Part shown: in pieces, positions 1 to 64,000 of the stretch
Position numbering within the stretch: the stretch's first letter is position 1
Layout of the letters: each line of letters starts with the position of its first letter
Assembly: GCA_036273715.1 (NCBI GenBank)
Contig: DASUHB010000040.1
Location: 1-64,000 of the forward strand
Direction: 5' to 3'
Length of the DNA stretch: 64,000 nucleotides
Source: Gemmatimonadaceae bacterium
Lineage (GTDB): Bacteria; Gemmatimonadota; Gemmatimonadetes; Gemmatimonadales; Gemmatimonadaceae
Translations under genes and position numbers: made by a program
The notes under the pieces: generated by a model
Told to the model about the DNA's origin: nothing
The model's database searches: none
What the model saw: only the letters and a program-made list of their open reading frames with translations

Positions 1-1319
1 ACCGATTCGGCGAACGTGGCCCAGCCTTCGCGCAGCATGTTGGCGGCCGGCCCCGTGGCATTCATGGTCCAGGCGTGCGACACCTCGTGCGCGAAGACGA
101 ACGACGGTCCGCGGACGCCTAACGCCACCAGCTCCTCCGCCTTGCTTCCCGACACGACCGCCTCGTTCATGCGCACGGAGAATCCGCGGGGTCCGATGGC
201 CCGGTCTTCGACGGCGGCGATGTACGGCGGGTTCGGACCGCCGAACCGCGCGTTGAGCACGCTGTCGATCGGCCGCAGCGCTTTGGCCAGCGAATCGTGC
301 GAAAAATGGAACGCGGGAGTCGTGAACGTCTCGAACGTCACGCCGCGCACATCGCTGGTGACCGGGCGCCAGTCGCGATCGTAGATCATGCTCAACAGCC
401 ACGTCGGATACGTGCTGTGGCCGGTTACGGTTCGCACGCCGCCGATGACCGTGTCCCGCTGCGGGAGCGTCGTGGTGAGATAGTACTCAGCCGGCAGATG
501 CACCGTCATCGTGGCGGGGCCTAGGTCGTTGGCGCTGTTGTAATCGAAGAACGGGTGCCAGGCGTCGGTATTGTGGAAGGCGCCGTACGCGGGCAGCGAG
601 TCTCCTGACGACGCAGCGACGGCACGCGATGGACCGCTCGCGTCGCGCAGCGTGTACGACAACGCGAGTTGCGCATGGCCGCGCCGAGGCGCCGCGATCC
701 AGAGCACGCCGCCGCCTAACGTCCAGGCCACGGAGTCGCCATCGTAGCGCAGGCGCGCGATGTGGACATCGTTGTTGAGCCGCACCGCCATGCCGTACTC
801 GGTGCCGACGATCACCGACAACGTGTCTTCGACGTGGATGTCGCGGCCCGGCGCGAGATCGATGTGCAGCACCTGGCCATGGATGAAATTCAGGGTATCG
901 ATGGGCAGCTGCCGCACGATGTGCCACGTGCCGTCGTGCAACGCCGCTTCGTAGAAGCCGGAGAAATGCCGGACGAGATTCGTTTCGTCGCCGCCGTTGC
1001 CTGCCTTGACGATCCCGGTGAGCAAGAGCACCGCGCGCCGGGCATCGCGCCGGACGACGCGCATCGTGCTGGCTTCGCGGGCGAGCTTGCGTTGGGCAGC
1101 GCTGTGCACGACCGCGCGGCCCAACGAATCGGGGTCGATGCTATCGAAGGCGGCCGGCGAGCCGGTGGCGAACCGGCTCAGGAAGAGTGTGCCAAGCGAA
1201 TCCGGAGTCGGCGCGCCCACGCTGCCGGCGGCGACGGGCGCCACGCTGCGCGGCGGCGTCGAGCAGGCGGCAACCGCGAGCGCGACAGAGACAAGCGTCA
1301 GACGTCGAGCGAACCGCAT
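1..1319 (-). CDS. M1-like zinc metallopeptidase lipoprotein, C-terminus cut by window edge
   Basis: Secreted metallopeptidase expected to cleave peptides at the cell surface. About 439 residues are visible. The N-terminus has a lipoprotein signal ending LAVAA-C19. The zinc motif HEVSH lies at residues 411-415 and is followed 15 residues later by the EGWATF glutamate (E431), which should be the third zinc ligand. The body is closely related to the complete paralogue at 12718-14994 (shared DAWHPFF and HEVSH motifs). The ATG at 1319 lies 4 bp after the stop of the family-X gene at 1324, so translation is probably coupled; no clear Shine-Dalgarno is seen. It is the last visible gene of the minus-strand SusC operon. 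M1 assignment is by motif only; the classical M1 spacing is 18 residues, not 15, so an M1-related gluzincin subfamily is also possible. The C-terminal part is lost at the window edge. Confidence 0.85.
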   Translation of the reverse strand, partial: MRFARRLTLVSVALAVAACSTPPRSVAPVAAGSVGAPTPDSLGTLFLSRFATGSPAAFDSIDPDSLGRAVVHSAAQRKLAREASTMRVVRRDARRAVLLLTGIVKAGNGGDETNLVRHFSGFYEAALHDGTWHIVRQLPIDTLNFIHGQVLHIDLAPGRDIHVEDTLSVIVGTEYGMAVRLNNDVHIARLRYDGDSVAWTLGGGVLWIAAPRRGHAQLALSYTLRDASGPSRAVAASSGDSLPAYGAFHNTDAWHPFFDYNSANDLGPATMTVHLPAEYYLTTTLPQRDTVIGGVRTVTGHSTYPTWLLSMIYDRDWRPVTSDVRGVTFETFTTPAFHFSHDSLAKALRPIDSVLNARFGGPNPPYIAAVEDRAIGPRGFSVRMNEAVVSGSKAEELVALGVRGPSFVFAHEVSHAWTMNATGPAANMLREGWATFAES

Positions 1320-1323
1320 GCGA

Positions 1324-2061
1324 TCAGTGCGCCTCGGGCAGTCGTTGCGTGACGCGGCCGTCCGCGTCGAGGAACTGGAGTGACGGCGTGCCGAGCGAAT
1401 CGACCATGAGTTTGATGCGCGGATGCCCTTGGCGATCGGACAGCATGACGATGGATTCCTTGGCCACGCCCTTGCCGATGTATGCGCGCGATATGCTGCC
1501 GAATTCGCCCTTGGCGATCATGTTCTTCCGGAATTCCTGGAAGCGCCGGGTCTTGTCCGGACCGTCCGGCAGCTTGCGGTACACCATGGCGCTCTCGGCG
1601 AAGGCCTGAATGGGCACGTTAGGCCGATCCTGGATGTCGAGCCCGGCTTCGCGCGCGCCGTTCTGATCATGGTACGAGAGGGTGACGGTCTCGTCCTGGT
1701 TGAATTGATCGAACGTGAGTCCCGCTCCGGCGACGTAGCCGTCGGCGGTTTTCCTGCCGTTGAACGTCAGGCCCCCATCCTCGTTGCCTTCATCGTTGAA
1801 GAAGATGACGCCGGCGCCGCGGCCGCCGTCGCCGCTGCGCAATGGATACGATTTCCCGCCGATGACTGGATCGGGCAGCTTGTCGTGACCGGACAGCGTC
1901 ATGCGCAGGGTTCCATCGGCCTCGACGATGTTGATCCGTTGAACATCGATCGTGTCGAATTTCGGGTTGCGCGCCTGTCGGAACGCCACAATCGAAAGTG
2001 CGATCACCAGCGTGGTGGCGCCGTACGCGTATCCTTTCAAGAACCGCAGATCGCCGGCCAT
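1324..2061 (-). CDS. Membrane-anchored family X protein, copy 1 (uncharacterised)
   Basis: I do not recognise a named function. The 245-residue protein has one N-terminal membrane segment (about residues 11-27), then a predicted periplasmic beta-rich domain. Landmarks are RINIVEADGTLRM (43-54), DPVIGGKSYPLRSG (64-77), IFFNDEGNEDGG (86-97) and a C-terminal VDSLG...LQFLD block. Two paralogues with the same landmarks lie at 11902-12675 and 15026-15781, and all three sit directly beside a HEVSH peptidase or an esterase. The start at 2061 is supported by GGAG five bases upstream. It lies between the esterase (ends 2111) and the peptidase (starts 1319). A structural or accessory role for the neighbouring surface hydrolases is inference only. 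Confidence 0.85.
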   Translation of the reverse strand: MAGDLRFLKGYAYGATTLVIALSIVAFRQARNPKFDTIDVQRINIVEADGTLRMTLSGHDKLPDPVIGGKSYPLRSGDGGRGAGVIFFNDEGNEDGGLTFNGRKTADGYVAGAGLTFDQFNQDETVTLSYHDQNGAREAGLDIQDRPNVPIQAFAESAMVYRKLPDGPDKTRRFQEFRKNMIAKGEFGSISRAYIGKGVAKESIVMLSDRQGHPRIKLMVDSLGTPSLQFLDADGRVTQRLPEAH

Positions 2062-2110
2062 GGGAACTCCGTCGCGTAAGTGTGGTCAACGCCTAACTAG
2101 CTGGCGATGC

Positions 2111-3826
2111 TCAGCGGTAGTGCCAGGCTTCGGTGCTCGCGCCGCCGGGCGCATTCCTGGCGATCTGTGCCGCCATCGCGCGCAGCATCTCGCCGGTTGT
2201 CGTTGGGCGGATGCCGTGGCCCTTCATGGGCCGGCCATACTCGAACGTGGCCTCGGCGCGCGGACTGGTCGTGGAATCAAGGAATGCCTGCGCCTTGTAG
2301 ACGGCCATGTTGAGGTAGAAGTTGTCCATGTCGCCGGCGTAGAAGTGCAGCTTGCCGACGAGCTGCGGACCGATCGTCGACCAGTGCGTCTGCATGTACG
2401 CGGTGAGATCGAAGCCGTGGTCGCGCATGTACTCGGCGACGCTGTGATCGATCGCGCCGGTGGCTTTGTCCCACAGCGGCTTGGGATATCCATCCTCGCC
2501 CACCGGACCGTACACTGCTTCCCACGCTTCCTGCTGCTCGGCCGATCGGCCGTGCGAACCGAGCACGGCCTCGAGCTGGCTCAACTGGCGCTCGGTGATG
2601 AGGACCTGGCCGTCGGTGCTGCGGAACATCGGCCGCTCGGGCAGCACCCATTTGGCGTTAGGCGGCGTGAACGCGTTCGGGTCCTTGTAGATGTCGATCA
2701 GCGCCCACTGGTGAAAGTCGATCGGATCCGGGTAGTAGACCCAGGCGCCGCCAAAGAATTCGGGATGATAGACCTGGAGCGCGAGCGACTCCCAGCCGCC
2801 GGTCGAGCCGCCCGACAACACGCGCGCATACGGTTGGTGAATGATGCGAAAGTGCGATTCGATGTACGGAATGAGCTCGGTCAAGATCGCGTCGCCGTAC
2901 GGGCCGTCGTTCGCCGAGTTCACCGCATAGGAATCATCGAAATACGGCGTCGGATGGAGGAACGTCACCATCAGCATCCGCGGAAAATCGTCGGACGTCC
3001 AATCCTGGTAGAGCCTGTAGCCTTCCACGCGGCGAAGATTCACGACCCACGCGCGATGCCCAACGACGTTGGAGTCGGCGGGCTGGACGGCTTCCTCCTG
3101 GAAATGGTACGGTGGCGCGAGGCTGAAGTGATCCTGTTCGTAGTCCACCGGATACGATACGTCGGGATGCTCGTCGTAGCCCTTCGGCAGCAGGACGACG
3201 GCGCCGAGGTACATCGGATGTCCCCAGAATTTGGTCAGTAAGGCACTCTGGATCTTGATGTGCTTGATACACTTGGTGTCCGACGGCACCTGTATCGGGG
3301 GGAGCACGGTGGCGAGCGACAGATGCGTCGGGGATGTCGATCGCTTGCCGATGTGCACGCGCACGATGCCGCTGACGAGGTTGCCGGGCGAGTCGCCGTA
3401 CTGCTGTCCTTCCCACTGGTCCAGGTGCACCCAGATGGTGTGTCCATCGGCGCGGTGCACTTGCGTGTAGACGTTCATCACCGCCTGGGCGTAGTAGTCG
3501 CCCGGCGGCACGTCGCCCAACGTGGCGAATGGGAAGCCGTGCGTCGCGCCATCGAGCCGGGCGCTGGTGTTAGGCGTCAGTTGCGACACGTCGGCGCCGA
3601 ACACCGGACCGTTGGCGCCGAGGGCGCCGCCCTGGAACCGCGGCGCCGGCGTGCTGTCGTCAGACAGGAACAGCAGGACGCGTCCAGTGATCGGGCCCTG
3701 GTGCGCGGAAGCCGGGAAGGAGACGTCGAACACCGGGCCGCGTTGGGCGGCTGCCGGAAATGCGACGGCAACGGCGGCGCAGGCGGCAAGCATCGTGCAG
3801 CGACGGGCGATGATGGAGTCAGCCAT
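2111..3826 (-). CDS. Secreted alpha/beta-hydrolase of the esterase D / Fes-like type, copy 1
   Basis: Predicted periplasmic or surface serine hydrolase (putative esterase family, PF00756-like). From the ATG at 3826 it has 571 residues, with a signal peptide ending PAAAQ. The N-terminal third is a beta-sandwich-like region (YYAQAVMNVY, DGHTIWVHLDQ). The hydrolase domain starts near LLTKFWGHPMYLGAVVLLPKGY. The nucleophile is S341 in GGSTGG, and PMKGHG near the C-terminus may carry the catalytic histidine. A longer reading to 3892 exists, but the added residues precede the signal peptide, and ATG 3832 is also possible. The close paralogue is at 15778-17481. Upstream lies a 116-bp palindrome that separates it from the BNR gene. 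The substrate is unknown; the locus suggests esters or peptides imported through SusCD. Confidence 0.85.
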   Translation of the reverse strand: MADSIIARRCTMLAACAAVAVAFPAAAQRGPVFDVSFPASAHQGPITGRVLLFLSDDSTPAPRFQGGALGANGPVFGADVSQLTPNTSARLDGATHGFPFATLGDVPPGDYYAQAVMNVYTQVHRADGHTIWVHLDQWEGQQYGDSPGNLVSGIVRVHIGKRSTSPTHLSLATVLPPIQVPSDTKCIKHIKIQSALLTKFWGHPMYLGAVVLLPKGYDEHPDVSYPVDYEQDHFSLAPPYHFQEEAVQPADSNVVGHRAWVVNLRRVEGYRLYQDWTSDDFPRMLMVTFLHPTPYFDDSYAVNSANDGPYGDAILTELIPYIESHFRIIHQPYARVLSGGSTGGWESLALQVYHPEFFGGAWVYYPDPIDFHQWALIDIYKDPNAFTPPNAKWVLPERPMFRSTDGQVLITERQLSQLEAVLGSHGRSAEQQEAWEAVYGPVGEDGYPKPLWDKATGAIDHSVAEYMRDHGFDLTAYMQTHWSTIGPQLVGKLHFYAGDMDNFYLNMAVYKAQAFLDSTTSPRAEATFEYGRPMKGHGIRPTTTGEMLRAMAAQIARNAPGGASTEAWHYR

Positions 3827-3888
3827 GAGCATGACGAATCGAGAGCGGAAAGCGACGCGCGTGCGTGCGTCGAGAAAATTTGAGGCTG

Positions 3889-4004
3889 GCATCTACGCTC
3901 ATGAAGACACGGGCACAGCACAGACACGACGGACGCTGCACGGATCGATCGGTGCGGTGTCCGTCGTGTCCGTGCTTTGTCCGCCTGGTCATGAGCGTAG
4001 ATGC
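3889..4004. repeat. 116-bp imperfect palindrome between operon genes
   Basis: The outer arms GCATCTACGCTCATGA (3889-3904) and TCATGAGCGTAGATGC (3989-4004) are perfect inverted copies of 16 bp. Pairing continues inwards for about 46 bp per arm with roughly eight mismatches, and the centre carries a second near-palindrome (GCACGGATCGATCGGTGC). It lies between the stop of the BNR gene (4017) and the start of the esterase (3826), both on the minus strand, so any operon transcript would carry a very long hairpin here. It could attenuate expression of the downstream genes, protect the upstream mRNA, or be a small non-autonomous mobile element. Confidence 0.85.
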
Positions 4005-4016
4005 GGCGCTGCGCCA

Positions 4017-7000
4017 TCACTGCGCATGGATGCCGGCAACGATGGGCGATGCGCCGGCCCTGTTCAACGCGGCATTGATCGCCTCGAGGCCGCCTAACGA
4101 GACGCGGAGCCGGCGCAGCTGCGCGGCCAGTCGCGTGGCGAGCTCGGTGAACACGGCGTCATCCTGTGCCGTCGGCCGCGCGTTCCCTTCCCCGGTGTAG
4201 GCCGCGAGCTCGGCCAGTTTGTCGTTGAGGCCGATGGGATAGTTGAGCGGGTCTTCGCTGGCGCGGGTGCGAACCTGGTAGATCGATTGTTCGATGTTCG
4301 ACAACGAGTCCTGGAGCGCGGCAGCGCTTTCTTTGGCGTCGCCGAGCTGCGACGCGCGCGCCTCGAGCTGCGCGCGCACGCTGCGAATCGATTTCACGGC
4401 GTTGTTCGCGGCGCTGATCGTGTCGGCAATATGTGTGAGCAGCGCAAACTGCGCGGCGAGATCCGCCTGCGTCGCATTCGATCGGGGATCGGGGCGCAGC
4501 ACGAACCACTGCGTTTGGACGTGGCCGTTTGCCGTGAGACGCACGCCATAGCGGCCCGGGACGACGCGCGGCCCGACCGGATTCCCGGCCCACAACACCA
4601 TGCCTTTGAACGATGCCGGATCCGGCATGCGCAGGTCCCACGCGAACGTGTTCAGCCCTGCCTTGTTGGGCGCGACCGGCTGGCGCCGCACCGGGACCTC
4701 CACATCTTCGACGCCGCTCGAGGTATCGGCAGCAGTTGCCGCTTTGCTGTGGAACGAGCGGAGGACGCGGCCGCCGGCGTCGAGAAAGTCGAGGCTGATG
4801 CTGTCGTTAGGCGAACGCAACCAGTAGTACACGATCGCGCCCGAGCGCGGGTTGCCCGCTTTGGGCGGACCGGCGTCGTGTTGCGCTCCGTTGGTCGGGC
4901 CGCCGGAGAACATGGCGCGATAGACCGGACGCGGCGCGAACAAGTATGCATCGCGCGCAAGGATGGCGGGCGTGAGCTGGCGGAGCGGCGAGATGTCGTC
5001 CAACACCCAGAATCCGCGTCCGTGCGTGGCGGCGATGAGGTCGCCGTTCTTGATCGCGAGATCGTGGACCGGAACGATGGGCAGATTGCGGCGGAGCGAC
5101 TGCCAGTGTCCACCATCATCGAACGACACCCAGATGCCGCGCTCCGTGCCGACGTACAGCAGGCCGCGGCGCTCGGGATCTTCCCGGATCACGCGCGTGA
5201 ATTCGGTGGACGGGATGCCGGCCGCGATCGACGTCCAGTGTTTGCCGTAGTCCGTGGTCTTGTACAGATACGGACGGAGATCATCCATCTGGTAGTGATT
5301 CGCCGCGACGTACGCCGTGCCGGCATCGAAGTGCGACGGCTCGATGATCGAGATCCGCATCCACTCCGGCAGACTCGGCGGCGTCACGTTGGTCCATGTC
5401 GCCCCGCCGTTGCGGGTGAGATAAATCATGCCGTCGTCGGAGCCGGTCCAGATCTCGTTGGCCGCGACCGGCGATGGGGCGATGGCGAAGATCGTTCCGT
5501 AGTATTCGACCGACGTCTGGTCCTTCGTGATCGGACCGCCCGACGGGCCTAACGTGCGCGGGTCGTGTCGCGTGAGATCGGGGCTGATCACCTGCCAGCT
5601 GTGTCCGTCATTGCGCGAACGGAACAGCACCTGTGCCCCGGCGTAGAGCGTGTTCGAATCACGGGGCGACATCGCCAGCGGGTACGTCCACTGAAAGCGG
5701 TACTTGATGTCGCCGGCGCTGTAGCCCATCGGATTGTCGGGCCAGGGGCTGACCACGGTCATCTGATGCGTGCGGCGATCGAGGCGCGTCAGGCGGCCGT
5801 CGTACGAGCCGGCGAAAACGACGTTAGGCGAATCGGCGCGCGCGACGATGTAGCCGCTTTCGCCGCCGCCCACGTCCTGCCACTGGCCGATGTCGATGCC
5901 GCCATCCCAACGCGTAGGACCGCAGAGCGTGCCGGCATCCTGCTGGGCGCCGCACACCTCGTACGGGAAGTCGTTGGTCGTTTCGACGTGGTAGAACTGC
6001 GCCGTCGGTTGCGTTTCCGGCAGCCACGAGCGGCCGCCGTTGATCGAGACCGTGGCCCCGCCGTCGTTGGCCTCGGCCATGCGCTGCGGATCGTTGGGGG
6101 CGATCCACAGGTCGTGGTTGTCGGTGGATGGCGTCGCGATCGCGGTGTCGAACTTCACGCCGCCGTCATCGGACCGGAACACGTGCACGTTGAGCACGTA
6201 CACGCGATTCGAGTCCTTCGGGTCGGCGAAGATGCGCGAGAAGTACCACGCGCGCTGGCGGAGCTTGCGTTCGTCGTTGGTGCGGTGCCAGCTGGCGCCG
6301 GCGTCGTCGGAGCGGAACACGCCGCCCGAGTCGGCTTCGACGAGCGCCCAGACGCGGTTGGGCGCGGCGGCCGAGACCGCGAGCCCGATGTTGCCGATCA
6401 CTCCGTTAGGCAGCCCGGGCGCGTGCGTGAGCTCGGTCCAGTGTTCGCCCGCATCGGTGGACTTGAAGATGCCGCTGCCGGCGCCGCCCGACGACAGCAG
6501 CCACGGCGTGCGGCCGGCCTGCCACAGCGCCGCGTAGAGAATGTCGGGGTTGGACGGATCGAGCACGAGCTCGATCGCGCCGGTGGAGTCGTTCCGAAAG
6601 AGCGTATTGCGCCAGTGCGCGCCGCCGTCTGTCGACTTGTAGATCCCGCGCGCGGAGTCCGGCGCCCAGACGTGGCCCAGGACCGCGGCGTAGACGACGT
6701 TCGGGTCGCGGGGGTCGACGCGCACGCGCGCGATCTGCCGCGAGTCGCCGAGTCCGGCGAAGTGCCACGTCTTGCCGGCATCCGTCGTCTTGAACATCCC
6801 GTCGCCGTGCGAGACGTTGCCGCGGATGTCGTACTCGCCGGTGCCGACGTAGACGATGTCGGGGTTGGACGGGCTGACGGCAATGGCGCCGATGGTCCCG
6901 CCGAAATACTTGTCGGTGACGGGATTCCACGTTTCACCACCGTCGGTCGTCTTGAAGACGCCGCCGCCGGTGGTGCCCATGTAGTACTCGTTAGGCCTGG

Positions 7001-7223
7001 AGGCCGACCCGGCGACGGTCGCCGAGCGCCCGCCGCGGAAGGGGCCGATCTCGCGCCACCTGAGCGCGGCAAAGGCCGACGAATCGTACGTCGCCGGCCT
7101 GTCGCTTACGTTAGGCGTTTCTTGCTCCGCGCGCGCCCGTGCCGGCCCCATGAGCGCCAGGGCCAGCACCGGCACCGCGGCTACTGCAGCACTTCGCACT
7201 CCCATCCCGACGGCTCTGAGCAT
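4017..7223 (-). CDS. Secreted BNR / VPS10-sortilin-like beta-propeller protein
   Basis: 1068-residue exported protein of the large 'WD40/YVTN/BNR-like repeat' family. A signal peptide spans about residues 1-32. Two propeller domains follow, marked by repeated Asp-box motifs such as FKTTDGGETW, YKSTDGGAHW, FKSTDAGEHW, FRSDDAGASW, YLTRNGGATW and YKTTDYGKHW. The last third holds an FlgD-like segment (FAWDLRMPDP) and a helical tail. Such proteins are common in Gemmatimonadota, Acidobacteria and Bacteroidetes and are annotated as glycosyl hydrolase or sortilin-like, usually without proven activity. The ATG at 7223 follows GGAGG closely and is 10 bp after the SusD stop, so it is co-transcribed with SusC/SusD. 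A ligand-binding role for the SusCD cargo is inferred from context. Confidence 0.88.
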   Translation of the reverse strand: MLRAVGMGVRSAAVAAVPVLALALMGPARARAEQETPNVSDRPATYDSSAFAALRWREIGPFRGGRSATVAGSASRPNEYYMGTTGGGVFKTTDGGETWNPVTDKYFGGTIGAIAVSPSNPDIVYVGTGEYDIRGNVSHGDGMFKTTDAGKTWHFAGLGDSRQIARVRVDPRDPNVVYAAVLGHVWAPDSARGIYKSTDGGAHWRNTLFRNDSTGAIELVLDPSNPDILYAALWQAGRTPWLLSSGGAGSGIFKSTDAGEHWTELTHAPGLPNGVIGNIGLAVSAAAPNRVWALVEADSGGVFRSDDAGASWHRTNDERKLRQRAWYFSRIFADPKDSNRVYVLNVHVFRSDDGGVKFDTAIATPSTDNHDLWIAPNDPQRMAEANDGGATVSINGGRSWLPETQPTAQFYHVETTNDFPYEVCGAQQDAGTLCGPTRWDGGIDIGQWQDVGGGESGYIVARADSPNVVFAGSYDGRLTRLDRRTHQMTVVSPWPDNPMGYSAGDIKYRFQWTYPLAMSPRDSNTLYAGAQVLFRSRNDGHSWQVISPDLTRHDPRTLGPSGGPITKDQTSVEYYGTIFAIAPSPVAANEIWTGSDDGMIYLTRNGGATWTNVTPPSLPEWMRISIIEPSHFDAGTAYVAANHYQMDDLRPYLYKTTDYGKHWTSIAAGIPSTEFTRVIREDPERRGLLYVGTERGIWVSFDDGGHWQSLRRNLPIVPVHDLAIKNGDLIAATHGRGFWVLDDISPLRQLTPAILARDAYLFAPRPVYRAMFSGGPTNGAQHDAGPPKAGNPRSGAIVYYWLRSPNDSISLDFLDAGGRVLRSFHSKAATAADTSSGVEDVEVPVRRQPVAPNKAGLNTFAWDLRMPDPASFKGMVLWAGNPVGPRVVPGRYGVRLTANGHVQTQWFVLRPDPRSNATQADLAAQFALLTHIADTISAANNAVKSIRSVRAQLEARASQLGDAKESAAALQDSLSNIEQSIYQVRTRASEDPLNYPIGLNDKLAELAAYTGEGNARPTAQDDAVFTELATRLAAQLRRLRVSLGGLEAINAALNRAGASPIVAGIHAQ

Positions 7224-7233
7224 TGGCCTCCGC

Positions 7234-8478
7234 TCAGAAATTCGGGTTGGCGTTCGTCTCCTCCGGCGGAATCGGCGTGCAGAAATTGCTGCCGAACGGG
7301 CCGCCGCCCGAGTTCGTGTAGAACGGCGCGCCCACGGGATCGGTGAGGATGGCGGTCAGCGGCACCGACGGATTGCGGCGGATGTCGCCTAACTTCTTGC
7401 CTTCCATCCAGAAGTCGCGGGCCCGCTGGTTGAGCAGCTCGGACAACACCGACAGCGTGTCGGTACCGCCCGTGTACGCGGGCTGGTTCCCTGCCGCGCG
7501 GCGCGCGCCGATGAGCGCCAGCGCGTCCGACGTCGAAGCGCTACCGTGAAGCTCCGCTTCCGCCTTGATGTACTGCGCTTCGAGTCCTGAGCCTAACCGA
7601 ATCGGATCGCCGTAACTCGTGTACTTTGCCTGGATGACGTACGGCTGGTGGTTGAGCGTCACCCCGGGCGTCGTGCTGTCGATCGGCATCCGCGGGTCGC
7701 CAATCCGGTACAGCTGCGGCGCGACGATCTGTCCTTCCAGTGCGTTGAAGAAGAACGTATTGCCGAGCGTCGACAGCGTACCGGTATTGGCCGACGTGAC
7801 CACATTGATGACGAAGTCCGGCGGGACGAGCGCCGCAGTGGCGGCGGCGTTGGTCCAATCTCCCAGCTGCAGATATGCGCGGGCCAGTCCGACGTTCGAC
7901 CCGCTCACGATCGTCGCCCCGCCCGGTCCCGCGGCCGACGCAATGGTAATGGCTTGCGTGAAGGCCGTGACCGCGGTGTCGAGCAGCTGCGTGTCGCTGA
8001 GCTCCGGACCGCCTTGAATGACGGAGGAGCACATCGTCTCGGCCGTCAGGTCGAGGGAGAAGCCGAGGTTCATCGCCGCAGTGGCGAGGTTGAGATCCGT
8101 CGATGCGTTCGCCCCTTTCACGAGCACCGAGACGGCGTTCTGATTCGACGCAATCGCGAGACTCAGTGGCGCGAAAAAGTCAGCGTTGATGTCGTCGCTG
8201 CTGGCGAAGTTGCGCGCGGCCAGGCGGTTTGTCTGCAGGCGCGCGGCGCCGGTCCACACTTCCTCCGAGATGAGGCCGCCGAACAGCGCGACGCTCTGGA
8301 AGGCAATGTAGAAGTTCGTCTGCGCCGACAGCGCCAACGTCGCGCCATCGGAGTTGGGGTTGAACTTGCCCGCGTCGATGACCGACGGGTTGTCGACGTT
8401 CATGCTGCACGAGGCGAGTCCGATCACCGCCACGCCGATCAGGACCGTTGCACGCATCCATCTGGAAAGTGTGGTCAT
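7234..8478 (-). CDS. SusD/RagB-like substrate-binding outer-membrane lipoprotein
   Basis: 414-residue surface lipoprotein that should bind substrate for the adjacent SusC transporter. The signal peptide ends in a lipobox VIGLAS-C24. The TPR-like helical fold of SusD is suggested by ISEEVWTGAARLQ, the ARAYLQLGDW segment and the C-terminal RARDFWMEGKKLGDIRR motif typical of RagB/SusD proteins. At 414 residues it is shorter than many Bacteroidetes SusD proteins (about 500-550), as usual for Gemmatimonadota homologues. The start has GAGA upstream and lies 11 bp after the SusC stop. The order SusC-SusD-BNR is a clear operon. Confidence 0.9.
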   Translation of the reverse strand: MTTLSRWMRATVLIGVAVIGLASCSMNVDNPSVIDAGKFNPNSDGATLALSAQTNFYIAFQSVALFGGLISEEVWTGAARLQTNRLAARNFASSDDINADFFAPLSLAIASNQNAVSVLVKGANASTDLNLATAAMNLGFSLDLTAETMCSSVIQGGPELSDTQLLDTAVTAFTQAITIASAAGPGGATIVSGSNVGLARAYLQLGDWTNAAATAALVPPDFVINVVTSANTGTLSTLGNTFFFNALEGQIVAPQLYRIGDPRMPIDSTTPGVTLNHQPYVIQAKYTSYGDPIRLGSGLEAQYIKAEAELHGSASTSDALALIGARRAAGNQPAYTGGTDTLSVLSELLNQRARDFWMEGKKLGDIRRNPSVPLTAILTDPVGAPFYTNSGGGPFGSNFCTPIPPEETNANPNF

Positions 8479-8489
8479 GGTGGTGTCTC

Positions 8490-11400
8490 TCAGAACTCGA
8501 GGTTGAGCCGCACAACGAAGCGGCGGGTCTGCGGCACGGTGAATTCCTCCGTTGTCGCAAATTGCAATGAGCCTTCACTGCGTTCGGTGTTGGAGAGCAT
8601 CTCCGGATCGAAGCCCGTGAACTTGCTGCTCTTCCACAGCGCGAGGTTCCGGCCGGCGAACGTGATCGATGCCGCGGTCGCGTGCATGCGCGCGGCCAGA
8701 TCGTTAGGCAGCGAGAGCGTGGCCGACAACTCCTGCAGCCGGATGAAATCGGTCGGTTGGACGTAGTGATCGAGCACGAGCGGGACCGGTGTTCCGTCGG
8801 CCGTTTGGAACGGCCCGAAGCGCTCGATGAACTGCGCCTTCGTATAGCCGCCTTTACCCGCCGGCAGGTTCGTGCCCGCCGAGGTAAAGGTGAGGTCCTG
8901 CAAGAGCGGTGTGAGGTTCAGGATCTTGCCGCCGCTCTGGCCGCTGAACGACGCGTACAGGCGCAAGTTGCGGAACAGGGTAACGGTGTTGGCGAAGTTG
9001 GCCTGGAAGGTCGGGAACTGCGGCCCATCGAAGACCGGTGTGTTGGTCACCGTTGCAAAACCGGCAGCCGTGTCGACCTTGATGATCTTGCTCGAGTACC
9101 ACGCGGAGAGCGGCTGCCCAACGACGTAGCGGAGCGTGAGGTCGGGGCTGATCTCGCTCACATTGGGGATCGTGATGTCGCCCAGGCTGAGCAGACGGTT
9201 CTTCAGCGTATTGGCGGTGAACGTCATGTCCCACGTCGCCGTCTTGTTGCTGATCGGCGTCGCGCGGAGAAGCAGCTCGAGACCGCGGTTGTCGACGCTG
9301 CCCGCGTTGACGAACGGATTCGCGAGGAACGCCAGCGACGGGGCGAGCGGCTCCTGGAGCAGCAGATCTTTGGTCTTCTTGTCGAAGTAGGTGAGCTCGA
9401 CGCCGGCGCGATCCTGGAAGAAGCCCGCGTCGAATCCAGCCTCGAACTCGGTCCCGCGTTCCGGCTTGAGATGCGGGTTGCCGGGGCTCAGCTGGATGAG
9501 GCCAGGCCCGACGCCGCCGGACGGCGTGACAAACGGAAACGGCTCATACGTGCGGAGTGACGCGCCGGGATCGGGCGCGCGACCGGTCGTGCCGTAGGCC
9601 GCCCGCAGCCGGAACGTCGAGACGACCGACGACAGCGACTGCCAGAACGGCTCCTGCGACATCACGTACGAGGCGCCGACCTTGGGCAGGAAGAACGCGC
9701 CGTAGTCCTGGCCGAACGACGAGTTCTTGTCGACGCGTGCGCCTAACTGGAGGAACAGCGTCTGGCCGAACGCGAGACCTTCCTGCGCCAGGAAGCCCAA
9801 CGATTTCGACTGCGCGAACGTCTGGTGCGACTCGCTCGACGCGGCCGACGACACGAGGTTGGACGAATTGTCGGCCAGCCCGATGCCGATGCCGAGCAGG
9901 TTGTTGTTGACGGTGTTGATGTACTGGCTGCCGAAGGAGAGGTCGGACGCGATGTGCCCGTCGCTGCCGAACTTCAGTTTGATGTCGCCGAGGTAGTCGA
10001 TCGTATAGATATGGATCGGATTCTGCACGTCCTCGACGTAGCCGTTGGCCTGGTCGCCCGTGTACCAGTTCCCGTTGTTTTTCGGGAAGAACGTGAACCC
10101 TTCGGTGGACGACAGGTCGCCGCCGATCGTTAGGCGGTTGGTGAGCCAGCTGAACGGGTTGTAATGGGCCGTGGCCGTGGGCGTGAAGCGCAGGGTGGTG
10201 AGCTTGTCCTGGATCGCCTCCAATCCTTCGATCGGCGTGCTCGTGCCGCCGGACCGCGTGCCGTCGGGGTTGACGGTGACGGCGAATGGACTGGAGAGAA
10301 AGTAGCCCTGCGTCAGGTAGCCGTACGTGCCGTCGTCGCCCTGCGGAATACGATAGGCATTGTAGGCGAGGCCCACCGATGCGTCGAAGCTCAACTCCGG
10401 GTTCACCACCCAGTTGAAGCTCGAGCGTCCGGTGCGGCGATAGTAGTAGTTGCTCGCCTCGGTGCCGAGTTCGTTGCTCACGCTGCCGGACACGAAGTAG
10501 CCGAATGAGTCGCCGCCGCCGCGCGCGCTGTAGTCGACCGACTTGAGGTTGCCGTTGCGGAACACGCCGGCATCGACGAGCGGATTGGCGGAAATGACGC
10601 TGCCCACCGGCTTGTTGAGGCACAGATCGGCGCCGCCGGGCGCGGTATCGGACGCGCTGCACGTGCCGAACACCGACAACGGCGTGAAGTTGGGCTTCAC
10701 CTGGTCGTATTCGACGCCGATGCTCTGCGTGAACTTGTGCGAGCCTAACTGGCCCTTCTTGGTGATGATCTGGATCACGCCCGCTGACGCATCGGCGCCG
10801 TAGAGCGTGGCCGCAGCGGGGCCCTTGACGACTTCGATGCTCGCGATGTCGTCGGGGTTGATGTCGTTGAGCGCGGTCACGGTCTGGCCGCCCAAGCCTT
10901 CGAGGCCGTGGAACCCGCTACCGACGTCTTCGCGCGCGCCGCTCTCGACGCGGACGCCGTCGATGAACACGAGCGGCGCGTTCGACAGCGAAATGGATGC
11001 GGGACCGCGGATCTGGATGCGCGGCGCCGCGCCGATCGTCCCGGAGGACGAGGTCACGTTGACGCCGGCGACGCGCCCTTGCAGCACGTCGGTAACATTG
11101 ACGATCGGCGCCTTGGACGTGACATCCGATGCGTCGATCGACGTGGCCGGCGCGCCCTGCGCTTCGCGCGTCTGGTTGCCCGCCGTGCCAGTGACGACGA
11201 TCGCTTGCAGCTCGGTGGCGCTGATCCGGAGCGCGAAATCGGCGGTGACGGCGCCATCCTCGGCCATCGTGATCTGCTTCGTTTGCGGCGCGTAGCCGAT
11301 GCGCCGCACGACGAGCGTGTACGAACCGGCGGGCACGCGGGCGATGCGGTAGGTGCCGTCCTCGCCGCTGATGCCGCCTAACTCGGTGCCTTCGAGGCGC

Positions 11401-11624
11401 ACGCCGGCGGCGGCCAGCGGCTCACCCGTCTTGACGTCGGTGATCTTTCCGGAGATGGTGCCGGGCGCCCGCCGTTCGGTTAGGCGCGGCGTGGGCGCGC
11501 CGGTCGCGAACCCGGGCGACGACTCGAGCGCGGCCGCCGTCGCCGGCTGCTGCGCCGGCAACGACTCGGCGACCATCGTGCCGCCCGCGAGCAGCGAGAG
11601 TGCGAGCGCTATGCGGAGACCCAT
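8490..11624 (-). CDS. SusC/RagA-like TonB-dependent outer-membrane transporter
   Basis: Outer-membrane active transporter, energised by TonB, probably for peptides or oligosaccharides bound by the SusD partner. From ATG 11624 it has 1044 residues: signal peptide (to LPAQ), a carboxypeptidase-regulatory-like domain (ISGKITDVKTGEPL, ending TLVVRRIGY), then a plug domain (VTDVLQGRVAGV, PLVFIDGVRV, SIEVVKGPAAATLYGADAS), then a 22-strand type barrel ending in RLNLEF with the usual terminal Phe. A GTG start at 11639 would be longer, but AGGA eight bases before the ATG favours 11624. It is the first gene of the minus-strand operon, reading away from the shared regulatory region. Confidence 0.93.
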   Translation of the reverse strand: MGLRIALALSLLAGGTMVAESLPAQQPATAAALESSPGFATGAPTPRLTERRAPGTISGKITDVKTGEPLAAAGVRLEGTELGGISGEDGTYRIARVPAGSYTLVVRRIGYAPQTKQITMAEDGAVTADFALRISATELQAIVVTGTAGNQTREAQGAPATSIDASDVTSKAPIVNVTDVLQGRVAGVNVTSSSGTIGAAPRIQIRGPASISLSNAPLVFIDGVRVESGAREDVGSGFHGLEGLGGQTVTALNDINPDDIASIEVVKGPAAATLYGADASAGVIQIITKKGQLGSHKFTQSIGVEYDQVKPNFTPLSVFGTCSASDTAPGGADLCLNKPVGSVISANPLVDAGVFRNGNLKSVDYSARGGGDSFGYFVSGSVSNELGTEASNYYYRRTGRSSFNWVVNPELSFDASVGLAYNAYRIPQGDDGTYGYLTQGYFLSSPFAVTVNPDGTRSGGTSTPIEGLEAIQDKLTTLRFTPTATAHYNPFSWLTNRLTIGGDLSSTEGFTFFPKNNGNWYTGDQANGYVEDVQNPIHIYTIDYLGDIKLKFGSDGHIASDLSFGSQYINTVNNNLLGIGIGLADNSSNLVSSAASSESHQTFAQSKSLGFLAQEGLAFGQTLFLQLGARVDKNSSFGQDYGAFFLPKVGASYVMSQEPFWQSLSSVVSTFRLRAAYGTTGRAPDPGASLRTYEPFPFVTPSGGVGPGLIQLSPGNPHLKPERGTEFEAGFDAGFFQDRAGVELTYFDKKTKDLLLQEPLAPSLAFLANPFVNAGSVDNRGLELLLRATPISNKTATWDMTFTANTLKNRLLSLGDITIPNVSEISPDLTLRYVVGQPLSAWYSSKIIKVDTAAGFATVTNTPVFDGPQFPTFQANFANTVTLFRNLRLYASFSGQSGGKILNLTPLLQDLTFTSAGTNLPAGKGGYTKAQFIERFGPFQTADGTPVPLVLDHYVQPTDFIRLQELSATLSLPNDLAARMHATAASITFAGRNLALWKSSKFTGFDPEMLSNTERSEGSLQFATTEEFTVPQTRRFVVRLNLEF

Positions 11625-11901
11625 GGTACCGTTCCTCACTTGATGTTGGGCAAGGGTGGAACCTCGTGGACGGGTGAACCGGACTGGGATGAGCGGACGG
11701 ACGACGTGCGGTAGGTGCCTAGGACCAACGGAACGACGGGACAGCCCAACAGCGCGCAGTCTTTCGTTATTGATACGGACAAATTACTATTGGTCCGGAC
11801 AAATGATAACGCCCGCCCTTCCGACGCGCCAGACTGACGTTTCACCAGGCCCTTCTCCCTGCTTCCCCTCCCCCCAACTGCCGCCGCCGGAGTCACTTAC
11901 C
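11625..11901. promoter_or_regulatory. Divergent regulatory region of the SusCD / family X-peptidase locus
   Basis: This 277-bp gap separates the SusC operon (minus) from the X-peptidase-X-esterase operon (plus). Near its middle is the only AT-rich stretch (about 11766-11810). It carries a 9-bp direct repeat CGGACAAAT at 11776-11784 and 11796-11804, 20 bp apart, which is two helical turns on the same face. The second copy is embedded in a near-palindrome around TCCGGA (TTGGTCCGGACAAA). This fits an activator or repressor site controlling both operons. No exact promoter boxes can be assigned by eye. Confidence 0.5.
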
Positions 11902-12675
11902 ATGGACCAGCAGCTCCAACGCGAAATCCGGAGGCTCCGCCGCCTCAATGCGGTCACCCTCGGCGCACTCATTATAGTAGTTGCTGCCGCGTTCACCGGG
12001 CTCGTCCGTCCTACCGCCTCGGCCGCCAAGTTCGACGTCATCGACGTCGGCCGGATCAACATCCGTGAGCCCGACGGAACCATCCGGCTCGCGATTTCGA
12101 ACAAGCAGCATTTCCCCGATCCGGTGATCGACGGGAAGACTTACCCGCTCCGCAGCGGCGCCAAACCGGCCGGCATGATCTTCTTCAACGATCAGGGCGA
12201 CGAAGATGGCGGCCTGATCTGGAACGGGAAGAAACTCGCCGACGGATTCGAAGCCGGCGCGTCGCTGACGATGGACCAGTGGCGGCAAGACCAAACGGTT
12301 CAGCTCTCCTACGAGGGAGGTCCCAAGCACACCGATTGGGTCGGCCTCCGCGTTATCGATCGACCGGAGAAGCCGATGGCGCCCATGCTCGATCGCGCGA
12401 TGCGAGCGATGCAACTGCCCGCCGGCGCGGCGCGCGACAGCGCGATGCGCGCGGTACGACAGTTCGCGATCGACAGCGGCCTGACACCGGCCTCGCGCAT
12501 CCTCATCGGGAAGGGCGCCGAGAAGGCCGCGACGGTCCGGTTGAACGATCCGGCCGGGCGCACCCGCATCCTGCTCAGCGTCGACTCGCTCGGCGCGCCG
12601 TCGATCCAGCTCCTCGATTCGTTGGGCCGCGTCACCTACCGCATTCCGTCCGACAGCGAACGCGGCGCGCACTGA
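11902..12675 (+). CDS. Membrane-anchored family X protein, copy 2 (uncharacterised)
   Basis: 257 residues from the ATG at 11902. The frame is open to 11656, but the membrane-anchor pattern fits the internal start. A basic N-terminus (REIRRLRRL) precedes one membrane segment at about 16-35. The periplasmic part shows RINIREPDGTIRLAIS, FPDPVIDGKTYPLRSG, MIFFNDQGDEDGG, VIDRPEKPM and the C-terminal block VDSLGAPSIQLLDSLGRV. These landmarks match the genes at 1324-2061 and 15026-15781. It opens the plus-strand operon, 42 bp before the peptidase. Function is unknown; its constant pairing with the HEVSH peptidases suggests a shared complex. Confidence 0.85.
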   Translation: MDQQLQREIRRLRRLNAVTLGALIIVVAAAFTGLVRPTASAAKFDVIDVGRINIREPDGTIRLAISNKQHFPDPVIDGKTYPLRSGAKPAGMIFFNDQGDEDGGLIWNGKKLADGFEAGASLTMDQWRQDQTVQLSYEGGPKHTDWVGLRVIDRPEKPMAPMLDRAMRAMQLPAGAARDSAMRAVRQFAIDSGLTPASRILIGKGAEKAATVRLNDPAGRTRILLSVDSLGAPSIQLLDSLGRVTYRIPSDSERGAH

Positions 12676-12717
12676 CGCCACCATTCCGCCATCCCGACCC
12701 CGCACAGGCCCGTTCTC

Positions 12718-14994
12718 ATGCCCAAGGCATCACCCGTGTTCCCGCTGGCCGCGCTCCTGGCGTTAGGCGCCGCCCCGCTCGCCGCGCAGGCAGCGGCGCC
12801 GGCTCCGCCGCGCTTCCCGACCACCGTCGAGATGCCGGCGCCGGTGCAGACCGGCGCTCCATCGCCGGGCGCGCTGGTGCGCCTCGTGCTGGCGCGGTTC
12901 GCCACCGGCACGCCGGAAGCGTTCGACAGCGTCTACCCCGATCCGTTAGGCAGAGCGGTGGTCCAGGGTGCTGCCCAACGCAAGCTGCTGCGCACACCGG
13001 GACCCGGACGCGTCGTCTGGTCCAACGCCTCGCGGGCCGTGCTCCTCATCACCGGCACAGTGCACGAGGGACGGTCCACGGGCATCGAAACCGGCTCCGA
13101 TGAAACCAACCGCGTGCGGCGCCTGTCGGGGCTGTACGAAGCGCATCGCAACGGCGGCACCTGGCTGCTCACGCGCCAGATTCCGTTCGACACCCTCAAC
13201 TACATTCGCGCGCAGGTGCTGCACGTCGACATCCAGCCGGGTCGCGTGAGCCGCGTGGTGGACACGCTCACGATCGACCCGGGCAGCCCGTACGGATTCG
13301 CGACGCGCCTCAACAACGCCACCGAGCTGCACACGGTCCGGTTGAACGGCGCGACCGTCCCCTATTCGTTAGGCGGCGGGGTCCTGTGGGTGGACACGCG
13401 GGGCCGGCACGCGCCGGCGCACTCCCAGCTCGTGCTCTCCTACGCGATCCCGGCCCAACGCCAGGCGAAGCCCGCGACAGGCGACTCGGCAAACGTGGCG
13501 CCGGCTATGTCTCCCGATACCATGCCCGCGTACGGCGCCATGAACAACACCGACGCCTGGCATCCGTTCTTCAACTACGATAGCGGGAACGACTTCAGCC
13601 AGCTCACGGTCACGGCCACCATCCCCGCGCAGTATCGGCTGACGACGTCGGTCCCGCAAACGGAAGGCGTCAAGGGCGGCGTGCGGACGGTGCACGGCAC
13701 GAGCATTCATCCGCAGTTCTTGCTCGCGTTGCTCTACGACCGCGACTGGACGCCCGTCACGCAATCGGTGAACAAGGGCGAGTTCACGCTCGAGACGTTT
13801 TTCGCGCCCGGCTTCCATTTCTCGCCGGACACGATCGCCAAGACGGCCGGCTTCGTGTACCACGTGCTCGTCCCGCGGTTCGGCGAACCGCAGGCGCCGT
13901 CGAAGTACCTGGCGGTGGTGGAGGATCGCCAGTTAGGCCACACCGGCTGGCAGGTCCGGATGAACAACGCCGTCATCTCCGGCGACAGCGCGACGGTGCT
14001 AGACGAACCGGCACTCGGGCCGTCGTTCGCGTTCGGCCACGAGGTGTCGCACGGCTGGACGATGAATTCGTCCGGCCTCGCCGCCAACTTCCTCCAGGAA
14101 GGCTGGGCCACGTTCTGCGAATCGCTCCTGTTAGGCGCAGCTTACGGGAAGGACACCGAGCGCGCGTTCTGGGAGCGCATGCGCACCTCCTACGTGACCG
14201 GCCTCGACCGCGCCGGCTTCCTGGGCGGGTTCGAGGGCAAGCAGAGCATTCTCGACAACCCCGACAACGGCCGTATCCACTACTCGAAGGGGTCCTGGAT
14301 CCTGCACGAGCTCGACTACGTGCTCGGCGATTCGACGTTCGATGCGGGGATGCGCGCGTTCATCGCCACCAACGGGCAGGGCCCGCACGGATATCCCGAG
14401 TTCATCGCCGACATGTCGCGCGCGGCCGGTCGCGATCTGACGTCGTTCATCATGCCCTGGCTCGCCGGAACGTACATTCCCGACGTCGATGCCCGCATGG
14501 ACGGCTCGTCGTTAGTCGTCACGCAGTCGCAACCCGACGTGCTGTTCGATTTGCCGTTGGACGTCGCGATCGTGTCCGGTGCCGATACGGTGCGCAAAGC
14601 GGTGCACCTGACGTCGCGCGCCGACACGGTTCGGTTGGACGACGCCGCCGCGGTGACGCGGGTGCTGGTGGATCCCGACCATCACTTTCTCCTGCGCCGG
14701 CACTGGGGCGAGACCGAGCGCTTCACCCTGCACTCGCCCAGCGCCAAGAGCGTCGAGCTGGCCGGCAACTTCACGGCGCGGCCCATCCCGGCCACCCGCA
14801 CCGGCGACGACTGGACGGTGGAGATTCCGATGCCGGAGGGCCGCTACCTCTTCCTCTGGCGCGTGGACGGCAAGAGCCCGTCGGACGCGGAGGCGATCGC
14901 CGCCGTCAAGGCATCGTCGAACGATTCGACGGCCCTCGCCGGCATCCGCATCGTCCGCCCGTTAGTCCGCCTCGATGATCGCGACGCACGCTGA
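12718..14994 (+). CDS. M1-like zinc metallopeptidase with C-terminal Ig/CBM48-like domain
   Basis: 758-residue secreted metallopeptidase; signal peptide about residues 1-27 (ends AAQAAAPA). The region 60-400 is the substrate-binding beta portion typical of M1-like enzymes (DAWHPFFNYDSGND, LLALLYDRDW). The zinc site is H441-E-V-S-H445, and E461 in QEGWATF is the likely third ligand, spaced 15 residues from the second His rather than the usual 18. After the helical domain (YSKGSWILHELD) comes an E-set domain at about 665-740 (SVELAGNFT, YLFLWRVDG) resembling glycogen-binding CBM48/AMPK-beta modules. The truncated paralogue is at 1-1319. The substrate is probably peptide; the role of the terminal domain is not known. 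Confidence 0.88.
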   Translation: MPKASPVFPLAALLALGAAPLAAQAAAPAPPRFPTTVEMPAPVQTGAPSPGALVRLVLARFATGTPEAFDSVYPDPLGRAVVQGAAQRKLLRTPGPGRVVWSNASRAVLLITGTVHEGRSTGIETGSDETNRVRRLSGLYEAHRNGGTWLLTRQIPFDTLNYIRAQVLHVDIQPGRVSRVVDTLTIDPGSPYGFATRLNNATELHTVRLNGATVPYSLGGGVLWVDTRGRHAPAHSQLVLSYAIPAQRQAKPATGDSANVAPAMSPDTMPAYGAMNNTDAWHPFFNYDSGNDFSQLTVTATIPAQYRLTTSVPQTEGVKGGVRTVHGTSIHPQFLLALLYDRDWTPVTQSVNKGEFTLETFFAPGFHFSPDTIAKTAGFVYHVLVPRFGEPQAPSKYLAVVEDRQLGHTGWQVRMNNAVISGDSATVLDEPALGPSFAFGHEVSHGWTMNSSGLAANFLQEGWATFCESLLLGAAYGKDTERAFWERMRTSYVTGLDRAGFLGGFEGKQSILDNPDNGRIHYSKGSWILHELDYVLGDSTFDAGMRAFIATNGQGPHGYPEFIADMSRAAGRDLTSFIMPWLAGTYIPDVDARMDGSSLVVTQSQPDVLFDLPLDVAIVSGADTVRKAVHLTSRADTVRLDDAAAVTRVLVDPDHHFLLRRHWGETERFTLHSPSAKSVELAGNFTARPIPATRTGDDWTVEIPMPEGRYLFLWRVDGKSPSDAEAIAAVKASSNDSTALAGIRIVRPLVRLDDRDAR

Positions 14995-15025
14995 GCGCCG
15001 CGTTTTCCCTTCACTCCGAGACCAC

Positions 15026-15781
15026 ATGATACGCGAATCGTTCACGCCGCTCACACGATGGCTCGGCTTCCGGACGTACGTCGTCGCGTCCACGAGCATC
15101 ATCGGCGTTCTGTCGCTTGCCGCGTTCACGAAGGCGTCGGCGCACACGCGCTTTCAGGAAATCGACGTCGAGCGCATCAATGTCGTCGAGCCCGACGGCA
15201 AGCTGCGTATGACCATTTCCGACGCCGCGCGCTCGCCCGGCTGGGTGTTTCACGGCAAAGTGGTGCCGGGCCGGCCCAAGGGCGCGGGCATGATCTTCTT
15301 CAACGACGAAGGTGAAGAGGACGGCGGCATCGGCTTCGGCGGACGCACCGTCGATGGCAAGGTGCACGCCGACGGCGGCATTGCATTCGATCACTACGAG
15401 TCCGACGAAACCGTCACGCTGCGCTACTCGCAAAACGATAAGCGCACGCAATCCGGACTCATGATCACGGATCGTGCGGACGTGCCGATTCTCCACGTCA
15501 TCGAGAAGCAGGATTCGCTTCGCAAGATGCCCGCCGGTGCGGGACGCGACTCGGCCATGAAGGCCTTCGTGGAGAACGGCGGCCATCCGTTAGCCGCGCG
15601 CCGGTTGTTCGCCGGACGCGACGCCGACCAGAGCTCGTTGGTCAGCCTGAACGATCCGCACGGCCGTCCGCGGTTGCGCCTCATGGTCGACTCGACGGGC
15701 GCGGCCAGCATCCAATTCCTCGACACCCTGGGTCGCGTGAAGCGAACCATCACGGCCGATTCGCTCGGAGGATCGCGATGA
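15026..15781 (+). CDS. Membrane-anchored family X protein, copy 3 (uncharacterised)
   Basis: 251 residues from ATG 15026. An alternative in-frame ATG at 14975 would overlap the peptidase stop and put polar residues before the anchor, so the shorter form is preferred. One membrane segment lies at about 17-34 (YVVASTSIIGVLSLAAF). The family landmarks are present: RINVVEPDGKLRMTIS, MIFFNDEGEEDGG, DRADVPIL, and the C-terminal VDSTGAASIQFLDTLGRV. The DPVI-GK-YPLRSG block is replaced by a divergent segment (WVFHGKVVPG). Its TGA overlaps the ATG of the esterase by 4 bp (ATGA), so translation is coupled. Confidence 0.83.
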   Translation: MIRESFTPLTRWLGFRTYVVASTSIIGVLSLAAFTKASAHTRFQEIDVERINVVEPDGKLRMTISDAARSPGWVFHGKVVPGRPKGAGMIFFNDEGEEDGGIGFGGRTVDGKVHADGGIAFDHYESDETVTLRYSQNDKRTQSGLMITDRADVPILHVIEKQDSLRKMPAGAGRDSAMKAFVENGGHPLAARRLFAGRDADQSSLVSLNDPHGRPRLRLMVDSTGAASIQFLDTLGRVKRTITADSLGGSR

Positions 15782-17481
15782 ACACCCGCACGTGGGAAAG
15801 GCGCGCTTGCCTAACGGCAGCCGCGCTCATGGTCGCCGGCGCCAGTGCCTTCGCGCAGTCGGCGCGGTTCGACGTGACGGTCGCGCCTTCGGCGCACGAC
15901 GGTCCGCTCACCGGGCGCCTGATCGTCGCCGTCAGCAAGGTGGAGAAGCCTGAGCCGCGGCTCATGATCTCGCCGCGCGGGCCGGCAATTTTCGGCGTGG
16001 ATCTCAACCAGCTGCCGGCCGGCCATACGGCCGTGGTCGACAATTCCGCGTCGAGCTATCCGATGAAGCTCTCCGCGCTGCCGCCCGGCGATTACTACGT
16101 CGAAGCGGTGGTGAACGTCTATCAGCAGTTTCATCGCAGCGATGGCCACACGATCTGGGTGCACATGGGCGACGGCCGCGTGGAGTTCTTCAACTTCGCC
16201 GGCGGCAACTTGTACAGCGACGTCCAGAAAGTGCACATCGACGGGCACAGCACGGTGCATCTCACCGTGACCCATGTGATTCCCGTCGAGCCGCGGCCCG
16301 CGGACACGGAGTGGCTCAAGCACGTGAAGATTCAGAGCCAACTGCTCACGAAGTTCTGGGGGCACCCGGTGTACATCTATGCCGATGTGCTCCTGCCCAA
16401 GGGATACGCCGAGCACCCCGACACGTACTACCCGCTGCTGTTTCCGTTAGGCCACGCCCCCGATCCCTTCTCGTTCAATCCCGACTCGGCGTCGGAACGC
16501 CGGGGCGGCGAGCAGAATCCGTTGGAGCTGCGGCGCGGCGCGCGCATCAACCCGAACTCGGGGCTCGAAAGCGGCTACGACTTCTACAAGCAGTGGGTAT
16601 CGGACAGCTTCCCGCGCGTGATTGCGGTGACGCTCGAGCAGGCGACGCCGTACTTTGCCGATTCGTACTCGACGAATTCGGCGAACGACGGCCCGTACGG
16701 CGACGCCTTCGTGCAGGAAGTGGTTCCCTACCTCGAGCAGCATTTTCGCATCATTCCCAAGCCGTACGCGCGGCAGGTGGAAGGCGCGTCCACGAGCGGA
16801 TGGCAGACGCTGGCGCTCGTGCTGCAGCATCCCGATTTCTTCGGCGGCGGATGGGTGCTGCAGCCGGATCCCATCGACTTCAGGCACTACCAGCTCACGA
16901 ACATCTACACGGATACCAGCGCGTTCGAGATTCCCAACGGGATGTTCACGACCACGGAGCGGCAGTTCCAGCGCACGGTGGAAGGCCAGGTGGTGCTGAC
17001 GACCCGCGAGCTGAGCCGCTTCGAAGATGTGTTAGGCAGCCACGGACGTTCGGGCTATCAGCTCGAGGCCTGGGAAGCCGTGTACGGCCCGGTGGGCGCG
17101 GACGGCTACCCGGTGCCGGTGTGGAACAAGCAGACGGGGCTGATCGACCACCAGACGGCGGCGTACATGCGCGATCACGGCTACGACCTCCGCGACTATG
17201 CCCAACGCAACTGGCCGACGTTAGGCCCAAAGCTGGCCGGCAAGCTCCACTTCTTCGCCGGCGACATGGACAATTATTACCTGGACCTCGCCGTCTACGA
17301 CTTCCAGAACTTCGTGGACAGCACCACGAATCCGCATTCGGATGCCGACTTCACATACGGCCGTCCGATGAAGGGCCACGGATGGCACTCGTATACATGG
17401 GCCGAGATGGTGCGGAAGATGGCGGACGCGGTGAAGCGGGAGGCTCCGGCGGGAGAATCGACGGCCGCGTGGAATTACTGA
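15778..17481 (+). CDS. Secreted alpha/beta-hydrolase of the esterase D / Fes-like type, copy 2
   Basis: 567-residue exported hydrolase, paralogue of the gene at 2111-3826. The signal peptide ends ASAFAQ. Shared landmarks are DGHTIWVHMGD, LLTKFWGHPVYIYADVLLPKGY, NDGPYGDAF, HPDFFGGGWV, and the C-terminal HFFAGDMDNYYLDLAVY and PMKGHGW. The expected nucleophile S338 sits in GASTSG (copy 1 has GGSTGG), so the second small residue of the elbow differs. It is the last gene of the plus-strand operon and is translationally coupled to family X copy 3. It ends 16 bp from the convergent propeller gene, with no obvious terminator. The natural ester substrate cannot be read from the sequence. Confidence 0.85.
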   Translation: MNTRTWERRACLTAAALMVAGASAFAQSARFDVTVAPSAHDGPLTGRLIVAVSKVEKPEPRLMISPRGPAIFGVDLNQLPAGHTAVVDNSASSYPMKLSALPPGDYYVEAVVNVYQQFHRSDGHTIWVHMGDGRVEFFNFAGGNLYSDVQKVHIDGHSTVHLTVTHVIPVEPRPADTEWLKHVKIQSQLLTKFWGHPVYIYADVLLPKGYAEHPDTYYPLLFPLGHAPDPFSFNPDSASERRGGEQNPLELRRGARINPNSGLESGYDFYKQWVSDSFPRVIAVTLEQATPYFADSYSTNSANDGPYGDAFVQEVVPYLEQHFRIIPKPYARQVEGASTSGWQTLALVLQHPDFFGGGWVLQPDPIDFRHYQLTNIYTDTSAFEIPNGMFTTTERQFQRTVEGQVVLTTRELSRFEDVLGSHGRSGYQLEAWEAVYGPVGADGYPVPVWNKQTGLIDHQTAAYMRDHGYDLRDYAQRNWPTLGPKLAGKLHFFAGDMDNYYLDLAVYDFQNFVDSTTNPHSDADFTYGRPMKGHGWHSYTWAEMVRKMADAVKREAPAGESTAAWNY

Positions 17482-17497
17482 CCGGCCGCCGAATCTC

Positions 17498-18934
17498 TTA
17501 CTTGTGCCAGATGTCCAGGTAGCCGGTTGTGGCGTGGTCGTTCGCATTGCCTTCCGGCAACGCGATCCGGCCATCGACCACGATCGGCGAATTCCAGTGG
17601 CCTGACTCGCAGGCGAGCGTCGTGATTAAGTTCCCCGAGGATGGCTCGTACACCCGCAGCCCGCCGTGCGGGTCGTACACATACAGCAGGCCGCCGGCGA
17701 CGACCGGCGTGGTGCCGGCGTTCTTGTTCTGCCACGCCGGCACGAGTTTCTTGTCGCGAAATCTCCAGGCCGCGGTGCCGCCGTTGTCGGCGGCGAAGAG
17801 CCACGTTTCGTTAGGCGTGTGCATTACCGTGAGCGCCGTGAAAAGCCGCCCGCCCGACGGGGTCGACACGCTCTGCAGCTCGCCGCCCTTGTGCGGCGTC
17901 GCACCCCGCATCACCGTCGTGTCCAGCAGCTTGATCGTCCCGTCCTTGCCGCCCTGCGCCACGAATCCGTCGCCTAACAGTGCCGGCGACGTCGAGCCGA
18001 CGTCGGTGTCGGTCTCGTCGAGCGACTGCGTGTTCTCCGGCGTGTAGTTGCCCAGTATCCTGGTCGCCGAAGAATCGAGACGGATGGTGGCGTCGCCCCA
18101 GAACCGGTGACCGTCCCAGCGGCCGTTGCCGGTCGCGACGTAGATGTCGCCGGTCGTCGAATCGATCACGGCGCCGGTCCGGCCCCAGATCGCCGAGCCG
18201 CTCTCCGGACACGTGGTCGGATCGATCATGGCAGTGGAATCGCTGCAGAGCGAGTTCCACGTGTGGAGCAGTGCGCCGTTGGACGCATCGAGGATCGAGA
18301 CGTGTCCCTGGTAGGGCGGCGCATCGCCGATGTATCCGCCGGTGGTCGCGATCACGTGGCCGTGAAAATAGTTGAGCGATGACGCGATCTTTTCGCGGTG
18401 CGCGAGCTTCGTGATGGCGGTGCTCCAGAGCGCGTGACCGTCGGACACGGCGAGCTTCTGGATGCGTCCGTCGGGCGTGGCGGCGTAAATGAATTGGCGA
18501 TCCGGGTCCGCCGCCGGCGTCGCGTTGGTGATCTGCCTAGAGCCGGCCCACGACTCATAGTTAGGCGGCGTGTACGTCCACAGCACGGTGCCGGCCGCCG
18601 CATCCACGGCGATGGTCTTGCCGTACGTCGTGGTGACGAAGAACGCATCGTGCGACGCGCCGCCGATCTCGATGCCGTGCAGGTAGATGGCCGCCGCGTC
18701 GACCGTGCCCGCGATGGGCACGCGCGTCTCGGTGAGGCCGGTGACGTTGCGTGCATCGAAGCCCGTGGAGGCGGACGAGCTGCCGGAGCCGGAGACGTCC
18801 CAGCCGAACCGCGGCCAGTCGTTGCCTAACGCAATGGCGGCGCGCTGCGGCGCGGGACGCGTCGCGGCGATGAAGGCCGCCCACCCGGTGAAGACTGCCC
18901 CTGCCGCCAAGCCCGTTTGCAACATGCGTCGCAT
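17498..18934 (-). CDS. Exported PQQ/BamB-like beta-propeller protein
   Basis: 478 residues from ATG 18934, chosen because GGAGA lies eight bases upstream and a signal/anchor segment follows (MRRMLQTGLAAGAVFTG). The frame stays open to 19027. The mature part has PQQ-propeller type repeats: TYGKTIAVDAAAGTVLWTY, YAATPDGRIQKL, GHVSILDASNGALL, STTGDIYVATGNG, GLLYVYDPHGGLRVYEPSSGNL. There is no dehydrogenase-specific active-site Asp pattern or heme motif that I can identify, so it is more likely a scaffold or binding propeller than a quinoprotein dehydrogenase. It is convergent with the esterase and stands alone on the minus strand. Confidence 0.8.
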   Translation of the reverse strand: MRRMLQTGLAAGAVFTGWAAFIAATRPAPQRAAIALGNDWPRFGWDVSGSGSSSASTGFDARNVTGLTETRVPIAGTVDAAAIYLHGIEIGGASHDAFFVTTTYGKTIAVDAAAGTVLWTYTPPNYESWAGSRQITNATPAADPDRQFIYAATPDGRIQKLAVSDGHALWSTAITKLAHREKIASSLNYFHGHVIATTGGYIGDAPPYQGHVSILDASNGALLHTWNSLCSDSTAMIDPTTCPESGSAIWGRTGAVIDSTTGDIYVATGNGRWDGHRFWGDATIRLDSSATRILGNYTPENTQSLDETDTDVGSTSPALLGDGFVAQGGKDGTIKLLDTTVMRGATPHKGGELQSVSTPSGGRLFTALTVMHTPNETWLFAADNGGTAAWRFRDKKLVPAWQNKNAGTTPVVAGGLLYVYDPHGGLRVYEPSSGNLITTLACESGHWNSPIVVDGRIALPEGNANDHATTGYLDIWHK

Positions 18935-19066
18935 TCGTGAGGTCTCCCGTGTGCGTGGATGCCGGCGCCACTCCGGCATCGTTCCACTCAAGGTGGACCG
19001 TACACCGCGTTCCGTCCAGACGCGCATTCGCAGGTGAGCGCCGCGAGCCCGCGCTAGCAGTGCGCC

Positions 19067-19804
19067 TTATGCCCCGCGGGTCAGGAACAGCAGCCCGGCC
19101 GCGACGAGAGTGATCTCGATCAACAGCACGAACACCCGCTCCGGCAGCACATCGACAACGCGCTTTCCGACCCATGAGCCGAGGATCATGATCGGTCCGA
19201 GCGCGACTCCAGCAATGGTTGCCGTCGGAGTGAGCAGCGCGCCCTGCCCGTATGCGCCGAGCTTCACGACGTGCATGACCACTGTCGACATTGCTTCGGT
19301 GCCGATGTAGGCGCCTTTGACCAACCCGAACGCGAGAAAGAACGGCGCCATGATCGGCCCGACACTGCCCAGCAGCGCGGAAAGGAAACTGGCGCCGGCG
19401 CCGATGGCGGCGAAGCTTCTGATCGGCGGCCGCCGCGGTGGTCCCGGATGCAACCGGCGCCACACCACCACGAGAATCAGAAACGCGCCGAGCAGTCTCG
19501 TGAGCGGCTGCAGCGGCGCGCGCGCGAACAACAACCCACCGGCGAACGCGAAGGGCACCGCACCGATTGCGAACCAACCGACCACCCGCCAGTCGACCAG
19601 GCGTCGATTGAACCACACGCGGCTTCCGTTGCCAATGAGCTGCGCCACCGTGAGGATAGGGATTGCTTCGCGCGTGCCGAAGACGGCGATGAGCACGGGC
19701 AACAACACGGCCGCGCCGCCGAATCCGGTCACGGCGGCCAGCGTGGCGGCCACGAAGGCAACCGCGGCAAGCAGCAGCGCGACCGCAGGCTGCGACGCGT
19801 GCAT
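19067..19804 (-). CDS. TSUP (TauE/SafE) family membrane permease, copy 1
   Basis: 245-residue polytopic membrane protein of the sulfite exporter TauE/SafE family, which moves sulfur-containing organic anions. About eight hydrophobic segments are seen. The two half-repeats start with VTGFGGAAVLLPVLIAVFG and LLGSVGPIMAPFFLAFG, typical of TSUP. The substrate is not predictable. A second, only distantly similar member lies at 61970-62704. No Shine-Dalgarno is obvious before the ATG at 19804. Confidence 0.85.
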   Translation of the reverse strand: MHASQPAVALLLAAVAFVAATLAAVTGFGGAAVLLPVLIAVFGTREAIPILTVAQLIGNGSRVWFNRRLVDWRVVGWFAIGAVPFAFAGGLLFARAPLQPLTRLLGAFLILVVVWRRLHPGPPRRPPIRSFAAIGAGASFLSALLGSVGPIMAPFFLAFGLVKGAYIGTEAMSTVVMHVVKLGAYGQGALLTPTATIAGVALGPIMILGSWVGKRVVDVLPERVFVLLIEITLVAAGLLFLTRGA

Positions 19805-19896
19805 CAGTAGCGCGCGCGCAACGACCCGGCGCGCATCCAGCGCACCGGGTCGTTTGCACGCTTCAGCGGACGAAGCGTGGCGTTAGGCACCCGCGA

Positions 19897-21918
19897 TTAC
19901 ATCCCGCCGCCCGCCAGATCCCGCACCGCCGACGCCAGGGTGTGCACCTTAGCGGCGTCCGACGAGCCGTTCGCATCGCCCTCGATCTGCGACGCGAGCT
20001 GCGTCAACGCCGTTTTCCTCGAGTCCCCCGACGCCTGCTCGGCGCTGCCTAACGACTGGCGAACGGACTTGAGCTGGTCCGCCGACAGGCCGTTCGACCG
20101 CTCGAGCTGGTCGACGTACGCGCGCGCCAGCGCGAAGCTGGGCGGCCACGTGTACTTGGGCTGACCCTGCACGTTGAGATACGTCAGGTGCACCGACTTC
20201 GCCGCATCGATTTCGTTCTGCGTGAGCAGCGGGCTGGGCGTCAACTCGAGGACGTCGAGACCGCGCGCGATTTCCGAGCTCACGATCACGCCGTTGTACC
20301 AGTACGCCGACCACGTGCCGCCGTCTTCCATCCGCGTGCCGTTGATCGGCCCGCGGTCGAAGAACGCGATCTCCCTGGGATGCGCGGCATCGGTGAAGTC
20401 GAACACCGAAATTCCGCCCTGGTACCAGGACTGCACCATCACATCGCGGCCCGGGATCGGAATGAGCGAGCCGTTGTGCGCGACGCAATTCTCGAACGAC
20501 GTCTGCGGCGCGGACATCTTGTAGTAGCTCTGGAAGTGCAGCGCGTTCCCTTCGATCGAGAAAATCGCGTCGCCGCCCCACTGCTTGGGATCGGTCGCAC
20601 GGCACTTGGGCTGGCCGCCGCCGCCCCATTCATCGGAGAACAACAGCTTGGTGCCGTCGTTGTTGAACGTCGCCGAGTGCCAGTAGGAGAAGTTGGAGTC
20701 GGACGCGGCGTAGAGACGCACGGGATGCTCGGGGTCGTGGATGTCGAGCAGCATCCCGTAGCCTTCACACGCGCCGCCGGCGAATCCGATGGCCGGATAC
20801 ACCGTGATGTCATGGCATTGCGTTGGGCCGGGACGCGGACCGCTGCCCGCGTTCGCTCCGAACATCTTCGCGATCAGACCCGGCAGCGCTTCGCGCAACG
20901 CGGCGCTGTCGGCAGCGGTTGGTGCGCCTGTCCCGCCGCGCGCCTTGACGACGCTGTCCAGCATCGGATTCACGAACCGGGGCGGCATGACCATCTCTTC
21001 GCCCAGGACCGGAATGTTCACGATGAAGGCTCCCTTGGCGCGCGCTTCCTCGATCGCCGCTTTGTCCGCGGGCGCCTCGCCGTGATGCTGCGGGGCGACG
21101 AGATCGTTGAAGATGCGCGGCGAGCTCACGATGGCCGCCTGCTCCGGATTGGCCAACGGAACCTTGATGACCTCGATCCGGAACAGCGCCGAGTTCGGGT
21201 CGTCGGTCGGCTTCAAGCGCGAGCAGCCGGCGAGCTCGTTAGGCGAGCGGACGCCGGCCGATCCGGAGATGTACACGTAGACGTCGGCCGTGTCCTTGGG
21301 ATCCACCAGCACCGTGTGCGTGTGCGACCCGCGGCACGTCTGCACGTTGGCGATGTACTTCGGATTCGAGATGTCGCTGATGTCGAAAATGCGAAGACCG
21401 CGGACGCGCTCCGTGCTCACCGTGTCCTTCACGCCCTCGCCGCCGCAGTCGAGCCGTCCGCCCTGACCTTCGGCCGACACGAACAACAGGTTGCGGTACA
21501 CCGACACGTCGCTTTGCGACGCCGGGCAGAAATAACCCTTCGTGAGCACAGGGTGGGCGGGATCCGTGATGTCCCACACCTGGAACCCGTTGTAATTGCC
21601 CTGGATCGCGTAGTGGCCCGTGAACGCCAGGTCACTGTTCGTGCTGTGCAGGAACTGACCGGTCGGCGGTGTCGTAGATACGAGCTTCATGTTCCAAGTC
21701 GCGACACCCGCGTCGTACAGTCCCGGCTTGAGGCCGACACGCGGATCTGGATTTGGCGGACCGGCGTCCTTGGAGCGGCTTATGGACACCGGCGCGGACG
21801 AGCTGGACGCCATTTGGGACGTCGATGACGCGCACGCCATGACCGACAGTAGCGCGACGCCTGTCGCCAGTGTCGTCGATGACGGCATCACTCGGCGCGC
21901 TTGACGCACGAATCGCAT
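19897..21918 (-). CDS. LVIVD-repeat-like propeller lipoprotein
   Basis: 673-residue lipoprotein; lipobox LLSVMA-C29. The repeated pattern 'FQVWDITDPAHPVL', 'LRIFDISDISNPKYI', 'LLDIHDPEHPVRLY' and 'ISVFDFTDAAHPREI' marks a beta-propeller of LVIVD type, seen in many bacterial surface proteins of unknown role. Cysteines are more frequent than usual (for example YFCPAS, LDCGG, ENCVAHNG), suggesting disulfides in the periplasm. The C-terminal 90 residues are helical (EQASGDSRKTALTQLAS). The ATG at 21918 follows GAGG seven bases upstream. A related single-domain propeller is encoded at 38211-39494. Confidence 0.78.
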   Translation of the reverse strand: MRFVRQARRVMPSSTTLATGVALLSVMACASSTSQMASSSSAPVSISRSKDAGPPNPDPRVGLKPGLYDAGVATWNMKLVSTTPPTGQFLHSTNSDLAFTGHYAIQGNYNGFQVWDITDPAHPVLTKGYFCPASQSDVSVYRNLLFVSAEGQGGRLDCGGEGVKDTVSTERVRGLRIFDISDISNPKYIANVQTCRGSHTHTVLVDPKDTADVYVYISGSAGVRSPNELAGCSRLKPTDDPNSALFRIEVIKVPLANPEQAAIVSSPRIFNDLVAPQHHGEAPADKAAIEEARAKGAFIVNIPVLGEEMVMPPRFVNPMLDSVVKARGGTGAPTAADSAALREALPGLIAKMFGANAGSGPRPGPTQCHDITVYPAIGFAGGACEGYGMLLDIHDPEHPVRLYAASDSNFSYWHSATFNNDGTKLLFSDEWGGGGQPKCRATDPKQWGGDAIFSIEGNALHFQSYYKMSAPQTSFENCVAHNGSLIPIPGRDVMVQSWYQGGISVFDFTDAAHPREIAFFDRGPINGTRMEDGGTWSAYWYNGVIVSSEIARGLDVLELTPSPLLTQNEIDAAKSVHLTYLNVQGQPKYTWPPSFALARAYVDQLERSNGLSADQLKSVRQSLGSAEQASGDSRKTALTQLASQIEGDANGSSDAAKVHTLASAVRDLAGGGM

Positions 21919-22383
21919 AGGGGATCCTCGGGGAGAGATGTTTGTGTGAGTCTGCCGAACTTAGCGTTTCGCCGTCCGAATGCCAGGAGTCCCGCCACGT
22001 TCTGACAGCTGGCAAGCGAACTGATCAGTTGTAAGGGCGGACAGAGCGCGGGCAGGGACGGACACAGACGGATAAACCAACACGCGATTTAGTATCACCT
22101 CGCTAATATGTTCCGCCTCGAGGTCGCCTGCGACGGCTCTCGGAGAGTTTTTGCCTACTTTGTAGGCAGAAACTCTCAGATGCGTCGGACAATGGGCTCG
22201 GCGCGATCGCCGCCCGCGTGGTTGCCGGCAGCCAGAATCCGTCGAGCGCACCGCGCCGCTGCCGCCCGGTGGCATCCTCTCTGCGCATCACGCATCGCTC
22301 GAAGTCCGCGACGCAAGCGCGCGTATGACGAGCACGGTGGAGGAACTCTGATGCCACCCTGCCGACTGACACAGGAGGAATCA
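21919..22383. promoter_or_regulatory. Divergent intergenic region with a palindrome and a hairpin
   Basis: This 465-bp gap separates the minus-strand LVIVD lipoprotein from the plus-strand small gene at 22384. It contains a perfect 12-bp palindrome AACTGATCAGTT (22019-22030), a plausible operator about 100 bp upstream of the LVIVD start. It also contains an AT-rich patch (TTTAGTATCACC...TAATAT, about 22087-22109) that could hold a plus-strand -10 box, and the hairpin at 22143-22177. The remainder (22180-22370) is GC-rich with no convincing gene; an open frame upstream of 22384 lacks support. Confidence 0.4.
22143..22177 (+). ncRNA. Hairpin repeat, copy 1 (16-bp stem, UUU loop)
   Basis: The arms GAGAGTTTTTGCCTAC and GTAGGCAGAAACTCTC pair completely, with one G-U pair, around a TTT loop. 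The 19 bases from GAGTTTTTGCC through the loop recur exactly at 32269-32287. The other arm of that copy differs, but nearly all differences preserve pairing in plus-strand RNA. This is either a structured leader or small RNA element, or a DNA-level repeat. It is not followed by a run of T, so it is not a standard terminator. Confidence 0.5.
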
Positions 22384-22704
22384 ATGTCCAACCGCGACGT
22401 GAACCCCACGCAGGGATTCGGCGCCACCAACGATCAGCTCGATCTGAACGCCGAGGAACGCTACTGGCGCGACCACTGGCTCGCGCGGCCGTATGCGCTC
22501 GCCGATCAAACGTTTGAGTATTACTGGCCAGCCTATCGCTACGGCGCCGAGTGCACGGTGCGGTATCACGGACATCGGTGGGGCGACATCGAGGACGACG
22601 CGCGCGCCGGGTGGGAACGGGAAGAACACCGCGGCGGCGGCACCTGGGATCACGTCAAGGACGCGGTGCGCGATGCCTGGGAGCGGATCGCCCTCCGCCG
22701 TTAG
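22384..22704 (+). CDS. Small conserved-type hypothetical protein
   Basis: 106 residues. The start is well supported by AGGAGG six bases before ATG 22384. The sequence is rich in aromatic and charged residues, with a central TFEYYWPAYRYGAECT block and a C-terminal WDHVKDAVRDAWERI amphipathic helix. It resembles small soluble proteins of unknown function found next to stress-related genes in many soil bacteria; I cannot name a family with certainty. The stop TAG lies inside the over-represented GTTAGGC motif. The UdgX gene overlaps its last 32 bases in another frame, so the two are probably co-transcribed. Confidence 0.75.
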   Translation: MSNRDVNPTQGFGATNDQLDLNAEERYWRDHWLARPYALADQTFEYYWPAYRYGAECTVRYHGHRWGDIEDDARAGWEREEHRGGGTWDHVKDAVRDAWERIALRR

Positions 22705-23347
22705 GCATGCGGCGTCCGCCGCCGCTTTCATTCCGCCGCGCCCGACGCTCGCCCGGCTGCGCACGGCGGCCGCGCGATGCCGTGGCTGCGACCTGTGGAC
22801 CTGCGGGCGCACCGTCTTCGGCGAAGGGCCGCGCAGGGCCGCGGTGATGCTGGTGGGCGAGCAGCCGGGCGACCAGGAGGAAAAGGCGGGTCACCCGTTC
22901 GTCGGGCCGTCCGGCCGCGTGCTCGACGCGGCGCTCGAGGCGGCGGGCATCGACCGCGACACCGTGTACGTGACCAACGCGGTCAAGCACTTCAAGTACG
23001 AGCGCGGCGAGAAAAGCGCGCGGCGCATCCACAAGAAGCCGCGCGACAGCGAGATGCGCGCCTGCCGGCCGTGGCTGCTCGAGGAAATTCGCCTGACGAA
23101 GCCGCGCGTTATCGTCCTGTTGGGCGCCACGGCGGCGCGCTCACTGCTCGGCACGCAGTTTCGCGTCACCAAACATCGCGGCACGCCGGTCCCATCCGAA
23201 TACGCGGACGCGGTCGTGGCGACCGTGCATCCCTCGGCCGTGCTGCGCGCGCCGCCTAACGAGCGCGCACGCGCGGAGCGCGAGTTCTTTGCCGACATGC
23301 GCGCCGTGGCGAACGTCATCGGCGCGTCCAACGGACGGTCTCGTTAG
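22673..23347 (+). CDS. udgX: UdgX-type uracil-DNA glycosylase
   Basis: Predicted to excise uracil from DNA. UdgX enzymes of the family 4-like UDG group keep the abasic site through a covalent His-DNA link. From ATG 22673 it has 224 residues. The N-terminal cysteines (CRGCDLW) begin the [4Fe-4S] ligand set. Motif GEQPGDQEEKAGHPFVGPSG forms the uracil pocket. The diagnostic RRIHKKP loop carries H120, equivalent to the cross-linking His of the KRRIH loop. HPSAVLRAP is the C-terminal motif. The start is uncertain: ATG 22673 overlaps the upstream gene by 32 bases but is the only ATG close to the conserved domain. Its TAG overlaps, on the opposite strand, the TAA of the PhoD gene. Confidence 0.88.
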   Translation: MPGSGSPSAVRHAASAAAFIPPRPTLARLRTAAARCRGCDLWTCGRTVFGEGPRRAAVMLVGEQPGDQEEKAGHPFVGPSGRVLDAALEAAGIDRDTVYVTNAVKHFKYERGEKSARRIHKKPRDSEMRACRPWLLEEIRLTKPRVIVLLGATAARSLLGTQFRVTKHRGTPVPSEYADAVVATVHPSAVLRAPPNERARAEREFFADMRAVANVIGASNGRSR

Positions 23348-25413
23348 GCGAAGAGCGGCGGGACGCCGGCGAGATCCTGCCGCACGAGCTGCGGCGTGTC
23401 GCCGGCGCGCCATTGGGGAACGTGGTGCGCCACCCGGTAGAGCACGGGGCCGCCATCATCGGTGGGCGCGCGCTCGATGGGACGCGGCACGCACACGAAC
23501 ACGACGTCCAGCGCGTCCGCAGTCGCACGCACCGTCGCGTACCCGTGGCCGGCGAGATCGACGAACGACAGATGCGGCGCCACGTCCGGGTTGCTCGCCG
23601 CGAGCGCGTGCGGAATGTCCCCGCCCTCCCGCAGCACGAGACATGTTTTCACGCCGTGCCGCAGCGCGGCGTTGATGGTCGCGGTGGATCCATCCGGCGT
23701 GTTCTGCAAATACAGCCCGCGATATGGATGGTTCTCGGGAATGACGTATTTCGCCGCTTCCGCCAGCCCAGGCGCTGAGATCGATCCCGTGATGAACTCC
23801 ACACCGACCGGCTGGAACTTCTCGGGCGGCAGATGCGTGGACATGCGACCGGCCGTGAAGGCGTGCCGGTCGCCGGCAAGCGATACGAATCCCGAAATGC
23901 CGTTCGACTTCACCGCGTCGAGAATCGCGTTGCGCTCGGTGCGGTACGCGGACCAGTCGTCCTGCGTGATCACCCCGTATCCCGCCGCGGTCCACCGGGC
24001 GCCATTCGCGGGCGGCAGGTGCTGCAGATCGGTGCGCCAGTCGAGCGAGCCGATCGAATTGCCCCAGATCTTCCACGGCGCCTGCGATACGCGCAGATGC
24101 TCGAGGAACCACGCACGCTGCCGCATGCCGAGGATCGTACCGGGCGGCGAAGCGCGTCGCGGGTTCGGCAGCGAGGTCCCGCCGACGTCGATCGCCGCCG
24201 GCGGCGTGCCCTCGTTCGCGTCGCGGCCCGCGTCGAGCACCGTCAACGCGTCCTCGGACTCGAAGAACGGAACGGCATGCTGGCGGAACGGCGCCCACTC
24301 GGGCCGGTCGGTCAGCGGCTCCGACCGGTACGACCGGTTGTCGGTCAGCACGAGCTCGACGTGCGCGCCCAACTTGAACGTCCGGTACAGCGTGAGCGCG
24401 CCGATCGCCGCGAGGTTCGCCGGGTCCTCGCCCAAACCGTGCGAGTCGAACCGACCTAACGGAGCGTCGCGCACCACCGGCGCCGTGAACGTGTTCATGC
24501 CGCCCGGGCCGGACTTCACCACGCGCGCGGGCTGGTAGTCCCACCACGCCTCGGCGGCGGCCACCTTCCGCGTCTGCGCGGGCACGACGCCATGGCCGAA
24601 ATTCTCCTGGCTCTGCCATCCCTTCCACGAAAACTCGTGGTTGTCCCACATGCAGATGAACGGCCACCGTGCACGCGCATCCTGCAGATCGGGATCGGCG
24701 AGATATGCGCGATACAACGCACGATATCCATGCACAGTCGTCGGCACGTGAAAGTCGGCGTGCTTTTCGCCTTCAGGATAGCGCACGATGTCGCGGATGC
24801 GACGGTCGTACATGCCCTGCGGACGATCCTCGGGATACCAGACGATCTCGTACACGAAATCGCCCAGGTGCAGCACGAAGCTCAGCCGATCGTCGAGCGC
24901 GCTGCGTGCGTCGTCCCAGATCATGCGCCGATACGCGTTGCACGATCCCTGTTGCACGTTCTGGCACGACGCGAACGCGAAGTTGAGCGGCTTCGTGTCG
25001 TGCTCGTCGGGCGCCGTGAGCGTGCGGCCCACACGACTCGCATTGCCGTGATCGTCGATGAACCGGTACCAGTACTCGCGGCGGGGCTTGAGGCCGGCGG
25101 CCAGCACGCGGCACGTCCAGTCCGCGTCCTCCGAGATCGCCACGATCGACTCGGCGACCACCGAACGGAAGGCGATGTCTTCGGCAACCTGCGCGGTTAG
25201 GCGCGATGCGATGTCGTCGCCCACCGGCGGGCGGCGGGTCCAGATCATCACGCTGTCGGGATACGGATCGCCGGATGCGACGCCTTGCGGAAACAGATCG
25301 CGGCGCTCCGGCCAGGACGGCTTCGCGAGGTGAGGAATGCGTGGCGCCCACGCCAGGGACGCGCCCAGCGCGACCGCCAACTTGAGCGCCTCGCGGCGGT
25401 TCATCGGTGTCAT
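23344..25413 (-). CDS. phoD: PhoD-type alkaline phosphatase
   Basis: Exported Ca/Fe-dependent phosphodiesterase/phosphomonoesterase for phosphorus scavenging. The 689 residues start with a basic, twin-Arg containing signal (MNRREALKLAVALGASLAWA); export by Tat is usual for the family. Then comes the PhoD N-terminal Ig-like domain (FPQGVASGDPYPDSVMIWTR, a classic PhoD motif) and the metallophosphatase domain: FASCQN, LHLGDFVYE, MWDNHEFSW and LAGDRHAF. ATG 25404 is an alternative start. It is convergent with udgX, and the two stop codons overlap within one GTTAGGC motif. Confidence 0.92.
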   Translation of the reverse strand: MTPMNRREALKLAVALGASLAWAPRIPHLAKPSWPERRDLFPQGVASGDPYPDSVMIWTRRPPVGDDIASRLTAQVAEDIAFRSVVAESIVAISEDADWTCRVLAAGLKPRREYWYRFIDDHGNASRVGRTLTAPDEHDTKPLNFAFASCQNVQQGSCNAYRRMIWDDARSALDDRLSFVLHLGDFVYEIVWYPEDRPQGMYDRRIRDIVRYPEGEKHADFHVPTTVHGYRALYRAYLADPDLQDARARWPFICMWDNHEFSWKGWQSQENFGHGVVPAQTRKVAAAEAWWDYQPARVVKSGPGGMNTFTAPVVRDAPLGRFDSHGLGEDPANLAAIGALTLYRTFKLGAHVELVLTDNRSYRSEPLTDRPEWAPFRQHAVPFFESEDALTVLDAGRDANEGTPPAAIDVGGTSLPNPRRASPPGTILGMRQRAWFLEHLRVSQAPWKIWGNSIGSLDWRTDLQHLPPANGARWTAAGYGVITQDDWSAYRTERNAILDAVKSNGISGFVSLAGDRHAFTAGRMSTHLPPEKFQPVGVEFITGSISAPGLAEAAKYVIPENHPYRGLYLQNTPDGSTATINAALRHGVKTCLVLREGGDIPHALAASNPDVAPHLSFVDLAGHGYATVRATADALDVVFVCVPRPIERAPTDDGGPVLYRVAHHVPQWRAGDTPQLVRQDLAGVPPLFA

Positions 25414-25541
25414 GGCTCAACGATAATCAGGGGTACGGTTGCGTCGCGCCTCTTGTGAGGCAGAATCCGGCGCGTGCAATTTCCGGTCGCCGGTTCGAAG
25501 GCGACCCTGAACAGACGTGACCATCTCACACAGGACCTCTC

Positions 25542-25967
25542 ATGCGCATGAACGGACTCGTTGCTGCGTTCGTGTTTCTGCCCTGCGCTCATCTCGCCGC
25601 GCAACAGGCGCCGGACCGACGGATCACCCAGAGCGGTCAGACCGTCACGATCTATTCGATCTCCTGGCCGACGCCGATCAGCAACGTGGTGGCCGACGTG
25701 GAGGTGTGCGCAAGCAGCAACGCACCCCCGAGTACCTTTGCATTCCCGTCGTGGTTCCAACTTCACCTTGCGGACGGCTCGGTGATCGGCTCGAGCGGCA
25801 CCGCAAAGCAGCCCAACCTCGAGATCACGCCGCTCAAGCCCAAGCAGTGCGCTCGCGGGTGGATCCAGTTCGCCATGGTCGTTGGCCAGAAGCCGGTTGC
25901 GATTCACTATCACGAGGCCGCGAAGGACAAGAAACCAATCGATTGGCCCGTGAAACAGGCGCGGTGA
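25542..25967 (+). CDS. Small secreted hypothetical protein
   Basis: 141 residues with a signal peptide (ends HLAAQQ). The mature domain looks all-beta (VTIYSISWPTPISNVVADVEVC, WFQLHLADGSVIG) with two cysteines (VEVCAS, KQCARGW) and a pattern 'L.P.QCARGWIQF...GQKPVAIHY'. This resembles the DUF4352-like immunoglobulin fold, but I do not claim membership. AGGA precedes the start; the second ATG at 25548 is possible. It lies alone, upstream of the kinase at 26045. Confidence 0.7.
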   Translation: MRMNGLVAAFVFLPCAHLAAQQAPDRRITQSGQTVTIYSISWPTPISNVVADVEVCASSNAPPSTFAFPSWFQLHLADGSVIGSSGTAKQPNLEITPLKPKQCARGWIQFAMVVGQKPVAIHYHEAAKDKKPIDWPVKQAR

Positions 25968-26044
25968 GCTCTTCGGTTGACGTTTGCTTGACCGTGCTCG
26001 CATGACCGGCTAAGTAGGAACTCCTCGCCACGGGACGTTTTGCT

Positions 26045-28393
26045 GTGTCGACTGCACTTCACGATCGGCTCCAGAGCGCCCTCGGCGACAGCTATGCCAT
26101 CGAGCGCGAGCTGACGCCCGGTGGGATGAGCCGGCTGTTTCTGGCCACGGAGCGGTCGCTCGACCGTCCGGTGGTCGTGAAGCTGCTGCCGCCGGAGCTC
26201 ACGAGCGAAGCCAGCGCGCAGCGCTTCCAGCGCGAGATTCTGGTCACGGCGAAGCTGCAGCATCCGCACATTCTGCCGGTGCTCTCGGCGGGGGCGCGCG
26301 ACGGACTGCTGTACTACATCTCGCCGTTCGTGGGCGATGAGTCGCTGCGCCGGCGCATCGCGCAGCGCGGCGCGCTGCCCATCGACGAGGCGGTTCGGCT
26401 GCTGCGCGCCGTAGCCGACGCGCTGGCCTTCGCCCATGCGTTAGGCATCGTGCACCGGGACCTCAAGCCCGACAACATTTTCCTGCAGCACGGCCATGCG
26501 ATCCTGGCCGACTTCGGCATCGCCCGCGCGGTCGAGCAAGCGACCCTCGCCACGCCGGCCGAGCGCCTAACGGTCACGGGCATGGGGCTCGGCACGCCGG
26601 GCTACATGGCGCCGGAGCAGCTGGCCGGCGACACCGACGTGGATGCGCGCGCGGACATCTACGCCGTGGGCGTGGTGGCCTACGAGATGTTGACCGGCCG
26701 TCCGCCGTTCGCCGATCTCGTCGGACCGAGGCTCCTCATCGCGCACATGACCGAACAGCCGGATCCGCTGACGATCCGGCGGCCGGACGCGCCGGCGCGG
26801 CTGGCGCTCCTCGTCATGCGATGCCTCGAGAAGGATCCGGCCGAGCGCTGGCAGACGGTCGAGTCGTTCGTGCCGTTGCTCGACGAGCTGGCGTCAGGCA
26901 CGCCGGCGCGGGGCGTGACCGCCACGCCGCCTAACCAGTTAGGCGACGCCGCATCGGGGCGTCCGGATGGCGGCGGCGACCGACTCCAGTCCGCGCTCGA
27001 CGCGATCGAGCGATGCAACTGGCACGAAGCGTTCGACGCGCTCACTGCCGCCGACGCGATGCGCCCCCTCGCCGCCGAGCACCTCGAGGCGTTGGCGGAA
27101 GCCGCATGGTGGGTGGGCAAGAGCGAGGCCTGCATTCGAGCGCGCGAGCGCGCGTACGAGTGCTACCTCGAGCGCGAGGATCACCCGCGCGCTGCCGCCG
27201 TCGCCACGGCCGTCGCTGAAGACTACTTCCACAAGCTGGCACGATCCGTGGCGCATGGATGGTTGCAGCGTGCCGAACGCCATCTGGAAGCGGCGCCCGA
27301 GTCCATCGAGCATGGATGGATGGCGCGCACGCGAGCAATGTTGGCGCTCGAAGAGGATCGCGATGCGGACAAGGCGTGGGCTCTGGCGCAGCGCGCGCTG
27401 GAGATCGGACGCCGGCTGCACGCGCGCGACCTGCAGGCGTTGGCGCTGCAGGACTGTGGTCGGATTCTCGTGTCGCGCGGGAATGTGGCCGAAGGCATGG
27501 CGGCGATCGACGAAGCGATGGCGGCGGCGACGAGCGGGCAGCTCGGTCCGCGCACGACCGGTCGCATCTTCTGCAATATGATGAGCACGTGCGAGAAGCT
27601 CGCGGACTATCGGCGCGCGTCGGAATGGAACGAGGCCGCGCGCCGCTGGTGCGAGCCGCATCCGCAGGCCGGGTATCCGGGTATCTGCCGGGTGCATCGG
27701 GCCGAGCTGCTGCGGCTGCGCGGGTCGTGGAACGAAGCGGAGATCGAAGCGCGGCGGGCGTCGACCGAGCTGCAGGATTTCCTGAGCGATGCGACTGCGG
27801 AAGCGTATTACGAGCTCGGGCAGATCCGTCTGCACATGGGCGACTTCGAGACGGCGGACCAGCTGTTCCGCCAGGCGCACGAGCTGGGCAGAGATCCGCT
27901 GCCGGGTTTGGCGCTGTTGCGTCTGGCGCAGGGTCGCACGGAGAGTGCGCGGGCGCTGCTCGAGCGGGCGCTGTCCGATCCGCTGCTCGCTCCGTTAGAC
28001 CGGGCGAAGCACTTGCCGGCCCAGGCGCAGGCCGCGTTCGCGGCCGGCGACACGGCGGCGGCGCGCGCCGCGGCGGACGAGCTGGCGTCGATCGCCGCGG
28101 CCTACGGGTCGCCGGCGCTGGCGGCGCACGCGGCGCTGGCGCGCGGGCTGGTCGAGTTAGGCGAAAACGCGCCGGCCAAGGCCGCGGCGAGCCTGCGGCG
28201 CGCGTGGAAGCTGGCCAAGGACTGCGACCTGCCGTACGACGCGGCGCGGTCCCGCGTGCTATTGGGCCGCGCTTACCGCGCCTGCGGAAACAGCGAAGAT
28301 GCGGAGCTCGAGCTGCACGCGGCGGCAACGAGCTTCGAGCGGTTAGGCGCTGTTGCCGATGCCCGTGACGCGGTCGCGCTTCTCAGCGCCTAA
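26045..28393 (+). CDS. Ser/Thr protein kinase with C-terminal TPR array, soluble
   Basis: 782 residues from GTG 26045. The kinase domain (about 15-290) is intact: glycine loop TPGGMSRLFLA, VVVKLL lysine, HRDLKPDN catalytic loop, DFGIARA, GTPGYMAPEQ and DIYAVGVVAYEML. A short linker is followed by helical TPR-like repeats over about 310-782 (RAAAVATAVAEDYFHKLA, AYYELGQIRLHMGDFETADQLF, AKHLPAQAQAAFAAGDTAAARAAA). No membrane segment is seen, unlike the kinase at 43300-46515, so it probably acts in the cytoplasm with the TPR array sensing partner proteins. The last codon GCC is followed by TAA within a GCCTAAC motif. Confidence 0.88.
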   Translation: MSTALHDRLQSALGDSYAIERELTPGGMSRLFLATERSLDRPVVVKLLPPELTSEASAQRFQREILVTAKLQHPHILPVLSAGARDGLLYYISPFVGDESLRRRIAQRGALPIDEAVRLLRAVADALAFAHALGIVHRDLKPDNIFLQHGHAILADFGIARAVEQATLATPAERLTVTGMGLGTPGYMAPEQLAGDTDVDARADIYAVGVVAYEMLTGRPPFADLVGPRLLIAHMTEQPDPLTIRRPDAPARLALLVMRCLEKDPAERWQTVESFVPLLDELASGTPARGVTATPPNQLGDAASGRPDGGGDRLQSALDAIERCNWHEAFDALTAADAMRPLAAEHLEALAEAAWWVGKSEACIRARERAYECYLEREDHPRAAAVATAVAEDYFHKLARSVAHGWLQRAERHLEAAPESIEHGWMARTRAMLALEEDRDADKAWALAQRALEIGRRLHARDLQALALQDCGRILVSRGNVAEGMAAIDEAMAAATSGQLGPRTTGRIFCNMMSTCEKLADYRRASEWNEAARRWCEPHPQAGYPGICRVHRAELLRLRGSWNEAEIEARRASTELQDFLSDATAEAYYELGQIRLHMGDFETADQLFRQAHELGRDPLPGLALLRLAQGRTESARALLERALSDPLLAPLDRAKHLPAQAQAAFAAGDTAAARAAADELASIAAAYGSPALAAHAALARGLVELGENAPAKAAASLRRAWKLAKDCDLPYDAARSRVLLGRAYRACGNSEDAELELHAAATSFERLGAVADARDAVALLSA

Positions 28394-28449
28394 CTGGAGC
28401 TCCGGGCGTCGGCTCGCTCGACTTTCATACGAGACTTCGAGCGATGCGC

Positions 28450-30444
28450 TCAAGGCATCCCGGCGGCCCTGAGCGCGGCGCGGCCGCCCACCACCGGTAT
28501 CGAGACCGATGAGTGCGCGACGTCCACGGTGAGCTCCGTGCCCGGCTCCGGCCACAACGTGAACTCGCGGTCGCTCGACATGATCATCAGGGCGAACCGT
28601 TTGCCGGCCGGAACGAATTCATCGTCCGGCTCCAGGTCGAACGTGAGATCGTAGAACCTGCCGGGCACGAGCTTCTCGCCTGGCCGCTCGGCGTCGTAGT
28701 TGCCGCCCGCGGTGAGGGACGTGTAGTTCTGCGGATCGGCCCACCCGCGCGAGATGAGGCCCGCGTGGCTCTGTGATCCGACGTCGGTCGAGTCGTACGG
28801 GAGCAGAACGAGCCACACGCTGAGATTGGCCGCCGGCTTGCTGGATGCGATGCGGAGCGTGACGCGCGGCGTGCCGGAGATGTGCACGGTGTCGGTCAGC
28901 ACCGGCGACGCATAGAGCAGGCGGTGGTCCGAGGTCGCCATGCTGGCATCGGCGCTGCCGCTGAAATCGACGTCGTCCACCAGCCGTTCTTTTCCGTTAG
29001 GCGCGGAGAAGCCGAGCGTGCCCGTGCCTGTGCCGCCGCCCTCGGGATACACGCGCACCGGTTCCGATCCCGGCACGGGAAACGAGGCGAACGGCGTGGG
29101 CGGTCCGGCGGGACGCCGCCGCCGGCGACCGGCCGGCGCCGCCTCGGCGATCTGTTCGCCGCCCAAGCCTTCGGCTCGTCGCGTGGAATCCTGGCGCGTT
29201 TTCGCGGCCGCGATGAGTGCGTCGGGCGCTTGCGAGGCAGAGTCCTGCACGATCCACACGGGTGGATCGTGCTCGACGCCGTTGTCGACGCCGTACAGGT
29301 AGTGGCTGAACCAGCGATTGACCATGTCCGCGGGCGGGTTCCCGCCGTGTCCGCCCTGGTGCAGGTACAACGAGACGGGCAGTCCGTCCTTTTTCATCTC
29401 GTTGTAGATGCGAACGCTGTGTTCCGGGACGACGTTGTAGTCGTTGAGTCCGTGCGCGAGGAGCACGGCGGCCTTGATGTTCTTTATCCATGGGAGCAGG
29501 TCGCGCTTCTCCCAGAAGTCATTGTAGTCGCCGGTGATGCGGTCCTGTCCGTTCTGCCCGGCGAAGATGCCGTTCTTGTACAGGCGCTCGCACGTCGCGC
29601 GATCGGCGGTGTCGCCGCTGGCGATGAAATCGTAGAGGACATCGACGTCTTCACCGAGATAGCCGCCGGGCGAGCGGACCAGCCCGTTGGACCGGTAGTA
29701 ATGGTAGTACGATGTGTTAGGCGAAACGGGAATCACGACCTCGAGGCCCGCGACACCGGTGGTCGCGGCGGCGAGCGGGAGCGTGCCCTCGTACGACGTG
29801 CCCATCATGCCGACTTTGCCGGTGGACCATGTGGCCCGCACTTCCTCGGATCCGGTTTCGGTGGTGTAGCCTTTGGCGCGGCCGTTGAGCCAGTCGACGA
29901 CGTACTTCATCGCGGTGCGTTCCGGCGTATCGCCGACCGTTGGGCAGCCTTGGGAGCGGCCGGTGCCGGGCGCTTCGGAGTGTACGACGGCGAATCCGCG
30001 CGGCACCCACTCGTTCACCATCTCGTTGGAGATGCGCGTGCGGCTGCCGTTGTACGGCGCCGACTCCATGTGGGCGCGCGGCTTCGGCGTGGCGTTGAGC
30101 TCCTGGTGCACGTCCCAGTCGACCTGGTCGCGCGAGACGCCGGCGTAGTACGGGCTCGAGCCGTAGATGACGGCGACCTTGAGGCCTTGGGTGTCGGTCT
30201 GTCGCGGGCGCGTGACATCGACATGGACGCGATCGGGTTTGCCATCATGATCGCTGTCGAAGCCGGTTTCTACCCACAGATCCTGGCGGATCCAGGTGGA
30301 TGAATCGGCGAACGCGGGGACGATCTGCGCCATGCCGTCGACGAACGTCGGCTTGGCCTGCGCGGAGTCTTGCGCCGTTAGGCGGGTGGCCGCGAGCAGC
30401 AGGAGCGCGCCGCCGAACGCGACGGCGCGGATTGCACGATACAT
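28450..30444 (-). CDS. Secreted X-Pro dipeptidyl-peptidase / CocE-like S15 hydrolase
   Basis: 664 residues from ATG 30444, where a signal peptide begins (MYRAIRAVAFGGALLLLAATRLTAQ); the frame is open further upstream to 30663, but that part looks non-coding. The S15 hydrolase domain has the nucleophile S217 in GTSYEG, the acid region GLNDYNVVPEH and the His in HQGGHGG. The C-terminal jelly-roll (RVTLRIASSKPAANLSVWLVLLPYD) is the usual XPD C-terminal domain. An Arg-rich insertion (AGRRRRRPAGPP) sits between the domains. Expected activity: removal of X-Pro dipeptides or ester hydrolysis in the periplasm. The stop of the divergent YbjQ-like gene's operon lies 40 bp upstream. Confidence 0.87.
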   Translation of the reverse strand: MYRAIRAVAFGGALLLLAATRLTAQDSAQAKPTFVDGMAQIVPAFADSSTWIRQDLWVETGFDSDHDGKPDRVHVDVTRPRQTDTQGLKVAVIYGSSPYYAGVSRDQVDWDVHQELNATPKPRAHMESAPYNGSRTRISNEMVNEWVPRGFAVVHSEAPGTGRSQGCPTVGDTPERTAMKYVVDWLNGRAKGYTTETGSEEVRATWSTGKVGMMGTSYEGTLPLAAATTGVAGLEVVIPVSPNTSYYHYYRSNGLVRSPGGYLGEDVDVLYDFIASGDTADRATCERLYKNGIFAGQNGQDRITGDYNDFWEKRDLLPWIKNIKAAVLLAHGLNDYNVVPEHSVRIYNEMKKDGLPVSLYLHQGGHGGNPPADMVNRWFSHYLYGVDNGVEHDPPVWIVQDSASQAPDALIAAAKTRQDSTRRAEGLGGEQIAEAAPAGRRRRRPAGPPTPFASFPVPGSEPVRVYPEGGGTGTGTLGFSAPNGKERLVDDVDFSGSADASMATSDHRLLYASPVLTDTVHISGTPRVTLRIASSKPAANLSVWLVLLPYDSTDVGSQSHAGLISRGWADPQNYTSLTAGGNYDAERPGEKLVPGRFYDLTFDLEPDDEFVPAGKRFALMIMSSDREFTLWPEPGTELTVDVAHSSVSIPVVGGRAALRAAGMP

Positions 30445-30484
30445 GATGACGGAAGTGAAAGAGATGAAGGGCGGCACGGAGCGG

Positions 30485-31327
30485 TCACGACGTGCTGTCG
30501 TACGTGACGACGCGCTGGACGGCTTCGAGCTCGTCCTGCTGCGCTCCGCCGGCGATCGGCGCCACCGCGGTGCCGACGGCGAAGAACTCGATTGCGTTGG
30601 AGCCCCAGCCCCAATTCGACTCTTCGACGCGCGCGCCCACGACTCCGGCGCCGCCCCGCGCAACCGCCTCGGCTTGCATCCGTTCGAGGGCCAGCTCGCG
30701 AGCGGCGTAGGTGGCTTCGGTGTAGATGGTCATCTCCTGGTTGCGTCCGACCTGCTTGAGGGCCTGCATGAAGCTCATGTGTGCGATGTGATAGACGCAG
30801 GCGCCCATGGACAGGCTCACGGGGCGATAGCCGCCGCGCACGAGTTTCCACAGGTCCTGGCCGCTCAAATCCGAGGTGAACGGGCGGTTGTCTTTGGTGC
30901 GCATGCTGCCGGCGCTCGTGCGGTGGCGGATGGCCGTGCCGACGGCCTGGAATTCCAGCACGCCTTCATCCATCGCGTACTCTTTGAACACGAGGCGCAC
31001 GCCGACGATGCCATCGGCGCCGAGGATGTCGGCTTCTTCTTCCATGCGGGTCATGGCCAGTTCGCGCGCGCTGTACATCGCGCGGGTGAGCACGGGCAGC
31101 TCCTGGCTCACGCTCCATTTCTGCCACTGGAAACCCACGTGATAGATGCAGGAGCCGAGGACGAGTCCTAACGCTTCGAATCCGGCGTGTTCGACGAGGA
31201 GGAATTCGTCGACCGACAGGTCGCTGGTAAAGAAGGCCGGGTGGTCGCCGGCGCCGCGCATGGCGCGCAGCCGTTGGGCGGCGCCTTGCGGCAGGTTGGC
31301 GGTGGACCCTGGCACGTAGTCGGGCAT
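30485..31327 (-). CDS. Tandem YbjQ-like (DUF74 / UPF0145) protein
   Basis: 280 residues built from two copies of the YbjQ fold, each about 110 residues. Copy 1 has TSDLSVDEFLLVEHAGF, YSARELAMTRMEEEADILGADGIVGVRL and EFQAVGTAI; copy 2 has TSDLSGQDLWKLVRGGY, YAARELALERMQAEA and FFAVGTAV. Single-domain YbjQ proteins form pentamers with a possible metal-binding pore, but no biochemical role is established. A gene-internal duplication is unusual though seen in some Actinobacteria and Gemmatimonadota. It heads a minus-strand group with the two genes upstream at 31349 and 31738. Confidence 0.8.
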   Translation of the reverse strand: MPDYVPGSTANLPQGAAQRLRAMRGAGDHPAFFTSDLSVDEFLLVEHAGFEALGLVLGSCIYHVGFQWQKWSVSQELPVLTRAMYSARELAMTRMEEEADILGADGIVGVRLVFKEYAMDEGVLEFQAVGTAIRHRTSAGSMRTKDNRPFTSDLSGQDLWKLVRGGYRPVSLSMGACVYHIAHMSFMQALKQVGRNQEMTIYTEATYAARELALERMQAEAVARGGAGVVGARVEESNWGWGSNAIEFFAVGTAVAPIAGGAQQDELEAVQRVVTYDSTS

Positions 31328-31348
31328 GTCCCACGTCTCCTTGAGGAT

Positions 31349-31741
31349 TTACGGGTTGTTCGTGTTCAACCAGGAGCGGATGGCCTCGCGTCCGCGCTCG
31401 GTGCGTTTGAGCTCCGCGTCGAGGGCGGTGCCTAACTCAATAAGAAACTCCTCGATCTCGAGCGGATCGGTGCGGATGACGACGCCGCGCACGAGTTGCT
31501 GGCGGCTCGCCTCGTAGGCGTCATTGGCGCCGCGCTGGAGCACGAACACGGTGTTGCCCACCGGCAGGCGGATGCCGGTGACACGGCGGCGGATGAGGCC
31601 GCGTTCCACTTTGCATCCCGGCACCACTTCGGACAGCATCGCCACCAGATCGTCGAGCAATTCGCTGCGATCCTCGCGGCTGCGCTGGGCGAGGATGGCG
31701 GCCACGCTGACGTCGTCGAAGTTAGGCGTCGGCGCGGTCAC
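31349..31741 (-). CDS. Hypothetical protein, 130 residues
   Basis: No named family recognised. The protein is soluble, with a helical start (AAILAQRSREDRSELLDDLVAMLSEVVPG), a central beta hairpin pair (VERGLIRRRVTGIRLPVGNTVFVLQRG) and a helical end (EIEEFLIELGTALDAELKR). Its ATG overlaps the TGA of the VOC gene (ATGA, 4 bp) and it ends 21 bp before the tandem YbjQ gene, so the three genes are one operon. A link to YbjQ proteins is likely, because genes of this size and position commonly travel with them, but that is inference. Confidence 0.72.
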   Translation of the reverse strand: MTAPTPNFDDVSVAAILAQRSREDRSELLDDLVAMLSEVVPGCKVERGLIRRRVTGIRLPVGNTVFVLQRGANDAYEASRQQLVRGVVIRTDPLEIEEFLIELGTALDAELKRTERGREAIRSWLNTNNP

Positions 31742-32151
31742 GGCGAGCCGCCGAACACGAGAACGTAGCCGTTCGGGTCGCGCACTTCGAATTCCCAGTC
31801 ATGGTATGGCTGGTGGGTGAGCGGCATCTGGACGAACGGTTTGCCGTCGAGCGTCTCGTAGAGCGCGGTGACGCCGTCGACGCGGATGTATGCATCCCAC
31901 AGACCGACGGGACGCTGCGAGCGAAGATCGGGCTTTCCGTAGCCCGCGAGGTCGAGCAGCATGATCTCGGCCGGTCCCCGCATCATGCTGGCGAACACGT
32001 AGGGCGGCTGCGCCGGGTGCGTTCCCGCCAGCTCGAAGCCGAGGTTCGCGACGTACCAGTCCACGGTGGCGGCGATGTCCGAGACGAGAAATGTCGGCGC
32101 GACGGAGCGGATCGCGGCGCTGGTGGATCTGGGCGCAGTGGCGTGCGTCAT
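31738..32151 (-). CDS. VOC-superfamily (glyoxalase/bleomycin-resistance-like) protein
   Basis: 137 residues with one glyoxalase fold: VAPTFLVSDIAATVDWYVANLGF, PAEIMLLD and the C-terminal FEVRDPNGYVLVFGG. The metal ligands of true glyoxalases are only partly recognisable (the C-terminal Glu/His pair is replaced), so it may be a binding protein or a dioxygenase-like enzyme. It is translationally coupled to the 31349 gene and is the first gene of that operon. Confidence 0.83.
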   Translation of the reverse strand: MTHATAPRSTSAAIRSVAPTFLVSDIAATVDWYVANLGFELAGTHPAQPPYVFASMMRGPAEIMLLDLAGYGKPDLRSQRPVGLWDAYIRVDGVTALYETLDGKPFVQMPLTHQPYHDWEFEVRDPNGYVLVFGGSP

Positions 32152-32471
32152 GGTTTCTCTCCCGGCCGCGCGGCCACGACGCGACGCCTAACGGTGGCCT
32201 CGCGCCGCCCGCCTGGGTGGCCGTCCGCAAGATGCACGACGGGCGGAGGCTTCGCCACGACCATCGGGGAGTTTTTGCCTACTTTGTGGGTGGAAACCTT
32301 CGGAAGACGCTCACAGCAGGTTCTGCCGCTGTTCACGGTATCGGGGGAGCGGGGGTGCCGATGTTCTGGCTGCAATGGCGCGGTAATGGGAGGTCGCTCG
32401 ATCTTAGCGACCTCATGCGTACCGTCGCGTGAGGCGGAGCGCGGGCGTTCGCGGCGCGGATCGACTCGGCG
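32152..32471. promoter_or_regulatory. Intergenic region with a hairpin
   Basis: This 320-bp stretch lies between the start of the VOC gene (32151) and the end of the methyltransferase gene (32472), both on the minus strand. It holds the second copy of the hairpin (32267-32301) and a GCCTAAC motif (32187). I see no gene in it and no clear promoter boxes. Confidence 0.4.
32267..32301 (+). ncRNA. Hairpin repeat, copy 2 (G-U rich stem)
   Basis: It shares the exact left arm and loop with 22143-22177. The right arm reads GTGGGTGGAAACCTT instead of GTAGGCAGAAACTCTC. In plus-strand RNA the changes convert A-U or G-C pairs into G-U pairs, leaving one A-C mismatch. In minus-strand RNA the same changes would give A-C mismatches. 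That asymmetry argues for selection on a plus-strand transcript. Confidence 0.45.
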
Positions 32472-33062
32472 TCATGGGGCGCATGCCATGAAATAGCAGT
32501 TGTCGCCCTCGTCTTCCGTTTCACCAAGCAGCACGAGACCCGCGGTCGCCAGCGCGCGCCGATAACGCTCCGCGCCCAACGACACCGAGGGACGATCGGT
32601 CATCGCGTCGTTCCACACGGCCGCCTGGCGCGGGGCACTGAACACGAACTTACCGTTGGGCGCGAGGACGCCGGCGACTTTGTGGATCAGGTGCTCCTGC
32701 ACCGCCGGAGGGAGAAGAAACATGAGCCCCCATGCGATCGCGCCATCGAACGTCCGCCCGAAAAACCTGGACGTTTCGACCGGCTCGCACGCGACCTGGA
32801 CGCCGGGCAGCCGCTGGCGCATCGCAGCAACCATGCTGGGCGACGCGTCCACACCGTACACCGTCAGTCCAGCGTCGATGAGCACCTGGGTGACCGGATA
32901 CCCAGGTCCGCAGCCGAGATCGAGGACAACGCCACCTTCGCGGACCGTTCGCGCCCAGTCGCGCACCTGTCGGACGCCAATGGTTCCACCGGATCCGCGG
33001 CCGGAGATGTACTGCGCCGCCACCTCTTCGTAACCGTTCGATCCATCGTCAGTAGACATCAC
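32472..33062 (-). CDS. Class I SAM-dependent methyltransferase
   Basis: 196 residues of the class I methyltransferase fold: motif I VVLDLGCGPGYP, VYGVDASPSM for motif II, then DGAIAWGLMFLLP and the C-terminal strand with FMACAP. The substrate is not predictable. Its ATG overlaps the TGA of the secreted hypothetical gene at 33059 by 4 bp, so the two are coupled despite unrelated predicted locations. No GTTAGGC motif occurs in this gene or its upstream neighbour. Confidence 0.87.
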   Translation of the reverse strand: MMSTDDGSNGYEEVAAQYISGRGSGGTIGVRQVRDWARTVREGGVVLDLGCGPGYPVTQVLIDAGLTVYGVDASPSMVAAMRQRLPGVQVACEPVETSRFFGRTFDGAIAWGLMFLLPPAVQEHLIHKVAGVLAPNGKFVFSAPRQAAVWNDAMTDRPSVSLGAERYRRALATAGLVLLGETEDEGDNCYFMACAP

Positions 33063-33592
33063 GGCCGCGTTAGCAAATCACGGAAGGTAGGCAGCGCTTG
33101 CAACGCCTGAACGAGACTGTCCAGCGACGCGCCGCTCACGACGCGTGCCGTCGATTCCTCGTATGCTAGGCCATCGAACGTATATGTCGCATCGGTGGAT
33201 GATTCTGCGCCCAAAGCACTCACGGTTTCGATGCCGGGGAAACCGTGCGATGACATCCCGCCGACAACAAGGGTACCGCCAAACACCTGTCCCAACGATT
33301 TGTGACTCGCACCATCGAAAATTTCATAGACGCATCCGCCGTTCCCACACAAACTCGGCGCCGATTGAATGATGTACTCCTTGGCGCCGTCGCCATTCAG
33401 GTCCACCGTTACACCGCGCACGGCGCTCGTGTCGTCGTACTCGAGAGCATCGAGACTATCGCGAATATCAGCCGGAACGCTGATCACGGACACGTCGCGC
33501 CGCGTCAGTATCCAGCGCGCCGGCGTTGCCGTTTGTGCAGACGCGGCGAACGAGATCGCGAGAACAGAAACGGCGCAACAACAGGATGTCAT
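33059..33592 (-). CDS. Secreted hypothetical protein with VCBS-like DLNGDG motif
   Basis: 177 residues with a signal peptide (ends SFAASAQ). A DLNGDGAKEYII motif (calcium-binding FG-GAP/VCBS-like) and a Cys pair (SLCGNGGCVYEIFDG) mark the mature part. No full propeller is present; one or two repeats at most. The function is unknown. It is coupled to the methyltransferase gene through an overlap of 4 bp. Confidence 0.72.
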   Translation of the reverse strand: MTSCCCAVSVLAISFAASAQTATPARWILTRRDVSVISVPADIRDSLDALEYDDTSAVRGVTVDLNGDGAKEYIIQSAPSLCGNGGCVYEIFDGASHKSLGQVFGGTLVVGGMSSHGFPGIETVSALGAESSTDATYTFDGLAYEESTARVVSGASLDSLVQALQALPTFRDLLTRP

Positions 33593-33668
33593 TTGCGTTT
33601 GCAGGTCAATAGCTGCCGAGCTGCGACCACGAGAATCGGCCTTCGCACTGGTCGCTTTCGACGTGTGA

Positions 33669-34298
33669 CTAACGGAGGAGCCGCGGGCTGCCGCGGATGA
33701 ACCGCGCCTGGTCGAGCTCCTTCAGAATGAAATCGGCGAGGTCCGCACGCGAGAGCATGGGGACCGGCGCGATCGTCCTGATATTCTCACCCACCCGGTA
33801 TCGACCGGTTTGGGGGCCCGTCGTCAGCTTCGGTGGCCTGACGATGGTCCAATCGAGTGGGCTCTGTCTCACCAGTTCTTCCTTGACCTCGTGATCGCGG
33901 ATTTCGTGACGGAGCGGAATGGGCGCGATGTATCGGAGGATGAATCCCACGGCGTGCCGACTGTCGTGCACACCGATGAAGGACACGTAAATCAGCCGGC
34001 GCACACCTTGCGTCTCCATAGCGCTCAGGATGTTCCGAATTCCGGCAATGACGTCGGCGTCGTGTTTGAGCGGCGCAGCGACGCCGAGGGCGCAGACGAC
34101 GTGGTCGTGTCCCTCGACCGCGGCGTGGACGGCGCCGGCGTCGGCGACGTTCCCGGTTACGATCGAGACCGATTCCGCCGCAGCGCGCAGCTTGTCCGGC
34201 CGCCGGACAAACGCCGTCACTTGCCGCGCGCGTGCCGCCGCTTGTCGAATCACTTCCTGGCCGGTCCGACCCGATGCGCCGAAGACGAGCAGACGCAT
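33669..34298 (-). CDS. NAD(P)-binding atypical short-chain dehydrogenase-like protein
   Basis: 209 residues. The dinucleotide loop GASGRTGQEV starts at residue 7, followed by VTAFVRRPDKL and SIVTGNVAD, typical of the NAD(P)H-binding 'NmrA/atypical SDR' group (biliverdin reductase B-like). LDWTIVRPPKL is the conserved C-terminal motif. It lacks the classical YxxxK active site, so it may be a reductase or a redox sensor. The TAG stop lies in a CGTTAG core. It is preceded by the LytTR remnant on the same strand. Confidence 0.85.
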   Translation of the reverse strand: MRLLVFGASGRTGQEVIRQAAARARQVTAFVRRPDKLRAAAESVSIVTGNVADAGAVHAAVEGHDHVVCALGVAAPLKHDADVIAGIRNILSAMETQGVRRLIYVSFIGVHDSRHAVGFILRYIAPIPLRHEIRDHEVKEELVRQSPLDWTIVRPPKLTTGPQTGRYRVGENIRTIAPVPMLSRADLADFILKELDQARFIRGSPRLLR

Positions 34299-34318
34299 GC
34301 GCGCCTCGCTGGCTCCGC

Positions 34319-34545
34319 CTAACGCACTATCTCTCGGAGCCGTTCGTTGTAGGCTTGGCTCGACGCCACCTGCATACGATCGCGCAGCGTGATGAGATCG
34401 TCGCCGTGGCCGCGCGGCTCGTGCGCTGGATGCGGTCGCTGTTCACGATCACGCTGCGGTGTACGCGGATGAACTTATCCGGCGCCAGCCTGGACGCAAA
34501 TCCCGTGTGCGATCGGGCACTAGCCGCGCCCTTGCGAAACGACAC
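34319..34545 (-). pseudogene. Frameshifted remnant of a LytTR-type response regulator
   Basis: An open frame from GTG 34545 carries APDKFIRVHRSVIVNSDRIQR, the core of a LytTR DNA-binding domain. After this, the frame loses similarity. A second frame restores it: HGDDLITLRDRMQVASSQAYNERL, ending in TAG at 34319-34321. The switch falls at about 34430. The receiver domain is absent. This is the tail of a broken regulator, similar in type to the intact regulator at 57512-58234. The TAG is inside a GCCTAAC motif. Confidence 0.7.
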
Positions 34546-34553
34546 AGTACGCT

Positions 34554-34571
34554 ATACCGTCATGTTGGTAT
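34554..34571. promoter_or_regulatory. Inverted repeat, possible PadR operator
   Basis: ATACC-N8-GGTAT forms a perfect 5-bp inverted repeat, 16 bp before the PadR ATG. Local PadR regulators usually repress their own operon through such sites. A TTGCGA box at 34533-34538 could serve as -35, with a -10 overlapping the repeat. This is a by-eye assignment. Confidence 0.35.
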
Positions 34572-34586
34572 CCCATAGGACGACGG

Positions 34587-34937
34587 ATGGCGGACAAGCT
34601 CGAAGTACAACAGGGCACGCTGGCGCTCATGATTCTCAAGACCCTCGAGGCGTTGGGCCCGTTGCACGGGTACGGCGTGGCCCGCCGCATCGAGGAGACG
34701 AGCAAGGGCCGTCTCACGCTCAACTATGGCACACTGTATCCGGCGCTCCTCAAGCTCGAGCAGGAGGGGTGCATCAAGGCGGAGTGGCGCCAGTCGGAGA
34801 ACAATCGCCGCGCAAAGTACTACACGCTCACCGCCGTGGGTCGCAAGCAACTCGCACGCGAGGCCCGCGATTGGCATCGGACCGCGGACCTCATCGCCGC
34901 CTTTCTCGCGCCACGGCGCGAAGGGGAAACACCATGA
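34587..34937 (+). CDS. PadR-family transcriptional regulator, copy 1
   Basis: 116-residue winged-helix regulator: QQGTLALMILKTLEALGPLHGYGVARRIEE, NYGTLYPALLKLEQEGCI and RAKYYTLTAVGRKQL are standard PadR motifs, followed by a helical dimerisation tail. AGGA lies about seven bases upstream of ATG 34587. The stop overlaps the ATG of the permease (ATGA), so regulator and permease are translationally coupled, the usual ADOP arrangement. It probably represses this operon in response to an unknown signal. Confidence 0.9.
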   Translation: MADKLEVQQGTLALMILKTLEALGPLHGYGVARRIEETSKGRLTLNYGTLYPALLKLEQEGCIKAEWRQSENNRRAKYYTLTAVGRKQLAREARDWHRTADLIAAFLAPRREGETP

Positions 34938-37639
34938 GACACGTTCGCGCCTGGCTCGCCCGTGTGGCCGGCGTCTTCACCGGACATCGCCGCGACGACG
35001 ATCTCCGCGAGGAATTGCAGGCGCACCTGGACATGGAGACGGCCGAGTACGTGCGGCGAGGGGTCGCGCCTAACGAAGCGCGGCGGCGGGCGACGCTCGC
35101 GTCGGGCGGTCTCACGATCGCGGCAGAATCGGTTCGCGCCCAACGCGGCCTGCCGTGGCTCGAGAGCGCGGCATCCGACTTCCGCTACGCCGTGAAGTCG
35201 CTGTGGCAGAGCCGAGCGTTCACCGCGGTCGTCGTGGTGACGCTGGCGTTAGGCATCGGCGCCAATACGGCGATTTTCAGCGTCGTGCGCGGCGTGCTCC
35301 TGCGGCCCCTGCCCAACCGCGACGGCGACCGCCTGCTCTATCTGCGCCAGTCGGTCGACGGCCCCGCCGGAGAGGACATCGCGTTCTCAGTGCCGGAAAT
35401 CCGCGACTTCCGCGCCGGCGTCCCCGCGTTAGGCGGCATCGCCGAGTACTCGCCCTGGGCGCTCATGCTGCAGGGCGACCGGTATTCGCCCGCCACCCGC
35501 ATCCAGGCAGGTCTGGTCACGGGCAACTTCTTCGACGTGATGGGACTCCACGCCATCCTGGGCCGGCTCACGAGACCGAGCGATGACGGGCCCGGCGTGC
35601 CGCCCGTGATGGTCCTCACCGAACAATTTTGGCGCAGCCGGTTCCATGGCGATCCGACCCTCATCGGCAAGCAGCTGCATCTCGAGGCCGGATCGGCGAC
35701 GGTCATCGGCGTCGTGCAAGCCGCACCCTACTTCCCCACGCAGGCCGATGCGCTGCTCAACATGGTGGTGAGCCCGCACCACCTGAGCGCGCAGATGGTA
35801 TTGGGACGAACGCACCGCATGACCGACGTCGTCGGACGCCTCGCGCCCGGCGCCACGGTCGACCAGGCGCGCGCGCAGATCGCGACGGTATACGCGCGCA
35901 TGCAGCGCGACTACAAGGCATCGTACGACCCGGGGTCGCACTATCGCGTCACGGTGTTGCCGTTCAAGGATGCGATCGGCGAGCGTGCGCGCCTAACCCT
36001 GTGGCTGCTCATGGCGGCGGCCGCGTTCGTCATGATCATCTCCACGGCCAATGTCGTCAACCTGACGCTCATGCGCGGCGTGCGCCGCGAGCAAGAGCTC
36101 GTCGTTCGCGCGGCACTCGGCGCCGGCGTGCTCAGGTTGCGCCGCCTGTTGTTGGCCGAGAACCTGGTGCTCGCGTTTCTGGGAGCCGCCGCCGGCATCT
36201 TCATCGCCTTTGGCGGCGTGCAGCTGCTCACCGTTTTTGCCTCCCGGGTTTCGCCGCGGGCGGAGGAGATTCACCTCGACACGGTGGTGCTGTCGTTCAC
36301 GCTCGTCCTAACGGTGTCCGTCGCCCTGATCCTGTCGTTTGTCGCGTCGCTCCCGAAAGAAGGGATGTTTGCCGCCTGGATCTCGGCCGGCACGCGCAGC
36401 AAGGGAAGTCTCAGCAGGCAGCGCCTGCAACGCGCGCTCGTCGTCGCGCAGATCGCGGTGTCGGTGGTGCTGCTTGCCGGCGCCGGACTGCTCACGCGCA
36501 CCATGATTCGGCTCTCGGACGTCGACACCGGTCTCAAGACCGAGCAGGTGCTGTCGATGCAGGTGCAGCTGCTGCCGATCGCGAAGATCGCGAGCGGCGT
36601 CGATATTCGTGCCGCCGACGCCGCGGCGAGGCAGGGGTATGAGCGTATCGAGCGGGATGCGCTGGCGATTCCGGGCGTCGTCGCGGTGGGCGTCGGCTCC
36701 GTCATGCCGCTCGAAGCCAGTGAGATCCAGTTCGACGTGAAGGTGGAAGGCAAGTCACTGGCTGTCGGCGAGGCGATGCCGCGAGCCGACTATCGCACGG
36801 CGGACCCGGGCTATTTCCGCGCCGCCGGTATTCCGTTAGTCGAAGGCCGCGGATTCGAGGAGACCGATCGCGCCGACGCCGGCCGTGTGGTGATCCTCAA
36901 TCAAACGCTGGCCCGGCGGTTGTTCCCGAACGAAGATCCCATCGGCAAGCGCATCGCGTGGACCGGCGATGTGCTGCGGTTCACGCCGATCAGCGGCGAC
37001 TGGCGCACCGTCGTCGGCGTCGTTGGCAACACACAGGATGGCGGCCTCGATGCGCAGCCGCGCGGCGCGATGTTCATGCCGTACGCGCAGGAGCTGGCGA
37101 TGGGCGGCACCGTGGTGATTCGCGCCGACAGCAACGTGGCCGCGCTCACCGCACAGGCAACGAGTATCGTGCGGCGGATCGCGCCGGCGACGCCGATCGA
37201 GCATGTCCTAACGGTGGCGCAGATCAAGGATCAGAGCGTGTCGCCCAGGCGGCTCAACGCCGTGCTCATCACCGCGTTTGGCGTGATGGCGGTGATCATC
37301 GCGGCGGTCGGCATCGCGGGCGTGCTCGCCTTTTCGGTGAGCGCACGTACGAACGAGATCGGGATCCGCATGAGCCTGGGCGCGGACAGCGCGCGCGTGG
37401 AGCGGATGATTCTCGGCGAAGGCGGCGTGTTGCTGGCCGCCGGGCTTGCGTTAGGCGTGGGCGGCGGGTTTGCCGCCGCGGGGGTGATGCGGGGCCTGCT
37501 GTTCGGCGTGGCGCCGCACGACCCGGCAACCTTCCTCGGTGTCGCCGCCCTCATGGCGCTTATCGGCGTCGTCGCATGCTGGGTTCCGGCGCTGCGCGCC
37601 GCCCGCATCGATCCCGCGATCGCGATGCGGGCAACCTAG
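34934..37639 (+). CDS. ADOP-type ABC transporter permease, copy 1
   Basis: 901 residues from ATG 34934. The frame is open back to 34232, but that stretch covers the LytTR remnant and the regulator, so it is not part of the gene. An N-terminal ADOP region (DDDLREELQAHLDMETAEYV) precedes two MacB/FtsX-type halves: each has a membrane segment, a periplasmic core (first half GIGANTAIFSVVRGVLLRPLP), and the second half begins near RQRLQRALVVAQIAVSVVLL. The last three membrane helices end with RAARIDPAIAMRAT. Such permeases lack their own ATPase here, so an ATPase gene must lie elsewhere. The natural substrate is unknown; lipoprotein, macrolide or peptide export is typical for the superfamily. Confidence 0.9.
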   Translation: MRHVRAWLARVAGVFTGHRRDDDLREELQAHLDMETAEYVRRGVAPNEARRRATLASGGLTIAAESVRAQRGLPWLESAASDFRYAVKSLWQSRAFTAVVVVTLALGIGANTAIFSVVRGVLLRPLPNRDGDRLLYLRQSVDGPAGEDIAFSVPEIRDFRAGVPALGGIAEYSPWALMLQGDRYSPATRIQAGLVTGNFFDVMGLHAILGRLTRPSDDGPGVPPVMVLTEQFWRSRFHGDPTLIGKQLHLEAGSATVIGVVQAAPYFPTQADALLNMVVSPHHLSAQMVLGRTHRMTDVVGRLAPGATVDQARAQIATVYARMQRDYKASYDPGSHYRVTVLPFKDAIGERARLTLWLLMAAAAFVMIISTANVVNLTLMRGVRREQELVVRAALGAGVLRLRRLLLAENLVLAFLGAAAGIFIAFGGVQLLTVFASRVSPRAEEIHLDTVVLSFTLVLTVSVALILSFVASLPKEGMFAAWISAGTRSKGSLSRQRLQRALVVAQIAVSVVLLAGAGLLTRTMIRLSDVDTGLKTEQVLSMQVQLLPIAKIASGVDIRAADAAARQGYERIERDALAIPGVVAVGVGSVMPLEASEIQFDVKVEGKSLAVGEAMPRADYRTADPGYFRAAGIPLVEGRGFEETDRADAGRVVILNQTLARRLFPNEDPIGKRIAWTGDVLRFTPISGDWRTVVGVVGNTQDGGLDAQPRGAMFMPYAQELAMGGTVVIRADSNVAALTAQATSIVRRIAPATPIEHVLTVAQIKDQSVSPRRLNAVLITAFGVMAVIIAAVGIAGVLAFSVSARTNEIGIRMSLGADSARVERMILGEGGVLLAAGLALGVGGGFAAAGVMRGLLFGVAPHDPATFLGVAALMALIGVVACWVPALRAARIDPAIAMRAT

Positions 37640-37664
37640 TGGATGCGCCCGGTTTCCCGTTGCA

Positions 37665-38162
37665 TCAGAGCGCCTTGATCGCGGCCTGTGCCAGTGCCAT
37701 CTCCTTGGTCTTCTCCTGGTCCAACGTGAACGGCTTGAACTTGAATCCGTTCAGGATGCGGACGCTGAACTGCACGTTGCCTTTGCGAACCATGAGCTGC
37801 GGGCTGTCGCTGCCGTACAGGAGGTAGTACGCATCGTCGCCGACGCCCGGTGCCGGCGCGGTCTTCATGCCGCCCATCGATCGCGGCATATCGAAGCCCC
37901 GCGGATGCAAGATCGAAAGCGTCACGCGGCGGTGATCGATCGAGGCGGCGGTGTCGTCGGACCAGATGCACGACGTCTTGAGCGTCGGCAAGATGTGCTT
38001 GCCGCCCTGGCTCGTCACTTCGAGCGCCGCGCTCACCTGCTGCGGCGTCAGGAGCGTGCAGGCGTCAGTCGGATCGACCCGCGGCGCGAACGTTGCCGAC
38101 GGCTCTCCCGCAAACGTGAGAAGGGCGCCGAGCAACACGTAAGGCAGACGGTGTGACAACAT
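37665..38162 (-). CDS. Secreted hypothetical protein, DUF3558-like
   Basis: 165 residues with a signal peptide (ends about PSATFA). The mature part starts DACTLLTPQQVSAALEV, which with the second Cys in TSCIWSDD resembles the DUF3558-type pattern (DxCxLLTxxEVxxAL...C.W). A disulfide between these cysteines is expected. The central strands RVTLSILHPRGF and YYLLYGS fit a mixed alpha-beta domain. Function is unknown. It is convergent with the permease (26 bp between stops). Confidence 0.72.
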   Translation of the reverse strand: MLSHRLPYVLLGALLTFAGEPSATFAPRVDPTDACTLLTPQQVSAALEVTSQGGKHILPTLKTSCIWSDDTAASIDHRRVTLSILHPRGFDMPRSMGGMKTAPAPGVGDDAYYLLYGSDSPQLMVRKGNVQFSVRILNGFKFKPFTLDQEKTKEMALAQAAIKAL

Positions 38163-38210
38163 GATGCCTCCCGCGTGGGGACGCGATGACGGACGGCCGG
38201 ACAGTCGCCG

Positions 38211-39494
38211 TCAGCGAGAGAAGACCGTGCCGTGCGGCGCCGCGGTCTCCACCAATCCGTTAGGCCATTTCCGGTTCGACAGGTTGATGCCGGGACGCGG
38301 GCTGCCCGGATCACGGAAGCGCTCGTCGACCGAGAGCGCGCCCGTCGCCGGGTCGAAGTTGAGGACGAAGAGCCGATTGCCCTGCGCGTAGCCACCCGAG
38401 TTCATCACGATGCGGCGGCCCGTCGCATCCATCGCGATCCAGTGCGGCTTCTCGTCATCACCCACGCTCACGCTCGACACCTGGCGCGGATGTTCGGGAT
38501 CGCTGATGTCGAGCGACACCAACCCGTGCAACGCCGGCACGGGCTGCAGCCAATAGTGGCCGTCCACGAGCGGAACGCCGCAATCCATGCCTTCGAATCC
38601 GTGCACGAACGTCACCGACGGCGAACCCGTTTCCACGCCGCGCAACAGATACAATCCGCAACTGAAAGTGTGGATATAGATGCTGTGCCCGTCCGGCAAC
38701 AGCCGCGGCTCGCCCGTGGCCTGGTTCTCGTTTCCCCGCGGGCCGGCCGGGAGCGCGATCGTGCGCAGCAGCGCGAGGTTCTGGAGGCGCCAGACCTGGA
38801 TCCACTGTCCGGTATCCGCTGAATCGTCCTCGTCCATATCCGTCGACGTCGACACCGCGCGGTCGACGTTAGGCAGAGCGAGCACGCTGTACGGATGGAT
38901 GAGTCCGTCCGCGTACGACGAATCGCGCGCGTGGGCACTGCGGATCACGCGGCCGCGCTCATCCATTTCGACGAGTCCGCCGGTGGAGTGGTGGCCTCCC
39001 ATCCCCATCCCGTTCGTCATCGTCGCGTGCGCCATCGATGAATCAGCGCCGTATTGAAACGTGGTGAGCACGGTGTTGTTGGCGAGCCGCAGGTAGGTGT
39101 GCGGATGACTGAAGCCGGCGACGTCGCCGAACGACGATGCGAGTCGCGGGTGGAGCGGATCGGTCAGGTCGAACAGGTACGTCTCGCCGGCGCCGAACCC
39201 GTTCGCGAGCAGATGGCCATCGGCGGGCATTTCCTGTTCGGTGTGATGCGCCCGCGTGCCCGCTGTTCCCGTCGGCAGCACGGTGAGCACCGCACCGTAC
39301 CGTGGTGACGTCGGCGTCGCATCGATCACCGCGAGGAAGTCGCTGGCTTTGTGCGCCGAGTCGCCGGCCCACATGAAGAGGTAGGACGGACGCGCCGTTG
39401 GGCGCCACGCGAGCGCCGCGATCGAGAGCGCCAGAACGGCTGCCCAACGAATCGAGCGCCGGAACACGCTCGCAGCATGGTGGTGCGTGGTCAT
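38211..39494 (-). CDS. Exported selenium-binding-protein-like beta-propeller
   Basis: 427 residues from ATG 39494; upstream in-frame sequence belongs to the 384-bp repeat. A hydrophobic signal or anchor lies at about 12-35 (WAAVLALSIAALAW). The propeller shows FSHPHTYLRLANNTVLTTFQYG, PDGHSIYIHTFSCGLYLL, LVSLDISDPEHPRQV and KPHWIAMDATGRRIVMN. This pattern matches SBP56/methanethiol-oxidase-like proteins and their LVIVD relatives, but the His/Cys set of the copper site is not complete by eye. It might therefore be only a binding protein. No strong Shine-Dalgarno is seen. Confidence 0.7.
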   Translation of the reverse strand: MTTHHHAASVFRRSIRWAAVLALSIAALAWRPTARPSYLFMWAGDSAHKASDFLAVIDATPTSPRYGAVLTVLPTGTAGTRAHHTEQEMPADGHLLANGFGAGETYLFDLTDPLHPRLASSFGDVAGFSHPHTYLRLANNTVLTTFQYGADSSMAHATMTNGMGMGGHHSTGGLVEMDERGRVIRSAHARDSSYADGLIHPYSVLALPNVDRAVSTSTDMDEDDSADTGQWIQVWRLQNLALLRTIALPAGPRGNENQATGEPRLLPDGHSIYIHTFSCGLYLLRGVETGSPSVTFVHGFEGMDCGVPLVDGHYWLQPVPALHGLVSLDISDPEHPRQVSSVSVGDDEKPHWIAMDATGRRIVMNSGGYAQGNRLFVLNFDPATGALSVDERFRDPGSPRPGINLSNRKWPNGLVETAAPHGTVFSR

Positions 39495-39548
39495 GGAATT
39501 TGGGGGAAAGGGACGGTGGCGCGGCGCCCGCCGAGGTCGCAAAAAAGT

Positions 39549-39932
39549 GGCTCTTCGGGATTTCGTGTGGGTGATCTCAGGTGTGGGAAGGCGTACTGAG
39601 CTCTGAGGCGCGGGGGCAGTGACCGCGTGGCGAGTCTCCACCCGAAAAGCCACAGGGAGAGATCTACGACAAACGCTCAAAAGGAAAACAAAAAGGATTG
39701 CAGGTGATGGAGAAGATCGCTGCCACGCGAGGGAAGGTGCGTTGTTCGCGCGCGTGACCTACACCAAGTACGTGAACGATGACGTTTGGACGTCCATGGC
39801 TGCGATCTTCCGCATCCCTTACATCCTTTTCGTTTTCCTTTGAACCCTTTGTCGTGGGGACTCGGCTCCGCGCTCACAGGTGATCGCGCGAGGACCAGGT
39901 CTCCTCGACGACGGGTCCAAGGGATAACAAAA
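39549..39932. repeat. 384-bp interspersed repeat, copy A
   Basis: Nearly identical to 63545-63926: both begin GGCTCTTCGGGATTTCG and end with GGATAACAAA. Differences are scattered single bases and short indels. Inside, CTCAAAAGGAAAACAAAAAGGA (39675 region) is matched in inverse by TCCTTTTCGTTTTCCTTTG (39822 region), and AGATCGCTGCCA by TGGCTGCGATCT, so a long imperfect hairpin of about 170 bp can form. Both copies sit just after the stop of a minus-strand gene and upstream of the next minus-strand gene. No target-site duplication is visible. Small open frames in it (Lys/Arg-rich) are not convincing genes. Confidence 0.9.
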
Positions 39933-39982
39933 AGAAAGTATGGCCGCCCGGCGCACGTCGCCAGTTCGGGCGCCCACAGCCG

Positions 39983-40393
39983 CTATTTCGCCCGCGCTCT
40001 CGGGTAGTACTCGACGCCCGGAAGCCCGTCGAAGTCGTCGTCTTGCGTCCAGACGACAGCGCCCGCCGCCTGTGCGGTGGCGTACACGACGCTGTCCGCC
40101 AGCGGCAGTTTATGCGCGACGCCTGCCGACGCCGCCGCGATGGCCAGCGTTGCATCGAGGTCGACAACGGAGCCCTGCTGCATGAGGGCGACCGCCTGGA
40201 GGGCGTCGCTTTCGCCGCGCTGGCGCAGCACGGCCTTGAACACCTCGAGCAGACATATGGCCGGCACGATCAGGCGGTCGACGGCCTCGATGGCGCCCGC
40301 GAAGTGGGTGGCGCCGGGCTCGTCGGCGAAATAGGCGAGCCAGGCGGATGAATCGACCACGTTGGGCGTGGTGCGCTTGGCCGGCGCGATCAC
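39983..40393 (-). CDS. PIN-domain toxin (VapC-like)
   Basis: 136 residues with the PIN ribonuclease fold. The acidic set is visible: VVDSSAW (first Asp), ICLLEVF (Glu), LPLADSVVYA (Asp) and WTQDDDF (Asp). The expected action is Mg-dependent cleavage of RNA such as tRNA. The ATG overlaps the stop of the AbrB-type antitoxin by 4 bp (antitoxin upstream), as in vapBC modules. The stop is 51 bp from repeat copy A. Confidence 0.88.
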   Translation of the reverse strand: MIAPAKRTTPNVVDSSAWLAYFADEPGATHFAGAIEAVDRLIVPAICLLEVFKAVLRQRGESDALQAVALMQQGSVVDLDATLAIAAASAGVAHKLPLADSVVYATAQAAGAVVWTQDDDFDGLPGVEYYPRARAK

Positions 40394-40596
40394 ACGCGAT
40401 CGCGGTCGCGGCGCACCGCGGTATCGATCCCGCGCAGGAAGCCGCGCATGCGCTTGAGCGGCCGCACCGGGATGAACTCGATCCGGTTGTCGTAGGCGAG
40501 GGCGCGCACCTGCTGGCCGGGCTCGAGACCGAGCCGCTCCCGGATCGCCCGCGGAATGACCACCTGGAATTTCGGGGAGATCGTGACAGTGTCCAC
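40390..40596 (-). CDS. AbrB/MazE-type antitoxin
   Basis: Swapped-hairpin DNA-binding antitoxin: the core VDTVTISPKFQVVIPRAIRERLGL is diagnostic. The frame is open to an ATG-like start at 40638 (82 residues), but GTG at 40596 is preferred. It gives the normal N-terminus (VDTVTISPKF), has GAGG five bases upstream, and leaves the inverted repeat at 40608-40646 upstream of the start, where an operator belongs. The start choice is inferred. The C-terminal tail (RMRGFLRGIDTAVRRDRD) should bind the PIN toxin. Confidence 0.8.
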   Translation of the reverse strand: MDTVTISPKFQVVIPRAIRERLGLEPGQQVRALAYDNRIEFIPVRPLKRMRGFLRGIDTAVRRDRDRV

Positions 40597-40607
40597 CGGA
40601 ACCTCGA

Positions 40608-40646
40608 TCGATAGAGATTTCGTGCTACGGCAGCTCAATCTATCGA
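40608..40646. promoter_or_regulatory. Inverted repeat upstream of antitoxin, candidate operator
   Basis: TCGATAGAGA (40608-40617) and AATCTATCGA (40637-40646) match in inverse in 8 of 10 positions, with a 19-bp gap. It lies 12-50 bp upstream of the preferred GTG start of the antitoxin, as expected for autoregulation of a toxin-antitoxin operon. Confidence 0.4.
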
Positions 40647-40695
40647 CGATTCGACATACCTACAAGGCACGTGCGCCGCGCGGCGCACCAATCGC

Positions 40696-42399
40696 CTAAC
40701 GCGCCGCTGCGGGCGCCGCACCCCGATACCCGGGGCCATACAGGATCCGCCCCGGCTTTGCACCGGTCATCCGCCCATCGGCAATCACCGGCACGCCGTT
40801 CACGAGCACCCAGCGCATCCCCACCGACAACTGATTGGGCTTCTCGTACGTCGCGACATCGCGCACCGAGTCGGGATCGAACACCACGAGGTCGGCCCAC
40901 ATCCCGCGCTTGATCACGCCGCGATCCACGAGATGCTCGCGCTGCGCCGCCAGCGCCGTGAACTTCCGGATCGCATCCGGCAGCGTCAGCATGTGCTCGT
41001 CGCGCACGTACTTGCGGAGTATGCGCGGGAACGTGGCGTACGCGCGCGGGTGGGGATGTTCCCGGCCAAGTATGCCTTCCGGCGACGTGCCGGACGCGTC
41101 GTTGTCGATCGATACCCACGGCTGCCTGAGCGCCAGCCTAACGTCCGGCTCCGACATTCCGAACACCGCCACCGACGTCTGCGCACTGTCCTTCACCAGG
41201 ATGTCGAACAACGCGTCGATCGCATCCTCGTGCCACATCGCGGCGATCTCGTCGAGCCGTTTCCCCTGGATCGGGAGCAGCGATGGATCGTTCACCGCCG
41301 TGATGAGCACGTCGTGCGGTCCGGCGATCTCCTGCCACTCGTTGTCCCACGACGTCGTCGGCGTCAGCATGTCCGTGCGGATGCGAGCGCGCATCGTGCG
41401 ATCCTGGAGCCGCTCGAGGAGCTTCGCGTTGCCGCCGTCGTGTGTCCACGGCGGCACGAACGCCGAGAACGTGTTTTCCCACGCCGTGTAGGCGTAGGTG
41501 TCGGCGCTCACGTCCAGCCCTGCGCGACGGGCGGAGTCGATCCGCGCGACGACGCGAGGCATCCGTCCCCAGTTGGCCTTCCCGGCGGTCTTGAGATGAA
41601 AGATTTCCACCGGGACGCGCGCCTCGCGCGCGATGCGGAACGTCTCGTCGAGCGACGCCGACTCGGCTTCCCCTTCACTGCGCATATGCGTCGCGTAGAT
41701 CCCGCCGAATCGCGCGGCCGTGGCGGCGAGCGCGATCAGCTCGTCGGTCTTGGCGTAGGGCGCCGGCGCGTATTCGAGCGCGGTGGATACGCCTAACGCT
41801 CCGTCCTTCATGGCGCTCGCCACCAGATCCTGCATCTGACGGAGCTGGTCGGGCGATGGTGTGCGATCGCCGTACCCGAGGACCATCTCGCGCACCGACG
41901 TCGCCCCGACATAGGTGCCGATGTTGATGCCGGCGCCTTGCTGCTCGAGGCGGGCGAAGTACTGGGCGAGCGTGTGCCAGTCGGCGGTGATGCCGTAGTG
42001 CCGGTACTGCGCCGCGTTCTCGGCGAGCATCGCGCTGTCTAACGGAGCAACGGATTCGCCTTCGCCGGTGATCTCGGTCGTGATCCCCTGGTAGATCTTG
42101 GATGGCAGCCGCGGGTCCGCGAGAATCGTCAGCTCGGACTGGCCGAGCATGTCGATGAAGCCGGGCGCGACCACCATGCCGTGCGCATCGATCATCTGTC
42201 GTGCGGTATCGCGGGACAGATCGCCAATCGCGGCGATGTGTCCGTCGCGCACACCCACATCGCCAGCGTACCACGGAGAGCCCGTGCCGTCGATGATGTG
42301 CCCATTGCGGATGATGATGTCGAACGGTGCGGCACTTTGGCTCGGCGCCGCGCTCGCGAACATGACGGAAATGATGCCGACGATAATTGCGCGATTCAT
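40696..42399 (-). CDS. Exported D-aminoacylase-like amidohydrolase lacking the N-terminal HxH motif
   Basis: 567 residues from ATG 42399; a signal peptide is at 1-22 (FASAAPSQS). The fold is the N-acyl-D-amino-acid deacylase type amidohydrolase: FDIIIRNGHIIDGTGSPWY, GITTEITGEG, YATHMRSEG, VEIFHLKTAG, FGMSEPDVRL, WVSIDNDAS and the C-terminal GMWADLVVFDPDSV. Canonical members have PGFIDxHxHxD, which binds the metal; here the text reads PGFIDMLGQSE, so both His ligands are gone. Members with this change exist in Bacteroidetes, so it is a subgroup trait. Metal binding and activity are uncertain. The TAG stop is within a GCCTAAC motif. Confidence 0.85.
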   Translation of the reverse strand: MNRAIIVGIISVMFASAAPSQSAAPFDIIIRNGHIIDGTGSPWYAGDVGVRDGHIAAIGDLSRDTARQMIDAHGMVVAPGFIDMLGQSELTILADPRLPSKIYQGITTEITGEGESVAPLDSAMLAENAAQYRHYGITADWHTLAQYFARLEQQGAGINIGTYVGATSVREMVLGYGDRTPSPDQLRQMQDLVASAMKDGALGVSTALEYAPAPYAKTDELIALAATAARFGGIYATHMRSEGEAESASLDETFRIAREARVPVEIFHLKTAGKANWGRMPRVVARIDSARRAGLDVSADTYAYTAWENTFSAFVPPWTHDGGNAKLLERLQDRTMRARIRTDMLTPTTSWDNEWQEIAGPHDVLITAVNDPSLLPIQGKRLDEIAAMWHEDAIDALFDILVKDSAQTSVAVFGMSEPDVRLALRQPWVSIDNDASGTSPEGILGREHPHPRAYATFPRILRKYVRDEHMLTLPDAIRKFTALAAQREHLVDRGVIKRGMWADLVVFDPDSVRDVATYEKPNQLSVGMRWVLVNGVPVIADGRMTGAKPGRILYGPGYRGAAPAAAR

Positions 42400-42448
42400 G
42401 CGACGTCTCGGCAAGTGGTGAGCACTCGATGGTAACCGAATCATCCGG

Positions 42449-43117
42449 CTACGAAGCGAACTTGCACGACGGCCGCACCGGGCACAGGTGACAGGACGGT
42501 GCGTTCGTCTTGCAGAGAACCTGGCCGTGCTGACGCAGCAGCTGATGCGCCTCGATCAGCGCACTGGTGTTTCTGGGCAGCGATGGGGCGAGGACCGCCT
42601 GTGCGTTCCGGTACGTCTTGCGATAGTCTTTTTCTTCGACGATGAGGCCGATGCGGCCGAGCACGCGAAGGCCGTTCGAGTCGAGCGGCAGCGCGCGCGC
42701 CTTCGCATCGTACACCAGTATTTTGTCCGCACCGGGCTCGCCGATGCCCGCGAACTCCATCAGCGCCTTGCGCGCTTGCGGCAGCGGCAGGCGCAGCGCG
42801 TTGCGCAGATCGCCGTTCCACCGCCGCAGCACGAGCTCGGCCGTCTGGCGCAGGCGATTGCTGCGCGAGCCGGCAGCCATGTGTCCGCCTAACCGGGCGA
42901 TCCGGTGCAGCGTGCGATCCGGCGCGGCAGCGATCGCCTCGGGCGAGAAGCCGACCTCCGCCCCCAGCGCATCGAACGCCAATTTGCGTTGGGCATCGGC
43001 GACGAGGTATCCGACTTGCTCCCAGAGAACCATCTGGAACGGATCACGAGTCGGTGGATCCGGCGGCTTGCCGTAGCAGCGCCGCAGGGTCGCGAGGACG
43101 CGGCCGAGCGTCGGCAT
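42449..43117 (-). CDS. HhH-GPD DNA glycosylase with [4Fe-4S] cluster (endonuclease III-like)
   Basis: 222 residues from ATG 43117. Base-excision repair glycosylase of the Nth superfamily. The helix-hairpin-helix is at LMEFAGIGEPGADKIL, with Lys available for the AP-lyase reaction. The catalytic Asp is in ALPLDSNGLRVLGRIG. The C-terminal [4Fe-4S] motif C-x6-C-x2-C-x5-C is intact (CKTNAPSCHLCPVRPSC). The damaged base recognised is not predictable. A long frame extends upstream to 43672 but overlaps the kinase gene, so it is not coding. The start lies 2 bp after a candidate small ORF. Confidence 0.88.
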   Translation of the reverse strand: MPTLGRVLATLRRCYGKPPDPPTRDPFQMVLWEQVGYLVADAQRKLAFDALGAEVGFSPEAIAAAPDRTLHRIARLGGHMAAGSRSNRLRQTAELVLRRWNGDLRNALRLPLPQARKALMEFAGIGEPGADKILVYDAKARALPLDSNGLRVLGRIGLIVEEKDYRKTYRNAQAVLAPSLPRNTSALIEAHQLLRQHGQVLCKTNAPSCHLCPVRPSCKFAS

Positions 43118-43119
43118 AG

Positions 43120-43227
43120 TCAGAGGCTGGTCAGTCGAGAGATGCGGATCGACTCGAGCGAGGACTCGCCCGCGAGCGCCTGCGGCACGGTGAGAAACTG
43201 GGCATCGAGCGGAAGTGCGTTGTCCAT
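43120..43227 (-). CDS. Candidate small ORF before the DNA glycosylase
   Basis: ATG at 43227 has GGAG five bases upstream (GCGGAGCCCGG). It encodes 35 residues beginning MDNALPLDAQFLT and ending RISRLTSL, then TGA, and two bases later the glycosylase ATG (TGACTATG). A leader peptide, a coupled small protein, or a chance frame are all possible. The Shine-Dalgarno and tight spacing are the only support. Confidence 0.35.
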   Translation of the reverse strand: MDNALPLDAQFLTVPQALAGESSLESIRISRLTSL

Positions 43228-43299
43228 CCGGGCTCCGCGTTGGTCCGGCTCGTGCTCCGCGTCCGATGTTTTCCCCTTGGGCCGCGGATGCCTGGCGTG

Positions 43300-46200
43300 T
43301 CAGTCGGCCTTCGTCTCGCTGTCGCCTAACCGAGCCAACCGCCGCCGCACGTCGGCCACCTGCGGCTGCAGCTCGGGATCGGCGTTCCGCCACAGCTCGA
43401 TGAACGCCGCGTAGTGGGACGCGGCCTTCTCGCGCTCGCCCTTGGCCTCGTACAGCTCGCCTAACCGCTTGTGGATCCCGGCCAGCACGATCGCGTCGCC
43501 GAAACCGATCTGCTCGCCGGACCCGCCGAACAGCTTCGCCCAGAACGGCGTGGCGATGTACGCTTCGTATTCCGCGATCGCCGAGTCGGCCGACGACGAC
43601 GCGTCGAACGCGCGCGCGAGCATTAAGTGAATGCAGGGTGCGCACTCGTCCGACGGCAGGCCGTCGTACCACACGTCGGCCTGACGGAACTGGGACAGCG
43701 CGGTCTTCCCGTCGCCGCGCGCGAGCGCGATCAAGCCCAACGTGCCGTGCAGTCCCCGCGACTCGAGGCGCAAGTCACTCGTGTCCGGGTCGTCTCGCCG
43801 AAACTGCGCGACACTCGCCGCGGCCTTGTCGGGATCCCCGGCGATGGCGTAGGCCGTCGCGACGTCGAAGTACGGACGATCGGCCAGCGGGATCCGCGAC
43901 AGGGGCACGCCCGCCAGTGCAGCATCCACTTCGCGCACTGCGTTAGGCGATGGTCCGTGGAACCACGCATCGATGATCGCCTTGGTCAGCGCATCCTCGA
44001 GGCGAGCGCCGTCCGCCCGCGGCAGAACGGCCGCCTGCTCGCGCAACGCGCGCTCCCCATCGGCGAGACGGCCGTGCAGGAAATCCACTGTCGCACGGGC
44101 GCTTTGACCCCATTGCTGCAAGACCGGATCACCGCCCCGCACGAAACTGTCGACGAGCGCCTGGAACGCCGCGGTGTCGCCGGCCGCAAGGCGCACCAAC
44201 ACCTCGTGATGCTTGAACCCATGCGAATCGGGCGCGCGGCGCCGCCAGGACTCCAGTGTCTTCTCGGCGCCGCGCACATTCCCCTGGTCGAGCTGCAGCT
44301 CGATCGTGTTGCCAATCGCGATGCCCGGCTGCACGCCCTGACTTCTCGACATCGCGTTGAGCGATTCGGCCTTGGCATAGAGGCGCTCCGTGCGCAGCAC
44401 TTCGCCGGCGTTGATCGGGGCGACGGTCGAATCGCCGCGCTGGATGAGCGCCATGTACGCAGCGAGCGCGCGTGCGCGATCCTGGTGCGGACCTTCGTGA
44501 AAGTAGTACGCCTCCGTCTGCAGGCGCTCCATCTCGGGCAGACGGTCGCGCAATCGGTATGCGTGGACCAGCGCCGAATCCTGTTCGTCGCGGGAGCCGC
44601 CATTGTTGCCGATCGCGACCGCGAGCAGCCTCCACGCGGACGCAAAGTTCGAGTCCGCGGCTACGGCCTGGCGCGCGAACTGTACTGCCGCCGCAACGTT
44701 TTCTGCTCCATTCGCACGAGTGGCCTCGCTGAACAGGCGGAGCGCTTCGAGCGATGCCGTCGTCGCCTGCGCGAGCGGCGGACTGGCCTGCACGCTGCGC
44801 AGCGACTCGCCGATTTTTCCGCGCAGCTTCCTCGCCAACTTGTCCGTCGCGTCGATCAGCCCGCGCGGCCCGTCACCGGATTCGCGAAATGACGCGAGCT
44901 CGAGCCCGGAGTCGGCGCTGACTAACCGGAGCGTGATGATGTAGCCCGTGCCGACGCCGGTCACTTCTCCATCGACCACCGCCTTCACGCCTTCGCGCTG
45001 CGCCATCTCGCGCGCCGTCGCCAGGTCGAGGCGAGTGTTGGGCGGACGCTCCATGCGGCGCAGCTCGGCGGCGATCTGCGGCGCCGGCACGAGCGAGATC
45101 ATCGACGACTGCGCGAGCGCCGCCCGCACCGCGTCGCTGGCCACGGCGCCGAGCGCCGTGTCCGTATGCTGCACGCCGAAGTCGGCGATGATCACCGGCT
45201 CGCGCGCGGTGAACATGCCGCGCGCCAGCAACGACCCCGCCGGACCGATGCCTAACGCACGGAGCAGCATGAACGCGCCCACCAGGAGCACGAACGCGCC
45301 CACCGCGTACGCGCCGCCGAACATCGTTCTGCGCCAGGACAGGTGCGGACTCGCCTTGAGCGCCAGATGCGCCATCGTGCCGTGCGTCGCCACACTCGGC
45401 GTGCCGCCAGGCGTGAACGTGGGCGACGTCGTGAGCGCCCGGCGCGCCACGAACTGCGCGTACCCCGTGAACAGAATCACCGGCAGGCCGAGCGCCATGA
45501 CGATGAGCGAGCCCGGGAACACCCAGTCGGGAAGCCCGATGCCGACGATCGCCGCCTTCGCCAGCACCGCGACGGCCACGAACGCCACGGCGTAAATCAT
45601 GAGCGCCCGCCGGATCATCGCGCGCCCGCCAATGAGGATGCCGGGCAGCGCCCGTTGGCGGGAGGAGTCGCCCGTCGAAATCACGCCCAGCGTCGCCAGG
45701 ATCTCATCGGCCGACCGGGGACGCGCTCCCGGCTCCTTCTCGAGACACTGCGACACGAGCCGCGCCAATTCCGGCGGCGTATCCGGACGTTCGTCGGTCA
45801 CCGGATTCGGCGTCTCGCTCATGTGCGCGGCGAGCAGCCGCTGCGGCGTTTTCGCGTCGAACGGGGGATGCCCCGTGAGCAGCTCGTACGCCATGCAGCC
45901 GAACGCATAGAAGTCGGCGCGGTGATCCGTGTTCGGATCTCCCGCCGCCTGCTCCGGCGCCATGTACGCCGGGGTGCCGAGCGCCGTGCCTAACTGAGTG
46001 AGCGTGGCGCCGCGCGGTCCGGTCGCCGAGGCAGCGATGGCCTTGGCGATCCCGAAATCCGTGACCATCGCCGCGCCGCGCGAGAGCAGCACGTTGTCGG
46101 GCTTGATGTCGCGATGCACCACGCCGCGCTCGTGCGCGTAGGCGAGCGCCCGCGCCACGTCGCGCAGAATCGAAATGACCTCGGCGATGGACAGGGCCCC

Positions 46201-46515
46201 GAGCGCCAGCCGCGCACGCAGACTCTGCCCCTCCACGTACGGCATGGTGAAGTACGGCGCGCCCCCGCTGTCGCCCGCACTCAACACGGGAACGATGTTC
46301 GCCTGCTGAAGCGAGGCGGCCAAGAGGATCTCACGCTCGAACCGATCCGCGCTCAATCCCTGCATGAGCTCCGGCGCCAAGACCTTGACCACGACTTTGC
46401 GGTTGAGCCGGAGCTCATTGGCCACGAACACGCGCGACATGCCGCCGCCCCCGAGCTCATGCTCGAGGGTGTACGTCGTGCGCAATGTGTCCTGGAGTTG
46501 GTCCCGCAGATCCAT
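43300..46515 (-). CDS. Membrane Ser/Thr protein kinase with C-terminal TPR array
   Basis: 1071 residues. The cytoplasmic kinase domain (about 15-280) is intact: GGGGMSRVFVA, VVVKVLAPEL, HRDIKPDNVLL, DFGIAKAI, GTPAYMAPEQ and FYAFGCMAYELL. Membrane segments follow at about 300-345 (AVAFVAVAVLAKAAIVGIGL, LIVMALGLPVILFTGYAQ) and 405-435 (AVGAFVLLVGAFMLLRALG). The extracytoplasmic part has a FlgO/adenylate-cyclase-like domain (VIIADFGVQHTDTALG, VDGEVTGVGTGYIITLRLV) and TPR repeats to the end. The layout is common in Gemmatimonadota kinases. It could phosphorylate cytosolic targets in response to envelope signals. The small ORF and glycosylase follow at a distance of 72 bp. Confidence 0.9.
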   Translation of the reverse strand: MDLRDQLQDTLRTTYTLEHELGGGGMSRVFVANELRLNRKVVVKVLAPELMQGLSADRFEREILLAASLQQANIVPVLSAGDSGGAPYFTMPYVEGQSLRARLALGALSIAEVISILRDVARALAYAHERGVVHRDIKPDNVLLSRGAAMVTDFGIAKAIAASATGPRGATLTQLGTALGTPAYMAPEQAAGDPNTDHRADFYAFGCMAYELLTGHPPFDAKTPQRLLAAHMSETPNPVTDERPDTPPELARLVSQCLEKEPGARPRSADEILATLGVISTGDSSRQRALPGILIGGRAMIRRALMIYAVAFVAVAVLAKAAIVGIGLPDWVFPGSLIVMALGLPVILFTGYAQFVARRALTTSPTFTPGGTPSVATHGTMAHLALKASPHLSWRRTMFGGAYAVGAFVLLVGAFMLLRALGIGPAGSLLARGMFTAREPVIIADFGVQHTDTALGAVASDAVRAALAQSSMISLVPAPQIAAELRRMERPPNTRLDLATAREMAQREGVKAVVDGEVTGVGTGYIITLRLVSADSGLELASFRESGDGPRGLIDATDKLARKLRGKIGESLRSVQASPPLAQATTASLEALRLFSEATRANGAENVAAAVQFARQAVAADSNFASAWRLLAVAIGNNGGSRDEQDSALVHAYRLRDRLPEMERLQTEAYYFHEGPHQDRARALAAYMALIQRGDSTVAPINAGEVLRTERLYAKAESLNAMSRSQGVQPGIAIGNTIELQLDQGNVRGAEKTLESWRRRAPDSHGFKHHEVLVRLAAGDTAAFQALVDSFVRGGDPVLQQWGQSARATVDFLHGRLADGERALREQAAVLPRADGARLEDALTKAIIDAWFHGPSPNAVREVDAALAGVPLSRIPLADRPYFDVATAYAIAGDPDKAAASVAQFRRDDPDTSDLRLESRGLHGTLGLIALARGDGKTALSQFRQADVWYDGLPSDECAPCIHLMLARAFDASSSADSAIAEYEAYIATPFWAKLFGGSGEQIGFGDAIVLAGIHKRLGELYEAKGEREKAASHYAAFIELWRNADPELQPQVADVRRRLARLGDSETKAD

Positions 46516-46550
46516 CGTGTGGTGCGGCGTCCGCGAAGGGTCGCAAAAAC

Positions 46551-46649
46551 TTACGGCGACATGGCAAGCGTCGCCAGCAGTTTCGCCTCGCCGGCCTCGG
46601 TTAGGCTGTACGCCGCGGCGTCACGCCCCGGACCTCGAAGCAGCCTGCG
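46551..46649 (-). pseudogene. Possible C-terminal remnant of a winged-helix protein
   Basis: In frame directly after the stop of the glycosyltransferase, the sequence RDAAAYSLTEAGEAKLLATL continues to TAA at 46551-46553. 'YSLTEAGEAKLL' is a typical ending of wHTH regulators (PadR/MarR-like wing followed by a helix). No start or upstream domain is present, so it would be a remnant left by deletion. Low confidence. Confidence 0.3.
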
Positions 46650-47909
46650 TCAGGAAGACAGCGACGGCAACCCGGACGTGGCATCCGGAATCTGGCCCTC
46701 GGACCGCTTCGCCGCGACGGCCAGATACTCCGCGATCATGCCGCGGCCGATCGTCTCCCACGAATACACCCGCTCCACCGTCGATCGGCCGGAGCGGCCG
46801 AGCCGGTCGCGCAGTGATTCGTCATTCAACACCGCAATCACGGCGTCCGCGAATGCGCGCGGGTCGTCGCGCACCAGGATGTTGTCGCCATCGACTGCCG
46901 CCAGTCCCTCGCAGCCGATCGAAGTGCTCACCACCGCTTTCCCCATGGCCCATGCGTCGAGAATCTTGATGCGTGTGCCACCTCCAACCCGAATCGGAGC
47001 GATGCAGCACCCTGCCCCTCCGACATGCGGCCGCGTGTCTTCGACGTAGCCGGTTGCCTCGATGCCGAAGTCGCGCCGGAATCCGCTTCTCTCCTCCGCC
47101 GTCGTGCTTCCGACCCATACGACGTGCGGTGATGCGCCCCGCTCCCGAATCAACGGGAGAATCGCTTGACCAAAGTACCGCATAGCGTCGGCGTTCGGAA
47201 ACCAGCTGCTGCCGCCGACAAAAACGACGCTGTCGGCAGCTCCGCCGCCCCGCGGGTGGAAATAGTCCACGTCTACGCCATTCGGGACAACGGCAACACG
47301 CGACCCGGGCGCAACGGCGCGGAGCGCATCGCGGTCGACGTCCGACACCGTCACGTTCAAATCGACGCGCGGGCACCAGCGACGTTCCTCGCGTCTCATC
47401 AACTCGGCCTGATACGCGATGTAGCCCCGCGTCCACGGCGCGCGCTGTTGTTGGGCGCGCCTCCTGAGCAACGCGGATTGCACATCGTGATGCACGCAGA
47501 TCAGCGGCACGTTGCCAATGCGCGGGAAATAGTCGGACAGGTCGAGGCTGTCCGCATGCGCAAGCGAGAAGTGCTCGGAGGCGAGAAGGTCGACGAGCCG
47601 CGCGCGGAATTTGTGCGAACGGTACGCGAACGCGGTGTAGACGCGCCGGCTCACCGAGCTATGAAGATGGTCGCGCAGCAAGCGCAGCCGCGAATGCTCC
47701 TGTGGAATCGGGAATGCTTCCACACGCGCCAAGTCGCGAAGCCCCGCGACCGCCGTGTCGCTGCTGGTCTTCGAGCGATAGAAGCAAAGGGCGACGATGT
47801 CGAACGCCGTCGCGAGCTGCTTGAGGACGTTGTACGTGCGAACCTTGACGCCGCCGTCGGGCGGGAACGGGAGCGTTTGCGACAGAACGAGAAGCTTCGG
47901 CCGTATCAC
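46650..47909 (-). CDS. GT4-like glycosyltransferase
   Basis: 419 residues from GTG 47909, which overlaps the TGA of the upstream fusion gene (GTGA). GT-B fold glycosyltransferase: N-terminal LVLSQTLPFPPDGGVKVRTYNVLKQLA (acceptor domain), VPNGVDVDYFHP, VVFVGGSSWFPN and the C-terminal donor motif CCIAPIRVGGGTRIKILDAWAMGKAVVST with the conserved E-x7-E replaced by a G-rich variant (RVGGGTRIK is typical of GT4). This resembles sugar transferases of the polysaccharide clusters that carry XrtA/EpsH, but no such partner lies in the window. The sugar and acceptor are unknown. The segment is poor in the GTTAGGC motif. Confidence 0.86.
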   Translation of the reverse strand: MIRPKLLVLSQTLPFPPDGGVKVRTYNVLKQLATAFDIVALCFYRSKTSSDTAVAGLRDLARVEAFPIPQEHSRLRLLRDHLHSSVSRRVYTAFAYRSHKFRARLVDLLASEHFSLAHADSLDLSDYFPRIGNVPLICVHHDVQSALLRRRAQQQRAPWTRGYIAYQAELMRREERRWCPRVDLNVTVSDVDRDALRAVAPGSRVAVVPNGVDVDYFHPRGGGAADSVVFVGGSSWFPNADAMRYFGQAILPLIRERGASPHVVWVGSTTAEERSGFRRDFGIEATGYVEDTRPHVGGAGCCIAPIRVGGGTRIKILDAWAMGKAVVSTSIGCEGLAAVDGDNILVRDDPRAFADAVIAVLNDESLRDRLGRSGRSTVERVYSWETIGRGMIAEYLAVAAKRSEGQIPDATSGLPSLSS

Positions 47910-49972
47910 GGATACGCCGTGCCCCGATTCGCATTTCCGCCGCTCGCGGCTTGCGACTTCTCGTCGCCCATGCGCGCCGCCAGGGCGCGAACCTGCGCGT
48001 TGTCGTAGCGCCGCGAAGCAAAGACCTTGCGCAAGCTGATCGCGGGGCGTCGCGGCCGTAGGGCCTTCTGGAGCAGTGTGGCCATGCCCGAGAGCGGCAC
48101 GAGAACCGGCCACGGGAGCCAGATGACGGTGAGGCCGGGGTTGTCGCGACGCAGGTTCCCGACCAGGTCCCGTTTCGTTGGCGGGTCCGTTGCGATCAGG
48201 TTGACGACGTTCGGCGCCTCGCTGAACCGCTCGGCCATGTGAGCCAGGACATCGGCAGTGAATCGGATGTCGACGGCGTCGACACGGTCGCGTCGTCCGC
48301 CGACGGCCACGAACATCGGGCCGATGCGCCGGCCGAGCAGCCCCGGAGGATCGAACGCCGCGTAATCGACGATGGCGCCCGGACGGACCACCTTGACGCT
48401 GAGACCGAGGGACGCGCCTAACTCGATGGCGCGCCGCTCCGACTCGAGCTTGCCCCACACGTACGGTCCCGAGCCACGGCTATCAGGTTCGAGCGCCGTG
48501 TTCTCGTTGATCAGTCCCCGGCGAGGACGCGAGAGCACCGCCAAGCTGCTGACGTGGATTACCTGGCGCACCCCGGCAGCAGCGGCCGCGCGAAGCACTC
48601 GCTCAGTCGCGTCGATCGAATTGCGCTGATGCTCTTCCCAACCGCCCGATGTTTCGGCTGCGGCGTGGATCAGGACATCTGCGCCCGCCAGCGCTTGTGG
48701 ATCGACACCTTTCCCCAGATCCGCCGCGATGTAGTCAACGCCCGGCAAACGCTCCCACGCAGCTGGCGGTCGCCTGGCCAGCACGCGGACGGCCAGTCCC
48801 CGATCGAGCAGTTTCTTTGTGACGGCCCTGCCGAGAAATCCGGTCCCGCCGGTCAGAGCAACCGCGAGCCGGCCAACCGGCGCCGCTGTTTCGGCGAGGG
48901 ATGGTGGCGCCGTTAGCGCCTGCGAGATTTTCTCGCAGATGCGAACCGTTTCGATGATGCTCTCCGGGCTGATCGGCGACGGTGAGCCTTCCTGGACTGC
49001 GGTATAGAAAGCGCCGAACAGTTCCGCGAGCCCGGGATACCATCGCTGGCGTTTGATGAACCGGCGACCGAGCGCGCGCGTCGTCCCACCGACAAGCTGC
49101 GTGGCAATGCGATACGGCGACAGAATCTTGTCGATTCCGGACGTGCCGGGGCCGAACAGCTTTTGCACCGTGCCGCGAACGAAGTCGGCGTAAATTGCTC
49201 CGTTAGTCCCAACCAGGCGCAGATAGCTTTCGATCGGACGTCCTTCCACCGTCACGATCAGGTGGCCGGTCACGGATCCGCGCCGCACCAGGGCGTGCAC
49301 CGTCCCCGCGTGCCCCACCTGGATGGATTTCAACTCCGTGGGTCCCGGGGATGCTCGCTCGAGAAAATTCAGCAGCAGGTATACGGGATGGGGCAGGATG
49401 TCGAGCAGCATGAGGTCGGCCGGAAGCGGTGCTCCGCCGCCGATGCGGAACGAGAAATAGCTCTCGACATGAACGATCCGGCCGAGCGCTGCCGCGTTCG
49501 CCTCCGCTTTGCGGGCCGGTTGCTCGTAAAGCAACTGGTGGCCAGCGCATACGAGCACGTGGCGTGACGAAGCGAGCCGCAACAGCTCTTCCGCTTCGCC
49601 CACCGTGGGCGTGAACGGCTTCTCAACATACACGTGGCATCCCGCTTCGATGGCCGCTCGCGCCAATTGCATGTGGGTCGCGGGCGGGGTGCAGATATGA
49701 ATCACGTCCATGCCGCCACCGGCCAGCATATCGTCGACGGATTCGTAGGCGGCCGCGTCCGGCGCCTGCGCCGCAAGAGCGTTGCGTGCAACCGACGATG
49801 GGTCCGCGAAGGCGACGACCCGGGCGGGTATGCCGGCCCGGGCAATGGCCAGCGCATGATTCACGGCCATGTGCCCGGCGCCCACAATTCCTATGCGCAG
49901 CGGGCTCTTCGTTTGGGTTGACGGCGGTTTGGTGTCAGGAAGTAAACCGGCAGCAGGCGGTGCAGAGGTCAT
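47906..49972 (-). CDS. Bifunctional Gfo/Idh/MocA oxidoreductase fused to NAD-dependent epimerase/dehydratase
   Basis: 688 residues, two separate Rossmann enzymes in one chain. Residues about 25-350 are Gfo/Idh/MocA: IGIVGAGHMAVNHA, CTPPATHMQLARAAIEAGCHVYVEKPFTPT with the EKP lysine, and GHQLLYE. Residues about 368-640 are an extended SDR: ALTGGTGFLGRAVTKKLLDRG, HAAAETSG and Y-x3-K in YVWGKLESER. A tail (RRPAISLRKVF) follows. Such fusions are rare and fit two sequential steps on a nucleotide sugar, with the adjacent glycosyltransferase as end user. The start at 49972 (MTSAPPA...) is the first in-frame start of the frame; an N-terminal extension of about 25 residues precedes the nucleotide loop. 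Confidence 0.87.
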   Translation of the reverse strand: MTSAPPAAGLLPDTKPPSTQTKSPLRIGIVGAGHMAVNHALAIARAGIPARVVAFADPSSVARNALAAQAPDAAAYESVDDMLAGGGMDVIHICTPPATHMQLARAAIEAGCHVYVEKPFTPTVGEAEELLRLASSRHVLVCAGHQLLYEQPARKAEANAAALGRIVHVESYFSFRIGGGAPLPADLMLLDILPHPVYLLLNFLERASPGPTELKSIQVGHAGTVHALVRRGSVTGHLIVTVEGRPIESYLRLVGTNGAIYADFVRGTVQKLFGPGTSGIDKILSPYRIATQLVGGTTRALGRRFIKRQRWYPGLAELFGAFYTAVQEGSPSPISPESIIETVRICEKISQALTAPPSLAETAAPVGRLAVALTGGTGFLGRAVTKKLLDRGLAVRVLARRPPAAWERLPGVDYIAADLGKGVDPQALAGADVLIHAAAETSGGWEEHQRNSIDATERVLRAAAAAGVRQVIHVSSLAVLSRPRRGLINENTALEPDSRGSGPYVWGKLESERRAIELGASLGLSVKVVRPGAIVDYAAFDPPGLLGRRIGPMFVAVGGRRDRVDAVDIRFTADVLAHMAERFSEAPNVVNLIATDPPTKRDLVGNLRRDNPGLTVIWLPWPVLVPLSGMATLLQKALRPRRPAISLRKVFASRRYDNAQVRALAARMGDEKSQAASGGNANRGTAYP

Positions 49973-50043
49973 TGTATGCGTCGAATCGAGAGTCGGAGAG
50001 GCGTTAGCAAGTTACAAGCCCGCGGTGCAGCGCGTTTCGGGGC

Positions 50044-50361
50044 TCATTCCTTCACGCCCGAGGCTGCGAGGACGTCGTAGTGCACGACGAACGGCTCGCG
50101 TTCCAACAGATAGTCGTCGTCCTCCGGGTAGTAGCGCGCCCGCTCGTAGTCCTCGCCGGCGAAGGCGCGGATCGCGTCGAGCGACTGCCAGAGTGTGAGC
50201 AGCAGAAAGTGCGTCACATCACCGTCGTCGCGGCGCAGCACGAATACGCCGCGGTTGCCGGGGGTCGCGGCGTAGTCGGAGAGTCCCGTACGCAGCAGAT
50301 ACTTGTGATAGGCGTCGGCTTTCTTGGCCGGCACGCGGCCGTGCCAGGTTCGTCCAATCAT
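50044..50361 (-). CDS. ABM-like dimeric alpha-beta barrel protein
   Basis: 105 residues. MIGRTWHGRVPAKKADAYHKYLLRTGL and FLLLTLWQSLDAIRAFAGEDYERARYYPEDDDYLLE fit the antibiotic-biosynthesis-monooxygenase-like ferredoxin fold, used by small monooxygenases and heme-degrading proteins. Catalytic residues cannot be assigned. It ends 71 bp from the fusion gene and starts 19 bp after the stop of the membrane protein at 50381; both are on the minus strand and probably co-transcribed. Confidence 0.75.
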   Translation of the reverse strand: MIGRTWHGRVPAKKADAYHKYLLRTGLSDYAATPGNRGVFVLRRDDGDVTHFLLLTLWQSLDAIRAFAGEDYERARYYPEDDDYLLEREPFVVHYDVLAASGVKE

Positions 50362-50380
50362 GGGACTCCGATTGCTTGCG

Positions 50381-50857
50381 TTAGGCGTGGAGGTGCTGGG
50401 CGAGATGCACCGTGCCGGCGAGCAGCGCCATGAACACGACGAACAGCAAGGCGCCGCGCACCCAGTTGCCCGTCGCCCACTGGCGAGCCGCGCGGCGCAG
50501 TGCCGCCGGATCCTGCGGTTCGGATGACTTGAACATCACAGCGAGTCGCGGATAGTGGAACGTGTAGGTGATCACGTCGGCCACGATCAGCGCGATGAGG
50601 GCGACGAGAAATGCGTTGCCGCCGGGCTTGCCCCAGTCGAACACGACGGCGCCGAGCGTGAGCAGCTGTGCGGCGGGGGCAACGACGCGGAAGAACCGCG
50701 CCGGCGTGGCGCCCGCCAGAAACTGCCGCGCGAGTGCGATGGACGCGGGTATGTCCCGCTCGTAGTTGGGCGCCATGACGACGGTCTCGTACCACGTCGC
50801 GCCGAAGAGCAGCGCGACGGCGATGAGCGCGAGAATACCGAAGACGTGGGGAAGCAT
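50381..50857 (-). CDS. DUF1772-like integral membrane protein
   Basis: 158 residues from ATG 50857. Four membrane segments are seen: LPHVFGILALIAVALLFG, FFRVVAPAAQLLTLGAVVF, LVALIALIVADVITYTF and ALLFVVFMALLAGTVH. GATWYETVVMAPNYERDIPASI after the first helix matches the pattern of DUF1772 / anthrone oxygenase-like proteins. The enzyme function is not established for the bacterial members. The TAA stop is in a GCCTAAC motif. Confidence 0.75.
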   Translation of the reverse strand: MLPHVFGILALIAVALLFGATWYETVVMAPNYERDIPASIALARQFLAGATPARFFRVVAPAAQLLTLGAVVFDWGKPGGNAFLVALIALIVADVITYTFHYPRLAVMFKSSEPQDPAALRRAARQWATGNWVRGALLFVVFMALLAGTVHLAQHLHA

Positions 50858-50972
50858 CGATGGGCCTTGCGTTAGGCAACGAGGACGGCGCGGCGGCGAT
50901 GCGCGACGCCGGGAACGGTCGCCGCTGAATGTGGCACCGGTCCCGCGCCCCGCGCAAATGCGGATGCCGGTC

Positions 50973-51488
50973 TCACACGGCGCGCGCCATGCGCACGAGC
51001 GGGACCACGACGCCGTCCGGCAGCGTGGCCTCGATGCGCTCGATTTCCGCGAAGCCGAGTGCGCGATACAGGGGTTCACCGGGGAGCGTCGCCATGAGCT
51101 CGATCCGACGGAATCCTGCCGCACGCGCGGCGCCGACGCATTCGGCATAGAGTCGCCGCGCCAGGCCGCGCCGTGTGAACGCCGGGTGCACGAAGAACGC
51201 GCGGATCTTTGCGGCGTCCCGCGTCGGATCGAGCCGCGCGTCTGTCGTGTCGTGCGACGCCATCTGATCGCCACCATACAGAGCGCGACGCGAACTCCAG
51301 CCACCCGCCGCGGCGGGCGCGCCGTCCGGCGCGTGGATCACATAGTAAGTGCCATCGGTGACGAGATGCGTGTCGACGCCAAAAACATGCGTCACCAGAG
51401 CGTCGACCTGCGCAGGCGTGTAATAGCCCGCGCTCAGTCCCCGAGCGGATTCCGCAATCATGGCGTTGAGCGCCGGGACGTCGGACAT
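50973..51488 (-). CDS. GNAT-family acetyltransferase
   Basis: 171 residues from ATG 51488. The acetyl-CoA loop is RRGLARRLY within FFVHPAFTRRGLARRLYAECVGAARAAGF, followed by LMATLPGEPLYRALGFAEIERIE. The conserved first beta strand (LALRVATMSDVPALNAMI) begins just upstream of the ATG, so the true start may be a GTG further upstream, within 100 bp. The substrate is unknown. It is divergent from the GH2 gene. Confidence 0.8.
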   Translation of the reverse strand: MSDVPALNAMIAESARGLSAGYYTPAQVDALVTHVFGVDTHLVTDGTYYVIHAPDGAPAAAGGWSSRRALYGGDQMASHDTTDARLDPTRDAAKIRAFFVHPAFTRRGLARRLYAECVGAARAAGFRRIELMATLPGEPLYRALGFAEIERIEATLPDGVVVPLVRMARAV

Positions 51489-51665
51489 CGTGGCCACGCG
51501 GAGCGCGAGGGCCGCGTTCTTTGTTAGGCAATCGCCGGCTGCGCCTGCCGTCTCGGCACGCGCATTGGAGCCGGGCACCGCGTTCCGGGCCACATCCGGC
51601 GCTGGTCGCTTGTGAGGCCCACGCATTGGTTGAAAGTTATGCGTCGCGACCAACCACACGGAACC

Positions 51666-54197
51666 ATGTCCGATTCCAAAATGTCCCGCCGCGATGCCCT
51701 GCTCACAGGAGCAGCCTCCGTCCTCGGCTTCGTCACCATCCCATCGTCGCTCGACGCCCTGCGAACGGCGACCGATCGCGTTGTCGGAACCACCCTCGCG
51801 CGGGCCTCGCTCGCGCGCGGTGACGCCGGAATGTCGCCGGCGGTCGCGGGCGGCGGGCGAGAACGCATCAGATTCGACACCGACTGGCGCTTTCATCTCG
51901 GACACGCATCCGAACCCGCCCGTGACTTCGGCTACGGCGCCGAAGAAGAGTTCGCCAAGTCCGGCGAGCTGTTCGCTCCGGTGGCGCACGCCGACTTCGA
52001 TGCGTCGTCATGGCGGCGGCTCGACTTGCCGCACGACTGGGCCGTGGAGCTGCCGTTCGTCGATGACCACGGCCTAACGAGTTACGGGTTCAAGCCCGTG
52101 GGGCGCGCGCATCCCGGTACGAGCATCGGCTGGTATCGCAAGTCGTTCGCTGTTCCCGCCGAGGACGTGGGCCGACGCATTTCACTCGAGTTCGATGGCG
52201 TGTTTCGCGATTGCATCGTTGCGCTCAACGGGCATCTGGTGGCGCGCAATCTGAGCGGGTACGCCCCGTTCGCGGTGGACATCACCGCCGGACTGAACTA
52301 CGGCGGCCACAACGTGCTCGTCGTGCGCGTGGATGCAACCGAGCACGAAGGATGGTTTTACGAGGGCGCCGGCATCTATCGCCACGTGTGGCTCGTCAAG
52401 ACGGCGCCGGTGCACGTGGCGCTGTGGGGCACGTTCGTCCGCACGACCGTGGACGGCGCAAAGCGCAGCGCCACGGCGCGCATCGCCACGACCATCCAGA
52501 ACGACAGTGACGCCGACGCGCGGTGCACCATCGAATTGCGGACGCGGGACGGCGCCGGACAGGTCGTACAAACCTCGAGATCGGATCCGGTCACGATCCC
52601 AGCGGCCGGTTCCGCCACCGTCGATCAAGCGATGCGCATCGATTCGCCGTCGCTGTGGTCGCTCGACGCACCCCACCTGTACACGCTCGTCACGCTGGTC
52701 ACCGTAGACCGGGTGGAGGTGGATCGCACGGAGACGCCGTTAGGCATTCGCACCGTGCGGTTCGACCCTGACCGCGGCGTGCTGCTGAACGGCGAACACA
52801 TCGAGATTCGCGGCACGTGCAATCACCAGGACCATGCCGGCGTCGGCTCTGCCCTGCCCGACCGCCTGCACGCCTACCGGATCGAGCGCCTCAAAGCGAT
52901 GGGCGCCAACGCGTACCGCACGTCGCACAATCCGCCGGCTGCCGAGCTGCTCGATGCCTGCGACCGGCTCGGCATGCTGGTGCTCGACGAGACGCGCATG
53001 TTCGGCGCGGACCCGGAGGCGCTGAGCCAACTCGCTCGCCTGGTGCGCCGCGACCGGAATCATCCGTGCGTCTTCGCCTGGTCGCTGGCCAACGAGGAGG
53101 ACGGCGAACAGGGCACCGACCGGGGCGCGCGCATGGCGGAGGTGATGAAGGCTACCGTTAGGCAACTCGATCCGACGCGTCCGGTGACGGCGGCGATGAA
53201 CGGCGACTGGGGCAAAGGCTTCACGGGCGTGATCGATGTGCAGGGCTTCAACTATCACATCGGGCGCGAGATGGATGAGTTCCGCGCGCTCTTTCCGCGC
53301 AAACCGGCGATGGGCACCGAGGTGGCAAGCACCGTGTCGACGCGGGGCATCTACGCCAACGACCCCGCGCGCGGCTACGCGTCGGCGTACGACCGGAATT
53401 TCCCGCCCTGGGCATCGACGGCGGAGGCGTGGTGGACGGCGTATCTCGCCCGGCCGTGGGCCTCGGGAGGCTTCGTGTGGACGGGGTTCGATTATCGCGG
53501 CGAGCCCACGCCGTACGGGTGGCCGTGCATCAATTCGCACTTCGGCATCATGGATACGTGCGGATTTCCGAAAGACAATTACTACTACTATCAGGCGCAG
53601 TGGGGCTCGGCGCCCGTGCTCCACGTCTTCCCGCACTGGAACTGGGCCGGACGCGAAGGGCAGCCGATCGAGGTGTGGTGCCATACGAATCTCGAGCGCG
53701 TCGAGCTGTTCCTGAACGGCGCGCGCATCGCCGGCGCCGCCGAGCGCGTCTCGCCTAACGGACACGCGGCGTGGCAGGTGCCGTTTGCGCCCGGCGTCCT
53801 CGAGGCGCGCGGCTATCGCGGCGGCCGCGTCGTGCTCACGGCGCGCCGCGAGACCGCGGGGTCGCCGGCCGCCGTCGCGCTCGAGGCCGATCGCGTTCGA
53901 TTGACGGCCGATGGCATGGACGTGTCGGTGGTCGCGGCGCGCATCGTCGACGCCAGGGGCCGGACCGTGCCGACGGCATCGAACCGCGTCACCTTCGGCG
54001 TCACGGGACCGCTGGCGGTGATCGGCGTTGGGAACGGCGACCCCAGCTCGCACGAGAGCGACAAAGATACGTGGCGGAGTGCGTTCAACGGCCTCTGTTG
54101 CGCGATCGTACAGGCGTTACCCGAGCGCGGGCCGGCGACGGTGACGGCAGCAGCGGACGGGTTGCGCGGGTCGGTGATCGATGTCGCCGTCGGTTAG
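51666..54197 (+). CDS. Exported glycoside hydrolase family 2 (beta-galactosidase-like)
   Basis: 843 residues from ATG 51666; a twin-Arg signal (MSRRDALLTGAASVLGF) starts at the sixth residue (51681), so Tat export is likely. Domains in order: sugar-binding jelly-roll (RFDTDWRFHLG, DLPHDWAVE, WYRKSFAVP), Ig-like linker, TIM barrel and C-terminal Ig-like domains. The acid/base is E477 in SLANEE; the nucleophile is E552 in GTEVAST. Barrel motifs include RTSHNPPA and NYHIG. Likely a beta-galactosidase or related exo-glycosidase of GH2. The TAG stop is within GTTAGGC. It faces no cognate transporter locally. Confidence 0.9.
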   Translation: MSDSKMSRRDALLTGAASVLGFVTIPSSLDALRTATDRVVGTTLARASLARGDAGMSPAVAGGGRERIRFDTDWRFHLGHASEPARDFGYGAEEEFAKSGELFAPVAHADFDASSWRRLDLPHDWAVELPFVDDHGLTSYGFKPVGRAHPGTSIGWYRKSFAVPAEDVGRRISLEFDGVFRDCIVALNGHLVARNLSGYAPFAVDITAGLNYGGHNVLVVRVDATEHEGWFYEGAGIYRHVWLVKTAPVHVALWGTFVRTTVDGAKRSATARIATTIQNDSDADARCTIELRTRDGAGQVVQTSRSDPVTIPAAGSATVDQAMRIDSPSLWSLDAPHLYTLVTLVTVDRVEVDRTETPLGIRTVRFDPDRGVLLNGEHIEIRGTCNHQDHAGVGSALPDRLHAYRIERLKAMGANAYRTSHNPPAAELLDACDRLGMLVLDETRMFGADPEALSQLARLVRRDRNHPCVFAWSLANEEDGEQGTDRGARMAEVMKATVRQLDPTRPVTAAMNGDWGKGFTGVIDVQGFNYHIGREMDEFRALFPRKPAMGTEVASTVSTRGIYANDPARGYASAYDRNFPPWASTAEAWWTAYLARPWASGGFVWTGFDYRGEPTPYGWPCINSHFGIMDTCGFPKDNYYYYQAQWGSAPVLHVFPHWNWAGREGQPIEVWCHTNLERVELFLNGARIAGAAERVSPNGHAAWQVPFAPGVLEARGYRGGRVVLTARRETAGSPAAVALEADRVRLTADGMDVSVVAARIVDARGRTVPTASNRVTFGVTGPLAVIGVGNGDPSSHESDKDTWRSAFNGLCCAIVQALPERGPATVTAAADGLRGSVIDVAVG

Positions 54198-54318
54198 GCA
54201 GCCATCACCACTCTGGCGGATCGATCGCCGGATGCTCCGCCGCAGGCGTCGCCTCATGCTAACCGTACGCGGCCGCGTGCGTCAGGTCCGGACGACTGCC
54301 TGTCTAACGGATCGGCGA

Positions 54319-54750
54319 TCACCGCCTGGTGTACGACGCCGTGGCCGTTTGCGGCGTCTGGGTGATCCCGTAGAAGATAACTGAGCCCCGGATGTGATTC
54401 GGTGCGGTGAGCGTTCCGGTGAACTGCCCGGTGATCCCGCCTCCGTTCTCGAACTGGAAGATGAGCGACAGCAGCGGCGGACTCGCGGCGGTGGGCGGGC
54501 TGAAGCTTCCGCTGATGTCGACCGGCATCGGCACATCGACGCCCATCGACGAGCCGGTGCCGGCGACGGCATCGTCGTGCTGCGACAAGTGCATCGTCCG
54601 AGGCGACAATATCGTCGCCGAGTCGAGCGACCACACGCCGGCAACCGACGGCTCCATGGGAGACACACTGGACTGCGAGCAGGCGACTACCGCGCCGAGT
54701 GCCATGGCGCACAGGAGGAATCGCACGGGTGACCTCGTTACGAAGGGCAT
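54319..54750 (-). CDS. Hypothetical lipoprotein
   Basis: 143 residues with lipobox AVVA-C24. The mature part is Ser/Thr/Gly rich and looks all-beta (VAGVWSLDSATILS, LLSLIFQFENGGGITGQFTGTL, IRGSVIFYG). Methionine-rich patches (GSSMGVDVPMPVD) occur. The pattern fits small lipocalin-like or Ig-like lipoproteins common in this phylum. Unrecognised family. Confidence 0.7.
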   Translation of the reverse strand: MPFVTRSPVRFLLCAMALGAVVACSQSSVSPMEPSVAGVWSLDSATILSPRTMHLSQHDDAVAGTGSSMGVDVPMPVDISGSFSPPTAASPPLLSLIFQFENGGGITGQFTGTLTAPNHIRGSVIFYGITQTPQTATASYTRR

Positions 54751-54800
54751 CCGCTCGGTACACCGGTCGCCGGGCCGAAGTTTCCCGCGCCTCGCCCTGC

Positions 54801-56258
54801 TCAGGGCGACGAGACGGGCGCTGCCAGCGCCGACACGCGGGCCCAGCCGGCGAGCGGGGCGTGCTCGGCTGCGACCTTGGACGGCCTGACTCCGGTACGC
54901 CTAACGGCAGCCACGACGTCGTCCACGTACTGGGTTGGCGCGCTCAGGTCCTGGATGTAGTCGCTGGCCCACAGGAACCGCGCCGGCCGGATGAAGGCAG
55001 CCAGCGCGACTTCGCTCGCCGCGCCATCGATCGGAAACACATCGATATCGCCGCCGGCCAACGACATCGAGTCGCTCACCGCGCGAAAGCGGAAGATGGC
55101 GTGCGAGCGATGGCGCTCGAGGTCATCGGGCGCGAGGGTCCAACGCCGGTTCACGACCTTTTCGAGAAATGCGCGGGATGCGCGATGCGAGACGATCGTC
55201 GCGCCGCGGGCGACCCAGGCGCGCACACCGGCCACGTGCGGCCACGCGAGATCGGTGACCACTACCACGATAGGATGGTGGCTGGGGAACAGCGTCGCGA
55301 TCCACGTCGAGTCTTGCCGCACGCGCTCCTCGCCCTGGGTGGCGTCGAACACGTATACGGTGTCGCGATCCAGCGCCACGACTTCGCCGTAGCCGGCGTT
55401 GCGCAGCACGAACACCTTGTCGCTCACACGCGCGGTATCCGGACGCTTCGGCGCCAGGAACGCGGCGATCGCCGGCGTCATCGCCGTTTCGTGCGCCGGC
55501 ACCGCCAGCGATGGCGCGCTGTCGCGCGGCGCCAAGCGCCTAACGCCAAACACGCGCGCGATCTCCGTCTCGCCATCTTCCATACGGAAGGCGGCGCCCG
55601 GAAGGTGCGCGTCCTGGACGCGATCCCACGTCGACCACACGAACTCGACGTGTACCTGGCCCCACAGGTAGTGCGGCTCCTCGCGGTCGAGCTTCTCCGG
55701 GTAGCCCGACTTGGGATCGAGGTACAACTCCTCGGGTCCCCGCACACCGCGCCGCGTGAGGACAATGCGCGGGTAGTCACGGTACGTGCATCGTCCCGCG
55801 ACGCGCACGTCCGTCGCCGCCAGCCAGTCCGTTAGGACTGCCCACACATCGAGCGGCCTGGTCTGGTACAACGCGCCGTGCACCGCAGGACTGGGCACGA
55901 GCGCCGTGTCGCGCACGAGATACGACGCGTGCTCGTCGCCGATGGTGGTGAGACCAAACTCGTATCCGCCGATGGTCGAGTGCGATGTCGTACGCTGCAC
56001 GCCCGACGCGGGATCGAACCACTCATCGAGCGACTGGACTTCGGCGAGAAACGGCGGATACGTGCGATCGGATTCGTATGCGTGCTGCACGACATCGTAG
56101 CCGTGCACCTGGAGCACGGTGCGCCGGGCGGTGTCGAGACCCGTCGCGGTTGCAGCGCGAACGAGCAGCGCGTGCGCGTCGAGGCCGGATACAGGGCGAC
56201 ATCCGCTCGTGTCGGCGAGCGCTGCCACGAGCGCGGTGATCAGGAGCAAGGGCGTCAT
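54801..56258 (-). CDS. Secreted metallo-beta-lactamase-like protein with lost metal motif
   Basis: 485 residues from ATG 56258; signal peptide to about ADTSG. The fold of MBL proteins is suggested by the C-terminal half: HHPIVVVVTDLAWPHVAGVRAWVARGATIVSHRASRAFLEKVV aligns with the family pattern THxHxDHxxGxxxxxxxGxxVxxH. Here the HxHxDH motif reads TDLAWPH, so most metal ligands are gone; HRAS and EHAPLAG keep single His residues. The N-terminal half (QVHGYDVVQHAYESDR) is a separate, lipoprotein-carrier-like beta domain. It is probably a non-catalytic or binding relative. Downstream of the divergent kinase gene. Confidence 0.65.
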   Translation of the reverse strand: MTPLLLITALVAALADTSGCRPVSGLDAHALLVRAATATGLDTARRTVLQVHGYDVVQHAYESDRTYPPFLAEVQSLDEWFDPASGVQRTTSHSTIGGYEFGLTTIGDEHASYLVRDTALVPSPAVHGALYQTRPLDVWAVLTDWLAATDVRVAGRCTYRDYPRIVLTRRGVRGPEELYLDPKSGYPEKLDREEPHYLWGQVHVEFVWSTWDRVQDAHLPGAAFRMEDGETEIARVFGVRRLAPRDSAPSLAVPAHETAMTPAIAAFLAPKRPDTARVSDKVFVLRNAGYGEVVALDRDTVYVFDATQGEERVRQDSTWIATLFPSHHPIVVVVTDLAWPHVAGVRAWVARGATIVSHRASRAFLEKVVNRRWTLAPDDLERHRSHAIFRFRAVSDSMSLAGGDIDVFPIDGAASEVALAAFIRPARFLWASDYIQDLSAPTQYVDDVVAAVRRTGVRPSKVAAEHAPLAGWARVSALAAPVSSP

Positions 56259-56372
56259 GGCGGGCAATTCATGCGCGCCGAGCACCGCGCCGCAAGCGCG
56301 CTGTCGCGAGCGGTGCACTTGCCGTTGCGAGCGGTCGCGAGTCCCTTGCACCGCGCGCCGGCTCAACCGATC

Positions 56373-57515
56373 ATGATCGCCATGAGTCCCGAGCGCCCGT
56401 CGCATCGCGCGAACGCAGATCATCGCTGGATACCGACGTGGCAGATCGCGGCGATCTGGCTGATCCCGACGCTGCTGTCAACGGCGGAAACAGTCATATT
56501 CGCCGCGCAAGCGGGCCGGCCGATTGCCGCCTGGCGCGCGTTCATCGGCGAGGCGCCGCAATGGCTCGGCTGGGCACTCCTAACGCCAGCCATCCTGGCA
56601 CTGGCCGAACGCTTTCCTCTCCGGTGGCCGCTCGCGGCGGCGTCGGTAGCGGTGCACGTGCTGGCCGGCCTCATCGCCGGCGCGCTGCTGGCCCTGGCCG
56701 ACGCGCTCGTGAACGCATGGGCGCGCCCGTCGAGCCAGGGACTGTGGGCCGCGGCCCGCGGATGGTTCCTCGGCGGCCTCGCCGCGACGACGCTCGTCTA
56801 CTTCGCGATCGTCATCGCCGGCTATGCGTGGCGCAACGCGGCGCGCCTCAGAGAACGCGAGCGCGAGGCCGCGGCCCTCGAAGCCGAGCTCCGGCGGGCG
56901 CAGTTAGGCGCGCTGCGCATGCAGCTCCAGCCGCATTTCCTGTTCAACAGCCTCAACGCGGTGATGGCGCTGGTGCGCGACCGCGACACGGAGCGCGCGT
57001 TAGGCGCGCTGGCCCTGCTCGGCGACGTGCTTCGCGCAACGGTCAACGCCGGCGACGCGAACGAGGCCACGCTGGCCTCGGAGCTCGATTTCGTGCGGCA
57101 GTACCTGCGCATCGAGCAGATGCGGTTCGGCGACCGGTTGGCCGTGACGTTCGACACCGACACCGCGCCCGCCGACGCCATGGTGCCGGTCTTCATCCTG
57201 CAGCCCTTCGTCGAGAACTCCCTCAAGCACGGCGTGCTGCACGGACGCGAGCGCAACGCCATCGCGATCGGCGCGTCCGTGGATGGCGGATCACTCGTGC
57301 TAACGGTGCGCGACGACGGCCGCGGTCTGTCATCGGCAGGCAACGGCTCGGGCGTCGGCATCGCCAATGCGCGGCGCCGCTTGGAGCACCTGTACGGCGC
57401 GAGGGCGACGCTGACCGTCGGGTCCGGCGCGGACGGCCGCGGCGTGCACGTCACGATCGCGATCCCGTTCACTCGTGCGCAGACGCGCGCCGCGCCGGTC
57501 GCGTCCGCGTCATGA
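56373..57515 (+). CDS. LytS/YehU-type sensor histidine kinase
   Basis: 380 residues from ATG 56373 (ATG 56382 is equally possible). Four membrane segments occupy about 20-145 (WQIAAIWLIPTLLSTAE, LTPAILALAE, VHVLAGLIAGALLALADAL, FLGGLAATTLVYFAIVIAGY). A short coiled coil (REREREAAALEAELRRAQ) leads to the His_kinase domain with H188 in QLQPHFLFNSLNAVM, then ILQPFVENSLKHGVLHG (N box) and VRDDGRGLSS (G box). It should phosphorylate the response regulator, whose ATG overlaps its TGA. The input signal is unknown. Confidence 0.92.
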   Translation: MIAMSPERPSHRANADHRWIPTWQIAAIWLIPTLLSTAETVIFAAQAGRPIAAWRAFIGEAPQWLGWALLTPAILALAERFPLRWPLAAASVAVHVLAGLIAGALLALADALVNAWARPSSQGLWAAARGWFLGGLAATTLVYFAIVIAGYAWRNAARLREREREAAALEAELRRAQLGALRMQLQPHFLFNSLNAVMALVRDRDTERALGALALLGDVLRATVNAGDANEATLASELDFVRQYLRIEQMRFGDRLAVTFDTDTAPADAMVPVFILQPFVENSLKHGVLHGRERNAIAIGASVDGGSLVLTVRDDGRGLSSAGNGSGVGIANARRRLEHLYGARATLTVGSGADGRGVHVTIAIPFTRAQTRAAPVASAS

Positions 57516-58234
57516 TTCGCGCGCTCATTGCCGACGATGAGGAGCTCTCGAGGCGCGCGCTGCGACAGCTCCTGTCTCGTCATGCCGATGTCGACATCGT
57601 GGCCGAGTGCCGCGATGGCGATGAGGCGCGCACCGCCTTGGCGTCGATGCGACCCGACCTCGCGCTGCTCGACGTGCGCATGCCGCTCGGCACCGGACTC
57701 GAGGTGGCTCGCGAGCGGTCGAACGCCGATCGGCCGATCATCGTGTTCGTGACGGCGTTCGACCAGTTTGCGCTGCCGGCGTTCGAGGTGGAGGCCGCCG
57801 ACTACCTGACGAAGCCGCTGAGCGAGGCCCGCTTCGACGCGATGCTCGAGCGGGTGCGCCGCCGGTTATCGGTTAGGCAGCTGCCCGAGCGCGCCGCCGC
57901 CCGGGCGGCGGTCCCGCTCGTGGCTCGGGTAGGAACCGCTGATCTCGTGATTCCGCTCGAATCGGTGGATTACATCGAGGCCGACGACGTGTACGCGGCC
58001 GTCGTCGCCCGCGGCAAACGGCAGTTGGTGCGGACGTCGCTGGATGCGCTCGAGCAGACGCTCGATCCGCAGGCGTTCGTACGCGTGCACCGCTCGTACA
58101 TCGTGCGGGTGGATCGCGTTGCCGCGCTGCGGCGGCGGAACGCTTGCGTGGAACTGGTCCTGACGAACGGTGCGGTCGTGCCGGTGAGCCGGCGGCGCCG
58201 GGCGGCAGTGGCGCGGCTCTTTGCTGGCCGTTAG
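57512..58234 (+). CDS. LytTR-family response regulator
   Basis: 240 residues. The receiver domain has D54 in LALLDVRMP, acidic pair ADDEE, VTAFDQF and the Lys in LTKPLSE. The C-terminal LytTR DNA-binding domain covers about 137-240 (VDYIEADDVYAAVVARG, FVRVHRSYIVRVDRV). Coupled to the sensor gene by ATGA. LytTR regulators bind direct repeats in promoters; no obvious pair is visible in the immediate neighbourhood. The TAG stop lies within GTTAGGC, 7 bp before the convergent gene. Confidence 0.93.
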   Translation: MIRALIADDEELSRRALRQLLSRHADVDIVAECRDGDEARTALASMRPDLALLDVRMPLGTGLEVARERSNADRPIIVFVTAFDQFALPAFEVEAADYLTKPLSEARFDAMLERVRRRLSVRQLPERAAARAAVPLVARVGTADLVIPLESVDYIEADDVYAAVVARGKRQLVRTSLDALEQTLDPQAFVRVHRSYIVRVDRVAALRRRNACVELVLTNGAVVPVSRRRRAAVARLFAGR

Positions 58235-58241
58235 GCGTCGC

Positions 58242-58577
58242 TTATCCCGCCGACGTGGCCGGGCCGCGGTCCAACTCCGCGGCCAGGGTACGAAAGAGCT
58301 CGCTCGTGCCGTCGGGTCCGGACACGGTGAGCGTCACGGAGTCCGCGGCCGCCGGGATCTCGAGCACGAAATCGAGAAACGGACAGCAGCGGCGCTCGCG
58401 TTCGATGACCGATGCGATCCGCCTGATCGAGCCATCGGTCGGGTCGAGCGTTAGGCGCAGCGCCGCGTCGGCGGCCGCTACCGTGCGCGCGCTGCGCAGC
58501 AAGCCCGGCAGCAGCTCGCCCGCGGCGCGGCGCAGCTCCTCGGGGGTCAGGCGACAAGCGATCGGCGTGGCGTCCAT
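58242..58577 (-). CDS. Small hypothetical protein with conserved ERRCCPFL motif
   Basis: 111 residues. The core IERERRCCPFLDFVLEI followed by LTVSGPDGTSELFRTL is the pattern of a family of small proteins often found beside metal-responsive regulators; the vicinal Cys pair could bind a metal such as Hg or As, which is inference. The rest is helical (EELRRAAGELLPGLLRSA). It is convergent with the LytTR gene and 71 bp from the ADOP stop side on the same strand as the permease. Confidence 0.75.
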   Translation of the reverse strand: MDATPIACRLTPEELRRAAGELLPGLLRSARTVAAADAALRLTLDPTDGSIRRIASVIERERRCCPFLDFVLEIPAAADSVTLTVSGPDGTSELFRTLAAELDRGPATSAG

Positions 58578-58648
58578 GCCTCAATGGTAACCGCCTCGAC
58601 GCGGGACGGGCAAATTGCAGAGGGGCGCGTCGACCGAAATCCAATCCG

Positions 58649-61276
58649 TTAGTCGGCCCGCAACGCCTCCGCCGGACTCGTGCGCCCCGCCCGCACCGCG
58701 GGCACCAGTGCCGCGACGACGCCCGCCGCCGTCAGGACGCCGGCCGCCGCGCCAAGGCTCACCGGGTCGGTCGCGCCTAACCCGAAGAGGAAGCGGTGCA
58801 GCAGGCCGCTCACGGCCACCGCCGCACCGATCCCGATCGCCACGCCGCCGACGACGGGCACGAGCCCACGCTCGACCACCTCTCTCAGCACCCGCTTCGG
58901 CGTTGCGCCGAGCGCCATCCGGATCGCAAACTCGGCGCGCCGGCGGGACGCAGCGTAGGAGACGACGCCATAGACGCCGATCGTGCCTAACACGAGCGCG
59001 ATGGCCGCGAACACCGTCAGGAAGAACCGCAGCCGGAGCGGCTCGGCCAACGCCGCGGCGACCACCTCATCCATGGTCTCGACGCGCGCCACGGCTACCT
59101 GCGGATCGATCTCCGCGATCGCACGCTGCACCGCCGGCATGAGCGACGCGGGCGGTGTCGATGACCGCACGACGAGCACGCCCCCGGAGTTCGTCGCCTG
59201 CTGCGCCCGCGGGACGAACATCGTGAACGGTAGGTCGCCGGTCACCGTGGTCATTCGCGTCTCCCGCGCGACGCCGACCACCGTGAGTGCCACCATCTTG
59301 CCCGACCAACCGGAATAGATGTGCTTGCCGATGGCGCTCTGTCCCGGCCACATGCGGCGCGCGAACGACTCGCTGATCACCGTCACCGGCATGCTGCCCA
59401 TGACATCGGTGGAGTCGATGCCGCGGCCGTCGATCACGCGCATCCCCATCGCGGCGAAGAGACCCGGGGTGACCGTGCGATAGAGGCTGTTCGGACGGTT
59501 CTTGCCGTCGAGGTCGGGGCGGCCCTCGATCCCCATCGGTCCCTGGTAGCCCTCGTCGCGGAGCGCCAACCTGTTCGTTAGGCCGGCAGCGCGAACGCCG
59601 GGCAGCGCCGACACCCGCGCCAGCACCTCGTCGAAGAAACGCGTTTCCGACGCCTGCGTCATGTTGTCGCTGGTGACGAGCGTGAAGGTCGACACGCCGT
59701 GCGGATCGAATCCCATGTCGACCGAGCGCAGGTTGTCGACCGAGCGAATGAGCAGCGTCGCGCCGACGACGAGCAGGACGGCGAATGCGACCTGGGAGAC
59801 GATGATCGCGCCGTGAATCCGACGCGTCCCTCGGCGCAGGCCTTCCTCGCTTCGCTCGCGGCTCACGGCGGCGCCGCTGCCCACCAGCCGGCGAATCGGC
59901 GCCGCGGATCCGACCAACGCGATCAGCAGCGCGAGCACGAACGCGGACGCGAACGTGGCCCATCCGATGGCGACGGTGCCGGCGAAGCCGTGGGCCAGCG
60001 GCAGCACGGCGACCAGCGCCCGGAAGCCGGCGGTCGCCACGGCGACGCCGAGCACTGCCGCTGCCGCGGCGAGCACGAGCGATTCCGCCAGCACCTGCCG
60101 CGCCAGCCGCCACTGCCCCGCGCCTAACGCTCGCCGCATGGCCATCTCGCCGCCGCGGTCGCTGGTGCGGGCGAGAATCAGCGACGCCGCGTTGGCGCAC
60201 GCGATGCCGAGCAGCAGCGTCGCCGCCGCGAGCAGCAGCACGAGCGGGTCGCGGACGTCGCCCAGGAGGTAGGTGCGCACGGGCAGCACGTACGGATTCC
60301 TGGTCTTGTCCCACGCCACGGGATACGTGAACCTGGTGCCTAACGCACGCGCGATGCGCCGGACGTCGCTCTCGATGAGCGCCGGCGGCACGCCCGCTCC
60401 GGTTCGCCCGATCAGGGTCAGATACCCACTGGTGTACATCGGGCTCTTGGGGTCGAGCGCCAACGGACGCCACGCGCGAATGTCCGGCGTGGGGAAATAG
60501 AATCCGCGCGGCATCACGCCGACCACGGTCACCGGTTCGCCGTCGAGCATGATCCGGTGTCCGATCACCCGCCGATCGCCGCCCAGGTCCGTTTTCCACA
60601 TGCCATAACTGATCACGGTCACCGGCGGCGCGCCCGGCCTGTCCTCCGCGGCGTCGAACGGGCGGCCGAGCATCGGCCGGGTGCCGAGGACATCGAACAA
60701 GGTGGACGTGGCGACCACGAACGGCAGCAGCCGCGCGCCATCGGCGCCGTTTGTGTTAGGCCGGTACGGCGCACCGTTGGTCGAAAACGCCGCCAGGTGC
60801 TGGAAGACGCCCGGGCGCTGGCGCACGAAGTCGTACTCCTCGCCGCGCCAGTCGTAGTCGCTCCAGAACACGTGGATGCGATCCGCCTCCGGATACGGCA
60901 GCGGCTTGAGCAGCAGGTCGCTGACCACGCTGAACAGCGCCACCGTGGCGCCGATGCCCAGGCCTAACGTCAGAAGAATGATGGCCGTGTAGCCCGCTCG
61001 CCGCCGCATCTGGCGCAGCGCGTGCCGGACGTCGGAGACGAACTCGTCCGCCAGCGACACGCCCCAGGCGTCCCGCACCTGCTCCGCCTCTCGGCGCAGG
61101 CTGCCGAATTGCCGCCGCGCCAGCCGCTCGGCATCGGCCGCCGGCATGCCGCGCGCGCGGAGCGTCGCCGCATCCATCTCGAGATGAAACCGCAGCTCGT
61201 CATCGAGCTCGCGTTGGGCACGGGTGCCGAACAACGCGCGCATGCGGAACCGCACGTCGGCAATGATCCGTCGCAT
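58649..61276 (-). CDS. ADOP-type ABC transporter permease, copy 2
   Basis: 875 residues. The N-terminal ADOP region (AQRELDDELRFHLEMDAATL, ARRQFGSLRREAEQVRDAWG) precedes two MacB-like halves: LGIGATVALFSVVSDLLLKPLPYPE begins the first, IHGAIIVSQVAFAVLLVVGA the second. The C-terminal membrane bundle ends RTSPAEALRAD. It follows the PadR gene by 9 bp. As with copy 1, no ATPase is encoded nearby. TAA stop overlaps a CGTTAG core variant. Confidence 0.9.
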   Translation of the reverse strand: MRRIIADVRFRMRALFGTRAQRELDDELRFHLEMDAATLRARGMPAADAERLARRQFGSLRREAEQVRDAWGVSLADEFVSDVRHALRQMRRRAGYTAIILLTLGLGIGATVALFSVVSDLLLKPLPYPEADRIHVFWSDYDWRGEEYDFVRQRPGVFQHLAAFSTNGAPYRPNTNGADGARLLPFVVATSTLFDVLGTRPMLGRPFDAAEDRPGAPPVTVISYGMWKTDLGGDRRVIGHRIMLDGEPVTVVGVMPRGFYFPTPDIRAWRPLALDPKSPMYTSGYLTLIGRTGAGVPPALIESDVRRIARALGTRFTYPVAWDKTRNPYVLPVRTYLLGDVRDPLVLLLAAATLLLGIACANAASLILARTSDRGGEMAMRRALGAGQWRLARQVLAESLVLAAAAAVLGVAVATAGFRALVAVLPLAHGFAGTVAIGWATFASAFVLALLIALVGSAAPIRRLVGSGAAVSRERSEEGLRRGTRRIHGAIIVSQVAFAVLLVVGATLLIRSVDNLRSVDMGFDPHGVSTFTLVTSDNMTQASETRFFDEVLARVSALPGVRAAGLTNRLALRDEGYQGPMGIEGRPDLDGKNRPNSLYRTVTPGLFAAMGMRVIDGRGIDSTDVMGSMPVTVISESFARRMWPGQSAIGKHIYSGWSGKMVALTVVGVARETRMTTVTGDLPFTMFVPRAQQATNSGGVLVVRSSTPPASLMPAVQRAIAEIDPQVAVARVETMDEVVAAALAEPLRLRFFLTVFAAIALVLGTIGVYGVVSYAASRRRAEFAIRMALGATPKRVLREVVERGLVPVVGGVAIGIGAAVAVSGLLHRFLFGLGATDPVSLGAAAGVLTAAGVVAALVPAVRAGRTSPAEALRAD

Positions 61277-61285
61277 GGTGTCTCC

Positions 61286-61618
61286 CTAGCGCGTGGCAAG
61301 GATGAGCGCGACGCCGCCGGCCAGGCGATGCCAGGTCTCGGTCTCGACGTCCAGGCGGCGCTTTCCCGATCGCGTGAGCGCGTAGTAGCGCGCGCGCCGC
61401 GCGTTCTCGGTGGTTTGCCAGTACGATCGCACCCAGCCTTCGCGCACCAGCCGATGGAGGGCACCGTAGAGGGCGCCGGGCTGGATGCGGAGCGCGGCTC
61501 GCGACCGGCGCTCGAGCTCCTGGCCAATGCCCCAGCCGTGCATGGGCTCGACGTCCAGGAGCTTGAGGATCAGCATGTCGGCGGTGCCGCGGATGATGTC
61601 GGCGGAGCTGGTGGACAT
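61286..61618 (-). CDS. PadR-family transcriptional regulator, copy 2
   Basis: 110-residue winged-helix regulator: GTADMLILKLLDVEPMHGWGIGQELERRS, QPGALYGALHRLVREGWVRSYW and RARYYALTRSGKRRL are PadR motifs. It sits 9 bp before the ADOP permease and probably represses that operon. Upstream (61651-61664) a near-perfect inverted repeat CTCACT-T-AGCGAG overlaps an AT-rich patch (GTATAC) and is a candidate operator. Confidence 0.9.
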   Translation of the reverse strand: MSTSSADIIRGTADMLILKLLDVEPMHGWGIGQELERRSRAALRIQPGALYGALHRLVREGWVRSYWQTTENARRARYYALTRSGKRRLDVETETWHRLAGGVALILATR

Positions 61619-61670
61619 TGTGGCCGCCTCAGGGCTGGCGTTGGGTTCCTCTCACTTAGCGAGTATACGG

Positions 61671-61864
61671 CCGCCGGCGGCGCTCCGCCAGGTGGCGCAG
61701 GCCGCCGAATTGCCGGCGCGCCAGCCCTTCGGCATCGGCCGATGGATCCGGCCACCTTCGTGGCGTCGGCCTCGGGATTGCTGCTCGTCACGGCGCTCGC
61801 GAGTGCCATTCCCACGTGGCGGGCGCTCCGCATCGATGCGGCCGCCGCACTGCACATGGACTAA
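61671..61864. pseudogene. Two opposed ADOP permease fragments, deletion/inversion scar
   Basis: On the minus strand, 61671-61740 encodes ADAEGLARRQFGGLRHLAERR, matching the N-terminal ADOP segment of the intact gene (ARRQFGSLRREAEQ). On the plus strand, 61742-61864 encodes DPATFVASASGLLLV... ending IDAAAALHMD with TAA, the C-terminal end of another ADOP permease. The two abut at about 61741, so the middle of one or two permease genes has been lost in a rearrangement. No intact gene remains. Confidence 0.6.
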
Positions 61865-61969
61865 TGCAAGTCGACAGACTTCGAGACAGCGTCGACTGTC
61901 ACGCCGTACGGCGCGGAATGTCTCCGGTTGCAACGCGTCGTCCCGGTTAGTCAGGACCCGCACGCCGGT

Positions 61970-62704
61970 CTACATCGACTGCGCGATGAGTACGCATCCG
62001 ATCGCGATCAATCCAACGTACACGACACGAAAGAAGGTGTCGCCCCGCAAACGACGGTTGAACACCCGACCGATCACGACGCCGACACACACGCCGGGGA
62101 GTGACAGCAGCAGGTAGCGTCCGAGCGGCGGGTGCAACAGACCGACCGCTGCATAGCCGGCGAGCCCGGCCAAGCTCGCGACGAGGAAGTAGCCCTGCAG
62201 CGTCGCGCGAAACCGTTGCGGCGCCCAACGGCGCAGCGATCCGTACACCGCGAGCGGCGGACCGTTCATGCCGTACGCACCGCCAAGGACTCCCGAGACT
62301 AACCCGGCGCCGAGCAACAGGGACAGGTGATCGTGCTCGAGATGCCGAACGCGTTTTGCCGTCAGCGAATAGGTCGCGAACGCGGCGATGATGACACCGA
62401 GTATCGCCTTGACGATGTGATCGCTGACCAGCGTCAGCAGCAACAGGCCAAGCGGGATTCCGACGAGCGATGATCCGACGAGCCAACCGGCGCTGCGCAC
62501 CTCGATGTCGCGCCAATCCTGCGCGACGATCAATCCGGCGATCAGGATAGAGACGACAACGGCCAGCGGCGCCGCCACAGCGACGGGCACGCGGAGCGCG
62601 AGGAGCGGTACGCCGACAAGCGCTTCGCCGAAGCCGACCGTGGATCGGACCAGCGTCGCGAGGAAAATCACGACGACGACGTATACCGCGGTGGCGTCGA
62701 TCAT
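61970..62704 (-). CDS. TSUP (TauE/SafE) family membrane permease, copy 2
   Basis: 244 residues. The half-repeat motifs VRSTVGFGEALVGVPLLAL and LVSGVLGGAYGMNGPPLAVYG mark the TSUP family; about eight membrane segments are present. The GMNGPP motif in the second half is typical of sulfite/organosulfonate exporters. It differs clearly from the protein at 19067-19804. Substrate unknown. Confidence 0.85.
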   Translation of the reverse strand: MIDATAVYVVVVIFLATLVRSTVGFGEALVGVPLLALRVPVAVAAPLAVVVSILIAGLIVAQDWRDIEVRSAGWLVGSSLVGIPLGLLLLTLVSDHIVKAILGVIIAAFATYSLTAKRVRHLEHDHLSLLLGAGLVSGVLGGAYGMNGPPLAVYGSLRRWAPQRFRATLQGYFLVASLAGLAGYAAVGLLHPPLGRYLLLSLPGVCVGVVIGRVFNRRLRGDTFFRVVYVGLIAIGCVLIAQSM

Positions 62705-62774
62705 CGATGGCGCGCAGCGCGCCGGGTCACGTTAGGCGCGAGAGGAGTCACACGCTGGAGACCCGAGGACGGCG

Positions 62775-63362
62775 CTAGGATGCGGTTCGCAGCGAGCCAA
62801 CGTGCCGGTACGTGTTTATGACCACGCCCGTCGCCATGGCCTTTGTGCTAACGAGCGCGAGCTCGCGCGCTGCGACGCGGTCCGAGAGCACGCGCTTGCC
62901 GCGACCCAGTAAGACCGGATAGACCACCAGCACCACGTCGTCGACAAGTCCGTGCTCGAACAGCACCGAGGTCAGCGTCGAGCTGCCGAAGACGATCAGG
63001 TCCGGACCGTCTCTTGATTTGAGCCGGCGAACGCCCTCGGCGATATCCGCGCCGAGCGGCTCGACCGGGCCCCATTCGAGGCTGTCCGGACGATGCGTCG
63101 CCACGTATTTCGTGGCGGCGTTTATCGTGTCCGCGAACGGACCGCCCTTGACCGTCGGCCAGTAGCTGGACCAGAGGTCGTAGGTACGGCGGCCGAGCAA
63201 AAAGTCGACGTTCTCCCCCTGGGCTTCGGCCACGGCTTGGGCTCCGTCCGGACTGCGATACACCGCCGTCCAGGCACCGTAGGGGAAGCCGCCGTCAGCA
63301 TCGTTGCCGTGTTGAATCACGCCATCCAGCGAGATGTGTTCGAAGATTCTGACCCGTCGCAT
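62775..63362 (-). CDS. DHFR-superfamily (RibD C-terminal-like) reductase
   Basis: 195 residues from ATG 63362. RRVRIFEHISLDGVIQ, ENVDFLLGRRTYDLWSSYWP, DLIVFGSSTLTSVLFEHGLVDDVVLVVYPVLLGRGKRVL follow the RibD_C / dihydrofolate-reductase-like pattern, found in YwjB/YyaP-type proteins. NADPH binding is expected; the substrate is unknown. The upstream sequence in frame belongs to no recognisable domain. Repeat copy B lies 183 bp upstream. Confidence 0.87.
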   Translation of the reverse strand: MRRVRIFEHISLDGVIQHGNDADGGFPYGAWTAVYRSPDGAQAVAEAQGENVDFLLGRRTYDLWSSYWPTVKGGPFADTINAATKYVATHRPDSLEWGPVEPLGADIAEGVRRLKSRDGPDLIVFGSSTLTSVLFEHGLVDDVVLVVYPVLLGRGKRVLSDRVAARELALVSTKAMATGVVINTYRHVGSLRTAS

Positions 63363-63544
63363 TCGACGCCTCCATCCGTGAGTTGAGGAACCTACAACCA
63401 GGCGACGAACGGAGCCCGCGGAAATCGACACGCCGATTGGGTTCCCCGTTACCACTTACGCTGCGCTACGAAGGTGCGACGAATGTCATGTACTCAACGT
63501 GGATGGTGGGGTTGGAAGCGCGGCTGCAGGCGGGCCAACTAAGA

Positions 63545-63926
63545 GGCTCTTCGGGATTTCGTGTGGGTGATCTCGAGGTGGGAAGGCGTACTGAGCTCTG
63601 AGGCGCGGGGGCAGCCACCGCGTGGCGAGTCTCCAACGAAAAGCCACAGGGAGAGATCTTCGACAAACGCTCAAAAGGAAAACAAAAAGGATGCAGGTGA
63701 TGGAGAAGATCGCTGCCACGCGAGGGAAGGTGCGTTGTTCGCGCGCGTGACCTACACCAGGTACGTGAACGATGACGTTTGCACGTCCATGGCTGCGATC
63801 TTCCCCATCCCTTACATCCTTTTCGTTTTCCTTTGAACCCTTTGTCGTGGGGACTCGGCTCCGCGCTCACAAGTGATCGCGCGAGGACCAGGTCCCATCG
63901 ACGAAGGGTCCAAAGGATAACAAAGA
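63545..63926. repeat. 384-bp interspersed repeat, copy B
   Basis: Same orientation and nearly the same sequence as 39549-39932, including the internal hairpin arms (CTCAAAAGGAAAACAAAAAG and TCCTTTTCGTTTTCCTTTG) and the ends GGCTCTTCGGG and GGATAACAAA. It begins 15 bp after the stop of the gene cut by the right edge, and is 183 bp upstream of the RibD-like gene. Confidence 0.9.
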
Positions 63927-63940
63927 GCACGGGGCAAAGG

Positions 63941-64000
63941 CTAGTATTTCCACGCCTTCATGTTCGCGCCGGACGGCGCGTGCTTCGTGATCGCCGCCGC
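63941..64000 (-). CDS. C-terminal end of a gene cut by the right window edge
   Basis: In frame with a TAG at 63941-63943, the last 19 codons read AAAITKHAPSGANMKAWKY. Strand and frame are inferred from the stop and from the pattern seen at repeat copy A, where a minus-strand gene also ends just before the repeat. No domain can be recognised. Confidence 0.4.
   Translation of the reverse strand, partial: AAAITKHAPSGANMKAWKY

What the first reader, a model, noticed from the sequence alone, without database searches (positions are those of the whole stretch)
1..17481. Mirrored peptidase / family X / esterase modules around a SusCD pair
The minus arm reads SusC, SusD, BNR, esterase, X, HEVSH peptidase. 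The plus arm reads X, HEVSH peptidase, X, esterase. Each arm has the same three families, and they meet at an intergenic region with a direct repeat. Peptidases and esterases are paralogous across the arms and X occurs three times. This looks like a specialised uptake locus that has duplicated its degradation module, likely for a peptide or acyl-peptide polymer, unlike classical glycan PULs (no glycosidase is present). I know of no described system of this composition.
Basis: partly seen in the sequence, partly recalled or inferred. Interest (0 to 1): 0.75.

Follow-up and report, generated by a model that had tools for sequence, protein, structure and literature searches.

The report
GntR-linked SusCD peptide-uptake locus
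This soil bacterium (family Gemmatimonadaceae) carries a conserved gene set around an outer-membrane SusCD nutrient importer that appears to share one regulatory DNA switch with genes for amino-acid transport and breakdown, so it is probably a system for feeding on peptides or similar amino-acid-derived compounds rather than on sugars.

Summary
Minus arm: SusC, SusD, sortilin/BNR, esterase, X, M1-like peptidase. Plus arm: X, M1-like peptidase, X, esterase. The arms meet at an intergenic direct repeat. Linkage is conserved in genus g1 and in a second genus (g21), where the set continues on the same contig into amino-acid ABC-transporter, dipeptidase, C-S lyase, aminotransferase and deacylase genes and a GntR/HutC-type regulator. 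The repeat is a conserved tandem operator (ATTNGTCCGGACAAAT). Copies of it in the window's own genome precede exactly that second gene set, the regulator's own operon and a fourth X gene. Best explanation: one GntR-controlled regulon for uptake and breakdown of an amino-acid-derived (peptide-like) substrate, split over several loci in this genome. X is a widespread membrane-anchored protein (at least 508 homologous loci in many phyla) that the Pfam, NCBIfam and PDB searches did not recognise; it is predicted to be an OspA-like single-layer beta-sheet and occurs mostly outside this locus. The substrate and the role of X are unknown, and no binding or expression data exist.

The parts
3..1319 (-). 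M1-like gluzincin peptidase (pepB), lipoprotein-type signal (VAAC), truncated by the contig end at window position 1
   Evidence: 55% identical to pepA; orthologues complete in G004 (L135) and partial in G005 (L133)
1324..2061 (-). family X copy 1 (N-terminal TM helix plus periplasmic beta domain)
   Evidence: groups with X2 and a g21 X in the tree
2111..3892 (-). estA, PF00756 esterase, conserved GGSTGG / PDP / KGHG motifs
   Evidence: PF00756 27.4 vs 22; alignment; outside the X-linked esterase clade
3889..4004 (.). 116-bp near-perfect palindrome (hairpin -84 kcal/mol), a dispersed repeat of this genome, not part of the conserved locus
   Evidence: estA and BNR only 2 bp apart in G004
4017..7223 (-). 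secreted sortilin-Vps10/BNR beta-propeller protein
   Evidence: PF15902 92.5 bits
7234..8478 (-). SusD-like lipoprotein (LASC)
   Evidence: position, 65-97% identical orthologues in genera g1 and g21; PF07980 below cut-off
8490..11639 (-). SusC/RagA TonB-dependent transporter
   Evidence: TIGR04056 416.5 vs cut-off 368
11768..11810 (.). conserved divergent operator: two imperfect palindromes ATTGATACGGACAAAT (11769-11784) and ATTGGTCCGGACAAAT (11789-11804), 20 bp apart
11902..12675 (+). family X copy 2
   Evidence: AlphaFold model pLDDT 91.6
12718..14994 (+). M1-like gluzincin peptidase (pepA), Sec signal, HEVSH-x15-E, YSKG; weak C-terminal CBM48/E-set-like match
   Evidence: PF01433 40.5 vs 27.7; alignment; own AlphaFold model poor
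14975..15781 (+). family X copy 3
15778..17481 (+). estB, PF00756 esterase, GASTSG / PDP / KGHG motifs
   Evidence: PF00756 23.6 vs 22; in the Gemmatimonadota X-linked esterase clade

Best explanation
Window 1-17481 is the outer-membrane and periplasmic half of one GntR/HutC-controlled regulon for taking up and breaking down an amino-acid-derived, probably peptide-like (possibly acylated or sulfur-containing) substrate. Proposed steps: SusCD imports the substrate across the outer membrane (inferred from family). Secreted M1-like peptidase(s), PF00756 esterase(s) and an M38-type dipeptidase (encoded elsewhere in the genome) cut it outside or in the periplasm (inferred). A polar-amino-acid ABC transporter brings products inside (inferred). 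A deacylase, an aminotransferase and a cystathionine-beta-lyase-type enzyme use them (inferred). A UTRA-domain GntR protein, encoded with the ABC ATPase, probably holds the operators at 11769-11804, at its own operon, at the aminotransferase operon and at a fourth X gene, and releases them when a pathway metabolite binds (site conservation and shared gene neighbourhood shown; binding inferred). X is an inner-membrane-anchored periplasmic single-layer beta-sheet protein that repeatedly accompanies the esterase. Its role is unknown; my best guess is a scaffold or substrate hand-off protein.
For: Linkage: SusD orthologues (65% identity or more) occur in 8 genomes, genera g1 and g21 only. Where the contig reaches far enough they lie beside SusC and X, usually with peptidase or esterase; in G050 and G070 SusD sits on a separate contig from X. 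In G025 and G050 the same contig continues into ABC permeases, SBP, cystathionine beta-lyase, TPR protein, AstE/DoeB-like deacylase, aminotransferase, GntR, GlnQ and amidohydrolase. In G032 (genus g28) GntR-CBL-X and esterase are adjacent. Operator: 43-bp block conserved, core also in g21. In the own genome the only four palindromes with 2 or fewer mismatches are SusC|X2, the fourth X gene, the GlnQ-GntR|amidohydrolase region and the aminotransferase operon. G004 has four sites, three confirmed at the same genes by tblastn and the X site by position. g21 also has sites at the aminotransferase operon and upstream of the esterase. 18 sites in 8 SusD genomes vs 14 in 112 others. GntR and SusD co-occur 7/1/1/170 over 179 family genomes, p = 6e-11 without phylogenetic correction. 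Sites fit GntR/HutC dre rules: G-4 conserved, G-5 often T in one half (PMC4333415). The amidohydrolase is closest in PDB to Cc2672, an L-Xaa-L-Arg/Lys dipeptidase (PMC11342369). The SBP hits amino-acid binding proteins. X in L080 lies between a dipeptidase-like amidohydrolase and an M19 dipeptidase in a TonB cluster.
Against: No substrate, binding or expression data. No palindrome was found in the GlnQ|amidohydrolase region of g21, nor upstream of GntR or X in G032. In G003 the peptidase lies on a contig without X, esterase or SusCD. G050 has no peptidase between SusC and X. The peptidase lacks the GxMEN aminopeptidase motif by position (VRMN[N/D/E]). The sortilin/BNR protein and the GT/GDE genes inserted in the C53 cluster are not explained. 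g1 and g21 are only two genera of one family, so co-occurrence counts are not independent.
Confidence: 0.66

Rival explanations
1. A duplicated degradation module: the two arms arose by copying one peptidase-X-esterase block.
For: The same three families in both arms, 41-55% identical.
Against: The three family trees disagree: estA and estB are not sisters, pepA is sister to the g21 peptidase, X1 and X2 are together but X3 apart. Genus g21 has a one-sided arrangement with three X, one peptidase and one esterase. Gene order within the arms also differs.
Confidence: 0.06
2. A carbohydrate-type locus (glycopeptide or acylated glycan) in which PF00756 proteins act as feruloyl/acetyl esterases and the BNR protein as a glycosidase.
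For: SusCD pairs usually serve glycans (established knowledge). PF00756 includes feruloyl esterases; PDB sequence hits 7xrt/7xrv are ferulic acid esterases. Weak CBM48-like C-terminus of pepA. A GDE-type glycosidase and a glycosyltransferase sit in the C53 cluster in g1.
Against: No recognised CAZyme passes a cut-off in 1-17481. The GT and GDE genes are absent between aminotransferase and GntR in g21. Co-regulated genes are for amino acids and peptides.
Confidence: 0.17
3. A siderophore or other small-ester uptake system (PF00756 includes enterochelin esterases).
For: Weak matches to enterochelin esterase PRK10439 (13.7 bits, cut-off 222).
Against: SusCD-type receptor, peptidases and amino-acid genes; the operator is GntR/HutC-like, not a Fur box; no siderophore ABC transporter or biosynthesis genes seen.
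Confidence: 0.05
4. Operator sites and the GntR cluster are coincidental; the SusCD locus is independently regulated.
For: Sites at C53 and C73 carry two mismatches; binding untested.
Against: Sites are conserved in other species of the genus and at matching genes in g21; reversed-pattern control gives 0 sites in the own genome at 2 mismatches.
Confidence: 0.08

Closest known systems
RagAB peptide importer of Porphyromonas gingivalis (SusCD-type)
   Same: SusC/SusD-type TonB-dependent pair implicated in protein/peptide uptake (PMC11817032 abstract)
   Different: Different phylum; here linked with M1-like peptidases, PF00756 esterases, family X and a GntR/HutC regulon. Sequence closeness to RagAB and peptide binding not tested
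Polysaccharide utilisation locus (PUL)
   Same: SusCD pair with secreted hydrolases and a dedicated regulator in one conserved locus
   Different: No recognised glycosidase or lyase; regulator is GntR/UTRA, not HTCS or ECF sigma; linked catabolic genes are for amino acids and peptides
GntR/HutC regulons (HutC histidine utilisation; NagR/DasR amino-sugar)
   Same: UTRA-domain GntR regulator encoded within its regulon; imperfect palindromic operators with conserved G-4 (PMC4333415)
   Different: Central CCGG; regulon includes a SusCD outer-membrane system
M38 L-Xaa-L-Arg/Lys dipeptidase Cc2672 (3MTW)
   Same: Closest solved relative of the co-regulated amidohydrolase
   Different: Specificity not established here

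Membership tests
SusCD-type TonB uptake pair | SusC/RagA subfamily TonB receptor | tested here: met
   TIGR04056 416.5 bits vs 368.25
SusCD-type TonB uptake pair | SusD-family lipoprotein adjacent to SusC | tested here: inconclusive
   Adjacent lipoprotein with conserved linkage, but PF07980 16.9 bits, below 23.1
Classical PUL | linked carbohydrate-active enzymes | tested here: not met
   No CAZyme passes a cut-off in 1-17481; none recognised among the scanned genes of the contiguous g21 locus
Peptidase family M1 | M1 domain with HExxH...E and catalytic Tyr | tested here: met
   PF01433 40.5 vs 27.7; HEV[SA]H-x15-E in all 7 members; HYxKG motif where the sequence reaches it; spacing shorter than my recollection of the usual x18
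Peptidase family M1 aminopeptidase | GxMEN exopeptidase motif upstream of HExxH | tested here: not met
   VRMN[N/D/E] at that position in the members aligned (judged by position)
PF00756 esterase family | domain score and Ser-Asp-His motifs | tested here: met
   27.4 and 23.6 vs 22; motifs conserved between estA and estB; catalytic role of the residues not tested
GntR/HutC (UTRA) regulator | GntR HTH plus UTRA domain | tested here: met
   PF00392 70.7 bits and PF07702 75.7 bits for G000:C53:12453-13217
GntR/HutC operator (dre-like) | imperfect palindrome, G-4 conserved, G-5 often T in one half-site | tested here: met
   13 of 14 sites G at -4, G or T at -5 against PMC4333415
GntR/HutC operator (dre-like) | bound by the regulator | not testable with these tools
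   needs EMSA or footprinting
RagAB-type peptide importer | peptide binding and import | not testable with these tools
   needs biochemistry
OspA/MORN-like single-layer beta-sheet (family X) | matching fold | tested here: inconclusive
   VIA-align Z 10-11 to engineered OspA, rmsd 3.4-6.1 A, 132-151 residues; Foldseek TM at most 0.39 among the ten best rows

The most novel reading that the evidence does not exclude
A SusCD system dedicated to an amino-acid conjugate or acyl-peptide (for example an S-conjugated or N-acylated peptide), controlled from a GntR/HutC operator, in which family X, a so far unnamed membrane-anchored beta-sheet protein found in many phyla, is a general periplasmic partner of peptide-processing esterases.
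Probability: 0.25. Interest if true: 0.72.

Novelty: new variant of a known kind. Interest (0 to 1): 0.56.

Why it matters
SusCD loci are usually read as glycan systems. This would be a complete predicted outer-membrane-to-cytoplasm utilisation regulon for amino-acid-derived substrates in a poorly cultured soil phylum, with a testable operator and regulator. It also gives a first neighbourhood-based lead for family X, which has at least 508 homologous loci and was not recognised by the Pfam, NCBIfam or PDB searches.

Tried and rejected
Block duplication of the arms: rejected on trees. X as SusCD-specific: rejected, at least 508 loci in many phyla with diverse neighbours. Tally of X's same-strand neighbours elsewhere: no single conserved partner; a few HTH and LytTR two-component contexts and amidohydrolases. 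Fold search for X gave only OspA/MORN-like single-layer sheets. AlphaFold of pepA was poor (pLDDT 54), so no fold search was made. Sister SusCD clade (about 40% identity) has no shared neighbours with this locus apart from occasional BNR genes. Literature searches found no paper on Gemmatimonadota SusCD/peptidase loci. PDB entries 4z9n and 8z91 gave no ligand information in papers. No sigma-70-like promoter found by the simple scan of the intergenic region.
Full report
OBSERVATION. The window is the start of a 72,413-bp contig (G000:C40) of a 4.34-Mb, 98.7% complete genome. The ORFs reported are there: minus strand pepB 3-1319 (cut by the contig end), X1 1324-2061, estA 2111-3892, BNR/sortilin 4017-7223, SusD 7234-8478, SusC 8490-11639; plus strand X2 11902-12675, pepA 12718-14994, X3 14975-15781, estB 15778-17481. 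X has no Pfam or NCBIfam hit, nor do 60 further homologues beyond isolated weak matches. Identities across arms are 53% (esterases), 55% (peptidases) and 41-48% (X).

LINKAGE ELSEWHERE. Among 119 relatives X occurs in 29, the esterase in 61, the pepA-type peptidase in only 6 (genus g1 and G025 of genus g21; a fragment in G070), and the close SusD orthologue in 8, all g1 or g21. A family-wide search of 179 genomes gave the same 8. In g1 the same divergent layout recurs in G004, G005 and G001 as far as the contigs reach. In g21 the layout is SusD-SusC(-) | pepA-X-X-X(+), esterase(-) | BNR2(+) (G025); G050 lacks pepA at that place. In G003 the peptidase is on a separate contig without the others. 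X lies next to an esterase in 13 of the 29 X-bearing genomes by my count, far above chance (rough binomial), and also in Pyrinomonadaceae, Aminicenantes, Acidiferrales and a gammaproteobacterium.

NOT A BLOCK DUPLICATION. The trees disagree among gene pairs. pepA is sister to the g21 peptidase and separate from pepB. estB is inside a 100%-supported clade of Gemmatimonadota esterases, mostly X-linked, while estA falls outside even the Acidobacteriota and Aminicenantes X-linked esterases. X1 and X2 group with a g21 X, X3 does not. The second BNR gene that follows pepB in G004 and G005 groups with the BNR gene of the g21 locus. The two arms are better described as an assembled locus with old paralogues.

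OPERATOR. Between SusC and X2 a 43-bp block (11768-11810) is identical in three genomes of the genus and differs at one base in a fourth while the flanks drift. Its core is kept at the same place in g21. It contains two imperfect 16-bp palindromes 20 bp apart. With 2 mismatches or fewer from ATTTGTCCGGACAAAT the own genome has just four sites: this one; one 103 bp upstream of the fourth X gene (C73:53756); one between a GlnQ-type ATPase/GntR operon and a divergent amidohydrolase (C53:13995); and one 30 bp upstream of an aminotransferase operon (C53:8475). The reversed-pattern control gave none at this level. G004 has four corresponding sites; three were confirmed at the same genes by tblastn and the X site by position. 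Sites are also conserved upstream of the aminotransferase operon in G025, G050 and G070, and upstream of the esterase in g21. Counts are 18 sites in the 8 SusD genomes vs 14 in 112 others. The motif matches published rules for GntR/HutC sites (PMC4333415). That GntR binds them is inferred.

SECOND HALF OF THE SYSTEM. In G025 and G050 the contig continues from BNR2 to two polar-amino-acid ABC permeases, a substrate-binding protein, a cystathionine-beta-lyase-type enzyme (TIGR01324 495 bits vs 366), a TPR protein, an AstE/DoeB-like deacylase, an aminotransferase, the GntR regulator, GlnQ, and a divergent amidohydrolase. In the window's genome this set is at C53:282-15385, with a glycosyltransferase and a GDE-type gene inserted. 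The amidohydrolase is closest in the PDB to Cc2672, reported as an L-Xaa-L-Arg/Lys dipeptidase (PMC11342369). GntR orthologues are confined to g1, g21 and G032 (g28); GntR and SusD co-occur in 7 of 8 cases each over 179 genomes, Fisher p = 6e-11 without correction for phylogeny. In G032 the regulator and the C-S lyase directly precede X, with the esterase close by.

FAMILY X. Predicted with high confidence (pLDDT 91.6, 61 sequences) as an N-terminal membrane helix followed by an extended beta-sheet with a helical insert. The best structural matches are engineered OspA proteins (Z 10-11, rmsd 3.4-6.1 A, 7-11% identity), a resemblance of fold type only. In L080 X sits in a TonB receptor / DUF885 / amidohydrolase / X / M19 dipeptidase cluster. 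In L108 it sits beside amidohydrolases, an M16 peptidase and an aminotransferase related (54%) to the one above. Other X genes sit beside LytTR two-component systems.

INTERPRETATION. Shown: conserved gene linkage, conserved operator sites at matching genes, co-occurrence with GntR, different histories of the paired genes. Inferred: that GntR binds the sites, that the substrate is amino-acid-derived, and the order of steps. The chemical nature of the substrate and the function of X remain open. A sulfur-containing or acylated peptide is suggested by the C-S lyase, deacylase and esterase, but only weakly.

Noticed in passing
window 3889-4004: 116-bp near-perfect palindrome (58-nt arms, -84 kcal/mol) between estA and BNR, absent at this spot in G004 (2-bp gap); 98 BLAST matches in this genome, i.e. 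a dispersed hairpin/REP- or MITE-like family.
   Followed up: partly
window contig G000:C40:63944-65593 (across and past the window end), G000:C64:19493-21172, G000:C7:5865-7496: Three further esterase paralogues of this family in the same genome; the C64 one lies beside a TonB/SusC-like receptor.
   Followed up: partly
L152 (Chryseobacterium plasmid), L066, L073: X genes directly upstream of histidine kinase / LytTR-type response regulator pairs, suggesting a second, regulatory context for X.
   Followed up: partly
window 34232-37639 and 58649-61276: MacB/FtsX-type permease genes scattered in the window; not linked to the finding.
   Followed up: no
G000:C73:52922-53653 and site C73:53756: Fourth X gene carrying its own copy of the operator but lying away from SusCD, esterase and peptidase.
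   Followed up: partly
G050:C76:3092-3290 (L056): g21 genome in which the peptidase is missing between SusC and X while the double operator is retained.
   Followed up: no
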